From Tetradesmus obliquus (taxonomy: Eukaryota; Chlorophyta; Chlorophyceae; Sphaeropleales; Scenedesmaceae), in assembly GCA_030272155.1 (NCBI GenBank), contig CP126199.1, positions 3,274,501 to 3,338,500 on the forward strand: a stretch of 64,000 bases of DNA. The letters are read 5' to 3'. A program made the translations under genes and the position numbers. Below the pieces are notes generated by a model that was given only the letters and a program-made list of their open reading frames with translations, searched no databases and was not told the origin of the DNA. Numbering within the stretch: position 1 is the stretch's first letter; every line of letters starts with the position of its first letter. This document shows, piece after piece, positions 1 to 64,000 of this stretch.

Positions 1-217
1 CGGTGTCGGCACAGGCTGTGCTGCTGGTGGCAGTGCTATCAAGCAGCTTGCGTGCTGGAATTGGAAATGGAAGTGCCAGCGTCTGCAGTCAACACTTGCA
101 ACAAGTGCACAGCTTGTACAGTTTGCACTGCGACAGGCAGCCTGCAGCAACACTGGTAGAACTGGCTTCTGGTCCCGCAGATGCTCTCAACTGTTTGCCC
201 TGTGTTCCCCTCCGCAC

Positions 218-219
<2 letters not shown>

Positions 220-249
<30 letters not shown>

Positions 250-259
250 CTGCTGCCAG
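220..259 (+). repeat. CTG run before an acceptor
   Basis: Nine to ten CTG/GCT triplets end in TTCTGCTGCCAG, the acceptor of exon 260-346. Similar runs precede the acceptors at 833, 1914, 6411, 6882, 16279 and 21239. Confidence 0.85.
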
Positions 260-2119
260 GTACATAGCGCAGCTGCAGGTGGAGCAATGGAACTCCACCA
301 GCATAGACGCGCGCGTGGGCAACTACGAAAACCCCATGGACCCGCGGTGCGCCCAGCAGCAGTAGCAGCAGCAGCAGTATAAAGAGCTGCAGGCAACACA
401 CTTTGCAACAGCACAATGCAACGTAATGCGTACTTACATAGCTGGAAGGGACCCCCGCCAGCAGCAGCAGCGGCCGTCGGTAACAGTGTGAACGCTGGAT
501 ACAGCAAGCGTAACACCTGCTGCTGCCGCCGGACTGTTTGTGGCCCTAGAAGCAGCCGTATCACAGAAGCAGCGCTTGGTGCAGCCAGCTGAAGCGTCAT
601 CCTTGTGACAGCCAGCTGCATTGGGTGCCAAGCAGGCTCAGAAGCCGCAGGCTGTACAACAGCAGCAGCAGAACACTTTTGCAGAAGCACGATTTTTGGA
701 GACTGCGTTCGCATCCTAGGGTTGCTGGTGCTCAATGTGCCTCCTTAGCTGTTCCTGTCTGATGTGCGGCAAATGGGTGGTGTTTATACTTGCTGCACGC
801 TGCCCTGTTGCTGCTGCTGCTGCTGCTGCCAGGAGCCCCATGGGCTTCACCTTCTACCTGGCCATCATCAACAACATCTTCAGCATAGCAGGGTTGGCAG
901 GCGTGCTCAATGCACAGGTACAGCTGCAGCAACACATATACACACGGTGGCCTGCAACGTGTTGGCAACTTGCATCTGCTGCAGCGGTTGTGAAGTATCA
1001 AGCTATTGCAAGTGCCTACGCAATGCATTTGTACTGCCTATGCCAAGACCTGCACATTGCACAGCCTGGAGGCCCGTGCCAGCACCACCACGCTTGTACC
1101 TATCAGCGCCTGGTGTGCATGGACCTCACATGTCTCATGCTGCTGACAAGTACTTGCTCATGGCTGCTTGATAACCAGCAACAGCTTGCCAGCCGCGGCT
1201 GCAGCACCATCTTGCAAAATCAAACTTGTTCCAAGCTGCCGCTGCATGTCTGCTGTCATTTTGCGCGTCATGTGTGCTGCTGCCTCCATTGTGGCGTGCA
1301 GCGTGAGCTGGTGATCGCGTTCTTTGCCTACAACGCGGCACAGATGGTGCTCAGCTTCCACTTCTTCGTGGACATGGCCACAGACGCAGGTGGGGGCACA
1401 TAAACGTGCACCACATCCTTAATGTGTTGTGCAACACGCCTTGTTGCAGTGCTGCTTCTTGCATCTCGTACACACAGATGGTGCTCAGCTTCCACTTCTT
1501 CGTGGACATGGTCACAGACGCAGGTGGGTCGTAGCTTGCGCACAACACATCCCTGGTATGTTCAAGAGCACACCATGTTACAGTGCTGCTTCTTGCACAG
1601 TGCTCAGCTTCCACTTCTTCGTGGACATGGTGACAGACGCAGGTGGGGGCACAGGCGCCACAAACTATGGGATGGTACTGTGTTTACAAGCATGCTGCTG
1701 CTTGCATCTGTGACGCATACCTGCAACTCTCAGTAGTGGTTCCGCTTGCTGCTCAAACAGCTTTGCTGCTGCGCGGCCTGGCCACCGCCTGAACATCGCC
1801 TGGTGCAGCCGCCCTGCTTGCACGCTTCAAACTGCTACACATACTTCAATCACAGCCCACTGCTGCTGCTGCTGCCGCTGCTGCTGCTGTTGCTGCTCCT
1901 GCTGCTGCCGCAGGCATCAACTACAGCGGCGAGCCTCCCATGCTGACCGCGTACGAAAAAGCCTCTGCTGCCTTCCTGTTCTTCAACTTTGTGCTGTCTG
2001 TGGCGGCCACCGTGTTTGCGATGCGCGCGGTGGACGAGATTCGCAGTAAGCAGCGCGAGGAGTACAACCGGCTGACGGTGCTGTCTGATACGCTGGCCTT
2101 TGAGGCAGACCATCCATGA
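260..2119 (+). CDS. Four-helix membrane protein, 3' exons (5' end outside window)
   Basis: Four exons join in phase: 260-346, 833-917, 1302-1389 and 1914-2119 (TGA at 2117-2119). The upstream part lies before the window. The second exon encodes a hydrophobic stretch beginning MGFTFYLAIINN, the third reads RELVIAFFAYNAAQMVLSFH, and the last holds AAFLFFNFVLSVAATVFAMR followed by a charged tail (DEIRSKQREEYNRL). This suggests at least three membrane helices and a cytosolic C-terminus. Three introns end in long CTG runs before the acceptor. The third intron contains two further copies of the exon 3 end with its donor. I do not recognise the family; it may be a lineage-specific tetraspan protein. 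Gene existence is well supported by phase agreement; function is unknown. Confidence 0.72.
1341..1650 (+). repeat. Exon-edge echo: exon 3 end plus donor, three copies
   Basis: The last ~45 bases of exon 3 and its donor (…ACGCAG|GTGGG) recur at about 1475-1525 and 1601-1650, 134 and 119 bp apart and almost identical. Only the first copy is preceded by the open frame RELVIAFF, so the later two lie in the intron. Intron sequence (tgctgcttcttgca) is repeated along with the exon piece. Confidence 0.85.
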
Positions 2120-2524
2120 GCAGCAGTCGTGAATCATGGCATGAAGGAGGGTTGAGTCGGCACTGCTGACGCGGCAGCAGCGCAGCAGCAGCAGCTTTGC
2201 AAGCTCGCAGAGCCTGCTGCCGGGCATGCGTTTGGCCCTTCAGGCGCATCGACCGCAACTTGCAACAGCAGGCTGCTCAGCGCTGCGCAGCAGGCCGCGG
2301 CGGCAGCAGTGCATCCCATTGGCAGGAATGCAGCACGGAGCCAGCTGTTGTCATTGTAACTGCTGGCGGTGCTTGGCAGTCTGACGTGTTACTCGTGCCC
2401 AGCTGCAGTGTTGTACTTGATCAAGTGTTATTTGCCAAAGACATACACGACGTGTCTCATAGCGTGGCGACGTCCACTGATGTGATGCTATTGCTGATGT
2501 GATGTTGCATTGTGCTTAAATGCT

Positions 2525-2529
2525 TGTAA
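2525..2529 (+). terminator. Candidate TGTAA 3'-end signal of the membrane-protein gene
   Basis: TGTAA is the usual polyadenylation signal in chlorophycean algae. This one lies about 400 bases after the stop codon at 2119, a normal 3' UTR length for such genomes. Confidence 0.4.
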
Positions 2530-3077
2530 TGTATGCAATCGGCAACTTTCTTCATATACAACTAGTACTACAAGTTTAGTATCTTGATGTCTGCTGAACC
2601 TTGGGCAAGCAGGGACCAAACAAAGCAGGGGCCTGGCTGCTCTGGCAGTGCCAAGCTGGCCGCAACTTGAAGCTGCCATTAGTGATGGTACACATGTCCA
2701 GGGGCACTTCATATTGACGACAGTTGCTTCTGCCAGTGCAGCCCGCAGCTTGTTGCAGCTGGCGGCAGCATCTGCTGAACAACAACAGGTCATACGGAGC
2801 ATGACGCATGCAAGGCATTCACTGCAGATGTGTATGCATTTTTTCGCAGATTTAAAACTGCGGGTGACGCAGCGCTGTGTGGCTAGCCACAATGTGCCTG
2901 CTTCATTCACAACTGTAGCGGCAGTGACCCAGCACCAAATGATCAGGCTTACTGGCATGAAGCCTTGCAGACCTGGCACAAGCAAGCTGCGCGCCTTGTC
3001 TTGCATGCGCTGCTGGGCCACAGAGTATAAGCCAGCCCAGCTGCTGATGCTGACTGTGAAATCGCTGTCATGACTAA
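2530..3077. other. Intergenic or 3' UTR, no gene recognised
   Basis: Both strands have moderately long frames here, but neither shows a domain or credible splice signals. It lies between two convergent gene ends, so it is probably 3' UTR sequence. Confidence 0.4.
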
Positions 3078-3524
3078 TCAGTAGCTTTCCGACGGCGGCT
3101 GTATGCCAGCAAACAGCTTCACCTGCACCACATCCACGCCATCCACCACAGCCAGGCTCACCCCTGCACTGCTGCTGCTGCTGCTGGCGGCAGCAGCAGC
3201 AGCCGGCGCATGTTGCATTATTTGCAGCAGCTTGGCCATGCTGAGCTGGTTGGAGCCGGCACTCAACGGCACTACTACCTCTGGCTGCTGCTGCTGCTGC
3301 TGTTGATTGGTGCTAGCTATAGCTTGGCCATACTGCTCAGAAGGTGATGATAGCAAGCACTGACAGGGTCCTGTTGGGGGCAGCAGCTGCACTGTGTTGC
3401 TCTGGGACCGCAGATACGACGCTGCTGCTGCGATTTCGCTTGCTGATGCAAGCGGCTGTAGCCGCTGCTGCTGCTGGTGTTGCTGCTCCTGCTGCTGCTG
3501 CACTTGCTGCGGTTTTCCAGAGTC
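3078..3524 (-). CDS. Terminal exon of a Gln/Ala-rich protein
   Basis: The minus strand has an acceptor (CTGCAG|GACTCTGG) at 3524 and 148 codons to a stop at 3078. The translation is low-complexity at first (poly-Q, then AAAASYLRSQ) and ends in an ordinary-looking segment: SAGSNQLSMAKLLQIMQHAP, a short Ala/Ser run, then GVSLAVVDGVDVVQVKLF. Upstream exons, expected between 3525 and about 4150, could not be assigned. The gene would be divergent from MRTO4. The family is unknown. The frame could be fortuitous because CAG runs are open in several frames, but the non-repetitive C-terminus argues for real coding. Confidence 0.42.
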   Translation of the reverse strand, partial: DSGKPQQVQQQQEQQHQQQQRLQPLASASEIAAAASYLRSQSNTVQLLPPTGPCQCLLSSPSEQYGQAIASTNQQQQQQQPEVVVPLSAGSNQLSMAKLLQIMQHAPAAAAAASSSSSSAGVSLAVVDGVDVVQVKLFAGIQPPSESY

Positions 3525-4416
3525 CTGCAGTAAACAGCACATTCAGCATGAATGGTAGGGTGGTGCGCCTTGTCTGATAGCACTGACATCAAGACATCAC
3601 CTTTGCCACCAGCATCTGACACATGGCAAAGCCGCTTTGCTGGCGGCCAGCAGATGAAGCAACAGCACTCAGAAGCTACGAAATGGTGCACTGATGATGA
3701 GAGCTTGTGAAGGAGCTGTGGTTCATAATGCAAGTAGGCCTGCTGGCAGTGCTGGCAGAGCAGTGAGCCAAGACAAACCTGCATCTGTTGATGTGCCAGC
3801 CTGTGGGATGCAGAACTGCCTTGTTGATGGCGCTGTTCAGTCTGTACTACGTAGTGTTGGGTGGTTGATACTGCCTGCTGCTGTGCGTGATCAAGCACGA
3901 CAAGTGTCAGGCGGATGGCAAGCTGCTAGCATGCAACACACCAAACAGCAGAGATTCAGGTCCAATGTGGCAGCAGCAGTGACATACACAAGTATGCTTC
4001 TGCTTTTGGCTTGTCAAAGTTGAAACCCAGCACGATTGAGCACAGCGGGTGTCACGAGCGGGCGGGCTGGGTCTGCAGAGAAATGGCTGCCTCCACTGCT
4101 GGACATGGAAGAACAACAGGCACATTAACACGTCAGGTTTCAACCGCCAACTCACAACAATGCTTTCTTTGCGCCTTTAACAACTGATTTTGTTAGGAAG
4201 TTACGCGATAAGGAGAGCTGCAAGTCAAAACACGCTTTGCCGTCAGATTTGCCGTCACCAGTGTCGAAGTGCCCAACCCGCTGCTGCCCTGCACATCTAT
4301 CAAGTCAATAACATATATTATAGCTTATTGAAGCCTCTTTCGATTGGTACAATAAAACATAACTAGCAGCGCCAAGGTTCAGCACAGCAGCAGCAGCACC
4401 AGCACCAGCAGCAGCC
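3525..4416. other. Intergenic stretch between the Gln/Ala-rich gene and MRTO4
   Basis: I see no supported exon. It should hold the 5' exons or promoter of the minus-strand gene and the MRTO4 promoter. The 200 bases before the MRTO4 ATG are AT-richer than the surroundings. Confidence 0.4.
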
Positions 4417-6829
4417 ATGCCAAAAAGCAAACGCAACAAAGTTGGTGCGTGGAGTGCCTTCTGCAGCAGTTCCGTGATCACGTGAACTTAGTTGTAACGT
4501 GGCCTAGCTGCCTGCTTGCAGTGAGCCTCACCAAGGCAAAGAAGAAGGACAGAACATGGAAGGAGGGGCTCATAACACAAGTCCGCAACGCCGCAGAGGA
4601 GTGAGTCACTGTGCAAGAACAAGCCATAAAAGACTGTGTAGTCATTGCTATGTTGTTTGTGATGCCACAGCAGCTGCAGTGCATAGCATGTGCTTGCATA
4701 GGCCTTTCAAGCACAGCGTACATGCTGCAAGCCTGGAGACAGCCAGGCTTATCAGGGGCTTTGTTGTACACACCGCGTCAGCTGCTTGATTACTTCGTGG
4801 TTGGCGGCTCCCAAGCAACCCCCATTGCTCATGCTGCCATGCCCACCTCTCTCTTCACTCGTCGCAATGTGTGCCTGTTCCATGTGCATGGCCGCAGGTT
4901 CCCCTCTGTGTGCCTGTTCCGCTACCACAACATGCGCAATGAGCTGTTCAAAGACCTCAGGGAGCAGCTCAAGGACAGCAGCAGGTAAGCCAGACAGCCT
5001 ACCACAGCAGCAGCAGCAGCAACGGGCGGCTGGAGCGGCCAGCAGCAGGCGGCGTGAACACCATTACGCACACAAGTTCTAGCTGTTGCTGTCGCACCAG
5101 CAGCGGCAGCAGGCATGCAGGCACAGCAGAAATGTTGCCTCTCACCTGCAACTGACCAATGCGCTGCACACCAGCCAGGCTTGACGCAGTGCAATCAGCC
5201 ATGGAAGACGCACCCATGCCTTGGAATCTGCAGTGGCACTTATATTTGTCATCATGCGCTATGCAGCTGTGACAATTAAACCGCAGCAATGGCCTATGCT
5301 GTTTTCTGTCGCTGCAGCTGGACGTCGCTGCACGTGCACACAATGATTGCACACATTGATTCACTTCCATTTGCAGGTTTGTGATGGGCAGCAACAAGGT
5401 GCTGCAGGTGGCTCTGGGCAAGACACCCGCTGATGAGCTGCGCACCGGCCTGAGCCAGATCAGTGCCAAGCTGGCCGGGCATGTGGGGCTGCTCTTCACA
5501 CGCATGGCCAAGGACGAGGTGCGTAGGTTTTGTGTTATTTTTTGGGGTTTGGGTCTTAGCGTTGACAGCGTTCTGAATGGTCACCACTGGCGCTTGGCAT
5601 AGGACGAGGTGTGGGGAGGTAGAGGGTGCATGCGCTGACCGAGCAGGTGGCTGGTGTGCAGCCTTGCTGCTGGCGCGGCAGATACAGTGCCCGCTGATGC
5701 TGCGGAATCATCAGTTCTTATGCTGACGTGTTCCTCATGTTGTGTTGCTTGTGACGCGCCTCATCACCTGCAGGTTGTGGCGGCGCTTGAGGAGGGTGCA
5801 CGAGGAGGATTTGCGCATGCAGGCAGATCTCAGTCGCTCAAACTCTATTGCACTGCACTGCATTTGTCCTGTTGTAGGTGATGGTGGCGCTCGAGGAGGT
5901 GCATGAGGTGAACTTTGCTCGCAAACATCAGTACTAAAAACATGTATGGTCAATATCCCCGCAGGTGGTGGCGGCGCTGGAGGAGGTCCATGAGGAGGAC
6001 TTTGCGCGTGCAGGCAGCGCCGCAGGCCAGGAGTTCAAGCTGGCCGCCGGCCCGCTGTCCAACGCCACAGGCCCGCTGCCGCACACGCTGGAGCCGACGC
6101 TGCGCAAGCATGGGCTGCCGACAAAGCTCAACAAGGGCGTGGTGGAGCTGCTGGCAGACCACGTGGTGGGTGGGGGCAGGATGTGTTGCAAACATTGAAG
6201 GTGTGGTTGTGGCAGCTGGGAGGGCAGTCAGCTGCGTAGCTCATCTTCAGTTGCCAATGCTTGCAAGATATTTTCAAGCCGTAGCGGAGCACTGCGCTGG
6301 CAAACCCAAACGTTACGCACGAGCCGCAACAGCTGCTGTTGAATCACAGCGTACAGAGTTATTGACTATGGGGATGTTGCCATTGCGACTGCTGCTGCTG
6401 CTGCTGCCAGGTGTGCCGTGCTGGCCAGACGCTGGACCCCAACCAGGCTGCGCTGCTGCGCGTGTTTGGAGTGAAGATGGCCACCTTCAGGCTGACACCG
6501 CTGGCCTGGTGGAGCAGTGATGGTGAGCATTCTAGTTTGATTGGGTCACAGGTGGGACTCGTGTTGCATGGTCAGCACATCGCTGAAGGCCAATGGCGGG
6601 AGACATGAGCAGCAGCAGCAGCAGCAGCAGCCAGCTGCCTACCTGCTGCCGCATATGTTTCCTCGTTGCTGTTCAGACACCGTGCCGCATGCGCTGCCAT
6701 CACAGGTTGACAGACATTTTCCGCACCATCCCTGCAGCAGTCCTAGCCGCTCTGCTGCCTGCCCAACATATGCAGCACTGCTGCGGCTGGAGTGCTGCCT
6801 GCTGCCTCGGCCTCACTTGCCCACCTGTG

Positions 6830-6877
<48 letters not shown>

Positions 6878-7018
6878 GCAGGCGATGTGTTTGAGGAGCT
6901 GAATGAGTACGATGGCAACCCAGATGAGGATGGAGAGCCTGACAGCGGCCTGATGGAGGACGACGCAGCAGCAGCAGCAGCAGCAGCAGGGGAGCAGCAG
7001 CAGGGGGATGACTCATGA
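4417..7018 (+). CDS. MRTO4: mRNA turnover protein 4 homologue, ribosome assembly factor
   Basis: Seven exons join in phase to 261 aa: 4417-4444, 4522-4600, 4898-4984, 5377-5518, 5965-6165, 6411-6522 and 6882-7018. The N-terminus MPKSKRNKVVSLTKAKKKDR and the motifs NMRNELFKDLR, GSNKVLQVALGK, HVGLLFTRMAKDE and HGLPTKLNKGVVELL are those of the Mrt4 family. This uL10-like protein holds the P-stalk site on pre-60S particles in the nucleus and is later exchanged for the P0 stalk protein. The spacing from LITQVR to NMRN matches the human protein with no gap, so no exon is missing. The C-terminus is acidic with an Ala run ([19 protein letters not shown]), as is common for this family. Two echoes of the exon 5 start lie in the intron before it. 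Donor 3 is followed by a CAG run, and acceptors 6 and 7 are preceded by CTG runs. Confidence 0.93.
5774..6010 (+). repeat. Exon-edge echo: start of MRTO4 exon 5, three copies
   Basis: The acceptor and first ~45-55 bases of exon 5 (from 5965, encoding VVAALEEVHEED) are preceded by two similar copies beginning at 5774 and 5878, each after its own AG. The copies are diverged: one has a frameshift giving GARGGFA, the other reads on into intron. A weaker copy of the exon 4 end lies near 5600. Confidence 0.75.
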
Positions 7019-7421
7019 GGGCACAGCAGCTGGCTGGCTGGCCGGCGCAGCATTTGAACATAGGTGAGCCTTGCAACTGCCAAGAAGCGCTTTGGGGGTG
7101 TGCACGGCGCGGATGCTGCTTGTGCGATGTATTGTGCTGCAACAGCAGTGGATGCACTGAATGCACTGCCAGCTGCCGCCTAGCCAACTGCGGGGGTGCT
7201 CTGCCGCTCCTGCGTCCCGGCCCTGCTGCTTCAGCTCTGAGCGGGCGGGGTGTGGCTGCTACAGGGCGGCACACAGCACAGCCCTTGCTGCACTAAGGTG
7301 CCCAGGCAGAGATGTGCCTGATGCTGCACAAAGGCCAGCATGACATTGCGATTTCAAATGATTTGAAACACATTGAAACGCATGCGCTATGGAGGTGCAC
7401 CTTGCTGGTCACAGAGAGCGC

Positions 7422-7426
7422 TGTAA
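7422..7426 (+). terminator. Candidate TGTAA 3'-end signal of MRTO4
   Basis: TGTAA lies about 400 bases after the MRTO4 stop. Another TGTAA occurs at 7886-7890, so the true site is uncertain. Confidence 0.35.
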
Positions 7427-8942
7427 AGATGCCGCAGGATGCCATAGTCAGGCAGATGTGGCAACCAAACGTCTGCAATGATGCGTATGCTCTGCTTGCA
7501 GGCCTTTGGACATGCAGCTGTGCAGTGTGGAGCGACAGATACAGCAGGACACTGAATCTGGTTTGGGCGTCGCCGTAGGACAGCCTCTGCCTTCAGCACT
7601 GCTTACAAAAGAAGTGCGGTGCAGCGTCGGCAGTGTTACCCCTGCCACCATGGGATCAGCATAGTCTGAGCAGGGCTCGGGCGTCCAACATCAGTAGTGA
7701 CATCTTGCCAACATAGACTTTGGCACGAGTAGCGTGGCCCAGAGTTACATCCGCGGTGATGCGGTTGTAGTGCAACGATCGTGTCTATTGCTGCGTTGGT
7801 TCTGCGCTGGGTGCGTGGATGTGCTGCTGATAGCCTGCAGGGCATTGCTACAGGTCATGCTGTTGTCCAGCAGGCCATGTGACTGTGTAAGTATACTTTA
7901 CAATTATAACTGTCAGAGGCAAAGCGTACACAAAATCGCTGGTTGACCGGCCCCCACGCAGAGACGGCAATGCAGGCAGCAGCAGCGGCGGCAACATTGG
8001 CAGGAGCGGGGGTCAGCAGAGCGGCAGGACAGGGCGCAGAGGGAGTGATGGGGCCACAGGCACAAGTGGTAGTGATAGTGATGGTTGTGGGGGTGGCGGT
8101 GTTCAGAAGCAACAGCAGGGGCAGGTAGTGGGGCCAGGGGCAGTAGGGCAGTGGGGCTGGTGCAGAGTCTCGCTGGTGCTGGGAGTGGATGGGAAGGCAA
8201 AGGGGTGCTGCAGCAGCAGCAGCAGCAGCAGCAGCTCGGGTTCAGGGTCAGCTGGGTGGTGGGCGTGGCGGCAGCAAGCCTCGGGATGGTGGCGGCGGCA
8301 GGCGGGGTGGGTGGGGTAGCTGCGGTAGCGGTGGCAAGTAACAAGATGGGAATCCAACGTTCCAAAGGTAACATGATCACGGCAGCAGCGTATGTTGTTC
8401 AAGCAAAAGTAGGGACGATGTTAAAGTACTATCGATCGAAACTAGACATTGACTTGCTTCGAAACAACACATGGTGCTGACAGCGCTGCTGGAGCTCCGT
8501 TCCACCCCTCGCTTAGGAACGCCGATCGCAATCTTTACTGTCACGCTCCCCCAGCAACGTTCAATTAACAAAAACAGCACTTGAAAGAAACCTGTCGGCA
8601 CCAGTACGTATGGGGGAAACCAAAGGTGACACAGCTGGCACAGCAGTTGTACATTGTACATGTGGCAGACCATGCAGGACGGTCCTTCAGTGCTACTAGC
8701 TATTCACACAGTGTTGAATTCATTTGCACGTCTGCTGTGGTGAATTGTGGTGAGGTGCAGTGGCTATACCCCTGGAGGACATACTATTCACTTGCATGGC
8801 TAAACATTGGGCAGCCGCAGACGCGATGCAAGAAACCTGCGGGTTGCAGCACTGCTAGCAGCAAGCGCTTGCTTTCATCGAGACCATGGATCAGCTGCTT
8901 TTGCATAGCTGCTCAAACCAGCCGCTGTCGCTGTCCTTGCAG
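7427..8942. other. No supported gene; unplaced 5' exons possible
   Basis: The stretch contains GT-rich and CAG-rich low-complexity sequence (about 7970-8340). Earlier exons of the membrane-protein gene that resumes at 8943 may lie here, but I found none that joins in phase. Confidence 0.35.
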
Positions 8943-9578
8943 CTTTCAACAAGGGCCTGACCTACATCATTGCAGCAACAGGTGCGCCTGCGGGCCGCAG
9001 GCAGGGAGGATGGCGCTGCCTGTCTCTTGGTTAGCCGTGTGTGCTGCCCAGCAGCCGCAGTCATGCTTATTTTGCTTTTGCGACTGCCTTCTCTGTAGTG
9101 ACTACCATGTGACTTCGATGTTGCAGCGGCGTGCCCAACTGACCAATATGTGTTGGTTGTTATGCTGCCACCGCTGCCGCTGCGCCACTCTGTGGGCGAA
9201 TGCACACCTGCAGGTACTGTTACCACCACTCTGTTGGTGCTGTACCTTGCTGCCTTTGAGGGCAGCAATACCCGTTGGACTACACCACGCATTCTTGCAG
9301 CGTATGCGCTGGGCATAGCACTGCTTGTGCTGCTGAACGGCGTCATAGCCCTGCTGCTGCGGATGACTTGTGGGGGCCAGGGCGCCTCAACTGACGAGCA
9401 GAAAGAGGCAGCGTCAAAAGCGGCATTGCTGCCGATCTATAGTGCTGCTGCAGCCAACAGCAGTGTGGCTGCAGGCTCAGGCATGGTGCAGGGCAAGCCA
9501 GTTGCTTTTAAGCATGGCACGGTAGAGGCAGCAGCACCGGGGCATGCTGTGTGTACACTTGTCACGGTGGCAGGATAG
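8943..9578 (+). CDS. Membrane protein, last two exons
   Basis: Exon 8943-8981 (FNKGLTYIIAAT) follows a good acceptor (CTTGCAG) and joins in phase to 9127-9578, which ends with a stop at 9578. The combined frame contains two hydrophobic helices, TVTTTLLVLYLAAFE and ILAAYALGIALLVLLNGVIA, then a polar tail rich in Ala and Lys. This looks like the C-terminal part of a multi-span membrane protein. The preceding exons were not found, and the family is not recognised. The phase match and the well-formed helices support a real gene; the call as a whole is moderate. Confidence 0.55.
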
Positions 9579-10738
9579 GCTGTCCCGCAGCCCACGCAGA
9601 AGCAGGTGGTTCTGTGTTAGACAATCGTGTTTGCACAGTTGGCGAGCTGCAGTTGCAGCTGTGCCGTAACAGCGTTGCAGCTGGTTGCACCGAGAGAGCC
9701 TTATCAGCCACTGGGCCGAGGATGGCTGCTGCCGCGCGGCGCACTTGTCGGATCTTGCTGTAGCGCTGCGCTAACAACGTGGCGCCCTTGCAGGGTTTTA
9801 GGACCGCGGTTAACTTGTGTGTTTGCAAGCGCGCTTAAAAAGCAGCAGTGGCGCTTTGGGTTGAGTAAATTACTGACCACATGTTTACGCGTACACGTGA
9901 AGCGTGTTCAGCGGAACTGTTTGTTGGCTGTGTTGACACTGACGGGCTGCGTGAATGGATAAGTGTGTGCTACACACTCGGCGATAGCATGCACGTGACA
10001 GACAATTCCTCAACAGCTTTCTTCTGTGTCAACACCACATGTTACCAATTGGCCAAAGCACTGTGCCACGATATGTGAGTCGCCAACTGCGCACAGACAT
10101 CCACAAGTGTCACAGCTCAAGGACCCCTTTTGTGCCACTGACAACCATTTGTACTACAAATGCTAGTAGCACAGGGTCACTATATTCGCCCCAGGCCTTT
10201 TTTTGCCTGTCCGCCTCAGCCCTTCCTGTGGCTGCTCCACTCATCGTTGGTCACCTGCTGCAGCCGCCGCTCCCCTCCCATGCTGGCATCGTACTGCAGC
10301 ACGCAGCGTGACAGCCCAGTGCCGTTCCTGCAGCCGCCAGCCACGTCAGCAGCAGCAGCAGCAGCAGCGCACAGTGCTTGTCAATTGACTGCCAACACGC
10401 TCTGCAAGTGCAGAAACTAATCGGCAGTTGCGCACACAGCTACTAGCTGCAACGGGCCAGTGTGGCGCTTATACAAGCTGGCAGGACATACATAATGCAA
10501 AACACTGCACATGACAGGCCGGGATCAAGGCATCACCAAGCATGGGCGCAAGAGCAACGCGGCAGCACTGCAATGCCTGAGATCAAATACACGTTGCAGC
10601 AGCTGCGGGCCCTGTCAGCATGGCTGCTACAGCTGTCACCCAGGACTTCATATTGACTGCCTGCTCAGCCATCTGCATCACGCTCACACTAACTGTCTCT
10701 GTCTGCAGCAGCAATGTCGCGCAGCCATCTGTACCTAC
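9579..10738. other. Intergenic between convergent genes, nothing recognised
   Basis: This is probably 3' UTR of the flanking genes. There is a short CAG run at about 10350 and no credible exon. Confidence 0.4.
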
Positions 10739-13468
10739 TCACTCGTGCAGCGCTCCAACCTCAAAAGTGACAGCCTCACTTGAGCCCGCAGCGCCAGGCA
10801 GCTGCACCGGCAGCCGTGCATACACGCCGCCTTGCGGGAACCATAGCGTCACAAGCGCATCATCGCCCACAGCTGCCAGGTTTGCAGCCTCCGCGGCGCC
10901 TCCTGCCTCGCCGGCTGCTGCTTCATCTGCTGGCGTGCCGCTGCCCCTGCTGCTGCTGCTGCTGCTGTTGTTAGATGCGTTCCAAGAGCTGATTACTGCA
11001 TGCAGTGTGCCTGCAAGCTGCTTTCGGTCTGCGTCCTGCTGCTCCTGGTGCCTGCACTGCAGCTGCTGCTGCTCGTCAGCGCTGTAGCGGTACGTCGTGC
11101 TGCTGTGCTGCAGGCTGGGCTGCTCTGACAGCTTTGACAGCAGGGAGGACAGGCTGGCACTGCTGCAGGGGAGTGCAGAGCAGCAGGGAGCGCACAAAGC
11201 AGGGCAGTAACAACAGCAGGACATGCACATCTTATTCAAGGAGAGTTCATCCTGTACATCGCACATAGTTCAGCTCAAAATGAGCGCTTCAGTTGTTTTG
11301 TGGCAGGGCACCATGCTCGGTGCAGCCGCTGGCTGCAACGATGAACACTGCTGCAACCATGTGCAGTGCTGAGCCTCGATGCACTTCTGCGCCTACATAC
11401 AGTGCTGCACTTGCAGCCACTCTCAAGAGCCAGCCACCCCACCCAGCATGGTACCTGCACATTGCTGCCTGCCAGCACGCCCAACCCCAACATTTCCAGA
11501 TCAAATTACGTGCTCAACCATTCGCGTGTCACACATAACAGCAGCTCACCTGTCCCTGCTGGGTGGCGTGACAGCAGGCAGCAGCACCCTCGCCAGGTCC
11601 TGCTTGGCGTGCCTGCCCGCAAGCTTGACGTCAACATTACAAAGTCAAACACTGTAGTCAACCAGCCAGCCGTCAAACGTAACAGCACCTCACCTGTCCC
11701 TGCTGGGTGGCGTGACAGCATGCAGCACCGCCTGCCTGCAGCCTCAACCCTAAGAAACCCTGACCAACAGCTGCACTCAAACATGTTATTTGACCAGCCA
11801 GCATTCAAATCCCACAACAGCTCACCTGTCCCTGCTAGGCGGCGTGGCAGCAGGCAGCAGCACCCTGCCCAGGTCCTCAGGCGGGGCCTCCAGCTGCAGT
11901 CAAACATAATGGTTGACCCAGCCAGCATTCAAATCCCACAACAGCTCACCTGTCCCTGCTAGGTGGCGTGACAGCAGGCAGCAGCACCCTGCCCAGGTCC
12001 TCAGGCGGGGCCAACAGCTGCAGTCAAACATACCGTTTGACCAGCCAGCATTCAAATCCCATAACAGCTCACCTGTCCCTGCTAGGTGGCGTGACAGCAG
12101 GCAGCAGCACCCAGGCAAGGTCCTCAGGCAGGGCGAACAGCTGCAGTCAAACATACCGTTTGACCAGCTAGCATTCAAATCCAACAACAGCTCACCTGTC
12201 CCTGCTGGGTGGCGTCACGGCAGCCAGCAGCACCCTGGCCAGATCCTCAGGCGGGGCCTCAGTTGGTGCAGCAGCCTTCTGCCAGCTGTAGCGGTGGCTG
12301 CTGAGCTTGCCACTGGCCCAGTCATACGCCACACCAAGTGTGGAGGCCTGCCACTCGCCAGCAGCATCAGGGTGCTGCGGCAGCAGCAGCAGCAGCAGCA
12401 GGAGCGGCAGTAGGTGGTGCCAAAGGTGCGGCAAGCATTGAAGGTGAGGACAGCATGTCGTCAGCACAGCGCAGCAGTGGCAGCCCGTGAGATCGCGTTG
12501 ACAACTACACAACGCGTTCAGCAGAATCTCATGTGAGCTGTAGCGGTGGCTGCTGAGCTTGCCGCTGGCCCAGTCATATGCCACACCGAGCGTGGAGGCC
12601 TGCCAGTCGCCAGCAGCATCAGGGTGCTGCGGCAGCGGAGCAGTGATGCGGTGGGCGGATACAACGAGTTAGACTGGATGGTCACATGTGGGTCCTGCCG
12701 GGTTGTAATGGAACCACGTAAAACTGTATAAGCCACAACATGTTGGAAACATCATGCCAGACGTGTACAAGTGGCCCACATGCAGCACACTGCTGTAGCG
12801 GTGGCTGCTGAGCTTGCCGCTGGCCCAGTCATACGCCACGCCAAGCGTAGAAGGCCTGTCAGTCGCCAGCAGCATCGGGGTGCTGCGGCAGCAGCGGCGG
12901 TGGGGTTACGGCAGCGTTTGTGCGGGACGCTTGCAGGTGAGCACGTGACATATCATCAGCACAGCAGTGGCAGCTGATGAGATCACGCTGACGCCTACTA
13001 CACCACGTGTTTCCAGCAGACGTCTTAAGTAAGTGTTGCGCAGCACAGCCACGCACGCAAGTTCTCACTATGAGCAGCACTGCGCTAAAAAGCAAAGCGA
13101 TGCCAGAACCTACTTGCAACTACCCTAACTGTAAAAGCGTAAGCTCTCACCGTGAGCAGCACCTCGAAGAACCAGTAGCTGCCTGGTGGTGACGCCGCAG
13201 CCAGCTCAGGCCCCCAGCTGCCAGGCAGTGCAGCATTCACAATGGCCACGCCGCTGCTGCTCAGCGGCAGCAGGCGCAGCACGCGGTGCAGGGCAGGCGC
13301 CTGGGACTGCCAGTCGGCCAGGGTGAGCTGGCAAGTCAGGCAGGCGAGAAAAAGCAGCAGCAGCGGCATCGATTATGGTGTTGGCCTCGCAGCGTTGCCA
13401 GGTGCAGCAGCAGCAGCCAGGTGTAGCAGCAGCAGCAGCCAGGTGTAGCAGCAGCAGCAGCCAGGTGT

Positions 13469-13504
<36 letters not shown>

Positions 13505-15534
13505 GTGGCAGCCTCGCCCTAACTTTTCCTGCAGGCAGTGCACCCATGTCATGCAGCACACAAGTGATGGACGTCAGAGCTCACTCACTCACTCACTCAT
13601 TCACTCACCGACAGCTGCGGGGACTCTGGTGAGAACACGAAGCATGTCGGGTGTGCAGCAAGCAGCCCCTGGTCCCACACCACGCTGGCGCCGTCAGCAA
13701 GCAGCGACCAAAACACCAGAGTCCTGGCCCCACCTGGTGCTCCTGGTGTGTGAATGGCCTACACAACCGCTTGACCCATTCTCTCCAGTTTGTGCAGCCA
13801 TGTGTTGCAGCTACAAGTAAGGCATCAAAATTCACTCAGTCACTCACTCACTCACTCACTCACTCACTCACTCACTCACTCATTCACTCACCGACAGCTG
13901 CGGGGACTCTGGTGAGAACACGAAGCAGGTCGGGTGTGCTGCAAGCAGCCCCTGGTCCCACACCACGCTGGCACCATCAGCGCTGAGCGCCCGGTCAGCA
14001 TGCGAGCCGCTGACATCAGTGCCCGATGCTGCGCGCTGCTTGAGGGTGACGCTGGCGCCGCTGGCAGTGAAGTAGCGGATGTCAACAGCAGATGGAACCT
14101 CGGACTGCTGGCCTGCATTGCAGCAGGGGGGGGGGGGGGGGAGGCATGCCAGGCTGTTGTTACAAGTATGTTACAAGTATGAGGCACTTTGTGGTAGCTG
14201 CTGCTGGCAGTGAAGTAGCGGACGTCGACAGCAGATGGAACCTCGGACTGCTGGCCTGCATTGCAGCAGGGCAGGGTAGCGGTAAAATCCAGGGGTGCAG
14301 AGGCATGAGAAGCACCAGCGTAGTACAGTACATAAGGCTTCCGGCTGACACGGCAGCAATGCTGCTGCTGCGCAGCAAATGTGAGTGGGTCCCAGGCCAG
14401 CCTTTCTAGCTTGTTGAACGGACACACCTGGAAGAGTCCTAGGACACTAACGCCGCTGCTGTGCCAGTGCTGCTTGCCACTGTATTGTGCACTGCCACCA
14501 GCACCTGCCCAACACAGGGCCTCACCTGGTGTGATGGCCCCCTCCTGCTGCTGCTGCTGGGCAGATCCTGCTGCATCCGGCTCCGCCAGCGCAGCCCTCC
14601 ACAGGTGCAGGATGGCACCCCTGCCTGCCACGCTGGCCTCGCTGTTGCTGGGCCCCGTGTGCATGACAAACTCGCCCAGGCGGCCACACCAGGAGCTGAT
14701 GGTGTTTGATGATGATAGGCATAACAACACCATGTGTGGCAGCAGCAGCAGCAGCAGCAGGAGGCGCACGTGAGCCAAGTGGGGGGAGAAAGTGGCCTGA
14801 CTGGTATGCAGATACAGCAGAGGTGTTGCCACTTTCCGCAGGTGACTGCAGCGCTTTGCAGAGCAGCTGGCTTGCTGCAGCAGGACTTCAGACGGAGTGC
14901 ATGCACAATGACATACTGCATTTACAGGTATGTTACAGGAATGGTTTGCCAACGCCTTGGTAGAGGTGGCAGTAGCAGTGTGCATGTAACCTGGCATCGT
15001 ATTTGGTCCCAAGCCTCTCACCTAGCATTCAGGCCTGGCATAGTGGTGAGCAGCGTTGACCAGTGGTCAAAGCGCTGTAGCGGCTCCCAGCCTTGCATGC
15101 TGCTGCTGCTCTGTGCACCGCCCTGCTGCTGGGATTCTGCTTGGAAGTGAACCCTAGTGCAGCGCCCAAGCCTGCTGCTGCTGCTGACCTGGCAGTGCCG
15201 AGGGCTGCGTAGGTGGCTGGATGGACTGTGACGTGTCGCTATTCCACGGTTCTTTGGCCTCTGGATAGCTGCTTGCTGCGTGTGTGCCTTGCCCAACAGC
15301 ATTGTGAGGGTTTGGACCTGCAATTGCCAACTGCTGCCCTTGGAGAGATGGTATGTACGCAAAAGCAGTAAAAGTCGTTGAACTTGATGTGTACAGGTGC
15401 ATCAGCGGCTCAAAGCATGGTTGTAACGCCTCATTAGTCACTTCGCATGAACAACTGACCGATGAACTCGTTGTACTCACAACGGCCCGGTTTGCTGCCG
15501 ATCCACTGACAGCTGCATGCAACTTGTCTTTCAA
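10739..15534 (-). CDS. Uncharacterised protein, at least six exons; 3' half resolved
   Basis: The four last exons join in phase: 14112-13892, 13327-13151, 12374-12196 and 11162-10739 (TGA at 10739). They encode VPSAVDIRYFTASGASVTLK, then LTLADWQSQAPALHRVLRLL … GSYWFFEVLL, then TLGVAYDWASGKLSSHRYSW, then a Ser/Gln/Ala-rich linker and the C-terminal LVTLWFPQGGVYARLPVQLP. Likely upstream exons are about 14730-14526 (WCGRLGEFVMHTG, AILHLWRAALAEPD), about 15150-15022 (FDHWSTLLTTMPGLN) and 15534-15190, but I could not join these in phase. The order of a W-rich N-terminus, a YDW/R segment and a 'PQG…LP' C-terminus faintly recalls DUF3598/CpcS-like lipocalin proteins; treat that as a hint only. Every resolved intron carries exon-edge echoes. 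Confidence 0.55.
11545..12262 (-). repeat. Six-copy ladder of one exon end and its donor
   Basis: On the minus strand the end of exon 12374-12196 (…PPSRD plus ACAG|GTGAGCTG) recurs downstream with donors at about 12068, 11945, 11821, 11689 and 11545. Spacings are 123, 123, 124, 132 and 144 bp. Each copy has ~70 bases of exon and ~50 of intron. Most are over 90% alike by eye; the lower-coordinate ones are more diverged. Confidence 0.92.
12287..12895 (-). repeat. Three copies of the 5' part of the same exon with acceptor
   Basis: The acceptor (CCGCAG|CACCC) and first ~95 bases of exon 12374-12196 recur upstream, ending near 12625 and 12885, with shared blocks at 12287, 12539 and 12793 (about 252 bp apart). 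The uppermost copy has an in-frame TGA after AAGD. The middle copy keeps the frame TLGVAYDWASGKLSSHRYS. Confidence 0.88.
13411..13503 (-). repeat. CTG-rich tract near an acceptor
   Basis: The plus strand carries CAG runs interrupted three times by a CAGGTGTAG motif, so the transcript has CTG runs about 80 bases before the acceptor at 13327. Confidence 0.7.
13577..13895 (-). repeat. Echo of exon 14112-13892 end, with (CACT)n tracts
   Basis: About 100 bases of the exon end, including donor TCG|GTGAGTG, are repeated with the donor at 13609 instead of 13892. Both copies have a CACT/AGTG tetranucleotide tract right after the donor (13577-13604 and 13831-13889), so the tract was copied or has expanded with the unit. 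Confidence 0.85.
14060..14270 (-). repeat. Echo of the start of exon 14112-13892
   Basis: The acceptor (AATGCAG|GCCAGCAG) and about 55 exon bases (VPSAVDxRYFTAS) occur at 14112 and again at 14255, 143 bp upstream. A 16-base G run (plus strand, 14126-14141) lies just above the inner acceptor and is read as a C run in the transcript. Confidence 0.85.
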
Positions 15535-15884
15535 GCGTGCCGTTTAAAGTGCAACTCTACGGCCAGCAAACCCAAATCCTCGTACTCCCGCCTTGGCTGT
15601 TGCACAGTCTAGGCAGCACAGGAATCCCATGCTGGCCCAGCACCGCATGAAGGTCAACAGCCTTACTACTGCTAGTTGCAGGGTAAGCGATACGCGTGCT
15701 TCTGGCAGCGACAGCTGCTGCTAGACATGAAGAGCTGTTCCCAGCTACTGCTGACCTGGCACCTTGTGCTCTGTACTCTTCTGCTGTGCAGCCTCCTGCA
15801 GAGCTGTATAACCTGCACAATCGTCCGCACAGGCGGCCTCTGCAGGTGGCAGCGTTCCAGGCAGAGCAAGCTCAGACCAGCAGC

Positions 15885-18800
15885 ATGGCAACAGAGCAAG
15901 GCAGCAGCAGCAAGCCAGCGCGCCTGTCATCCACAGATTTGTTTGATGCGATGTGCACAATGCTCGGAGGGCTTGAGGAGAGGTGTGCACCTTATGTCAA
16001 CGCGTAGACACAGCACAGTGTCAGGGGGTACATGAAGCCGCGCTAAGAAAGGCTACATGCATTTGCAATGCTGCACCAAAGTGCTGTGCCTTCTGCTCCT
16101 GTGCGAGCTTGTTAGTATGCTTGCACAGAGCTCCTGCACCCATTTATTTGACGACAAAGACCACCACAGCTCCAGATCCCCGCTGCTTTCTCATGCAGCG
16201 TCTTCCAGTGCGGGATATGACGCCCTATTCACCTGAAAGCTTGCGTATTTCCGCTGCCGCTGCTGCTGCTGCTGCCAGCCGCTTGGTGGGTTATGCTGGC
16301 CAGTGGCGCACCTGGGATGTGGGCACTGACCCAGCCAGCCCCCCTGCGCTGATCGATGACAGCGTCAACATCCGGCTCTGGCGTATCACTGGTGAGCAGC
16401 AGCAGCAGCAGCAGCGGCAGCAGCAGCAAACTGTAGCGGAACTGCACCACAAGAACGGCGCAGCCAGCGTGCATTGCTGCATCATGTGCTGCGCGCATGT
16501 GGGCTGCCCATCAACTGCTGTGCCCCGGCACCATGCGGCTTGTCGCTTGCAGCTGCTGCTCCCCCAAGCATGAGCACGCCGCGATGCTCACAACTGCTTA
16601 CGACGGCCTTGCATTGCACTTTGCAAATGTCTTTGCTTGACACCAACTGTAACAAGCATTCTTATGGTTACACCCTCGACTGCTGCAGCTCCAAACAGCA
16701 ATCAGCGTTTGCAATTCCTGCAGATGCTGCGGCCTGCACACGCACACATGTACGCACAGCTTGCTGCCGCACAATGCTTGATGCATATGCTGCATCGCGC
16801 AGCGTGAAGCAGGCCAACCTGTACAGGGCGCCTGCCAAGATGGCGGGGCCCTTGTATCATGCAGCTGGTCACATCCAGGTTGCGCTTTACTCACAGCAAC
16901 CAGCACTAGCACCTCTGCACTCACGTTGCAGTCGAACTGCCTGCTCTCGAAATGCCTGATGCTGCAGATGCCACACAGCGCAGTGTGAAGCAGGCCAACC
17001 TGCACCAGGCACCAGCCAAGATGGCGGGGCCCTCCACTGCTGCACCTTCAAAAGTTCAGGTTGCACTTGCACTGTATCTACTCTGCCTGCTGTTGCTGCT
17101 GCATGTGCAGATGCCACACAGCGCAGTGTGAAGCAGGCCAACCTGTACCAGGCACCCGCCAAGATGGCCGGGCCCTCCACGCGCTTCCTGCCCTACCTCA
17201 CCGGCAACGCCATGAGCGGGCGGCCTGACGGCTACGGGCTGCGCGTATGGGAGTTCAAACCCGACAGCGACCTCATCAACGTAAGCAGGGCGACGTTACC
17301 ACAGCTCTGTGCGTCTATGTTGTTGCTGTAGAGCAGCTTTCTTGGGCTTCTTTCAAGTGTACCTGTGAGGGTCTGTGTGCAAAACATGTTTGCAGCATAC
17401 AGTTTGCGTACACGTATGTAAGCTTCAAATGCAGCCGGTTGCATTTGTGGGTCTCAATAGCAGTGGCTGGGAGGCCTGACGGCTACGGGCTGCGCGTGTG
17501 GGAGTTCAAGCCAGACAGCGACTTGATCAACGTGAGTGGGAATCGCCTCTTGCAGCTGTGTACGTATGCAGCTCATGGCCAGCTGTTGTTGGTTAAGTTT
17601 GGGTGTATGGGAGTTCAAACCGGACAGCGACTTGATCAACGTGAGGAAGGCCGCGCAGCTGCAGAGTGGTTGGCCTTGAATGGAGCGTATGTATGTGTGT
17701 GTGTGCTTTTTTGCAGCAGGCAGTTGGGTTGGTTGCGTCTTTGAGAGCACTGCAGTGCCTGCAAGCACGGCGCCACCTGCAGCATGCCTGCACCATCACT
17801 CATTGGAGAAAGCGTTCACAGCACCAGCCGTTCCCACTGGCGCTGCGAGAACCGCTGCACCATGCCAACAGCCTGTCCCAACTCCTCTCTCCGCCCTGCA
17901 CGTCTGCACGTGCAGCCGGATGCGTCCGTGTGGCGCGGCAACCCTCAGCTGGCTGAGCGCAGCTCGCTACCACCAGCTTGTCTCAACCCTGATCGCCAAT
18001 GCGCAAAAATGTGTACATGCACTTTGTTGTCTGCACAAGCACCCAAAAGCTCTGCCAGCAGCATCACTGACTATGCCAAGCCAATTGACGCCACAGCATG
18101 TGTTGCATCATGTCGATGCCTGCCTGCACGTGCAGCCTGATGCGTCCGTGTGGCGCGGCAACCCTCAACTGGCTGAGCGCAGCATGCGCGTGCTGACTGT
18201 GTCGGGTCGCGCCACCACCATCATCAACGGCGCGCTGCCCTCGGGCTTTGAAGAGGGGCACCAGCCGCGCTTCTGGGTGCTGGAGTTCATCATCAAGGTG
18301 CGCGGCTGTCATTTGTTCATCTGTGACAATATTTTCCTTTGATTTGTTGGTGCAAATGCCTCTGGGTGCTGGAGTTCATCATCAAGGTGTGCGGCTGTCA
18401 TTCTGTTCGTTTATTGTGGTGTTGGTTTCTGGGAGGTGTCATTGCTTCTGGTTGCTTGAGTTTCCCTTTCAAGGTGCGCGGCTGTCACTTGCTCATTTGT
18501 TGCAGTGTCAGATGTGTTTCAGAGGTGCCATTGCTTGTGGGTGCTGGAGTCCATGAAATGATCAACAGGTGCGCGGCCCTAACTTGCTCCAACCTACACA
18601 ACCTGTGACTGCCACATGTAGCTAGGGAGAAGATGTATGTCGTGAGGTGTTTGTACACACATCTCACGCCAGACGTCTTCTTTCCAGCTTCAAGCAGCCC
18701 AGCTGCCACAGCAGCATCCAGCGCACGCAGTGGTCTCTGCTGCAACGGCTGCTGCTGCCCTGTGTCGCGGCCTGCTTGCTTTCCACCATCATTCCTGTTT

Positions 18801-21203
18801 TGAACAGGCGGGTGCTGACGAACGCCGCTGGTCCAGCATGACATGGTACATGTTGGGAGTGCAATCTGTGTGTGCCATTTTGCATGGTGCCAGGACCCAC
18901 ATGTATCGTTACACCTCTCCTTTGTAACCGCTGCATGTACCCGCTGTCCCTTTTCTTATTTTTCTTTTTTGTGCTGTGTCACTGCAGGAGGTGGGTGCTA
19001 GCGACCGCCGCTGGTCTAACATGGACTGGGTTTAGGCGGCCGCCGCTGGTCTAACCCCTAACCCCTAACCCTAAACCCTACGATCATTGGGACGGCTGCC
19101 TTTGCACCTGCTGCAGGTACTAACCGTCTGTTGTTTCCCTATTCCTTTCTCCTGTTTCACTACAAGAGGCGGGTGCTGATGACCGGCGCTGGTCCAGTAT
19201 GAATTGGTACGATCATTCGGACCGCTGCCTTTGCACCCGCTGCATGTATTAACCGTCTGCTTTTGCCCTCTTTTCTCTGTCACTGCAGGAGGCAGGTGCT
19301 GATGACCGGTGCTGGTCCAGTATGAATTGGTACGAATCAGCAGTGCTGCATTTGCACCCCGCTACATGCGATTTCTGTCTTTCTGTTGCTGCAGGAGGCG
19401 GGTGCTGACGACCGGCGCTGGTCTAGCATGAACTGGTACGAGCTGGGGGCCCTGGTGGTCAACCGCTCCATCAATGAGGACAATGCGGTGCTGCCTGATG
19501 ACCTGGAGACACGGCACATCGACCCAAAAGACTTCCCTTTTGCGCCACGCAGGGACAGGTGAGTGATGATGAGCCGCGGGCGTTGACAGGGACAGGTGAG
19601 TGATGATGAGCCGCGGGCGTTGACAGGGACAGGTGAGTGATGATGAGCCGCGGGCGTTGACAGGGACAGGTGAGTGATGATGAGCCGCGGGCGTTGACAG
19701 GGACAGGTGAGTGATGATGAGCCGCGGGCGTTGACAGGGACAGGTGAGTGATGATGAGCCGCGGGCGTTGACAGGGACAGGTGAGTGATGATGAGCCGCC
19801 GGCGTTGACAGGGACAGGTGAGTGATGATGAGCCGCCGGCGTTGACAGGGACAGGTGAGTGATGATGAGCCGCGGGCGTTGACAGGGACAGGTGAGTGAT
19901 GATGAGCCGCGGGCGTTGACAGGGACAGGTGAGTGATGATGAGCCGCGGGCGTTGACAGGGACAGGTGAGTGATGATGAGCCGCGGGCGTTGACAGGGAC
20001 AGGTGAGTGATGATGAGCCGCGGGCGTTGACAGGGACAGGTGAGTGATGATGAGCCGCGGGCGTTGACAGGGACAGGTGAGTGATGATGAGCCGCGGGCG
20101 TTGACAGGGACAGGTGAGTGATGATGAGCCGCGGGCGTTGACAGGGACAGGTGAGTGATGATGAGCCGCGGGCGTTGACAGGGACAGGTGAGTGATGATG
20201 AGCCGCGGGCGTTGACAGGGACAGGTGAGTGATGATGAGCCGCGGGCGTTGACAGGGACAGGTGAGTGATGATGAGCCGCGGGCGTTGACAAGCCGAGTG
20301 CGGGGTGCTGCTGCATGCAGCAGGGGATGCACAGGTGTGATCTGTCACCTGCTGCTATTGTGTCAGCAACGCTAGGCAGCAACAGACAGGGGCACCGCAG
20401 TGCAAAACAAAGTGGCTCTACAAGCCTCAGACAGCAAGTGCATTGATGGGGCACCTGCCTCTTGCACACGACTCGCCGCCGTGGTGCCTGTGCCTGTTTC
20501 CCTGCAGTGTATTGGAAGATGTTGATGACTAAGTGCTGCGCCAGGGCCGCAATAGCCCAACAGATAGCGGCACACTGGCAATTGATAGCAGCGGATCTGA
20601 GCGTCACAGTCTGAGACAGCAACCATTGACGCTGCATCTGCCCCGCTGCCTGTATGTCTTTCTTTGCAGCATGCTGGAAGATGTCGATGACTATGTGCTG
20701 CGCCAGGGCCGCGTGAGCCCAACAGGCACCGCCACACGCTTTGAATATGATTCAAATGGCAGCCTCACCAGCAGCAGCAGCCCCTGCAGCTGGTCTCTCG
20801 GCGCTGCAGCAGCAGCAGGTGGCAACAATGCCGCTGCTGCTGCTGCTGGCGCGCTGGTGTACCAGGCCTACCCTGACATGAGCTACTGCAGGGTGCCGCG
20901 CAGCCTGAAGGAGCTGCTGGAGGGCGGGGGGCAGCCCAGCGTGGTGTTTGAGGGAGGCAGCGTGCTCAGGTGCGTGATTGTCTGTGGTGGGAGCCGGCAC
21001 ACAGGCTCGTGACCAGTTACTCAGTGTGCCTTGTCTTCTGAGCTTGAAGTTGCGGCTAGTTTAGGCAAGTGGTAGCATCTGTTTTGTCACGGCACATGCT
21101 CCATGACAACTGTAATAACTGCTTATCCCGCTCATTCCTCAGTAGAAGTGCACGGAGCTTTTTGGCAGGCGTCATGGCAAACGTGTGCTGCTGCTGGTGC
21201 TGG

Positions 21204-21236
<33 letters not shown>

Positions 21237-21341
21237 AGGGACGGCTCGCTGGGCCGCTGGCTGCTGGAGTACAGCACTGCAGGCGACAGGCTGATCAAGG
21301 CGGCAACATACGAGCTCTATCCGGCAGCACAGTCAGCTTGA
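15885..21341 (+). CDS. Uncharacterised conserved-looking protein, 369 aa
   Basis: Seven exons close perfectly in phase: 15885-15982, 16279-16391, 17111-17280, 18136-18297, 19395-19558, 20670-20969 and 21239-21341. The protein begins MATEQGSSSKPARLSSTDLF and has Trp-rich, globular segments (GYAGQWRTWDVGTD, GLRVWEFKPDSDLIN, PRFWVLEFIIK, RRWSSMNWYELGALVVNRS), then EDVDDYVLRQGRVSPTGT, a low-complexity loop, SYCRVPRSLKELLEGGG and the C-terminus GRWLLEYSTAGDRLIKAATY. No signal peptide, membrane helix or catalytic motif is evident. The alternation of W and charged residues suggests a mostly beta fold, but I cannot name the family. Almost every intron contains copies of the neighbouring exon edges. 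Confidence 0.75.
16788..17175 (+). repeat. Three copies of the start of exon 3 (369-aa gene)
   Basis: The start of exon 17111-17280 (DATQRSVKQANLYQAPAKMA) is preceded by a near-perfect copy from 16968 with its own CTGCAG acceptor (143 bp away) and an older one around 16788-16852 (a further 181 bp). Only the third copy continues into the long open exon. Confidence 0.92.
17232..17642 (+). repeat. Three copies of the end of exon 3 (369-aa gene)
   Basis: The exon end encoding GLRVWEFKPDSDLIN plus donor (17280) recurs with donors at 17531 and 17640. The donor hexamer differs in each copy (GTAAGC, GTGAGT, GTGAGG), so the copies are not a sequencing artefact. Confidence 0.92.
17916..18185 (+). repeat. 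Two copies of the start of exon 4 (369-aa gene)
   Basis: The acceptor GTGCAG and about 50 bases encoding PDASVWRGNPQLAERS occur at 17916 and at the true exon start 18136. Confidence 0.9.
18265..18570 (+). repeat. Four copies of the end of exon 4 (369-aa gene)
   Basis: The true donor after VLEFIIK is at 18297. Decaying copies have donors at 18386, 18473 and 18568, spaced 89, 87 and 95 bp, each followed by a GTGxGCGGC motif. Confidence 0.82.
18801..19440 (+). repeat. Five-copy ladder of the start of exon 5, with telomeric insert
   Basis: The start of exon 19395-19558 (EAGADDRRWSSMNWYE) is preceded by four copies, aligned at about 18808, 18991, 19169 and 19292. Spacings are 183, 178, 123 and 106 bp. 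Between the second and third copies lies a telomere-like tract. Confidence 0.9.
19051..19080 (+). repeat. Interstitial telomere-like repeat
   Basis: Thirty bases consist of CTAACCC-type units ending with CCTAAACCC, the C-rich strand of plant/algal telomere repeats. It joins a second copy of the block CGCCGCTGGTCTAAC, so the junction shares the bases CTAAC with both sides. Confidence 0.8.
19550..20289 (+). repeat. Minisatellite of 20 x 37 bp, each unit with a 5' splice site
   Basis: The unit begins CAGGGACAG|GTGAGTGATG and ends CGGGCGTTGA. The array is 740 bp, exactly 20 units. The first unit contains the true end and donor of exon 5 (donor after 19558). Two adjacent units near 19800-19840 carry CCGCC where the rest have CCGCG. 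Reading past the first donor meets TGA at once, so only that donor keeps the frame. Confidence 0.96.
20508..20725 (+). repeat. Echo of the start of exon 6, with an in-frame stop
   Basis: The true exon starts at 20670 (SMLEDVDDYVLRQGR). A copy begins after a good acceptor at 20508 and encodes SVLEDVDD then TAA. The two are 162 bp apart. Confidence 0.9.
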
Positions 21342-21361
21342 TCAAGCCTAGGCTTGATCAA
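21338..21361. repeat. Perfect 24-bp palindrome over the stop codon
   Basis: TTGATCAAGCCT is followed directly by its reverse complement. The TGA stop of the 369-aa gene (21339-21341) lies in the left arm. It could fold as a hairpin at the start of the 3' UTR. Confidence 0.85.
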
Positions 21362-22607
21362 ACCGCAGGTGCAGGCTGTTTGTGGCTGGTTAAGGTCACA
21401 ATAAGCCATTGTCGTGAGGCTGGTGATGGGTGCAGACTCTTGTGCATCCTGGAGAAGCACAGTGCCAGCAAGCGTCAGAATGGGCAGCCGCACAGTTGCC
21501 TTGTGCAGAGATGTATCTGTAGCTATGCTGCCAGGTGCGGCACCTTGTCCAAATAAAAACATTGTACAATAAGCATGGCGGGCACGGAGGAAATTAAAAT
21601 ACCTGGGTGCCAGTGTCGATCAAACAATCAATCGCTTTGTTAGCGGGGCACATTATTCCGGCCGGGTAAAGGACCTCACCGCTTTGGCACAGGTCCCAAG
21701 CCCTGCAGCAACACAACCCATAAAAGTGCCGGCACTCGCCCTAAGGTTTGAAGGCGCAACTCAGGCTACGGCAGGTGCGCACCACTGGCAGGCAGCCTTT
21801 GCAGCTTTTGGGCTGTGAAGTTCATCGTAGCAGATCGTGCAGGAGACACCACTAGTACACCACTGCACTGTCCAGCGCCACTGCAGCTGCAGCAGTGCTG
21901 CACACAGCGCAGTGTGGTGAGCAGTGCTGACTGGTTGGTCTGCTGCTGGCATGCACCACAGCTCCATGCAAGTCAAGTAACCAGCAAATAAGCTGTCTCA
22001 CAGTTCCCGAGTGCTCCTGCAAACTCCAATCAATCAAGTTGGTGGTGTAGACAGCCAGTCCTACTGTCGCTGTGGCTATGCGGTGCATGCCAGCTCGCCA
22101 GCGCCGTCGCCCGCTGCAAACATGCTTAATGTAGCATGTACATAAAATTACATGCAGTTTGTGCTCAGAAATTTCTGAGAGATCCGTCTGTCGTCATGAC
22201 GACGTTTCGTCCTGGCCCGTCCTGGCTGCACAGGTTAGTGAGCTCCATTGCGCTATAGAGACCACGAGTTCATTTGAGTGAATAGAGTGCTTCCTTTTGG
22301 TCTTACACTTAGACGATAACGTAGGAGGGCGATGGTAGCAGCAGCCACGGGAAGCCGTCTGACCAGCCAGATTGGGTGCCAGTTGACGGAAACTATGCAG
22401 TGAAGGCGATTAAAAACTTATAGCTTGCGGTTCTCAGTCAATGCGGCCTGCAGCATGCCCTGTAGCTGCAGCAGGATACGATGCACATGGTCGCGAGCAG
22501 CGCCAAGTCGCAGCACAGCACACAAGCGCAGCCTTGCCATGATCAGAGCTATAAAAATAAAGCATTACACGCAGAAATATTGATTAACCTGAGGCACACC
22601 ACGTTTT

Positions 22608-22640
<33 letters not shown>

Positions 22641-24630
22641 CCACCAGCAGCAGCAGCAGTCACCGCCTTAGGCTCAGGGGGGGGCCCAAAGTCATGGTGC
22701 CAGATTGTGGTTCTGCATGCACATATAGGTCATTTGATTTATTGTTCAACGTTCTGCTGGGTTTTTTGTGGCTTCTGGCACGTGCCACTGTGCATGCCGG
22801 CGCCCCCCTGGATTTTATTTTCATCTCTCAATAAGGACCCTTGAATACATACGAAAGGCGCGCATAATATATACGAAAGGCGCGCAGCAGCACGCCTTGT
22901 TCTCTCTCTTTCGAATATATACGAAAGGCGCGCAGCAGCACGCCTTGTTTGCTTGTGGAGTGTGCTAAGGTTTGTTGTATGTTGTGCAGCTCAGGTTGCA
23001 GTGCTGTTTGTCATGTGTGCATATATAAGTACAGCTGTGCAGTAAGAATGCATGCTGCAGGCTGCGTCCCTCCCATTTTTGGTGGGCATACTGGCAGCCT
23101 CATTCAGCTGTTGGAAAACAGGCACAAATGTAATGAAACAGGCGGACAAATGCAGTTGACCGTGTTACCGTGCATGGACTCTCTGAGATTGCCAGGTTCA
23201 CAAGAAGCACAAAGCCTAGAACAGAAGAATCTATGAGCGAATGAAGTACACCAGCCTGGCTGCTGAGCAGCAGGCAAGCACTACCACCAATGTGCATTGC
23301 CACATGATGCATCCCGTGGCTACCTCCAAGATCACGTGGACACACGTGACACTGGCAGCAGTGCGCACTGGCACGCCAGCGCGCAACACGGCACTGAGCC
23401 CGAGCACCAATTGTTGCCACCGCACCTCTCACCAAGCAGTCAGCTGCCGGCCTGACAGGCAAGCAGCTTGGCAGCAAAGAGCACACTGCATGTCTGTGAC
23501 CTACAGTTGCGTGATAAGCGCGTACAAGCAAACCAAGGACAGCTGCTGCTGGTGCATCACATTCTCAAGTCACATTGCACGGCAAAAGGGTCGCAAGCTA
23601 CACACTTCGCTAAGCTGCTGGTGCGGCACACTATCAAGTCACATTGCACCGCATGCAAACTATGCTAATAGCCGGCCACAGCAACCAACAGCGCTGCTGT
23701 CAATGTCCTCCGAGGCTCTCTGGCCACATCAATAGTCGAGCAATGGTTTCGCCTCAGCACCTGAGCTCGGCCAACATGTTGTACAGCAGCTGCAGCAACA
23801 TCGCCACAAAGCGCTGTGGCAGTGCCTTGCCACAGCAGACCCATGACGCTCCATATGCATCTGTCTGTTGCACACGCACACTGCGCCACACCCGATGACT
23901 GCAGCTGGCAGATCTGCTGCTGCAGGCAAGCAACAGCGTGCAGCAGCAGCAGCACAACGTGCCACCATCCAGAGCACACCAATACCAGCAGCAAGTGCAG
24001 CAGCGTCCTCCTGCGCCTTTGGTGTGGTACTCGCCAAGCTCACCACAGGCACGTGACCTGCAGGTTTGCAAAGCACCCAACAACCAATCGCACATTGTGG
24101 CGTGCCAGAGTGCTGCAGACGTAGGGACGCAAGTGCAAGCTAGTACTGCATGGTCACTTGCCATACACCTTTCTGTAGATGCGCAAAAATCAACAAAGCA
24201 GCTGGGTGGAGGTGGATCCTAACCACCCTACAAACTGCGCCTGCACGCTACTCACAGCAGCAACCAGCCATGTTGTTGCAGTGCCACAGCCGCAGCAACA
24301 TCCCTGCCAAAAACTCTGCACTGTGCTTCAGGTGGTGGTGCATGCAGTGACCGCCGCCGGATGTGCTGGCACCACTCAGGACCAGGCAGCAACACCAGCC
24401 AAAACGCTCTAAGTCAAGTAGTGCGCAGAACAGCAGGTGATATATCTCATACCGCGGTGCACGAGCGATGGTTCCACCTGCATCAAGTGCCCCTCCTGCC
24501 CAGCGCCACGCAGGCGGCAGCCCAGCCAAGGTCACCAGCAAAGGCCGCTAGCAAAGCCAGCAGCATAGCAACAGTGCTGGTAGGCACCGTACCGGCTGGC
24601 TCGTCTTCCATGATGCAAACAAAAACAAAT
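21342..24630. other. Gene-poor stretch of 3.3 kb
   Basis: I find no exon with matching splice signals and phase. Contents are a possible AATAAA at 21552-21557, a CAG run at about 22608-22660, and a short tandem repeat at 22849-22950. It lies between the ends of a plus-strand and a minus-strand gene. Confidence 0.45.
22849..22950 (+). repeat. Short repeats of a GAAAGGCGCGC motif
   Basis: ATACGAAAGGCGCGC occurs three times, twice followed by AGCAGCACGCCTTGTT. The units are 17 to 60 bases apart and lie outside any recognised gene. Confidence 0.75.
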
Positions 24631-24631
24631 T

Positions 24632-24868
24632 TGTAACACCTTTCCAATGATGGGCGCGCTGCCCAGCTCTGCATCGTCAAACTCCATCACGGCACCGAGC
24701 GGCACCACCACATGGACGCGCCGTGGCGCTGTGCCGCATCCAGCTCCCAACAGCACATGTCTGTCATAACACAGTTGTAACACCTTTCAAATGATGGGCG
24801 CGCTGCCCAGCTCCGTCTCGTCAAACTCCATCATGGCACTCGGGGGCACCACCACATAGATGCGCTGC
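24632..24868 (-). repeat. Echo of the SABC 3' end including the stop region
   Basis: About 90 bases from the last exon (VVVPxxAxMEFDxxELGSAP) through the stop and AAAGGTGTTACAA are repeated 144 bp downstream. In the copy the stop TGA is GGA, so its frame runs on into flanking sequence. Confidence 0.9.
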
Positions 24869-27800
24869 CCCACATCCAGCTTGAATTCCTTGTCAGCCTG
24901 TGCGCGGGTGACGCTGAACTCCACCTCCACGTCATCATCGAACTTCAGCGTGTACTTCATGGTCCAGCCCATGTTCGCAGCCTCGTTCACGGTCGCGGGC
25001 GTCACCTGAAAAGACAGTGCAGAGAGCAGTCAGCGTAACATGTCAGTGCAGCCGTTTGTCGATGATAAGGCAATACAAACAGCCACCCCTGCTTTGAGTT
25101 TGTAACATGCTACAAGATGCAACACTACAGTCAGTCACAAGCTGCAGCCACAACACCGCAGCCACGCACCTGCTGCCCATCCAGCGTCGCCACATACTCC
25201 TTGGACAGCCGAATGTCACTCGGCCGGAACATCACGCGAGCCTTGCCGAGCCTCGGGTTGAAGCCGCTGCGCCGAACCAGCATGCAGCCCGCAGGAACCG
25301 AATTCGTATCGCCGACGAAGCCCATAACAAAGGGAGTGGCGGGCCGCTTGATGATCTCATTGGGGCTGCCTGACTGCTCGATCAGGCCGCGGTTGAAAAT
25401 GACAACCTGGTCGGCCAGGTCAAAGGCCTCCTCTTGGTCATGCGTCACGATGATCTGCGCGGCAGGGAGTGACACAGAGAGCTGAAGTGAGTATTGCAAC
25501 AAGGAGGTTCAGCACGTGTGCGCAACACTTCCAAGACGCCCCAACTGGTCGTGCTTCATGAGGATCGGGGGGTTTCAGCAAGTGATCCAGCAGACCAAAG
25601 CGGCGCAGCAGGCAGGGCACGAATGGCAGTTAAGATGATGACCTGGTCAGCTAGATCAAAGGCTTCCTCCTGGTCATGCGTCACAATGATCTGCGGGGTG
25701 GGGTGGGCCGGGTGCAGCAAGGAGTTGCACTGTGGTGAGCCTGGCGCCAAAGAGGGGAGAGGCTCAGCATGCGCGTGCAACAATCTAAAGGCCTGCTCCT
25801 GATCATGTGTCACAATGGTCTGCGGGAAGACAAGCGAGGCGGCAGCGCAGCGGATGGCACGGCTGCTGCTAGTCTGGCCCTTAAGTGACCAACTACCAAC
25901 TTCACCCCTCCACGCACCGTGGTCACACTGACCAACTACTAACTTCACTCCTCCACGCACGGTGGTGACGCCCACGCTGCGCACAATCTCCTTGAGACCC
26001 ACCCAACACTGTCAAGCACATAATGCGCACAATCACCTAACTCTCACTCATCATTAGCAGTAAGCACAATCCAAACTGCAACTCACCGTGGTGACGCCCA
26101 CGCTGCGCACAATCTCCTTGAGCCCCCCAGCCCCTGGTCTACTGTGTAACAGAGTGGCAAACCAAACAACCAACAAACGTAGCAACGCAAAGCCCACCGT
26201 GGTGACTCCCACGCTGCGCACAATCTCCTTGAGCCCAGCACGCAGCTGCTTGCGCACCACCGCGTCCAGCGCGCCAAAGGGCTCGTCCAGCAGCAGCAGC
26301 CGAGGGTTGCTGGCCAGCGCGCGCGCCAGCGCCACGCGCTGCCGCTGCCCGCCCGACAGCTGCCGAGGGTACCTGCGGATGACACCACACACGGTGTTGA
26401 AAGGTGTTGAAATTTGCTGTTGTAACATGTTGAAGATTGCTTTGCACAGCTGTACTGCAAGTGAGGCGTGTGTGCCAGCTCACAACGGATGTCCATGTTA
26501 GATGAGGCAAGGAGTAGCTGCCAGCGATGCTTGCAGATGTTGCCCTGTGCAGGTTTGTACAGCTGCATGCACTGTGCAGCATGCAACACGTGCCCACAGT
26601 TTGTAGCATGGCTCCAGCTTGCTGTTTGCTCTTGATCCTGCACTGCTGCTGCTCTGCAGCTTCTGCTGCATATTGACACACACGCTGCAGCTGCAGCTGC
26701 TGCTGCTGCTGCTGCTGCTGCCACTGCTGCTGCTGCTGCTGCCGCACCTGTCTCCCAGCCCTGTCAGCTGCACCAGCTCCAGCAGGTCAGCTGCACGCTT
26801 GTCATGGTCCACCGGCAGCTTGCGCACCTGGCAGAAAAACAGAAGATGGGATGCGGCAAGCAGCAATGCAAACAACCAATGCCAGCCATAAGCCAAAGGC
26901 CGAGATTTGCCGCGTCTTCAGGACATCAGGCACACTGCAGATGTAGTTGCTGGTTGAAGTTGTAGTTTATTAGCTGTGGTTGACAAGCTGGCAGGCTCAT
27001 GGGAAGCTGCCAGAGCAGCACAGCGTGACAAGGCAGAGCTAGCATTGTGCACGCTGAGACATGCCCAGGGCGTGGCACAGCACAGTAAGCGACACATGTG
27101 ACAGCATGAGCATGACCAATAACAGCACAGGCATGCGCCGCAAGTATGCCACGCGCCGGCCATTCAACTACAACCAGAGCAACCAGCAGCAGCAGCAGCA
27201 GCTGCAGCAGCGGCACGCACCTGCAGCCCGAACTTGATGTTCTCCGAGACCGTCATGTGGTTGAACAGCGCGTAGCTCTGGAACACCATGCCCACCTGCA
27301 TGCAGCAATAAGAGAATAGGCAGAGCATTGCAGCAGCAAGCAACACACACGTTAGTGCACACACAGGTGGGCAGCTCTAGAACACCACGCGCACCTGGCA
27401 GCAGCGCCACATGCACAGCACAGCACAGTGTGGCAATACTGCAGGGAACATCCGCTATGATGAATGCACTGCCGCCTGGTTGGCGTCTGCAGGAACTGCC
27501 CGAACCCACAGCGTAACAGCAACACCTCTCATGCTGCCGCCGCTGCTGCTGCGCTGACCAAAGCAGCTGCAATTTATTGTTCTCAAGTTCTATTCCCTGT
27601 CTCACGCGCACCTGTCTGTCTTGCACTGCCAGGTCTGTTGCTGCTGCTGCTGCTACTGCCGCTGCTGCTGACCACTGCCACCCCTGCCGATTGCAGCAGC
27701 TGCTGCTGGATGGCTGCAACCACGCACCTGTCTGTCCTGCACTGCCAGGTCTGTTGCTGCTGCTGCTGCTGCCGCTGCTGCTAACCACTGCCACCCCTGC

Positions 27801-28040
27801 CAATTGCAGCAGCTGCTGCTGGATGGCTGTAACCGCGCACCTGTCTGTCCTGCACCGCCAGGTCTGTTGCGTCCAGGTCATCAAAGTAGATCTTGCCGCC
27901 AGTGGGCAGCTCAAGGCCAGCCACCAGCCGCAGCAGCGTCGTCTTGCCTGCACAGCCAGACACAACACGGCACACGTAGCACGTGAGGCGGCTGCCACAC
28001 GAACTACGCAAACAGACAGCACAGTGTCCCTTAACTGCCG

Positions 28041-28072
<32 letters not shown>

Positions 28073-29211
28073 GTACCCTGCCAATGCTGCTGCTGCTGCT
28101 CGCCCTGCTGACTGCGCTCGCCCTGCCCCTGGTGCTGGGCCAGCCACTGCTACTGTTGCTGCTGTTGCTATCGCTGTCTCACCCGATCCACTGGGCCCCA
28201 GCAGCGCGCAGACGGAGCCGGGAGGGGTATCCACACCCACGCCGTCCTACTGCTGCTGCTGCTGCTGCTGTTATTGCTGCTGCTGCTGTTGCTGCTGTTG
28301 CTATCGCTGTCTCACCCGATCCACTGGGCCCCAGCAGCGCGCAGATGGAGGAGGGTGGGATGTCCACATCCACACCGTCTACCGCCTTGAACACTCCTTT
28401 GGCAGTGTTGAAATGCTTCACCATGCCGCGCACCTGAAAACGGCAGCAGCAGCAGCAGCAGCGGCGGCGGCGGCGGCTTTGTGAGGCAGGCAGGCATGCG
28501 AGGTGCACTGTGTCTGTGACCTGCTGCTGCAAGCATGCAGGTGCTTGCTGGTACTTAAGATGGCTGAAGCAAGCATGTGGGGCGGTTTAGCAAAACCATT
28601 GCAGGTCAGCTGTTGTCCAACATGTCAAACTACTACTATTGCTGGCAGGGCTGCTCTGCGAGTGGTTCTCTCACCCGCACGTACAGCCCTGTTGGCTGCT
28701 GCTGCTGCTCCAGCTGAATGCCGTCTAGCTGCATGCCGTTGACATCTTCATCTGTCAGTGTGGCTGTGGGCCCAGAGGGTCTGCTGACGCCTGCTGCTGC
28801 TGCTGCTGCCATGTGCTGGTGGGCTGTGCTGCTGCCATTGCCATTGAGCTGCGCTGCCTGCAAAACAACACAGCAGAACAACACATGTGAGGCTGAGTTG
28901 CAGGCGTGCTGGCACCCGAGCACTCTTGCACAGAGGCAGTGGAAGGTCAGCTCATGTGCTGATGCTGGGCGCATAACAGCAGCCACTGCAACGTGCGCGA
29001 TGGATCCATCCAGCTGCGCAATTGATAAAGCCTTGGCTAATCTACGACCGCCCCAATGTCACATATCAAGTAACGGCAACAGCAGCAAGGGACAGAAGTT
29101 TCCGGCAGTGGGCTGCAACCATGCCTGCTCACCTGCTGCTGCTGCTGCTGCTCCTCTAGAGCGGAAGTGTCTAACGCTTGAACTGCCACCCTGCGCCTGC
29201 AGTTGAAGTGC
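24787..29211 (-). CDS. SABC: Chloroplast sulfate transporter ATP-binding subunit (CysA/SABC)
   Basis: The ATPase of the chloroplast-envelope sulfate permease drives sulfate import together with SULP1/SULP2 and a binding protein. Eight exons join in phase to a stop at 24787: 28857-28675, 28433-28316, 27947-27841, 27295-27221, 26827-26748, 26372-26198, 25454-25170 and 25005-24787 (413 aa). Motifs in order are [24 protein letters not shown], Walker A GPSGSGKTT split by an intron after GSG, Q-loop VFQSYALF, signature [15 protein letters not shown], Walker [13 protein letters not shown], switch His [15 protein letters not shown], and a TOBE-like C-terminal domain. An upstream exon at 29211-29133 encodes [16 protein letters not shown], typical of a transit peptide, but I could not place the start codon or join it in phase. 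Echoes fill most introns. Confidence 0.93.
25416..25825 (-). repeat. Three copies of the start of SABC exon [11 protein letters not shown]
   Basis: The true exon starts at 25454. Upstream copies with acceptors start at 25690 (about 55 bases, nearly identical) and 25819 (shorter, [11 protein letters not shown]). Confidence 0.9.
25905..26245 (-). repeat. Four copies of the SABC exon end [11 protein letters not shown]
   Basis: The true donor follows 26198. Copies of the exon end and donor lie at about 26087, 25961 and 25918, spaced 111, 126 and 43 bp. Donor sequences differ (GTGGGC, GTGAGT, GTGCGT). Confidence 0.9.
27600..27880 (-). repeat. Three copies of the SABC exon end DLAVQDRQ
   Basis: The true donor follows 27841. 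Copies end at 27728 and 27612, spaced 113 and 116 bp. The intervening CAG/GTGGCAG blocks are repeated too. Confidence 0.9.
28183..28433 (-). repeat. Echo of the SABC Walker A exon end
   Basis: The end of exon 28433-28316 ([11 protein letters not shown] plus GTGAGACAGCG) is repeated with its donor at 28183, 133 bp downstream. The copy encodes [19 protein letters not shown] runs follow both donors on the sense strand. Confidence 0.92.
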
Positions 29212-30787
29212 CTGCGTCAGTACCAATTGGTTACTGCACGTTGAAGCTGCTGCAGAGCTTCCAACGCACCTGGGGAACGAGGAACGAGACGAGCTGCCTA
29301 CTGAGCGAGGTCCAGGCTGCAGCACAAATGCTTAACCGTCAGAAAAGGATCCATTATAGCTTTTTGGGCTACTTCAGCTGCCACAGCACAAGATACCTTT
29401 GCTGCACAGGCTGTGCTATCGCGGCTGCTGCGAAGCGCCTGTGCCCGACCAGCAGGCAGCATGGTGAACGATCAAACGTATTGGGACAACAGACTGCGTT
29501 TGAGCGCTTAGTGAGCGGGCATGCTGCCTCTTTCTTGACGAGCAAACGCCAGAGCCTGATGTGCCAAGCACAGAACAGCAGTCAAGGGTTGTCGCTTTGG
29601 TGCGTGCAGCTGAAGGGCAAACCACGACGAGGAAGCGCCTTACAACGGGCAGTAATCAGTAGGCCAACATGTTGCAAGCTTACAGCATGAGTGACCCAGC
29701 AAGAGTGACGCCCATGTGACATGCACGCCAAAACCCTGCCGCGGCAGTTGAGTGACTGCAGGAGTGCTGTAAGTTGTCCGAGGAGAGCAACCCAGCAGCC
29801 ACCAGTGAGGATAGCTCAGTCACTAAACAACCCGTGCTCCATATGCAGTTGCCCGGCACTGCCAGTGCAGTGTAGGCTGCCTAGGCCTGAGGCCTAGGCT
29901 AGGCCGCCACCGTTGTGACAAGCACCGCAAACGCCACCAACTGCGGGCACAAAACATGAACATGAGCGGTGATGTAAGCACAGGACGCGTGCCGTGCAGT
30001 GCATTTGATGGTGCATTGCAGTGTGACGCACCTGTCATCTCTCACTGCGTCGCATGGCGGCCATGCACAGAACATGCCATGTGCTTGACCACAAAGATAT
30101 TGAAAGTCGAATACATCCAGGTTGAACTTCAGCAGACAACAGGACCAACGGCTGCTGGCTGCCGAGCTGCAGCATACTGCCCGCTGTCCCTCACAGGCCG
30201 CCAGGCGGCAGATGTTGCGATTCAAGTCACAATCAGAACACGAATGCATACTGAGCTCCTACTAGGACCCAGCAGCTGGACTTGCCTCGAGCTTGAACCC
30301 CTTTGAAACGTGCCTGCCAGTGCCGCAGCACGGTCTACACCTCTGTACATCACACTGCTGTGCTGTCAACAGCATGCAAGCTGATGCATCGCAGCCTCAA
30401 CTCAGCTAGCTGCCATCCCGCAGTGCAGGAGCACAACAGCCGAACGAGCGAGGAGTCCCGTGCAAACTCACTCTCTGTCACAAACACCCCTTCACAACCT
30501 CCGGCTTGTGTCCTATCTACTGGGTACTTCTTCAGTCAGCTACCCTATACTACAATGGCAAAAACATTCCAACACAAACAGCTGCGGCTGGAATTCCAGC
30601 TCCCTTCCCCTCAGGGGCGCTGCATATGCCGCCGCAAAGCCTGGAACCGCCGGTCGGCAGAAACCATCAGCTACACACGAAGCTGTTGCTGCCGCTGCTA
30701 CCTCAGGGGTCCACACACAGCACACACAGACCGTATCTGCCAAACTGCCTGCCTATTTACACCAGAAACCTTCAAAGATGCAGGCCA
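29212..30787. other. Intergenic between NVL and SABC
   Basis: It should contain the first exon and promoter of SABC and the NVL 3' UTR. An inverted repeat of GCCTAGGCC arms with a 3-base loop lies at 29879-29899. A TTACA (TGTAA on the minus strand) at 30757-30761 is a possible NVL 3'-end signal, unusually close to the stop. Confidence 0.4.
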
Positions 30788-32819
30788 TCAGTCCTTCATA
30801 GGGTCTTCGGGCTCCGGGGCATCGTCAGTGCCTTCCATCTCATCACCAGCAGCCTTGCCACCCCCTGCTGCTGCTGCTGCATCGTCACCATCAGCCATGC
30901 CAGACCCCTCTCCAGCAGCGCCGCCACCTGCTGCTGCGCCACCCCCAGCGCTAGCAGCAGCAGCAGCAGTGGGTCTCTGCGCGCGTGCGCCGCGCAGGCG
31001 CGTGCGCATTGCCTCATAGCTGCGCCTGTCTCTGCGGTTCACGCTGGGCGTCACTGTCAACAGCGCTGCCTCAAAGTGCCGCAAGTGCACCAGCGGATAA
31101 GGCACACCGCTGCCCATGCCTGCAACTTCTGCAGGTGCCGCTGCTGCTGCTGCTGCTGCTGCTGCTGCACCCTCTGATGGTGGCTCTGCGCTGGCTGCAG
31201 GTGTGCTCGGTCTGCTGCTGCTGGCCTTTGCTGCTGCTGCTGCTGCTGCTGCCACCATGGCTTCCTTGAGTGCCAGCACTGCTGCTTCCTTGACTAGAGC
31301 TGCCACATCAGCACCAGAAAAGCCCTCACAGCGCTCACTCCTGCAGCATGTAACAAAAAAGTAACAAGTAGTGTAATGTGAGTGGCAGATTGTGTGCGTG
31401 ACATTTTCCATGAGCAAGTGTGCGTTGCGTAACAGGTAACAGCAGAGAGCAGACAGTGACCATGGAAAGGTCGTGCCGGAAACCAGCCGCATGGAGGAAT
31501 GACAGCCATACTGATGTCAAGGTGACAACTGACACCAGCACACTCCCCTACTCACTCCAGGCAATGCTCAGCAGCAGCAAGCACACGTAATTCAATCCGC
31601 GTGCCTCATTCCTCTGTGCTTCCCCATCCCACAGCAACTGAACGGGCCATGTGTGCTTTAAATTATCTCGGTAAGGTCAATCGGGCCACAAACAACTACA
31701 CACTACACCACACATCTCACCTGACGAGCTCCTGAGCCTGCTGCAGCACGCCGGGGGCCATGGGCGTCTTGCGCCCCGCTGCAGCCAGGATGCTGGCACG
31801 GCCATCCGCAGGAGGCAGCGGCACATACAGCACCTTGTCTAGCCGCCCGGGGCGCAGCAGCGCAGGGTCGATCATGTCGGGCCGGTTGGTGGCTGCGACA
31901 ACGTACACGCCCTGTGATGCGGCAGCATGCGGCGCAGCAGGTGAAAGCAGCGGCAATGCAGCAATCAGCATGCAGCCGGCAAGGAGTTGTTAAGGGCGAG
32001 TTGCCAAGGCAGCGTGTTGAAACACATCTTGCTTCAAACACACACACTATGGTGATGTGCAAGTGTGTTTGCATGCTTGCGTGGGCTGTCAGCCGCGCCG
32101 CCCGGCTGCGCCAGCAGTGCAGGTGCTGGCGCTGCGTGTGGCGGCTGCTGGCTGTGGGGTGTGATGTGTGCACGTCCATGCCACTGCCTGGGCTGGCTGA
32201 GCCAGTGCAGAGGAGGTTGAGGTGCAACCCAAAGCAAGGTGCCACAGATTCAGCGTCCAGCAGCAACCAACGCACGCAGAACACAGACAACCCACCAAAA
32301 CCCCTTGCACCAAACATCATACCATCACATTTAATTCATGTTCACCACAAGGCCTCACCAGCCGGCCATCGATGCCGTCCATCTCAGCCAGCAGCTGGTT
32401 CACCAGGCGTTCTGCAGGCGCGTTGTTGTCGCTGCCGCGGCGAGGCGCCAGCGCATCCATCTCGTCAAACACATGGTGGCACCAATTGCTGCTCACCTTT
32501 GCAAGCGACCCAAAGTAGGCCACCTCAGCAGTACAAGCAACACCCCAAGCACCCTTCAGCCGCAGCAACCCTGCAAACAAAAGCCGCCCAAACCTCACTC
32601 ACCAGGCGGCCGTCAATGCCGTCCATCTCTGTCAGCAGCTGGTTCACAAGCCGTTCTGCAGGCGCGTTGTTGTCGCTGCCGCGGCGCGGCGCCAGCGCAT
32701 CCATCTCGTCAAAGAACAGCACGCAGGGGTGCGCGGCGCGTGCACGAGCAAAGAGCTGGCGCACGGCGCGCTCGCTCTCACCCACGTACTTGTTAAGCAG
32801 CTCGGGGCCCTGCGCGTGG

Positions 32820-32875
<56 letters not shown>

Positions 32876-35800
32876 CATGGATGAGCAACATGAAGTTGTT
32901 CAGCAGCTCGGGGCCGTGGAGTTACAGCAGCAGCACAAGGCATTAGCAGTACGGGACTTGCTCAAGTAGGTGTGCAAGATTGTTGTTGAGAGGGACAATG
33001 CGTAGAGTGGCGTTGCATGGCAAACGTGTGGCCAGCTGCAGATTGGTTGTTCGGTGTGGCATCCCAGCAGGGCGCCTTTCGGCTGTCAACCAGCCACTTG
33101 CTGGTAGCTTACCAGTGGTATGAGTTGTTCTTGCATACAATGCACGCACTCTAACAAATTTTGTGTTCATACACATGCAATGCAGGCTGTGCTGATGAGC
33201 TTCCATTACGGTTGGGAGTGTCAGCCGCGCCGCCCGGCTGCGCCAGCAGTGCAGGTGCTGGCGCTGCGTGTGGCGGCGGCTGGCTGTGGGGTGTGATCTG
33301 TGCACGTCCATGCCACTGCCTGGGCTGGCTGAGCCAGTGCAGTGGAGGTTGAGGTGCAGCTGATGGCATGCATGCGCAGATATGCGCAACATAGCAAGCA
33401 TTGGCATATCATACTATGCAGTTGATGCAACCAAGACTGCCCCACCAGATGTGCTTAAAATTTTCAAAAAATTACATGGAAGCCACCGCCACACCTTGAT
33501 GCTGATGAATTTGGCGCCGCTCTCAGCCGCCACCGCCCCAACAACCATATGGCAACAAACACACACTGCCTCACCACAATGCCTTGCAAAAACATGGTGA
33601 AAGTATGAAAGATATTTTGACATCACCGCCGCACCTTGATGCTGATGAAGTTGGCGCCGCTCTCCGCAGCCACAGCCTTGGCCACCAGCGTCTTGCCGCA
33701 GCCAGGCGGCCCGTACAGCAGCACGCCGCTGGCTGCGCTGAGGCCCATGGCAGCAAAGGCCTCCGGGTGCGCGATGGGCTGGCTGATGGAGAACGACAGC
33801 TCCTCACGCACCTGACACGCAGGCAGGAAGGCAAGCAGACGGTTAGGCAAGCAAGCAAAGCAGGCAGGAAGTAACGCAGGGAGGCAGACAGATAGTCAGG
33901 CAGGGAGTCAGGCAGGCAAGCATGTGTGAAACATGAATCAACCAGGCCTCGCAGCTGGGCTGTGGGATGGGCTGGCTGATGGAGAAGGACAGCTCCTCAC
34001 GCACCTAGCAAAGCAGCAAGCACATATGTTGAATGCAGCCACATATGTATGTGTAATCAATGATAGGTCAAAGTACGGTGTTATGCAATGGGCCGGCCAA
34101 TGGAGAACGACAGCTTGACGCGCACCTGGAGATGAGCAAGCAGGCAGGTAGGTAAGCAGGCAGTTGAGCAATGAGACACTTGCACAGGCAATCAGCCAGT
34201 CAGTTGGGCAGGGAGCCACACAGGCAGGGATGCTGCACCGTTGAAGTGTACATTCTGTGTTAAGGTGTCAGCCGCGCCGCCCGGCTGCGCCAGCAGTGCA
34301 GGTGCTGGCGCTGCGTGTGGCGGCGGCTGGCTGTGGGGTGTGATCTGTGCACGTCCATGCCACTGCCTGGGCTGGCTGAGCCAGTGCAGTGGAGGTTGAG
34401 GTGCAGCTGATGCTGTGTGTACACAAACATACAAGAACACTGTGCATGCACAAACATACACAAACATCCTCCTCCAGTGAGCCCACACCGTCCCAACGGC
34501 ATAAGGCTTAGCGGTGAAGCCCTCTTGTCTCACCCCTCACCCCAAAACCCCAAATTCCAAATATCCTGAACCCCGCACTCACCTCTTCCCACGTGGCATC
34601 AGGCTTGAAGCCCTCACACCCTAAACCTCACCCCAAAACCCAAACCCCAACCCCCACACCCCAGCCTGCTGCCCCCTCACCTCTTCAAGCGAGCCGACAT
34701 CGTCCCACGTGGCATCAGGCTTGGTGGTGAAGCCCTCTCGCCGCACGCTGGGCTGCACCTTGGGCAGCGCAGCCTCAAAGTCAGCCATGCTGATGGCTAG
34801 GCCTGACAGCTCAGCAGCACTCAGCGGCCCACCACCCATGCGCGGACCCTCCTGCTGCTGCTGCTGCTCGGGTGCGGCTGCATTGTCAGCAGCAGCAGCC
34901 GCTGCTGCTGCTGCTACGGGTACAAGGCTGCTGCTTGAGACGCCATCCGCTGCAGCTGGATCTGACCCCTGCTGCTGCTGCTGCTGTTGGTGCTGCTGAT
35001 CTGCTGCCTGCAGCAGCCGCTGCTGCCGCTGCTGCTCCAGCTGGCTGAATATGCGGCTCACCGCTACTGCTGCTGCCTCCTTTGTTAACGCAGCCAGGTC
35101 AGCGCCCACAAAGCCCGGCGTGCGCCGTGCAATCGCATGGAAGTCAAACCCTCCCTGCAGCCGCAAGCTGCGGCTCAGCACCTTAAGGATTTGGCAGCGC
35201 GCAGCTTCAGTAGGAATGCCTAAAGATATCTCTCGGTCAAACCTGCCGGCCCGCCGCAGCGCGGGATCTAGCGCATCTGGGCGATTCGTTGCGCCAATCA
35301 CTACCACGTGGCCTCGCCTGTACTGCTGGATGTGACCTTCGTCTGCTGCTGCTGCCTCAGCTGCTGCAGGCGCTGCCTCGCCGCCGTCGCCTGCTGCTGC
35401 TGCTGCTGCTGCTCCGGCGGCTGCTGCCGGGGGTGCTGCCAGATCGTCCATGCATGTCAGCATCTGTGCGACAATGCGGCGCTCCATCTCGCGCTGCGCG
35501 GTGTCGCGCTTGGGGGCGATGGCATCGATCTCATCTATGAAGATGATAGAGGGAGCCACATCTTGGGCCTCCTGCGATTGCATTTGAAAACGTTCAGGGT
35601 TGCTTGCAGACGTTGTGGCACCGGTGGTGCGATAGTGCTCACAGAAGCATGCGAGCAAACAATCATCATGCAGGGTGGTCTGATGGTGGTCACCACTGTT
35701 GCAATCATCACCAGCAAAGAAAGCAGCTTGCCCTGACTCACACAGCAAGTGAACGCAGCTGCCGTATCACACAACAGCCAATTGACCCAATGTTACCAAA

Positions 35801-36576
35801 AACTGCAGACACGCTGTGTCAAGGTGGAGTTGTCTGCTGGTCAGCAACAATTTGAAAGTTTGTCATTGCCGAAGCTACTTAGGAAGGCAACAGGTAAAAA
35901 CTGTATTCATCACCCCAGCAGGCAACCCCGGCCTTGACACCACAAAGCCCATGCCACAACATGCGACATGTTCCTAACTTCGATAAGCAAACACATGCTC
36001 ACACACACACCCAAAGCACATATGCATAGCTGCTGGCTCCTCCCGCACTGGGCTCAGACAATGGGTGGTGATGTAATTCTTGTCGGCATGGCTTTATGTC
36101 TTGGTGGGACTCGCCTATACGCCGAACGAGACTAGCCATCCTTGCCAGGCAGGGAGGAACACAGTGCAGCCCACAGCACACCACGCACAGCACAACACCA
36201 CCTTAAGCATCAGCCGTTTCAAGCACAAAACACACCAGCTCCCACCGTAAACCCACCAAAGAGCTGCCGCAGCCTTGCCTCACTCTCCCCACTCATGCCA
36301 CCAACCAACCTAACAGTACCCCGCCCCCACGCAACCTTGAAAGAACCCCACCTCCACATAAAACCCTGCACCCACCTGGAACAGCTGCCGCAGCCGCGCC
36401 TCGCTCTCTCCGCTCATGCCGCTGACCACTTCTGGAGCGCTTACACGCAGAAACGGCACGCCGCACTCGGTTGCAATCGCATGCGCGAGCGCCGTCTTGC
36501 CGCAGCCTGGGGGCCCGTGCAGCAGCACGCCGCGGGGCGGCTCCACTCCCAGCCAGCTATACACCTGGCAGCAGCA

Positions 36577-36613
<37 letters not shown>

Positions 36614-38918
36614 GGTCAGGCAGCAGCGGCGGCTGATAGGGGTACACTGGTGCAAGGAGGGTGCTGCGCGGTGCAGCAGCTGATGGTAGCTCATGGCTGG
36701 TGCAGCCGCCAGGCACGCCAGATGCACAGGTGCTGCTGCCAAGAGCAGCAGAGTACTCTGCTGCTCCGTTGCTGCAAATGCTACTCAGCTCAACTAAACT
36801 GCTGGAACACAGCGCAGGTATGGCACAGGCACTGACAATGCAACATCGACTAGAAGGGATCAGACAGCTCCAATAGGAGATACATCACAGACATCAGCTG
36901 TATTTGCGTATTATTTGTTTGTCATCACTTCCCATCTGGTACACAAGACAGTGCTACAGAACACAATGCAATTTCAATCAGAGGCGCAGTACATCATGAC
37001 GGATGATCCAGACGGCTACAGAACGTAAAAACCAATTGCGCAGCACGCTGCTCTCTGCCCGGCAAAACCTCCTTGCAGCAGTGCCACACCGATCCAGATG
37101 CGCGTTCGCCTGCTTCAGTTGCACAGCTGCACCAATGCACTGACACTTGATGTGTGCGCAGCCGCACTGCATCAACACCTATACAACAAATGCACAGCCA
37201 CATGCATGCTAGCGCACCTCTGGGTGCTTCAGCGGGTACTTAAAATATGCATGTGCAACACACAAACAACACTCCTACAAACACATACACCAGACATACA
37301 ACACACATCCAGCGCACCTCTGGGTGCTTCAGCGGGTACTCGATGCTGCGAGAGCAACGCTTCAACAATCAACATGCTCAAATATGGTGTAAAACAGCTG
37401 CTATTATATCATACATATAACAAAATTGTTGAAGTGCCATGCTTGATGCCTCACCTCCGGGTGCTTCAGCGGGTACTCAATCAGCTCCTGGATGTCAGCC
37501 AGCACATCCTCCACGCCACCCAGGTCGGCGTAGTGCAGCGCACGCGGCGCTGCAGCAGCAGCAGCAGCAGCAAAGCAGCAGCAGCCGCAGCAGTGTTTGA
37601 ACAGAGCCACACAAGCAGCATCACCAGCAGTACATGCATCAGCAAGCAGGCACTAGCGTCCAAAACCTCTGCTTTAGCTGCCCCATTGCTGCTGCTCCGA
37701 CTCCAGCAGCCTCTGCCGCTGTGCCAAGTGTCGCACCGCACGCTGCCCTGTGCCTGCACCTGCTGCTGCCGCTGCTTGCTTAGCTAGCTTTGCTCACAAC
37801 TAAAAGCCGAGCCTCACAACTGAAAGCCGAGCCTCAAAGAACAACTCCACTCACCAGTGACTGCTGAGCCTCCCTTCTTGCTGCTGATGCCTTGGCCGCC
37901 GCCTGGTGCACCCCCAGTGCCAGCACCGCCAGCAGCTGTGCTTGCTCGCCGCACACGCTTGCTGACAGCTCGGCTGCGCATACGAACAGCAGCAGCAGAT
38001 ACAATCAGCATGTCCACATTATAGATTCTTTGCTGTCACAGCAGCTGTTTGCCGTGCGCGGCAGCAGGCACTCACACTGCACCATAGTAGTGCTGCCTGC
38101 AGTGGCCCTGGTCGAGTGCAGCCGATATCAACTTGTCCTGCCTGCCTCACCACAGCTGCCATCACATGCGCTACAGCTGTTGTCACAGCACAACATGTAA
38201 GCGCTACCTGCCTGCTATGTATCTGGCAGCAACGACTGGCTGGGACAGCAGCATTACGATTTGCAATCCATTGTGTGTGCAGCCAGTCTACCTGTCTCTG
38301 CCAGTGAGGCCTGCCTCCTCTGCCGACCTGCTCTTCTTCGCCTTGGCAGACTCCGCACCAGCAGCAGCAGCAGCGGCAGCGGCAGCAGCAGCAGCACCTG
38401 CTGCTCCACCAGCCACGGCTGCATCTCCAACAGCACCAGCTGCAGCAGCTGCAGGAGCACTTGCAGCTGCTGGCGCGGCAGCAGCCTGTTGCTGCTGCTG
38501 CTGCTGCTGCTGCTGTTTGGCAGGAAGCTGCTTGCCACCCTTGCGTGCTGCCGCTGCTGCTTTAGCTGCCTTCTCAGCAGCGATGGCCCTGGCTGCTGCT
38601 GCAGCAATGACATGCGGCGGCGCAAATGCAGGCGGCGCATTGGGGTCAGGTTCACTGCTGGTGTCACTGCCCTCGGCATCGCTGCTGTCGCCACTGCTGC
38701 TGCTGCCTTGCTGTTGCTGCGCTGCAGGTGTTGCAGCTGCATCTGCCTGCTTGCTTGCACTGTACATGTTCAGCAGTGCGCTGTTGAGACCACTGTTGGG
38801 TCTCTTTCCAGGTGCTGGTGTTACAGCCGCTGCTGCTGCTGCTGCTGCTGCTGGGCCTGATAGTGCAGCTGCAAGCTCTGCAGCAGCTGCTGGGTCCAAG
38901 TCCCCTGACGCATTGTCC

Positions 38919-38950
<32 letters not shown>

Positions 38951-39733
38951 AGCGTCATCGTCGCTGTCATCTTCACCTTCGTCAGAGGACTCGCCTTCGC
39001 TGCTGCTGCCTGCTGCCTTGTCTGCTTCGCGCTGCGCTGCTGTCAGATGCTGGCTCTCACGCGCCTGCAACACCAGCAGCAGCAGCACGACATGTTCGAC
39101 TAATCTTGTACATCGACGCTGCAACAATGATGCTAGACAAAAGGCAGTTCAACCGTCCCAACCCAAGCACCAGCTGCGCAAGAGCTTCTTGATTGCATAA
39201 ACTCCAGGCCATCTCAGATGGCCAGTGGTGGTAAAGTCGTATGCTGATAGCGATGCTGCGTTTCACCGAATGAATTGTCTGGCTCAATCCACTCACAAAA
39301 CTGCTTTTTCTGCAGCTGAACACTCCAACTGTCTGCAACACACTTCTCGCTGAGCTGGACATGCAGTGGAGCAGCAGCAGCAGCAGCAAAAGCAGCCACA
39401 GCTGCATACGCACCCAGACCTACCATCAGGAAACACCTCAGATGCTCAGGGGCTAACCTAAGCTACACTCAAGTAAATGCTCACCTGCAACTGCAGCTCT
39501 GGCTTTGCCACACCTCTTTGTTGGACCACCTGCACTGCTTTGCTGACCATCTGCCGCAATGCCCCGACCTGCCTGCGCTGGTACTCCTTGTAGCTGCGTC
39601 TCAGGTAGTCTACGACATCGTCTATGTCTGTGATGTCGTGATTAAGCGCATACTCCTCTATGCGCGGCGTCAGGTTGCGATCAAGCACGTAAGGGCTGCC
39701 GCCCTGCTGCTGCTTGCCCCCTTTCTTCTTCAT
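30788..39733 (-). CDS. NVL: Nuclear VCP-like AAA ATPase, RIX7/NVL
   Basis: Ten exons close in phase to 1147 aa: 39733-39485, 39064-38292, 37973-37855, 37549-37455, 36564-36376, 35571-34681, 33811-33635, 32809-32603, 31911-31721 and 31340-30788. NVL/Rix7 extracts assembly factors from pre-60S ribosomes in the nucleolus. The N-terminus ([32 protein letters not shown]) fits the NVL N-domain. Residues ~84-340 are a long acidic/Ser, then Ala/Lys linker with [10 protein letters not shown] domain 1: [10 protein letters not shown], Walker [16 protein letters not shown] (~430), Walker [10 protein letters not shown] (~485), [23 protein letters not shown] domain 2: [69 protein letters not shown]. The C-terminus holds HFEAAL and an Ala/acidic tail. 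All catalytic motifs are intact. It is long for the family because of low-complexity insertions. Confidence 0.96.
32346..32716 (-). repeat. Echo of the NVL Walker B exon end
   Basis: About 115 bases of exon 32809-32603 (from [15 protein letters not shown] to EMDGIDGRL plus donor) are repeated with the donor at 32359 instead of 32603, 244 bp downstream and more than 90% alike. It is the longest echo seen. Confidence 0.93.
32822..32874 (-). repeat. (CTG)n on the sense strand before an NVL acceptor
   Basis: A nearly pure trinucleotide run of about 17 units (CAG on the plus strand) lies a few bases upstream of the acceptor of exon 32809-32603. Confidence 0.9.
33480..34130 (-). repeat. Echoes on both sides of NVL exon 33811-33635
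   Basis: The exon end (GANFISIK plus GTGCGGC) recurs with its donor at 33495, 140 bp downstream. The exon start ([14 protein letters not shown]) recurs with acceptors at 34004 and 34125, spaced 193 and 121 bp upstream. Confidence 0.9.
34468..34745 (-). repeat. Three copies of the NVL exon end [16 protein letters not shown]
   Basis: The true donor follows 34681. Decaying copies have donors at 34583 and about 34468, spaced 98 and 115 bp. The middle copy lacks an internal piece. Confidence 0.85.
36246..36425 (-). repeat. Echo of the NVL exon end [15 protein letters not shown]
   Basis: The true donor follows 36376. A diverged copy with a GTGGGT-like donor ends near 36256, 120 bp downstream. Confidence 0.82.
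37213..37490 (-). repeat. Three copies of the NVL exon end EYPLKHPE
   Basis: The true donor follows 37455. Copies of about 28 bases with donors lie at 37318 and 37218, spaced 137 and 100 bp. Confidence 0.88.
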
Positions 39734-41408
39734 AGCGCATGATCATGAAAGCAACAACATCTAAACTACACAGCTGATGGCTCAGAAGTTGCCAAGCATG
39801 ACAAGACCGCCGGCTATGTTCTGGCTGGAGGCAGATAACGCCTGTACCAAGCGTTAGGACGGGTTACATAAGCCTGAAGCACAGCCAATGCCTTTATATG
39901 ACGTGCGAAAACCGGCTTGCCTTGGCTGTCACTGTTGTACGGCAGTTGTCATGACAATGTGACATTAGCTGCTAGGGTTTCACATGGCAGCAACCAGGAG
40001 TGGCAGTCACTCCATGGCCGGCAAGTGGCTAGCACCGCACTGCAGCTGCATCTCATCCATGGAAGCCTTCCAGCGTGCTGAGCACGCTGTTGCAAGTGCT
40101 AGTCTGGCTGCACCACACAGGACTGCTAGGACGTTCCAAAAGTGAGTCAGTCATTGGCTCCCCAACGGGCGAGGTTACTCTTGTAACTTCCAAAATATGA
40201 GTCACTCACTCACTAGGTGGTTACCGTGTAAGCAGGCTGCTGCACCTTGAAGCCAGTAAATGTATATCTGCCTGAGCCAACATGCCTGCAACCACAACTC
40301 GGCAACCATTCGTTAGGCATGCATGCTGATGCGGCTATAGCAGGGACGCACTGGACCCACCACACAGCACAATAGACTGGAGCTGCAGAAACTCGTCCTT
40401 TTACAATACAGTAGGCACGGAAGAGAGGATTGCAACCAAATGAACAGCCTGCCAACACCAGCAGTAGCAGTCCGCCACATAGGAAGGCACATACACTCAG
40501 TGTCTGACTTGGAGCGCCAGCCTGCTGTGCATGATGCCACATGCACCAACATGCCGTGCAACCTGCAGGACTGCTTGCATTGTGCTGCCAACGCGACTGC
40601 CAACAGCAGCAACGTCTCCTGCAAAGACAATGCAAAATTGCATGTACACGCACATGGGCATTGCCAGCAGTGATGCCACAGCAAGAGTTCAAACATGTCC
40701 ATCTGGTGCCACAGCACGGCACAGCACAACCAACAACGAGCAATCTCTGGCAGAGCCAACTGACCTGTGCATCACAACATCAACATGTGTGCTACGCATG
40801 CTTCAGTGAAGCAAAGCACAGGCACTCAATGGCAGCGCACGCCCTGAGCTGCAGCATGCGAGTGGTGTTGCTTGCAAGCGGCAGCAACTGTCCTTCACTC
40901 GCAAGTTATGGTAGGACCTACCTGCAACAGCAGCTGCCATAAAACACGACATGCGACTGGTGCTATGCATAACAATCCAACCCTGCTTTCTCAAGACATG
41001 CAGCTGCAGCTGCGCCCACCAGGGCTCTCACATCCCCAGTGCTGCATGCCTGCTGCATGCCGCCCAACCAACTCTGCATGCCAGCTAGCGCTGCACCACC
41101 TGCAAGCTAAGCATCAGAGGCCTTGCTTTGCCTGGGCTGCCTTGCTGCACGCTGTATGTCATGCTGTGTGCTGGAGCGCTACATCAAGTTGAGGATGATC
41201 TTGCTTTAGCCGCAGGTCCTCTCTAGCGCATGCCAGGTTGCTTGCTGCAGCAGCAGCTGCCCAGCGTGGGGCATGAAGACAATCCGTGCCCAGGTGCTGC
41301 TATTCCAGCTCAGCTGCAGCACAGTGCCCAACTTGCAGCAGCTGCTTTTGTACAGCTACCTTTGACCAAGCACTGCTGCTGCTGCTGCTGCTTCGCAGTA
41401 CTGGCAGG
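39734..41408. other. Intergenic between elongin C and NVL
   Basis: No supported exon. It probably holds the NVL promoter and elongin C 3' UTR. TTACA (TGTAA on the minus strand) at 40401-40405 is one possible 3'-end signal. A few TCACTCACTC motifs occur near 40140-40210. Confidence 0.4.
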
Positions 41409-42450
41409 TCATGTGTCCAGGAAGTTTGCTGCCATCAGCAGCTCCAGTGCAATGTCTGGAGCAACCTTGAACTCGGGAATGTTGCGCGTGGTGCTGCGGC
41501 AGCAAGCAGCAGCAGCAGCAGCAGCAGGAACAACAGTAGCAGCAGCAGCAGCAGTTGCAGAGGCAGTTGCCGAGTGATCATGTGTGTGCTGAGCAGAAAC
41601 CCAAAACAGTCCGCACATGCAACTCTAACATCCTAAAACTTGAAGCATGCACAGTACATGCAGCGGCTTGACTCCTAGCACGCACAAGCAGGTGCAGCAG
41701 AGTCTAGTGCAGGAAGATTTACTGCTCTGCATGGCTGCCTGACCAGGGCGGCCGCAACCGAATGCGACGCACAACAGCCATCACGACTGCTGCTGTAAGC
41801 CTGCTGCCGCTGCTGCTGACCCAGCCTTTGTTGCACCATACGACTGCTGCTGTAAGCCTGCTGCTGCCGTTGGTGTGGTGTCAGATCTGTTGAAGCACAT
41901 CTGCAAGAGCTCTTCGCTGCTGCGAGGCGCCGTGTCTCCCTACTCACGAGTTCTGGTACCGCAGCTTGTAGTAAAAGTACTGGCAGACCTTCTCCAGGAT
42001 GACTGTGCTGATCTCAGGAAACTTCACCTCTCCCTGCTCTGTTTCTGTAAAGCTTCCTGCATGTTCCAACAAGCTTGTGTTCACTGCCGCAGCACTGCAG
42101 AGCATTACACGTCTCTGTGCAGGTGGGGCACAGTCAAGCTGCTGCTGCGCAGCAACAAGTGCTGCGTGCATGCCGCTGTTGATGCTGCCTTCCTGGCCAA
42201 CTACACATGTCAAGGACCTTGAAAATCTTAAGAACAACACAAAAGCATGCGTTTGAAGCAGGTGCAGCTGCTGGTGAACCAGTAGACGTTGAGCAGGAGC
42301 TGTGCCACTGCTGCTGCTCTGCTGCTCTTGCCCCGTACCTTGCGAGCTAAGCATGTTGCGTATGGTGTTCGACACACATGCCGCCTTGTAGTCAATAATA
42401 AACTCATACCCTTCGGCTGATATGAGCTTCACAGTGGTCCGAGTAGGCAT
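41409..42450 (-). CDS. ELOC: Elongin C (Skp1-like ubiquitin-ligase adaptor)
   Basis: Three exons close in phase to 101 aa: 42450-42339, 42056-41948 and 41493-41409. The product is the small BTB/POZ-like adaptor that joins elongin B and BC-box proteins to cullin E3 ligases and to the transcription factor SIII. Diagnostic matches are VKLISAEGYEFIIDYKAAC, FTETEQGEVKFPEIS, LEKVCQYFYYKLRYQNS and the C-terminus IPEFKVAPDIALELLMAANF. The length is normal for the family (about 100-112 aa). The first intron begins with CAG-rich sequence after the donor, and the second ends in a CTG run before the acceptor. No echoes are evident. Exons 1 and 2 could be misread as one frame because the intron is open. 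Confidence 0.94.
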
Positions 42451-44463
42451 CGCGTGACCAGCCTGCAGGACAGTGGACTGAGAGTGCTACAGGAGCGTCA
42501 CGTGTATCTGAGCAAATCAAACATGGCAGTGTTGCTGTGCGCCAGTCGTAGCATGACTGGCAGCAGCTGACACGCTTAACGGAGCTCTTGTTGTGACAGA
42601 GCATCGTCACTGTCACTGCCAAAGCCCTGACAGGCACAGTGCTAGATGGTCTGGCAACTTGGTGGCATCACGCCAGCCGCAGCAGCGTACGATTCTGCTC
42701 ATTCATGCGATGTGTTTGAAGAGAGCAGTGTGAGACTGTATCAGGCTCAGAAGCCACACTACGGTCTTGCACCAACCGTTGATTGTCAGCCTGGCTCACC
42801 TCCTCCCCAGCAGGTCCAACGATCACTCTACCCTGGCACATCTACCCTTGTTGCCATACAACCTCGCTAAAGGCAGGGATGCATCACACATATTTTAAGT
42901 AGATCAAGTGCTGAAAGCGTCGGTATGTACATTACAAAGAACACTGATGCAAAAAGAGACAACAGTTGAACCCAGCACACCTCCTACTGCGGCATTCATC
43001 AAAAAAACTTTGAAAGCATACTACTCAGCAGAGTGGAGTGAAAGCATACCTAGGACCAGGACTGTTGAATTCCAAGGGGTGCCGCCTTCCCCTTGGCATG
43101 CACACCACCACACCACGCACACAAGATCACCAGTCAAGCAGCCACTAGCCTTGCGGCCTTGCACCGCACCACACACAGCTTCACTTTCAGCTGGCGTGGA
43201 TGGATCAACATTCTGCAGCAAGTGCGTGAGCCAGAGCACTGCACCAACCTGGCTTGTGTGCAGCACTCCACACACAGCACACATGCAGAGCATGCACATA
43301 CTTGCCAAGAGCCTCAAGTTGTGTACACTTGGCTGTGCTACCAGGGCAACATTCCAAGTTCATCACGTGCCAGAGCATCTCTGCATGCCGCACTGTGGCT
43401 AGTCCATTACTCCTAGCTACCTTGGACAGCACCTGATCAGCCATGTAACAAAAACCATGACATGCTGTGACCACATAGTCAAACCTTTGGCCCTTGGTCA
43501 ACCATCAGTATGACAAGTGTAACCCCATGGTTGACCGCAGTGTGCGTCCACGAGTGTGTGTAGCCATTGGTCAACAAAGTACCAGCAGCACAATCAAGGA
43601 CCACACAGACACTATTTACAATGATAGGACCAACTGCATACATACAACACATCAGAAGCATACCCCATGCCTGCAAGATGGTCCATCATTGGAAAGAAAG
43701 AACAAAGCGTTCCAGGCAACAGCCAACTGCTGTGCTGCTCAACAGTCCACAGCTGGGAGCAGGCCTCTACTGCCTACTTACGCCTGTGGTTGGAAGCTGG
43801 TGAGGCTCCAGCTGTGCTTGTACAGGCAACCATACAGGCAACCAAACCACAACTGCAGCGTGGTAGGGTTTTGTACGCAACATCAGTGACGCTGAGGGAC
43901 TAAGCAACCATGCCGAAAGTCGAGGCATGTAGCAATGACGGTGCGACACTGAGGGTGCATAAAAGCGGGGACGGACACTGAACAACTAAGTAGCAGCTGG
44001 ACAGCAGCTGCTGATGTGCCACAAGCAAAAACAAATACCAGCACAGGCACACAAACCAACACATGCTTCAAACGCCCTCGCAGCTGCAACCTTTTGAAGG
44101 GCGACAGTGCCAACGCCCAAGCTCTGTCAAACACCAAAACAGGCAGGCGACAAGGCATGCGGTGCCCAGGACAAAGCCTCTCTCATCTCACTAGTTTATG
44201 TCTAGCTGTTGTCTGCTTCCTGAAGCCACAACTCCAATACCAGGCCAGCAGCTGCGCGTCCTGCTGCACCGCCAGTTCCTGCACCAGCAGCAGCACACAC
44301 AGCTGCGATGCAGCACTTCCCATCACCAACCACCTTTCCTGCAAGTCCTGCAGGCCCTACCCAACCAGCAACAAAACACCCCAACTCCCCGCCCTGCACT
44401 CTGCCACCACCACACTACACTCAGCACCCTAACTGCCCCAAAACCGCTAAAGCGCCGCATGAT
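42451..44463. other. Intergenic between ACS and elongin C
   Basis: I see no exon with matching phase. It contains the elongin C promoter and the ACS 3' UTR. Minus-strand TGTAA candidates (TTACA) are at 43616-43620 and about 42931. Confidence 0.4.
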
Positions 44464-47400
44464 TTAGTGCCCGCGCAGAGCCACGAGCTGCTCCACAACA
44501 TGTGGGTCAGCCAGCGTTGAGACATCACCCAGCTCGTCTTCCTGCTTGGCTGCAATCTTGCGCAGCACGCGGCGCATGATCTTGCCGGAGCGAGTCTTGG
44601 GCAGCCCGGGCGCCTGCAGGACAGCAAGGAGGGTGCAGGCTGGTCAGTTTGTCAATGATTAGGTTGATTCAGTTGCCTATTCGCCTGATGCACGATCAAC
44701 TGCAGCTACATGGCTATTGCAAACGCTGCGCTGCACACTAATAGTGTGATGCCAGGCATGCCATAACATTTGGCGTACTCGTTATCTGCCTTCTCCTGCA
44801 AGCTAAAGTTTTGTTGTCTGCAAGTTTGCTGGTCAACAATGCTGCCAGACAAAGACAACCACCGCCATCATGCCCACCCCCAGTGCAAGCCACCTGTCAT
44901 CACCCATCCCTTACCCACCATGCTCAGCATAGAGTGAAAACAAACAAAACCGCTGCTGCAAACCCACCCAGTGGATGACGTCTGGTGCTGCAAAGGCGCC
45001 GATGATGCCGCGCACAGTGTTGATCAGCTCCCGCCGGATGTCCTCAGTGGGCTCCACGCCCTCCATGAGTGTGACATACGCATAGATGCCTTGGCCCTTG
45101 ATGGGGTGCTCATAGCCCACCACTGCCGCCTCGGCACACTTGGCGTGAGCCACCAGTGCACTCTCCACCTCGGCCGTGCCAATCCTGCAAGCACACAGGG
45201 AGGCGTCAGCACAGCGTGCAGTCAGTCGCAAAGCAGCAGGAAGCGTGCAGTCGCTTTTATCTAACTTCAACACCAGACGGCACGTAATCTATGCATTGCT
45301 GCTGCACCAACACATCAGAGAAACAGCCTCGAAAAGAAAGCGTAACCCACCTGCGGCCAGACACGTTGATGACATCATCCACGCGCCCAGTGATCCAGAC
45401 GTAGCCGTCAGGCACTCCATACCGCATTCGCTGATTGCATTGCCGCACCAAGATAGCAAACAATAAGCCTCAAGAACAACAACCCACCTGTGGCCAGACA
45501 CGTTGATGACGTCATCCACGCGCCCAGTGATCCAGATGTAGCCGTCCTTGTCGCGCCGCGCGCCATCGCCCGAAAAGTAGTACCCAGGGAAAGGCTTGAA
45601 GTAGTTTGTCTCGTAGCGCTCGTGGTCGCCGTACACGGTGCGCAGCGTGGCGGGCCAGGCCTGCTTGATGCACAGGTAGCCCTCGCCCTCGCCCTTCACC
45701 TCGTTGCCCTTCTCATCAACCAGCACAGGCACCACGCCAAAGAAGGGGTAGGTGGCCGAGCCTGCGCACACGACACCACACATTGTAAACTTCCAGTGTT
45801 TTAGTTGCGTCACACGCCTGCACTGCAAGCACACTTACATGCACAAACCCCCTGCAAAGCAGCCGAGCCACCATCCCCCGTGACCAAAACAAAACTCCGT
45901 ACACCTGCCGCGCACCTGGCTTCTGCGCCCATGCGTTAGGCAGCGGCGTAATCATGTGGCCGCCAGTCTCCGTCTGCCACCAGGTGTCCACAATCGGGCA
46001 GCGGCCATCACCCACAATGTCGTGGTACCAGCGCCACGCCTCGGGGTTAATTGGCTCGCCCACACTGCCCAGAATGCGCAAGCTGTCGCGCAGGTGCTCC
46101 TTGACATAAAGATCACCAGCACGCATCAGGCTGCGGATGGCAGTGGGCGCAGTGTAGAACTGCTTCACCTGCGGATTGATGATGATGAGGATGCGGGCAG
46201 CAGTGCATGAGCGTCAGAGCCGCAAAACACATGCATCGGCAGCTGCTTCGATGCATGCTGCAGGGGATGGCACGACCTACGTTGCGTTATCAGCAGCTGC
46301 ATGCAACCGTGCCTGGAGCACGTAACAACTTCACCAGGGGCAGCCGCAGATGATTGCTGCTCTCCGCGGCAACTCCCACCCCGCCACCACTCCCGCTGCT
46401 GCTGCTTATCAAATCATGCAACAAGCAAGCAGCATGCTCACACCTGCTATCACCCCAGATACCCGTCCAACTCACCGCGTACTTGTCCACCACCCTCCAG
46501 CACCTGTCAGGCCCTGGGTAGGTGGGCACGCCCTCAAACACAACCTGGCTGGCGCCCACCAGCAGCGGGCCGTATGTGAGGTAGGTGTGCCCGGTGATCC
46601 AGCCGCAGTCCGCCGTGCACCAGTAGGTGTCCCCAGGCTGCATGTTGAACACGTACTTGGTGGTGGTGTGCGCGTACACCATGTAGCCGCCGGTGCAGTG
46701 CACCACTCCCTTGGGCTTGCCTGCGGGACAGCAACACACATCACGAATGAATGAAATCCCTCATGATGTCACTGGCGGCTGTTAGTGCTGCTGCTGCTGC
46801 TGCGCAGCCAAGAGAACAGCCGAGCTGCGTGCAGCACTGCCGCCAGCAGGCGGACACAGGTCGCAGAATCAAACGACCAAAACATACCACATTTATAACA
46901 CAAATGTAGCATGACATAACACACCTGTCGAGCCTGAGGTGTACAGCAGGAACAGCGGGTGTTCCGCCTCCACCCACTCCACCTCGCAGGTCTTGGCCTG
47001 CTCAGCGATGGCCTCAGCATACCACACGTCACGGCCCTCGGTGAAGGAGCACGCGGCGCGGCCGCCAGCCCTGCAGCACACAACACAAGCCAGTCAATTC
47101 ATAGCCCTTTGTCCGTCACTGTGCTAGTCGGATACATCAATCGCCGACCACTTTGCTCAAACGCTTACAAATGCGATGTCTCTGTGAACAACCAGCAGGA
47201 GGGGGATGAGCAAGGCATACGCCGCTTTCACTTGCTGTGCAACACGTGCCATAAAGCCATAGCTACCACCCAAGCACAGCACACTTGAGCTAGGCGTTCA
47301 TGTACGTGCACAGCATATGCCAGGAGTTGTTTGCCGACACGCCGCAATGAGCCGCAGCAGCACACACCTCTCGTTCTCGTACACCACCACGCGTGGCACG

Positions 47401-50291
47401 GTGTGTCCTGACTTGGCAGCCATGGTGTGTGCTGAGTCAGCGATGGCCTTGAGGTCGATCTTCTTGTTGCCGCGCATAACGCCGCTGGCTGTGATCAGCA
47501 CCTTGGCCTTGCAGTCCTCCATGCGGCCTGTGTAAAGCAATAAGCAGAGGTCCAAACAACTGCATTTAATAGCTTTACCGCATTCCTCGGGCAGCAGCTG
47601 AAGGGTTTATTCACCCATGCGCTCCACCCAACGTGTAATTTTCGACCCAGCAGCTGCTGTGCATCGTCGACAGCTGGATGCCATAGCCAGCTCCTCAACT
47701 GCACCAACAGACATTCCCAGCAACATATGTAGTAGCTAATGCGCTGCTGCTGCTGTCAAGCGTGTGCTGCCCCCAAGCTGCTGCTGCTGCGCGCACCTGC
47801 CAGCGCCTCAGCTGAGAAGCCGCCAAACACCACGCTGTGCACCGCGCCGATGCGCGCGCAGGCCAGCATGGCAATGGGCAGCTCGCAGACCATTGGCATG
47901 TAGATGGACACTGCGTCACCCTTCTGCACGCCCTGGGAGCGCAGGTAGTTGGCCTGTGCAGCAGGGATAAAGAGAAGGACAGAGCCGCGTTTTCAGATGG
48001 CACTAGGCGATGCCCATCCAGATGCTGTGCAACAAAAGCAACCGACAACAACTGGCAGCAGCTGCTGCTGCATCATAACACCAGAATGGCAGACAGATGC
48101 CTACAGCACACCTGCACCCAGTTGCAACCCATACCAAAGTCGAACAACACCCCCATACCATACGCAGCAGCGCCACCCAGACCCGCGCACTTGATCACAG
48201 TCCCTGTCACTTCCAGCAACCCTGCTGCTCCCCCACTCACCAGCTGGCACACCTCCTCCAGCACCTCCCCATATGTCATCTTCCTGTCCTGGTCCAGGTC
48301 GTTGCCCTCCCACAGGAAGCACACGCGGTCGCCGTGGCCGGCAGCCACGTGCCTGTCCAGCGCGTTGTAGCAGATGTTGGTGAGACCTCCCTTGAAGTAC
48401 TCCACGTGGATGGGGCCCTTGCGCACATCAAAGTTGTAGCTGATGTGCTCCTCGTCCCACTGCAGTTTAACAAAGTTTAAGATAAGCAAACAAGACAAAC
48501 AGATGGGGAGGAGAAGCTGGGAAAATGGTGCGTAAGTGACGGAGCAGGGTCAGGCGGTGCACAGAATGGAGAGGTAGCAGGTAGCGTTTGCCTGCCATTG
48601 CTGCTGCTGGTTCTGTCGCCTGAGCAGCCCAAAGCAAACCGGCCATCACAGAGGAGCCGGTCGCCGGTCTAGCACACCACACCAGCAATCACGCAGAATT
48701 CGAGCCATCCCTGACCGTGCTGTATGCCAGTCCCATGTGGCCCCCGCACCTCGTCATCACATTACCAACCAGGCATCAAGCCATAGCAGCAACACAGGAT
48801 ATGTGCCCTCGCACCTGCTTCTCCCAGTGGAACTCCTTGGCAATGTCGCCCCAGAAGCCGTTAGGGTCCTCAATGGAGCGCTTGTACATCTCATCATACT
48901 GCAGCAGCAGCAGCAGCAATGCGGCGCAAGAGCAAGGATGACACACATGCAAGCAAGCCTGCAAGCAATTGCATGCGGCACACCAGCAACAACGCACTGC
49001 AATGGTATGCATTGTGCAGCTCATGTCGACCAGCACTTATGTGAGTTGAGCAGCTGTTGCCATCACAAGTGTGACGGGCGTACATGCACATCCCCTGCCA
49101 CTGCTGCTGCTGGTTGTGATGTAGCACAAAAAGAGGGGGTCCCAGAAGCTCGCGCCAGCCAGCACATGCAGGGCAGCGCCAGCAACCCGCTGACACCACC
49201 TCCTGCTCCAACACTACAGATACACATCAGCACAAAGCACACTGCTGATGTAGAGATGCATGCAGGTACAGCACCACTGACCACACTGAGGTGTGAATGC
49301 ACGCAATGCGCCGCAGGCATACATTGCCGGACACCAGCTACCCAGCACCATGCCGCACCTGCTTCTTGTTCTCCACAAAGGGAGTGAAGTGGGGGTAGCT
49401 CTCAGGCACAGTCAGCGCCTCAGTTGCGGCAGCCTGTGCACGCAGCTTGTGCACTGGGATGGAGTGCAGCGCATCCAAGCTGCGACCCTCCTGAGTCTGT
49501 ATGTGTTGCGTTTGATGCGGGAGCAGGGTTGCACGGCAGGACCAGGGACAGACAGACAGACACAGCCATGGAGCAGGGCACGCAGCAGCAGACAGGATTA
49601 GGGGCGGTGCAGGCGCACGTGGTAAGCTTGCACAACAGGGGCTCGGGACATACAGGTGGGCCATAACAGCAGCAGCAAGCAGCAGCGTGCTGCCTGCTAG
49701 CTTAACAGCGCTGCATTAGGCCCAGCAAGCAAAGCAGACATGTGTCTTGGAACGCTAACAAACCAAACAATGCGAGCCCAGGTTAGATCACAGTGCAGCA
49801 CGTCTTCCGAAATGGTTGTTCAGACTTACTGCTGGCAAGTGGTTGAATAGCTAAGAACACGCATCGTTGAGATACCCGTAATGCTTCATCACGTCAAATT
49901 GGTTGTTTTGCGATGAACTCACTGGCACCACTGGGCGTCCCTTGTTCACCGCAGAGGTGGTGGTGTGGCTGGAGGTGCTGGCCCCGTTGGCCTTGCTCAC
50001 AGCAGCAGCTGAACCACCTAAACATGTGATACAAACGTATTTGTGTCAAGGGCAAGGACAGCAGACAGTGGAAGCCAAGCAGCAACTGAATGGCAGACAC
50101 GTGTATCGGAGATGCAAAAGGGAACCAGCAGGATAATGTTCATAGCTACAGCAGGCACAAGATGGCTCGCTGAGCTCCGAGCTCCAGCATGGTGCTGCGA
50201 TCCACCCAGACAGTGCACCATGCTCACCAGGCTGCTTGTCTGCCGCGCTGGCAGCCCCCTTCTTATGCAGAAGCCCCTTGAACAGATGCAT
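44464..50291 (-). CDS. ACS: Acetyl-CoA synthetase (AMP-forming)
   Basis: Thirteen exons close in phase to 733 aa: 50291-50228, 50017-49923, 49496-49359, 48898-48815, 48459-48241, 47953-47797, 47527-47368, 47070-46925, 46720-46476, 46168-45916, 45761-45488, 45184-44968 and 44613-44464. The enzyme makes acetyl-CoA from acetate, ATP and CoA. Motifs are [24 protein letters not shown], the P-loop [14 protein letters not shown] (~350), [68 protein letters not shown] (cited in pieces of the known family pattern) and the acetylatable lysine region [12 protein letters not shown] in the last exon. The first two exons ([20 protein letters not shown]) were chosen because a GTGAGT donor after PVVP joins in frame 0 to [14 protein letters not shown]. 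Without that splice the second exon would end after a further 24 codons. Confidence 0.96.
45348..45552 (-). repeat. Echo of the ACS exon end [16 protein letters not shown]
   Basis: About 65 exon bases and donor (…AG|GTGGGTT) are repeated with the donor at 45351 instead of 45488, 137 bp downstream and more than 90% identical. Confidence 0.92.
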
Positions 50292-51992
50292 GCTGTCCCT
50301 AGTGCTGTAAGTTAAGGACCGTGAATGAATCAGCCCCTGACTGCTCTAGAACTGCCAAGCAGCCTAGCTCAGCTTCTTCCGACACTATTTGTCAACAGTG
50401 AAAACTTTGTGCAACAATCCAGCATCAATGTGACTTCATAAAAGCAGCTTTCTGGCAATGGCCTGGGGGTCCGGCGCTGAAAAACGCTTACGAAGGATCA
50501 CCCGGTTTGACACCTGTCACTAACATGCTAATGCTGTGCTCCTCCTCATGCATCAGTAGGCGCTAAGTCTTTCTCTTGGGTGGTTTTCAGCTGTTGAATA
50601 GTTAGAGGTCATGACAGGGTGACGTCCGGCGATTTGTCCAATGCTACCCGCGAACACACTGCCAGGTCTTCCTGGCGCTGCTGAGCTCAACTCCTCCGAT
50701 CTGCTGTCGTAAAACACAAGTGCAGAAGTTTACGTCTACGCTGTTGTGCCAGCAGTGTGCACACAAGTTGCCATTCTGCCTCATGATGCGGTAGTCATTC
50801 TGTCCAGATCAATGCCGCCCTGGCTGCCCCTGGAAAGCCTGCTGAGATGTGTTACTAACCAAAGCATGCCAGTATACTCATCAATATGCTTGCCATCATA
50901 GTATGCCGCAGTTAGACTCTGAATATGGCTCCATCTGCATGAGCATACAAACGGACGTGATGATGCTGAGACCATGGAGAAAGAAAATTACACCATCTGA
51001 AGCTGCTGAGCGCCATTGACTGGACACTTGCACAGTACGTACCACTAGTAGTGTACATGCCGCTGGCGCGACACCAGGTCACAATGACTAAGACTCCCAC
51101 AAGGTAGCCCAAGTGTAATGCACTTTCAACCAAGCCGCAGAATTGACGCAGCGCCAGCTGAGCATAGCAAGCTACTCTACACCCTGCACTGCGCCCAGGC
51201 AAGCAGGGACACACCCAAAGGATTGAATTCTTCACATCTCAGCTGCCGCACATACAAGGAAGCACCGGCCCCAGCCCCAAATCCATAGACAACGTGTAGT
51301 TTGCACACACCTGCAGCCAGCACCGATTCCGCACAGAACATCCTTGCAAATACTGCGTGTACTGGTCACACCCATGGCTGGATGCATCTGAGCGCGCCAT
51401 GACAAGCAGTAACGCACATCCAGCGGAATGCGCACAAGGCAACCACATCACCAAGCTCAGTGCTGCATCCAACCAGCCACAGCAGCAGCCACAGAGGCGG
51501 CCGCAACTACAGCAGCAGCTGACCAAACAGCTCAGTACAAAGTGCTTAATGTGACGACTGACATCAGGCGAGGTGCAACTGAAACACAGCACGTGCTTGC
51601 GAGAGCTTACATGCCATATGCAAAGTCTCTGTCAACAGCTGTGAACCAGCGTTTGGTGCTGCTGCTGCCCGCTGAATAGCACAACACATCAGCTGCGCAG
51701 CGCTCCTACCCTGAGCTGCGCGCCACAGGCAGCAGCCTTCTTCAAGGCTGCCAAAGCTGCCAGCACAACCCTGCAGCATGCGCGCATGCATTGTAGAACA
51801 CCCAATCATGCTCACCACACTGCCCATGCTTGCCAGCCTGCAGCAGCAGCGCCCCCACTGCTCGCTGCCGCCGCGCCATGCTGCTCGTGTCGGCTTGCGA
51901 GCCAGAACCGCACCACCGCCAGCTGCTGCAGCAGCCTCACCGCTGCTGCTGCTTCACTGCTGCTGCTGCAGCCTCATCGCCGCTGCTGCTGC
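50292..51992. other. Intergenic between the ACT-repeat gene and ACS
   Basis: No supported exon. It contains the ACS promoter and the 3' UTR of the ACT-repeat gene. Confidence 0.4.
51607..51611 (-). terminator. Candidate TGTAA 3'-end signal of the ACT-repeat gene
   Basis: TTACA on the plus strand is TGTAA on the minus strand. It is about 385 bases past the stop at 51993. A second candidate is near 50986. Confidence 0.4.
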
Positions 51993-53864
51993 TCAGTAGG
52001 ACTCCTCCTTCTCCACCTCAGCCAGCGACAGGTAGTACTGCAGGCTGTTGGTGACCAGCTGCACCATGGGCGGGTTCAGCGGCTCGCCGTGGTACGTCAC
52101 AAAGAACTCGTCCTTGGCCTCATCGCCCATGGTGTCGATCTCAGCGGACACCACATTCACGTTGATGTCCTTGAGCACAGACACAATGTCCACCAGCAGG
52201 CCGGGCCTGTCGCGCGTGGTGACGGCAAGCAGGCTGCAGGAACCGTTGGGCGCCTCCTTAACCTCAATGGTGGTCTGCACCACTGCACGCGCCTTGGGTC
52301 CCAGCGGGTGGGTCTGGTCGCGGCTGGGCGGCTGGAAGGACTTGCCAGCCACCAGCGTCTCGGAGCTCTCCTGCATAGTGCAGAATAAACAGATGCAGTG
52401 TGAGCTGGAGGTTGCGGGGTAGGATGCAAAGCATGATGACTAAGCAGGAGGCAGGTAACAGATGTGTTGTGTGGAGTTTGGCGGAGGATGGCTTAGCTTG
52501 TGTGTGTGCCGGCACAACCAAGTCAGCACTGCTGTGTGGGAGCAGAGCATTGGCAGTGGCCTTATCTGCACTGCTTGCAGGACCTGCACTGCTTGCAGGA
52601 ACTGCATTACAACAACATGATCGACAGACATGATCTGCTCACCGGGTGGTAGTAGAGCATGTTGTTGATGATGGTCATGCGGATCTCCTCCAGGCGCGCG
52701 CTCTTGAGCACCTTTTCGCTGGTGTCAGCATCAGTGATGAAGAAGGTGCTGGCCTTGCCTGGCGACACCAGCGCTGCTTTCCGGATGTTCAGGTTCAGGT
52801 TTTTCAGCGCAGTCACCTGCAGGGACACGCAAGGCCTAGAGCTGAGACCCGCATCTTGCTGAACAGACGACAACTGGTCGTGCATGGGAGGACAGAGTAG
52901 CCCGTGCGCAAGCATAGTGATGTGTGGTTCAAACGTCCATGTCAGGGTGCATGAGGCGCCGTATGGCGATGACTCGTACAGCACATCCACTACATAGGCC
53001 TGCTGCATTTGCTGCATGCGTAACTGTTGTGCATCGATGAGCGTGCCATGCCGATCACATGACTGTCCAGGCGAATATGGTGGCAGCTGCTGCCTGTCCT
53101 GCAACCCGCCAACCGAAACCCTAACAGGCATCAACCTCCTGCTGCTGCTCAAGCTCTGACAGGGTCACAACCATGCTGTCAATAGCTGTCCAGGGCCAAT
53201 TTCTGCTACATCCTGTACACTGCTGCCAATCACTTTTGTGCTGGCACACCCTTGCTGCAGCAGCTGCAGCAGACTGCTGTTGACTGTACTGCCGCTGACG
53301 CCTCTGGTTTACTCACAGTGTCCAGCAGCTCTCCCAGCTTGTCACCAAACTCCACAGTGACCTGCAGAGACACAACGTTGATTCAGCGCTCGGCATGCAT
53401 CAGCTGCTGGTCAGCTCCGAGACATGCCAGAGCAGCACCTACCTTGGTGGCAAAGGGGTCGCTCATGTTGTCGATCTTGACAATAGGCACTGGGGCAGTA
53501 GCAGACTTGTCTGCAGTAGCTGTCGCCCCGTTGTTTGCGGCCTGCAACCTGCAGGAACGTGTCGTTGCTCAACCAACGCCCGACAAGCAGGGTTGTGCTG
53601 TCCGCCCTGGCTGTCCCCAGCCTACCTGACACCGTTGCGCTGCCCGTAATGCACTGAGCTCCTGGAATTGCTGCACGCCGACGAAAAGAAGCATGAGATT
53701 CGCCGGTCACCACCTAGCTGAGGTGGCCAACTTGTGCAGATGGGAAACAGTCGACAGATCACCACACACCTGACAGGAGCTCTGTGAACGCAGGGCTTGC
53801 CAGAGTTGCGGCATGGTTTCAAACTGCTGCACAGTTTGCTGCTGCACTTTGCTGCAAGGGCCAT
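51993..53864 (-). CDS. Chloroplast ACT-domain-repeat protein (ACR11/ACR12-like)
   Basis: Six exons close in phase to 280 aa: 53864-53770, 53670-53626, 53548-53443, 53361-53317, 52816-52643 and 52370-51993. The start MALAAKCSSKLCSSLKPCRN is Ser/Ala/Lys-rich and free of acidic residues, as in a chloroplast transit peptide. The mature part opens with PVPIVKIDNMSDPFATKVTV. It has two ACT domains: about 80-155 (GELLDTVTALKNLNLNIRKA) and about 195-270 (LLAVTTRDRPGLLVDIVSVL, then NVNVVSAEIDT and FFVTYHGEPL). Length and layout match plant ACR11/ACR12, plastid proteins linked to glutamine sensing and glutamine-synthetase control. There is no catalytic domain. Whether it is the ACR11 or the ACR12 type cannot be told here. 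Confidence 0.88.
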
Positions 53865-54374
53865 GACTGCTGCGTGCGGTCTTTGTTGACGGGAACTGCT
53901 AAGGATCTACCCAGCGTTGCTGCTCTTCCAGACACTTGAAACAAATCTCGTTCTGGCCCTCAAATGTGCAAGCAAAGGCATATCCTGGCCATTCTTCTGC
54001 GTCCCAAAACCACGCAACGTGGTCAGCTTCCACGATCGGGAGCGCACAATGGAGCACAAAAAGTTCAATTTAACCATCAAATGATGTCGGAAAAACAAAC
54101 TAGCCGCCTGCTGCAAAGTGGTAGGCTGCTGTCATGGTTTGTACAACGACTGCAGCTTCATCACCAGGATCCCTGCCTGCCGCGGTGTTTCAGCGGCAAC
54201 TTAGCAAGCACACAGCAACATGGCTGCGACTGCGCACGTCCACGACCAGCAGGAGCGCTGAGTACAAGCTGCACCTGCAGCTGCCAACCTGTACTGCTCA
54301 CTGGCACTGTACAGCCTGAGCTGAGCTCCGCAGTGCTGCAGCTGCACGGCATGCGCAGCAGCATGCCCGCTGAC
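53865..54374. other. Short intergenic gap between DRG2 and the ACT-repeat gene
   Basis: About 510 bases between tandem minus-strand genes. It must hold the DRG2 3' UTR and the promoter of the ACT-repeat gene. I see no other feature. Confidence 0.45.
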
Positions 54375-57300
54375 TCATGTCTTCAGGGCGGCCTTCTTTT
54401 CTCTGTCTGCTATCCGCAGAGGCTTGTCACTCGTGGTCTTAAAGCGCCCGCGGCCATCCTCTGCCTGAACCTTTGCCTTTACTACCTGCAAGGGCACGGC
54501 ACAGCATGGCAACGGTGTGCTGCCTGACCCTGCCTGATGGCTACAAACCTAGTCACAGCAAGCAATGCTTTATAGGAGTCAGGCACATTACCCCTCAGCA
54601 GCAGAAACCCCAAAACAGCAAGCACTAGATCATGCAGACAGTGAAGATTTCGATTGCATCTATCTCTCTGAAATACAGCGCCGCCGCACCTGCACCACGT
54701 CCTCGTCAGCCAGCTGGTGGGTGAGCCCCACGCGCTGCGGCATGTGCTTGGAGCTGACACCCCACACCAGCGCGTACTTGAACTCGCGCGTGAGCGTGTT
54801 GTGAATCTGCTTGCACATGGCCTCCATGGTGGTGCCGCCCCTGACAGGCAGCACACGGCACAGCACACCGCACGCAGCACAGCACAGCATACACTTCAGT
54901 GCCTGAGCGCAATGTCAAGATTTGGCCTCCGAGCTGCTGTGCATAAGGCACACACTGCTGCAGGACCCAGCTGCACATACACACCTCCATGCCAGCTGAG
55001 CCTTTGTGAAGTGGAAAAGCTGGAAACCAATAGTCATGTTGTTGCAGCAAGGCGGTCTGTGCATCATCACCCCTCGTCTCCAAGGTTTTACAAGCCAGCA
55101 TGCTGCTGTGCATACGTGGGTACGCAGAAGCAGATGTGGCTGCCTGTGTTTATGTTGCCTCCAGCCGCACCTGTCATTTGTGAGCACCACTGGCTCGCTG
55201 AAGTCTGGCTTGTGGCCGACCTTCTTCGTGTACACGCGGCACTGCGGGGGGGGGGGGGGGGGGGGGCGGCAGCCAGCCAACTTGGAAGTCCATGCAGCAC
55301 TGAGAAGCAGCTCATGTCGGCAGCATGCAGACGCAGCATTCATCACACAAGGCACGACCTCACCAGCGCCATCATGTCGCAGGTCCGTGACAACTGATAT
55401 TGCCGGTGCACTGTCAGTGGTGCTGAAAGCAACTGGCCAGCAGCTCATCAGTGTCATCATGTCCCAGGTGCATCACACACGTAAATGCCAGTGTACTGCC
55501 AATGGTGCTGATGCAAGAGCGCTGACAACGGATATTGGTTCAAAGTAAAGTCCTCAAATGCAAGCACCCAGCCGCTCACAAGCGCCATAATGTCCCAGAC
55601 GCTCCACACGTCACATTGCCAGTCTACTGCCTATGGTGCAAGTGCGCTGACAACGTAATTTGATTCAGAGATAAATTCAATGCAAGCGCCCCGCGGCTCA
55701 CCAGCGCCATCATGTCCCAGATGCGCTCCAGCAGGCCGTCCATGTTGAGCTTGAGGCTGCAGCTGATGGGGATGCTGTTGGGGCGGTGCGCAATCTCGTC
55801 CACCTCCTCCATGCTGCACATGTCCACCTGCAGGTATGCGTAGCACATGTTACATAACAGCATGACTAAGCAGCGTTAAAACACGCCATGGTTGATCAAC
55901 AAAACCAGCACTATACACAGAAAAGCAGCAGAGCACCACACACAATGACAGCTGTGCTCTACTGGATGCTGCTAGCACAGATGCCGTACTGTGGGTGCAG
56001 CAAGGCGAGCTGCTGCAGCAGGCACGCTGCGTAAAGGGGGCAAGCTGCCTCTGCAGGATCCAGGCGCGCGTCTGCCGCACCTTGTTGTACACATAGAGGC
56101 ACTTTACATAGCGCCTGTTGCCCTCAATGACGTCAATGAGGTCGTCCACGCTGCAGTCCTCCTTAAACAGCAGCTGCAGCGGCAGAGCGTGACAGAGGTG
56201 CAGCGACACATATGAGCAACAGCAGCAGCAAGGGCGCAGCATTGACGTCAATGGGACTGTTTGCGCTGCAGTCCTCCTTGAACAGCAGCTGCGGCGGCAG
56301 GCAGCAACAGCCAGCACAGTCAGGCACCACCACCCTGGCTGCATGCTTGCGAGCTGAGGCACCATGTTGCACAGGCAGCACATAGCTTTTGGATTTGGAT
56401 TTACAGCTTAACCCTCGTGCCAGGTCACTAATCGCACAGCGTGCAAGGCGGGCAAAGACAAGCAGCTGACAAGTATAGTCATGGCCCATGCATGCTTGCT
56501 GCAGTGCTGCTGAGCAAGCACCTCGTCCCACCTCGCAGTTGTGTATCTTGTACTCCTGCAGCACGCGTTGGATGAGCTTGTCATCCATGCGCGTCAGCGG
56601 CATGGTGCTGTTGATAGACACGCCGCCGGTCTTCTTCTTTTTGAAGTAGATGTTGGGCGGCGACCTGCACACGGACCAGTGTCATAAAGTAACAGATATT
56701 GTCATTTCGTGAAACACACATTCATAGGAAATTGCTTCAACACTGAGCAGGATTGGGGCTGCAGTGTGTGGTGGCTGGTATAGATAAGCACAATGTGCAG
56801 AGCAAGCTTGCCGCACAGCCACTTGCAGAGGCACCTACAAACACACGCAGGCCACAGGCAGCAGCCACAGGCAGCAGCCACACCTGTTGCGAGGTGCATG
56901 CCCATTGACCCCACAGACACCAGCCGTGCACCCGCCATGCATTGATTTGGCAATTGGTGACTGGCGTCACCTGTTGAGGCGCATGCCCGGCGACTGCACA
57001 GAGCCGGTCGTGCACCCACCATTCTTCACATCGGTAGCGGTGACATGCATGTATATGGACATCGACACGCGCACATGCCGCATGTATATGGACATCGACA
57101 CGCGCACATGCCACAGTAAGCAGCGTCACCTGTTGAGGCGCATGCCCACTGACTCCAGCTCCCGGGTGAGGATCTCCCTGTGGTACCACGGCTTGGTGGC
57201 GTCCAGCACCATCAGCAGCAGGTCGGCAGACTTGCACACCGCAATGACCTGGCAGCAGCCGCAGCATGCACAGCACGTGTCACACAACACGTGTGCAATG

Positions 57301-57874
57301 TGGTGTCAGCCAAGCCTCGGGAGCATGAGTGTTGCAAGCTTTCAACAAGCCTGACCTAGCGCTGGCACAGCACCTGACCATTCCTACATCCAAGCTTCTC
57401 ACCTGCCGTCCTCGTCCCTTGCCCTGCGCTGCTCCCTCAATGATACCCGGCAGATCTAGCAGCTGGATCTTGGCATCATTGTAGTGGATGACGCCAGGGA
57501 TGCAGGTGAGCGTGGTGAACTCATAGGCAGCTGCTTCAGACTCCGTGCCGGTGAGGATGGTCAGCAGCGACGACTTGCCGACAGAGGGGAAGCCTGCGTA
57601 GCGAGGCCAGCAATGAGGCCGCCGCCAGACATCACTTGCCGAATAGTTTATGTACCTGTTGCTCAAACTACTGCTAGAGAGCATTGCACAACTGGCATGG
57701 CATGACTGATGACAAACATTAAATGCAATGTTGGATGAATCTTGAAGCTGCGCTGCTGCAGCTGCCGTTGGCAGCGCTGAAGCAGCTGCAGCTGCAAACC
57801 CCCATGGCTGCTCGCAAAGCTGCTGAAGACCAAGTTGCTTTCCTGCCTGGTCACCATGTTGGTGGTGGTGGTGG

Positions 57875-57946
<72 letters not shown>

Positions 57947-59174
57947 GGCTGCTCACCAATGAGTGCGCAACGACCATCGCCATACTTCTGCACATCGAAG
58001 CCTTCACCAGGGCCGCCCTGCACACATTCACAGAAGGTTTTGCGTTAGCTGCTGTTGCAGCTGCTACAGAGGCATAACAGAACCTGCAGTGCTGGTCAAA
58101 ATTGCTGCCCTGTGCCTGCTGCCTACCTGCACTGTCTGCTACACCATCATGCAGCTCAGCAGGCACAGGCCGCTTGCGTGGCACGGCTGCTGCTGCCAAG
58201 CCTGTCTGCCTGTGCTGGTTGCACACTGTTCGAGACCAGAAGCTGATGCTGCAGCTATCAACTGCTGCTGTTCCTGCTTGTGGTGGCGCTTGGTGCTGCT
58301 GTCCTCAGCAGCACACCTTTGATGATGGTGCCTGCAGCTCCGTGCGCAGCTTGGCAAGCCTGCACCACGCACACAGACAACCAAAATTGTGAAGGTGTGT
58401 TTGCAAGGTGTGGGAGAAGAAGAAAGTAGGGGACTGACAAATTGCCCTTCTCCCACGTTCTTGGAGCCTGCAGCATTTGCACTTGGTGTTGCAAACACAT
58501 GACATGGGACAGACGCTAATGCACCAGCAACTGCTGCTCGTGGCATGCAACTTGCTGCCTGTTTGAGTCAAATGCAGTGTGGCTTGTTGCCGCAGCTGTT
58601 GGCCTGCTTCTCACCTGGCCTTCAGCTGCCCCAGATGGTATTCTGTGGCCTGCAGGAGCATCACACGTAGCATAAACATGCTGAAGATAGATAGATAGAG
58701 GGGTTACACGGTGTGTTCATGCGGCATACGCCACCACAGACACTAAACAAGCTGTGCAGGCTGCAACTAATGTCACACTAGGCACAACACCAGGCTGCAA
58801 ATGGTGCACACATGCAACGGCACTCGCCTAGGTTGGGTACTGCTACCCCGTTGCATGCGTTGGTAAGGATGCATATACTGATGTATGCATGTAAATTGGT
58901 GCGATGCATGCTTTGGTTCAAGTCCTGCACATATCTACACCATAGAAGGTCGAGCAGCGCTGGCGTCAGCGTGAGCAGAGCTGTTGCTGATGTCCATCTG
59001 CTGTCCCGGCTACATGCACACCTTGTTCCTCTGTGTCCTGGCCATTTCGGCCTCAATCTCCTGGATCCTGCATGGCCATTGCACATGTTGAGCAAACCAT
59101 TCTGTAGCCTGCACCCAGGCTGCTGCTGCTGCTCCTGCTGTTGCTGCTCCTGCTTACTTCTCTAGGATACCCAT
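54375..59174 (-). CDS. DRG2: Developmentally regulated GTP-binding protein 2
   Basis: Thirteen exons close in phase to 398 aa: 59174-59158, 59067-59022, 58649-58615, 58359-58317, 58017-57957, 57593-57403, 57248-57130, 56664-56532, 56173-56081, 55827-55702, 55241-55171, 54840-54690 and 54485-54375. DRG2 is a cytosolic GTPase of the OBG/HflX-related class that associates with ribosomes. It starts [18 protein letters not shown] (helix-turn-helix). G motifs are GFPSVGKSS (~68), the switch I region [11 protein letters not shown]3 [20 protein letters not shown], and G4 NKVD split across an intron. [15 protein letters not shown] and [15 protein letters not shown] match DRG2 rather than DRG1. The TGS domain ([31 protein letters not shown]) and C-terminus [20 protein letters not shown] are intact. 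Exon 1 has only 17 coding bases. Several introns carry echoes. Confidence 0.96.
55246..55266 (-). repeat. C21 tract directly before a DRG2 acceptor
   Basis: A run of 21 G on the plus strand is a C run in the transcript. It ends three bases before the AG of the acceptor for exon 55241-55171, so it is the polypyrimidine tract. Confidence 0.85.
55357..55735 (-). repeat. Four-copy decaying ladder of the DRG2 exon end IWDMMAL
   Basis: The true donor follows 55702. Copies of about 35 bases lie near 55571-55609, 55441-55476 and 55357-55390, spaced about 123, 130 and 84 bp. Divergence grows with distance from the exon. Confidence 0.82.
56255..56305 (-). repeat. Echo of the start of DRG2 exon LLFKEDCS
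   Basis: About 35 bases matching the start of exon 56173-56081, with a GCAG acceptor, lie roughly 120 bp upstream. The copy reads [15 protein letters not shown]. Confidence 0.8.
56875..57180 (-). repeat. Three copies of the DRG2 exon end ESVGMRLNR
   Basis: The true donor follows 57130. Copies with donors lie at 56971 and 56884, spaced 159 and 87 bp. In addition a 37-bp block (GGACATCGACACGCGCACATG) is doubled at 57040-57110. Confidence 0.85.
57875..57945 (-). repeat. (CAG)n on the sense strand after a DRG2 donor
   Basis: About 23 perfect triplets begin some 12 bases after the donor of exon 58017-57957. The plus strand reads GCT/CTG. Confidence 0.9.
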
Positions 59175-59703
59175 CGTGCTGCGATGTTATGTTGCCCGAG
59201 CAAGGAGTAAAATAGGCTGATAGCCTGTATGACACAATGAACTATATTAGCACGGATCGCAGTGGCATGTGACACTACAGGACGTAGCCTGCTGCTGTCT
59301 GTGCATAAGAAGGACGCAGAGCAGCGGCAGCAGACGGGTGTTCTTTATCTAACGCCTATAGCATCCATTGAAGCTCGAAAAGTCCACGCGCAACACGGAT
59401 GTGCGCCACGCTTGCGTGTTACAGCGACTGCCAACGCTCAGAACCCTTTGCAATGGACCTAGTAGTACCTAGGGTGGTTCTTTACGCTTGCACAGAAAAC
59501 AGATGTTTCAAAGGCTGACGAATTTGATTACTAATGGCGTTCGAAGCGTGTAACATGCGATGACGACTTTGAAATGTTGATGCCAGCTCAGGTGGAGATG
59601 TTGAACATCTCCTTGGCGCAAGAGACTTCTACAGACTCATGTACATGGAGTGTTCGTAGCTGCAACTCACACTGCTTTTGCTTTGACGGGTTTCTACTCT
59701 GTC
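59175..59703. other. Divergent intergenic region between DRG2 and the coiled-coil gene
   Basis: About 530 bases between two start codons on opposite strands, so it is probably a bidirectional promoter region. It is AT-richer than the genes, and no specific motif was recognised. Confidence 0.5.
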
Positions 59704-62700
59704 ATGGCCTCTAGGGAGGAGCTCAAGGTGTGAACTTGCCGCACGTCCTGTCACAGCACAGCATTGTGTGGGCGGCCAATGCAAAGCACTTGCCACAGAC
59801 AGCTGGCATGAGAGTTCAACTCCTATTTGCCTCTGCCTTGCAGCTGCACAGGCACCAGCTCTACTGCAGTGTTGCAGATGCCTGCCAGCAGGGCAACATC
59901 AATGGCAGCGCATCAGCGTTGCTCAGTCAACTGCAGGCGGTGCTGGAGGCAGAGTCCTGCCTCAGCTGTATAGAGGAAGACAGTAACGCAGGTGAGTAGT
60001 GTGACACAGTCACTCTTGGCATTGGCTACTGCTTGTGCGCTGCATCATGCACACGTGTTTTTCAGCTGTTGTAAAGATGGACAGTCTAGCATGAAAAATG
60101 CAGCGTTGTCTTGAGTAAAACTATCAGTCCACGTTCAAAGAAGGAAGCACAGCAGAAAAAGCCATGTCAGGAGCATGTGAAGCACCACTCTTTGCCTGCA
60201 GGGCCTGAAGGCAACAACAGCACGTGTCAGGGCCAACCTCAACGACCCCCCAGCAAGCAGCTGCGGCAACAAAACAAACAGCGGCAAACGCCCGTAGCAA
60301 CTCCAGCCAGCAAGCACACGCCAGCAGCTAGTGCAGCGTCTTCAGCAGTGCAGCTGCTGAAAGATGAGCTAGCCCAGAAGCTGCATGCGGCCGTACAGCG
60401 CGCCTCACCTGGCGTGAAGGTATGCATCAAGTGCTGGCCAGCTGTACAGCATGGGCTGCTGCAGTTCTGTGTGATGCTGGTTCTCAAACTTGTGCATGCG
60501 CTTGATGCAGCACAGCATCATTTGGCCGAGGTGTCGCATCCAGTGCTCGTTCATGTGCTCACTGTCAGCAAGTGCATATCAGCAGCGGAGTCCACAAGCA
60601 TGCTGCCCTTGCTCTGCTGCAGGCTGGTGCTGCTGCTAGCGCGCTGGTTGCTGACCTGGCAGCTGCGCAGCAGGCACAGGCGCACCTGGAAGACCGGCTG
60701 CTGGCAGCACAGGCAGCGCTGCTGCAGCAGAAGCAGCAGCACAAGCATGACGTGAGCAACATAGCCCAGGCATCTTTGCGGTTCACATAAAATTTCTGGG
60801 CATGTTTGCAGGGTTGGAGCAGTGTTGCTATGACGTGCCTTGCTTACATAAGCAGCATGTATTGAGCTCCTCTCTAGCTGCAGTGTGCTGCTGCCGATCA
60901 TAGTCTGCTCAGCCATCAGATTCTGCTTTGCATTGCAGACCGCAGCTGAGCAGCTGTCATGTGTAATCCTGCGCCTGCTGCGGCCTGCATGCTGCTGCGC
61001 CGTGCAGGTCAACACATGGCGGCTAGCAGCTGAGCAGGCAGCTGACCTGGCAGAGGCGGCAAACCAGCGCGCAGCCAGCTGCGAGTGCAAGCTGGCTGAC
61101 TCAGCACAGCAGCTGGCAGCACAGGCTCGAGCTACACTGAAGCTGGGGGAGGAGCTGAGGCAGGCGCGTGGCCAGCTGGATGGCAGGTGGGCAGGCTGAG
61201 AACAGATGGCTTACTGTTGGCAGCTGGGACAGGCTGCAGTGATGGCTAGTAGTGACTACTCAGCTGCCGAATATGTGCAGCTGGGCTGTAGCGTCATGGC
61301 ACATGTGGCTGTTGCCGTGCTGTTGCAAACTGGAGCACCAGCAAATTGTGAGGGGATGCTGCTGCCTGATCAATCAACAGAGGTTCTGCTGGTGTGCTCA
61401 TGCAGCCATGTCACAACGGATACATGTGGATGCAGTGTTCTTGCACGATGTGCTAGCTGGGGTGCAGCCGGCCTTCATTTCAAGTATATATGGTTTTGAC
61501 TGCAGGTGGGAGCAGGAGCAGCAGCTGCACTCCACGATACTGCGGCCGCTGCTCAAATGGCAGCAACAACAGCTTGAGGCGGAGGGCAGCAGCAGTACCA
61601 GTGCTGCCAGCCCCTGCAAGCAGTACAGCATCAGCAGCCCAAGCAGAACCGGCTCAGACTTGCTGCTCAGCAGCGAGAGGCTTCAGACAGCAGCCACTGC
61701 CGTGGAACAGCTGCTGCTGCGTGACGTTGACAGGCAGGCAGCAGTGTGCCAAGCCAGGCAGGAGATGCAGGCTGAGCAGAAGCGACTTGAGCAGCAGCAG
61801 CAGGAGCAGGCAGTGCAGCTGGAGCAAGAACTGCAGGTGCGCTGCAGCACTCCTGTCACACGCCATTAAGCCGCACATGCTGTGGCCTTGCCATCATCTA
61901 AATATGGAGTGTTCTGGTTCAAAGGATGCATCAGCATGTTTTTTTCAGGCACGATTGCCAAATGGCTGTTTGTCTTGTGTTTGGCTTTCATCACAGGTCG
62001 CAAACAGCACTGCACAGCAGCTGCAGGGGCAGCTGCAGCAGCTGCAAGCGGACTTGAAGCTGGCTGAGCAGCAGTCAGCACAGGACAAGCAGCGCATGCA
62101 GGAGCTGCAGCAGCAGCTGGCAGAGAACACTGCAGCAGGAGCTGAGCAGCAGAAGCAGCTTGAGGTATGCCTGAAGCAGCAGCAGGGAGATGCAATTCAA
62201 GAGGCCGTGGCTGCTGCAGAGCGCAATGCAGAGCAGCTGCTGCAGCAGAAAGAGGAGCAACTGTATGAGCTGCAGCAGCAGCTGGCCCAGCTGTTCCAGG
62301 AGTTGGCTGCCGCGCAGGAACAGGCCTCTGAGTCTGAGCAGCACGCAATGCAGCTGCAGGTGCAGCTGGAGGAGGCTCTGGGCACTGCTGAGCAGCAGCA
62401 GCAAGAGAGCAAGCAGGAGCTCAAATGCAGGTAAGGCAGTGCAAACCAGCAGAGAGCTGTACGTAATCGGTCCCTGTGGCAGTGGCGGAAGCAATCGTGT
62501 CCTGCTACTCTCTCAATCACCGATGTATTGGTCGTTCTTGTAAGCCATGCCATAGATGACGCCTGCGTCTCATGTTTGCGCCAACTCTCATGCTGCAGGC
62601 TGGTGCAGCAGCAGGCGGAGGACTTGGCACAGCAGCGCAGCACGCTCCAGCAGCTCTCGGCTGACAATGCAGCAGCACTGGCAGCAGCAGAGCGCCAGGC

Positions 62701-63925
62701 TGCTGCGGCGCTGCAGGCTGCTGAGCGGGAGCAGCGGCTAGCCATGCAGGAGGCCCAGCAGGCCTGGGAGCGACAGAAGGCAGCGCTAGAGCAGCAGCGG
62801 GTTGAGGCAGTGCTGCATGCGCGGCTTGCGGCTCAGCAGCAGCTGGAGAAGGAGCGGCAGCAGTGGCAAGCTGAGCGGGATGCGCTGGTGCAGAAGCTGG
62901 CTGTGCAGCATGCTTCAGCAGAGTTGCAGGTGCGCTGCGTGCTGGCCCTGCTTGGTTGGTAACTGCACAGGCGTGCTCTGCACAGTTACTGCGGCACATG
63001 CTCAGCTCTTCCGCGCTGTTATTAAACAGCTGTCAAGCAACAGATGTAGATCAGTGCTGCGCAGCTGCCAATGGCATCGTTGTAGTGATTTTGTGTGGTG
63101 GTGATGCTTGCAGGCGCAGCGTGATGCGCTACAGCAGCAGCAGAATCTGCAGCAGCAGCTGCAGCACTTACAGAATGGGCGCCAGCCACCACCAAACCAA
63201 GCAGCAGCAGCAGGAACGCAGCAAGCAGCTCTAAGCTGGCGCGGTCCGGCTGCTAATGCATCCTCATATGGTGCTGTGGGAGCTGCTGCGTCTGCCACAT
63301 CAGCAGCAGCAGGTGTTGGTGATGCTGTCAAGTTCAGCCAGGCACTCACCGCTGCTGAGGCAGACCGGCGCGCAGCGCTCAAGCAGGCGGCAGCAGCACA
63401 TGGCGAGTCGCAGCAGTTGCGGCAGCAGCTGCACCAGCAGGAGCAGGAGCTGCACCACTTGCGCAGGTATGTGGGCAATTGCACACGCTTGTTGATTGAA
63501 CAACCACAGCGTGCCAGGTTGCTTGTGTTTCAACAGGAAGACGCCGGCAAGAGCTGGGCATGCGGCATGCCCGTAAATGCACACATGTTGCTGTCATGCA
63601 TATAAGGCGTTTGCGCGCAGCAACCAGCTGAACTTGCAGGCATCGACGCCATGAATCACACCATGCATTATGTTTTCAAGCATGATTCACCGGCAACTGG
63701 TGCGTGTCTGAACACATTCATGCCATGCAGGGCGCTGGATGAGATGCAGCGAGCATGCCAGGCAGCAGACAGCGCCTCACGGGAGGCCGAGGCCAGCGCG
63801 TCTGCCAGCGCAGCAGCCCTGCAGGAGCAGCTGCTGAAAGTGCGGCAGCTGCAGGCGCAGCTGGACACGCTCAGCATGCGGCACAGCATGGAGATGCAGG
63901 CAGCGCAGCAGTCGATGAGGGAGCA
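59704..63925 (+). CDS. Long Gln/Ala-rich coiled-coil protein, 5' part (runs off the window)
   Basis: Ten exons join in phase: 59704-59727, 59844-59991, 60202-60419, 60623-60751, 61008-61186, 61506-61836, 61997-62430, 62599-62929, 63114-63466 and 63731-63925. The last donor (GAGCAG|GTGTGTG) leads beyond the window. The start MASREELKLHRHQLYCSVAD is followed by a basic, Pro/Gln-rich linker (SKQLRQQNKQRQTPVATPAS) and then by more than 500 residues of heptad-like helix rich in Q, A, E and L (AQLFQELAAAQEQASESEQH, QEAQQAWERQKAALEQQRVE). No enzymatic domain appears in the 780 or so residues visible. Candidates are centriole/basal-body or Golgi tethers, but composition alone cannot decide. Unlike its neighbours, its introns show no clear exon-edge echoes. 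Confidence 0.8.
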
Positions 63926-64000
63926 GGTGTGTGTGATATGTGTACTGGGACACCAGTGACGCACGCACTGCATATACAACTGCTTGCCTTCTGCTTGTCG

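What the first reader, a model, noticed from the sequence alone, without database searches (positions are those of the whole stretch)
1341..57180. Exon-edge echoes: exon ends with their splice sites recur in ladders inside adjacent introns
In nine genes of this window the edge of an exon plus its own splice site and some intron is repeated in the neighbouring intron. Copies of an exon 3' end and donor always lie downstream; copies of an exon 5' start and acceptor always lie upstream. I count about 25 exon edges affected, many with 2-5 extra copies. The genuine exon is always the copy whose frame continues and whose phase matches. This looks like repeated local tandem duplication of splice-junction segments, making introns grow from both ends while the mRNA is unchanged. 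Tandem duplication of splice-site-containing DNA is an established source of introns, but a genome where nearly every exon edge is serially copied is not something I know to be described.
Basis: partly seen in the sequence, partly recalled or inferred. Interest (0 to 1): 0.92.

Follow-up and report, generated by a model that had tools for sequence, protein, structure and literature searches.

The report
Exon-edge echoes that lengthen algal introns
In this stretch of green-algal chromosome, short pieces straddling the border of an exon have repeatedly been copied into the neighbouring intron, leaving decoy splice sites and longer introns while the inferred protein stays the same.

Summary
The window is nuclear DNA of Tetradesmus obliquus or a very near relative. 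In 55 curated introns, 29 of 110 splice edges (17 of 55 donors, 12 of 55 acceptors) have copies in the adjacent intron scoring above all 6,600 null scores; 17 of 29 have two or more. Copies differ from the genuine exon at 0.100, 0.095 and 0.196 of sites at codon positions 1, 2 and 3, and at 0.21 in alignable intron parts, as unconstrained copies of a constrained exon should. Echo introns have median 705 bp against 299; subtracting echoes gives 270. Decoy GT/AG are kept at about the neutral rate (44 of 51). Local tandem duplication plus selection on the mRNA explains most of the anatomy. It does not fully explain the focus on edges: intron-only and intergenic duplications are rarer than that filter predicts. 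'Nearly every exon edge' is overstated: 26%. In three of the ten genes (12 of the 29 edges) exon choice rests on coding potential and my judgement, without homologues. The mechanism is inferred; no RNA or reads were available.

The parts
1339..1709 (+). TM-protein gene: donor of exon 1302-1389 (genuine, intron from 1390) and two copies, offsets 134 and 253
5767..6017 (+). MRT4: acceptor and start of exon 5965-6165 with two upstream copies (offsets 87, 191)
   Evidence: the homologue aligns to one copy only
11466..12260 (-). GENE11: donor of exon 12196-12347 with five downstream copies (offsets 123 to 646)
12266..13040 (-). GENE11: acceptor of exon 12196-12347 with two upstream copies (252, 508)
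13580..13992 (-). GENE11: donor of exon 13892-14112 and one copy (283), both followed by a (GTGA)n tract
14057..14271 (-). GENE11: acceptor of exon 13892-14112 and one copy (143)
16735..17180 (+). GENE3: acceptor of exon 17111-17280 with two copies (143, 324; the second has lost AG)
17218..17651 (+). GENE3: donor of exon 17111-17280 with two copies (251, 360)
17897..18183 (+). GENE3: acceptor of exon 18136-18297 and one copy (220)
18269..18589 (+). GENE3: donor of exon 18136-18297 with three copies (89, 176, 271)
18803..19447 (+). GENE3: acceptor of exon 19395-19558 with four upstream copies (106, 229, 407, 590; two have lost AG)
19550..20291 (+). GENE3: donor of exon 19395-19558 expanded as a 37-bp x 20 minisatellite; the eight copies listed keep CAG|GTGAGT
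20485..20737 (+). GENE3: 43-nt exon 20670-20712 with both splice sites and an upstream copy (162)
24624..24865 (-). CysA: end of coding sequence with stop codon (24787) and a copy beyond the stop
25389..25826 (-). CysA: acceptor of exon 25170-25454 with two copies (236, 365)
25955..26236 (-). CysA: donor of exon 26198-26372 with two copies (111, 237)
   Evidence: PDB homologue and annotated alga protein have one copy
27265..27394 (-). CysA: acceptor of exon 27221-27295 and a short copy (99); coordinates derived from the offset
   Evidence: not found by the unbiased search
27605..27870 (-). CysA: donor of exon 27841-27947 with two copies (113, 229)
28147..28379 (-). CysA: donor of exon 28316-28433 and one copy (133)
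32354..32713 (-). NVL: donor of exon 32603-32809 and one copy (244; 111 bp of exon, 93% identical)
32783..32915 (-). NVL: acceptor of exon 32603-32809 and a short copy (106; AG lost); coordinates derived from the offset
   Evidence: not found by the unbiased search
33484..33677 (-). NVL: donor of exon 33635-33811 and one copy (140)
33765..34171 (-). NVL: acceptor of exon 33635-33811 with two copies (193, 314)
34468..34746 (-). NVL: donor of exon 34681-34802 with two copies (116, 212), both with GT lost
   Evidence: the homologue lacks the inserted piece
36244..36428 (-). NVL: donor of exon 36376-36564 and one copy (119)
37201..37481 (-). NVL: donor of exon 37455-37549 with two copies (137, 237)
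   Evidence: related protein P0121 has one copy
45295..45546 (-). Acetyl-CoA synthetase: donor of exon 45488-45761 and one copy (137)
55299..55730 (-). DRG GTPase: donor of exon 55702-55827 with three copies (122, 253, 338)
56125..56300 (-). DRG: acceptor of exon 56081-56173 and one copy (115)
56853..57157 (-). DRG: donor of exon 57130-57248 with two copies (159, 246)

Best explanation
Short stretches of DNA that straddle an exon border (distance to the nearest copy 37 in one case, otherwise 87-283 bp, median 134) have been duplicated locally and in the same orientation, often serially. The duplication carries the splice site with it. The copy nearest the exon body stays in use; the others fall inside the intron, are spliced out, and then mutate freely. 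The intron gains one unit each time. Shown here: the copies, their orientation, their neutral decay, the mostly intact decoy splice sites and the intron-length bookkeeping. Inferred: that the event is a tandem duplication (for instance a break or two nearby nicks filled in and joined, as described for small tandem duplications), that duplications changing the mRNA are removed by selection, and that the spliceosome uses the exon-proximal site because it pairs sites across exons. Unresolved: why surviving duplications sit on exon edges even more often than selection alone predicts.
For: 29 of 110 edges above all 6,600 null scores. 56 direct, 0 inverted repeats at E<=1e-6. Differences from the genuine sequence at codon positions 1/2/3 and in alignable intron parts: 92/923, 89/940, 182/927 and 358/1708, close to the 1:1:2:2 expected of a free copy against a constrained exon; gap openings 22 against 58 per kb. 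Intron side of the unit duplicated too for 14 of 29 nearest copies (12 of 29). Echo introns median 705 bp (n=22) against 299 (n=33), P 9e-8; after subtraction 270, P 0.54. Curated CysA matches an annotated T. obliquus protein without echoes (whether that annotation is RNA-backed I do not know). GT/AG intact in 44 of 51 copies against 82% expected, P 0.47; offsets modulo 3 are 7/9/13. No convincing spliced-junction copy in 55 introns.
Against: For 15 of 29 nearest copies the intron side is not significant; some of these are young, with exon parts 95-96% identical (GENE11 intron 1 acceptor, GENE3 introns 1 and 2 acceptors), so a pure tandem event needs later insertion or replacement there. Intron-only and intergenic duplications are too few for a uniform process with a filter. 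No break signature was established. In TM, GENE3 and GENE11 (12 of 29 echo edges) no Pfam family was found, and I removed the gene-finder's echo exons there by judgement, so genuine in-frame repeats cannot be excluded in those genes. In a uniform tile scan, edge-spanning tiles were repeated no more often (57 of 212) than intron-interior tiles (288 of 1022), because the copies themselves lie in introns; that scan alone does not show an edge focus.
Confidence: 0.82

Rival explanations
1. A uniform, genome-wide background of short tandem duplication, seen mostly at exon edges only because duplications inside exons are removed and because the conserved exon copy stays recognisable longer.
For: A large share of edge-spanning events is expected from this alone: about 50-65% of genic events with collapsed introns. 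A stop-codon edge is copied too. Edge-spanning tiles are no richer in repeats than intron-interior tiles.
Against: Observed 25 of 27 genic clusters against 13.7, 14.8 or 17.8 expected (detection weight 1, 1.2, 2; P 1e-6, 8e-6, 7e-4); 25 of 29 with intergenic DNA against 7.8, 8.9 or 12.2 (P 2e-11 to 6e-7). Simulated detection advantage of edge pairs is about 1.2-fold. Left out of this count: the NVL 148-bp element (which would be a third intron-only case) and the stop-codon cluster; two of the 25 were assigned to an edge by hand. Intron-only events overlapping an echo ladder would be merged into edge clusters and missed.
Confidence: 0.35
2. The duplication process itself is aimed at exon borders or starts in exons, for example through breaks or nicks tied to exon chromatin or to transcription and splicing.
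For: Excess over the filter null. Echo density differs between genes: 23 of 44 edges in GENE3, GENE11, CysA and NVL against 6 of 66 elsewhere, a grouping made after seeing the data.
Against: One window only. Exon parts are not larger than intron parts (median 54.5 against 79.5 bp), and the stop-codon and whole-microexon cases are not simple junctions.
Confidence: 0.4
3. The copies are functional alternative exon ends kept by selection.
For: Most copies keep strong splice sites: 27 of 31 donor copies and 14 of 20 acceptor copies score above the lowest tenth of genuine sites.
Against: Copies differ equally at codon positions 1 and 2 and at about half the position-3 rate, as neutral copies should; six stop codons occur in copies; offsets show no frame preference and GT/AG retention equals neutral expectation.
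Confidence: 0.05
4. Copies were pasted in from RNA or cDNA, or are relics of Rogers-type intron birth.
For: Some copies lack a detectable intron part. Two of 55 junction probes gave a match reaching across the junction.
Against: On inspection the downstream half of both matches is at chance level. Exon-end against intron-tail and exon-start against intron-head scores reach 10 and 11, null maximum 10.
Confidence: 0.04
5. Assembly artefact.
For: Reads were not available to check.
Against: Copies are diverged, with a codon-position pattern that needs evolutionary time.
Confidence: 0.03

Closest known systems
[quoted passage not shown] content recalled, paper not held; seen as a citation in passages of PMC3443670 and PMC4974935)
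   Same: Short duplications inside genes, including splice-site-bearing segments.
   Different: As cited, treated as a source of new or multiplied introns; here the copies are absorbed by an existing intron and the exon structure is unchanged.
Potato RdRp case (PMC4974935; passages including the abstract)
   Same: A tandem duplication crossing an intron-exon boundary, carrying the acceptor, putative branch site and exon start.
   Different: There the event created a new intron with a newly activated donor; here it lengthens the old intron, and copies occur at 29 of 110 edges, often in ladders.
Rogers AGGT tandem-duplication model (passages of PMC3443670 and PMC4974935)
   Same: Tandem duplication supplies splice sites.
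   Different: The predicted arrangement (exon-end copy abutting the acceptor, exon-start copy abutting the donor) was tested and not found.
Small tandem duplications from break fill-in: CST/Pol alpha-primase (PMC8355091, passages) and patch-mediated repair in rice (title seen in its reference list; paper not held)
   Same: Same-strand short tandem duplication; a candidate molecular route.
   Different: The passages that I saw do not concern exon edges; no break signature was established here.
Splice-site choice: proximity across the exon or intron (PMC9225289, abstract); first-donor preference for tandem donors, none for acceptors (PMC6783452, passages)
   Same: Competing sites, with the exon-proximal site or the first donor preferred in some architectures.
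   Different: Those are database, designed or minigene contexts; here the competition is natural and survivors are filtered by selection. The lack of preference at acceptors in PMC6783452 does not explain the acceptor ladders.

Membership tests
Local same-strand duplication of exon edges | Copy of exon edge plus splice site in the adjacent intron, beyond chance | tested here: met
   29 of 110 edges; 0 inverted repeats at E<=1e-6
Simple tandem duplication | Intron part of the unit duplicated along with the exon part | tested here: inconclusive
   14 of 29 nearest copies, 12 of 29, 9 in both; not detectable in some young pairs
Rogers-type intron gain | Upstream exon end copied against the acceptor and downstream exon start copied against the donor | tested here: not met
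   Best scores 10 and 11 in 55 introns, null maximum 10
mRNA or cDNA-templated copying | Copies containing spliced exon-exon junctions | tested here: not met
   Two candidates of 55, both at chance on the downstream side
Functional duplicated (alternative) exon | Coding constraint on the copy | tested here: not met
   Equal divergence at positions 1 and 2, six stops, no frame preference
Functional duplicated (alternative) exon | Transcripts using the copy | not testable with these tools
   No RNA data
Introner or other mobile intron | Same element in many unrelated introns | tested here: not met
   In the window-wide comparison echoes pair with their own locus; the one dispersed element lies in three introns of NVL and is not an edge copy. 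Only this window was searched

The most novel reading that the evidence does not exclude
A duplication process focused on exon borders, not merely tolerated there, has built much of this lineage's intron length and filled introns with strong decoy splice sites that the spliceosome passes over in favour of the exon-proximal copy. If the window is typical, it would account for most of the published excess of mean intron length in T. obliquus (462 bp against 230-302 in four relatives; window mean 453, 308 after subtraction).
Probability: 0.38. Interest if true: 0.85.

Novelty: new variant of a known kind. Interest (0 to 1): 0.68.

Why it matters
How introns grow without transposons is, as far as I know, poorly documented. 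Here the increments can be read, ordered by divergence and subtracted. Each ladder is also a natural experiment with similar competing splice sites, so splice-site choice could be tested in vivo simply by reading RNA.

Tried and rejected
Gene-finding with weak penalties over-predicted and one script crashed; stricter settings were used. Echo exons called by the gene-finder were removed by hand: where homologues show a single copy in MRT4, CysA and NVL, and by judgement alone in TM, GENE3 and GENE11. Uncertain edges (NVL between 35454 and 34802 and beyond 31721, the elongin C first exon, most gene ends) were dropped before counting. A uniform tile scan (edge-spanning 57 of 212, intron interior 288 of 1022, exon interior 42 of 277, intergenic 48 of 918, unassigned 5 of 386, mixed 15 of 148; its null reached 20 against the threshold of 17) could not separate sources from copies, so clusters were used instead. 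Ungapped diagonals suggested that copies stop at the splice site; gapped alignment corrected this. A script bug marked all introns as echo-bearing in the length comparison; redone. Constraint on the copies, cDNA origin and Rogers-type birth were tested and set aside. Relatives' DNA was sought in viral contigs and genome contigs: none found, so nothing could be compared between species. Paper searches; I saw titles and abstract beginnings of the listed papers only (for example 15 of 54), and none of these describes serial exon-edge copying. The library lacks most subscription journals.
Full report
Setting. The window is about 57% GC and has no Rfam match at gathering scores. A home-made gene model and protein comparisons identify a DRG GTPase, acetyl-CoA synthetase, an NVL-type ATPase, MRT4 and the ATP-binding protein of a sulfate transporter, CysA, and an ACT-domain protein. 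Elongin C is my own recognition; its piece had no Pfam hit, and neither had TM, GENE3 and GENE11. Curated CysA is reported as 100% identical over its length to Tetradesmus obliquus OEZ85_009658; the fetched sequence shows one difference, V to A near the end. Acetyl-CoA synthetase is 94% identical to Scenedesmus sp. NREL 46B-D3. The species is therefore T. obliquus or very near it.

Observation. I curated 55 introns with 110 edges in 10 genes (one MRT4 edge was corrected by one base). A probe of up to 40 exon and 20 intron bases was sought in the adjacent intron, with 60 null targets per probe. 29 of 110 edges scored above 17, the maximum of 6,600 null scores: 17 of 55 donors and 12 of 55 acceptors. 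17 of 29 have two or more copies. In the seven genes recognised by homology it is 17 of 82. An unbiased masked comparison gave 31 clusters of direct repeats within 1.5 kb. Of these, 24 contain a curated edge, one of them the CysA stop codon; two more (13610-13992 and 34468-34746) are edge copies that masking or alignment ends hid, and I assigned them by hand. That makes 25 splice-edge clusters and one stop-codon cluster. The other five are 23545-23653 (intergenic), the NVL dispersed element, 41778-41875 (intron only), 48591-49118 (weak, E 0.02) and a low-complexity stretch at 61502-63871. The comparison at E<=1e-6 had no inverted repeats; the laxer one had a single weak local inverted match, within the NVL element.

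Results against a simple reading. In a uniform tile scan, edge-spanning tiles had local matches no more often (57 of 212) than intron-interior tiles (288 of 1022), and exon-interior tiles 42 of 277, intergenic 48 of 918. The copies lie in introns and reach into exons, so the scan cannot tell source from copy, and I relied on clusters instead. In TM, GENE3 and GENE11, echo exons proposed by the gene-finder were removed by judgement.

Nature of the copies. 54 copies were aligned, the minisatellite being capped at three; those three were left out of the next counts. In 51 copies, exon parts differ from the exon at 92 of 923, 89 of 940 and 182 of 927 sites of codon positions 1, 2 and 3. Intron parts, where alignable, differ at 358 of 1708. 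A free copy beside a constrained exon should give ratios near 1:1:2:2, and it does. The intron figure is probably low because unalignable parts were left out. GT or AG is intact in 44 of 51, against 82% expected under neutrality (P 0.47). So there is no sign that the copies are kept as exons or that their splice sites are purged.

Intron growth. 22 echo introns have median length 705 bp and 33 echo-free introns 299 (P 9e-8). Subtracting the distance from edge to farthest echo gives 270 (P 0.54); 7,955 of 24,915 intron bases lie in that interval. Mean intron length is 453, or 308 after subtraction. Published means are 462 for T. obliquus (an ab initio annotation) and 230, 302, 284 and 270 for R. 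subcapitata, M. neglectum, C. zofingiensis and C. reinhardtii (PMC5966456, passages). The 145 bp removed here compare with an excess of 160-232 bp; that echoes explain it genome-wide is an extrapolation from 55 introns.

Placement. Duplications within exons change the protein, so survivors are expected in introns or across one edge. With unit lengths from the data and introns shortened by their echoes, 13.7, 14.8 or 17.8 of 27 genic clusters should be at edges for detection weights 1, 1.2 and 2; 25 were (P 1e-6, 8e-6, 7e-4). With 15.5 kb of intergenic DNA, 7.8 to 12.2 of 29 were expected and 25 observed (P 2e-11 to 6e-7). The NVL dispersed element and the stop-codon cluster were left out of that count; counting the element as intron-only would weaken it, and I did not compute by how much. 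Simulated decay gives edge pairs about a 1.2-fold detection advantage. Cautions: the null treats events as independent; intergenic limits are approximate; intron-only events overlapping an echo ladder would be hidden; there is one window. Of 10 gene starts and stops tested, one, the CysA stop, shows a clear echo (47 against a null maximum of 13); the elongin C stop equals its null maximum of 15. Echo density is uneven, 23 of 44 edges in GENE3, GENE11, CysA and NVL against 6 of 66 elsewhere (P 1e-6; the grouping was made after seeing the data).

How it works. The most likely route is local tandem duplication of some 90-280 bp across an exon edge, then splicing from the exon-proximal site. The intron side is significantly similar for 14 of 29 nearest copies and for 12 of 29 (9 in both). 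In a few young pairs it is not detectable, which needs later change or a non-tandem step. Outer breakpoints show little microhomology to the eye; this was not tested statistically. In exon definition, sites closest across the exon pair (PMC9225289, abstract), and tandem donors tend to be used first come, first served, while acceptors showed no such order (PMC6783452, passages). The retained pattern fits exon definition, with the caveat that duplications spliced otherwise would have been lost.

Literature. Duplications crossing intron-exon borders are known, for instance in a potato RdRp gene where one created a new intron (PMC4974935, passages including the abstract), and tandem duplication is an accepted source of introns (PMC3443670, passages). 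My searches (listings only) showed no report of serial exon-edge copying as a mode of intron growth. I therefore rate it a new variant of a known kind.

Noticed in passing
32087-32226, 33218-33365, 34265-34412: A 140-148 bp element, 98-100% identical, sits in three consecutive NVL introns; no target-site duplication was evident in the flanks printed. It is dispersed, not an edge echo.
   Followed up: partly
19550-20291: A 37-bp unit repeated 20 times carries a donor in each unit; the eight copies listed are intact.
   Followed up: partly
39569-39733: This exon has a nucleolin-binding domain and resembles the N-terminus of P0121, an NVL relative from EukProt with no species name shown, so the NVL gene probably starts here.
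   Followed up: partly
13832-13891 and 13580-13608: (GTGA)n tracts directly follow both the genuine and the echo donor of GENE11 intron 2, with different lengths.
   Followed up: no
throughout, e.g. 6831-6876, 57875-57953: Frequent CTG/CAG triplet runs, some of them next to acceptors.
   Followed up: no
10-38 kb versus 41-60 kb: Echo density differs strongly between neighbouring genes.
   Followed up: partly
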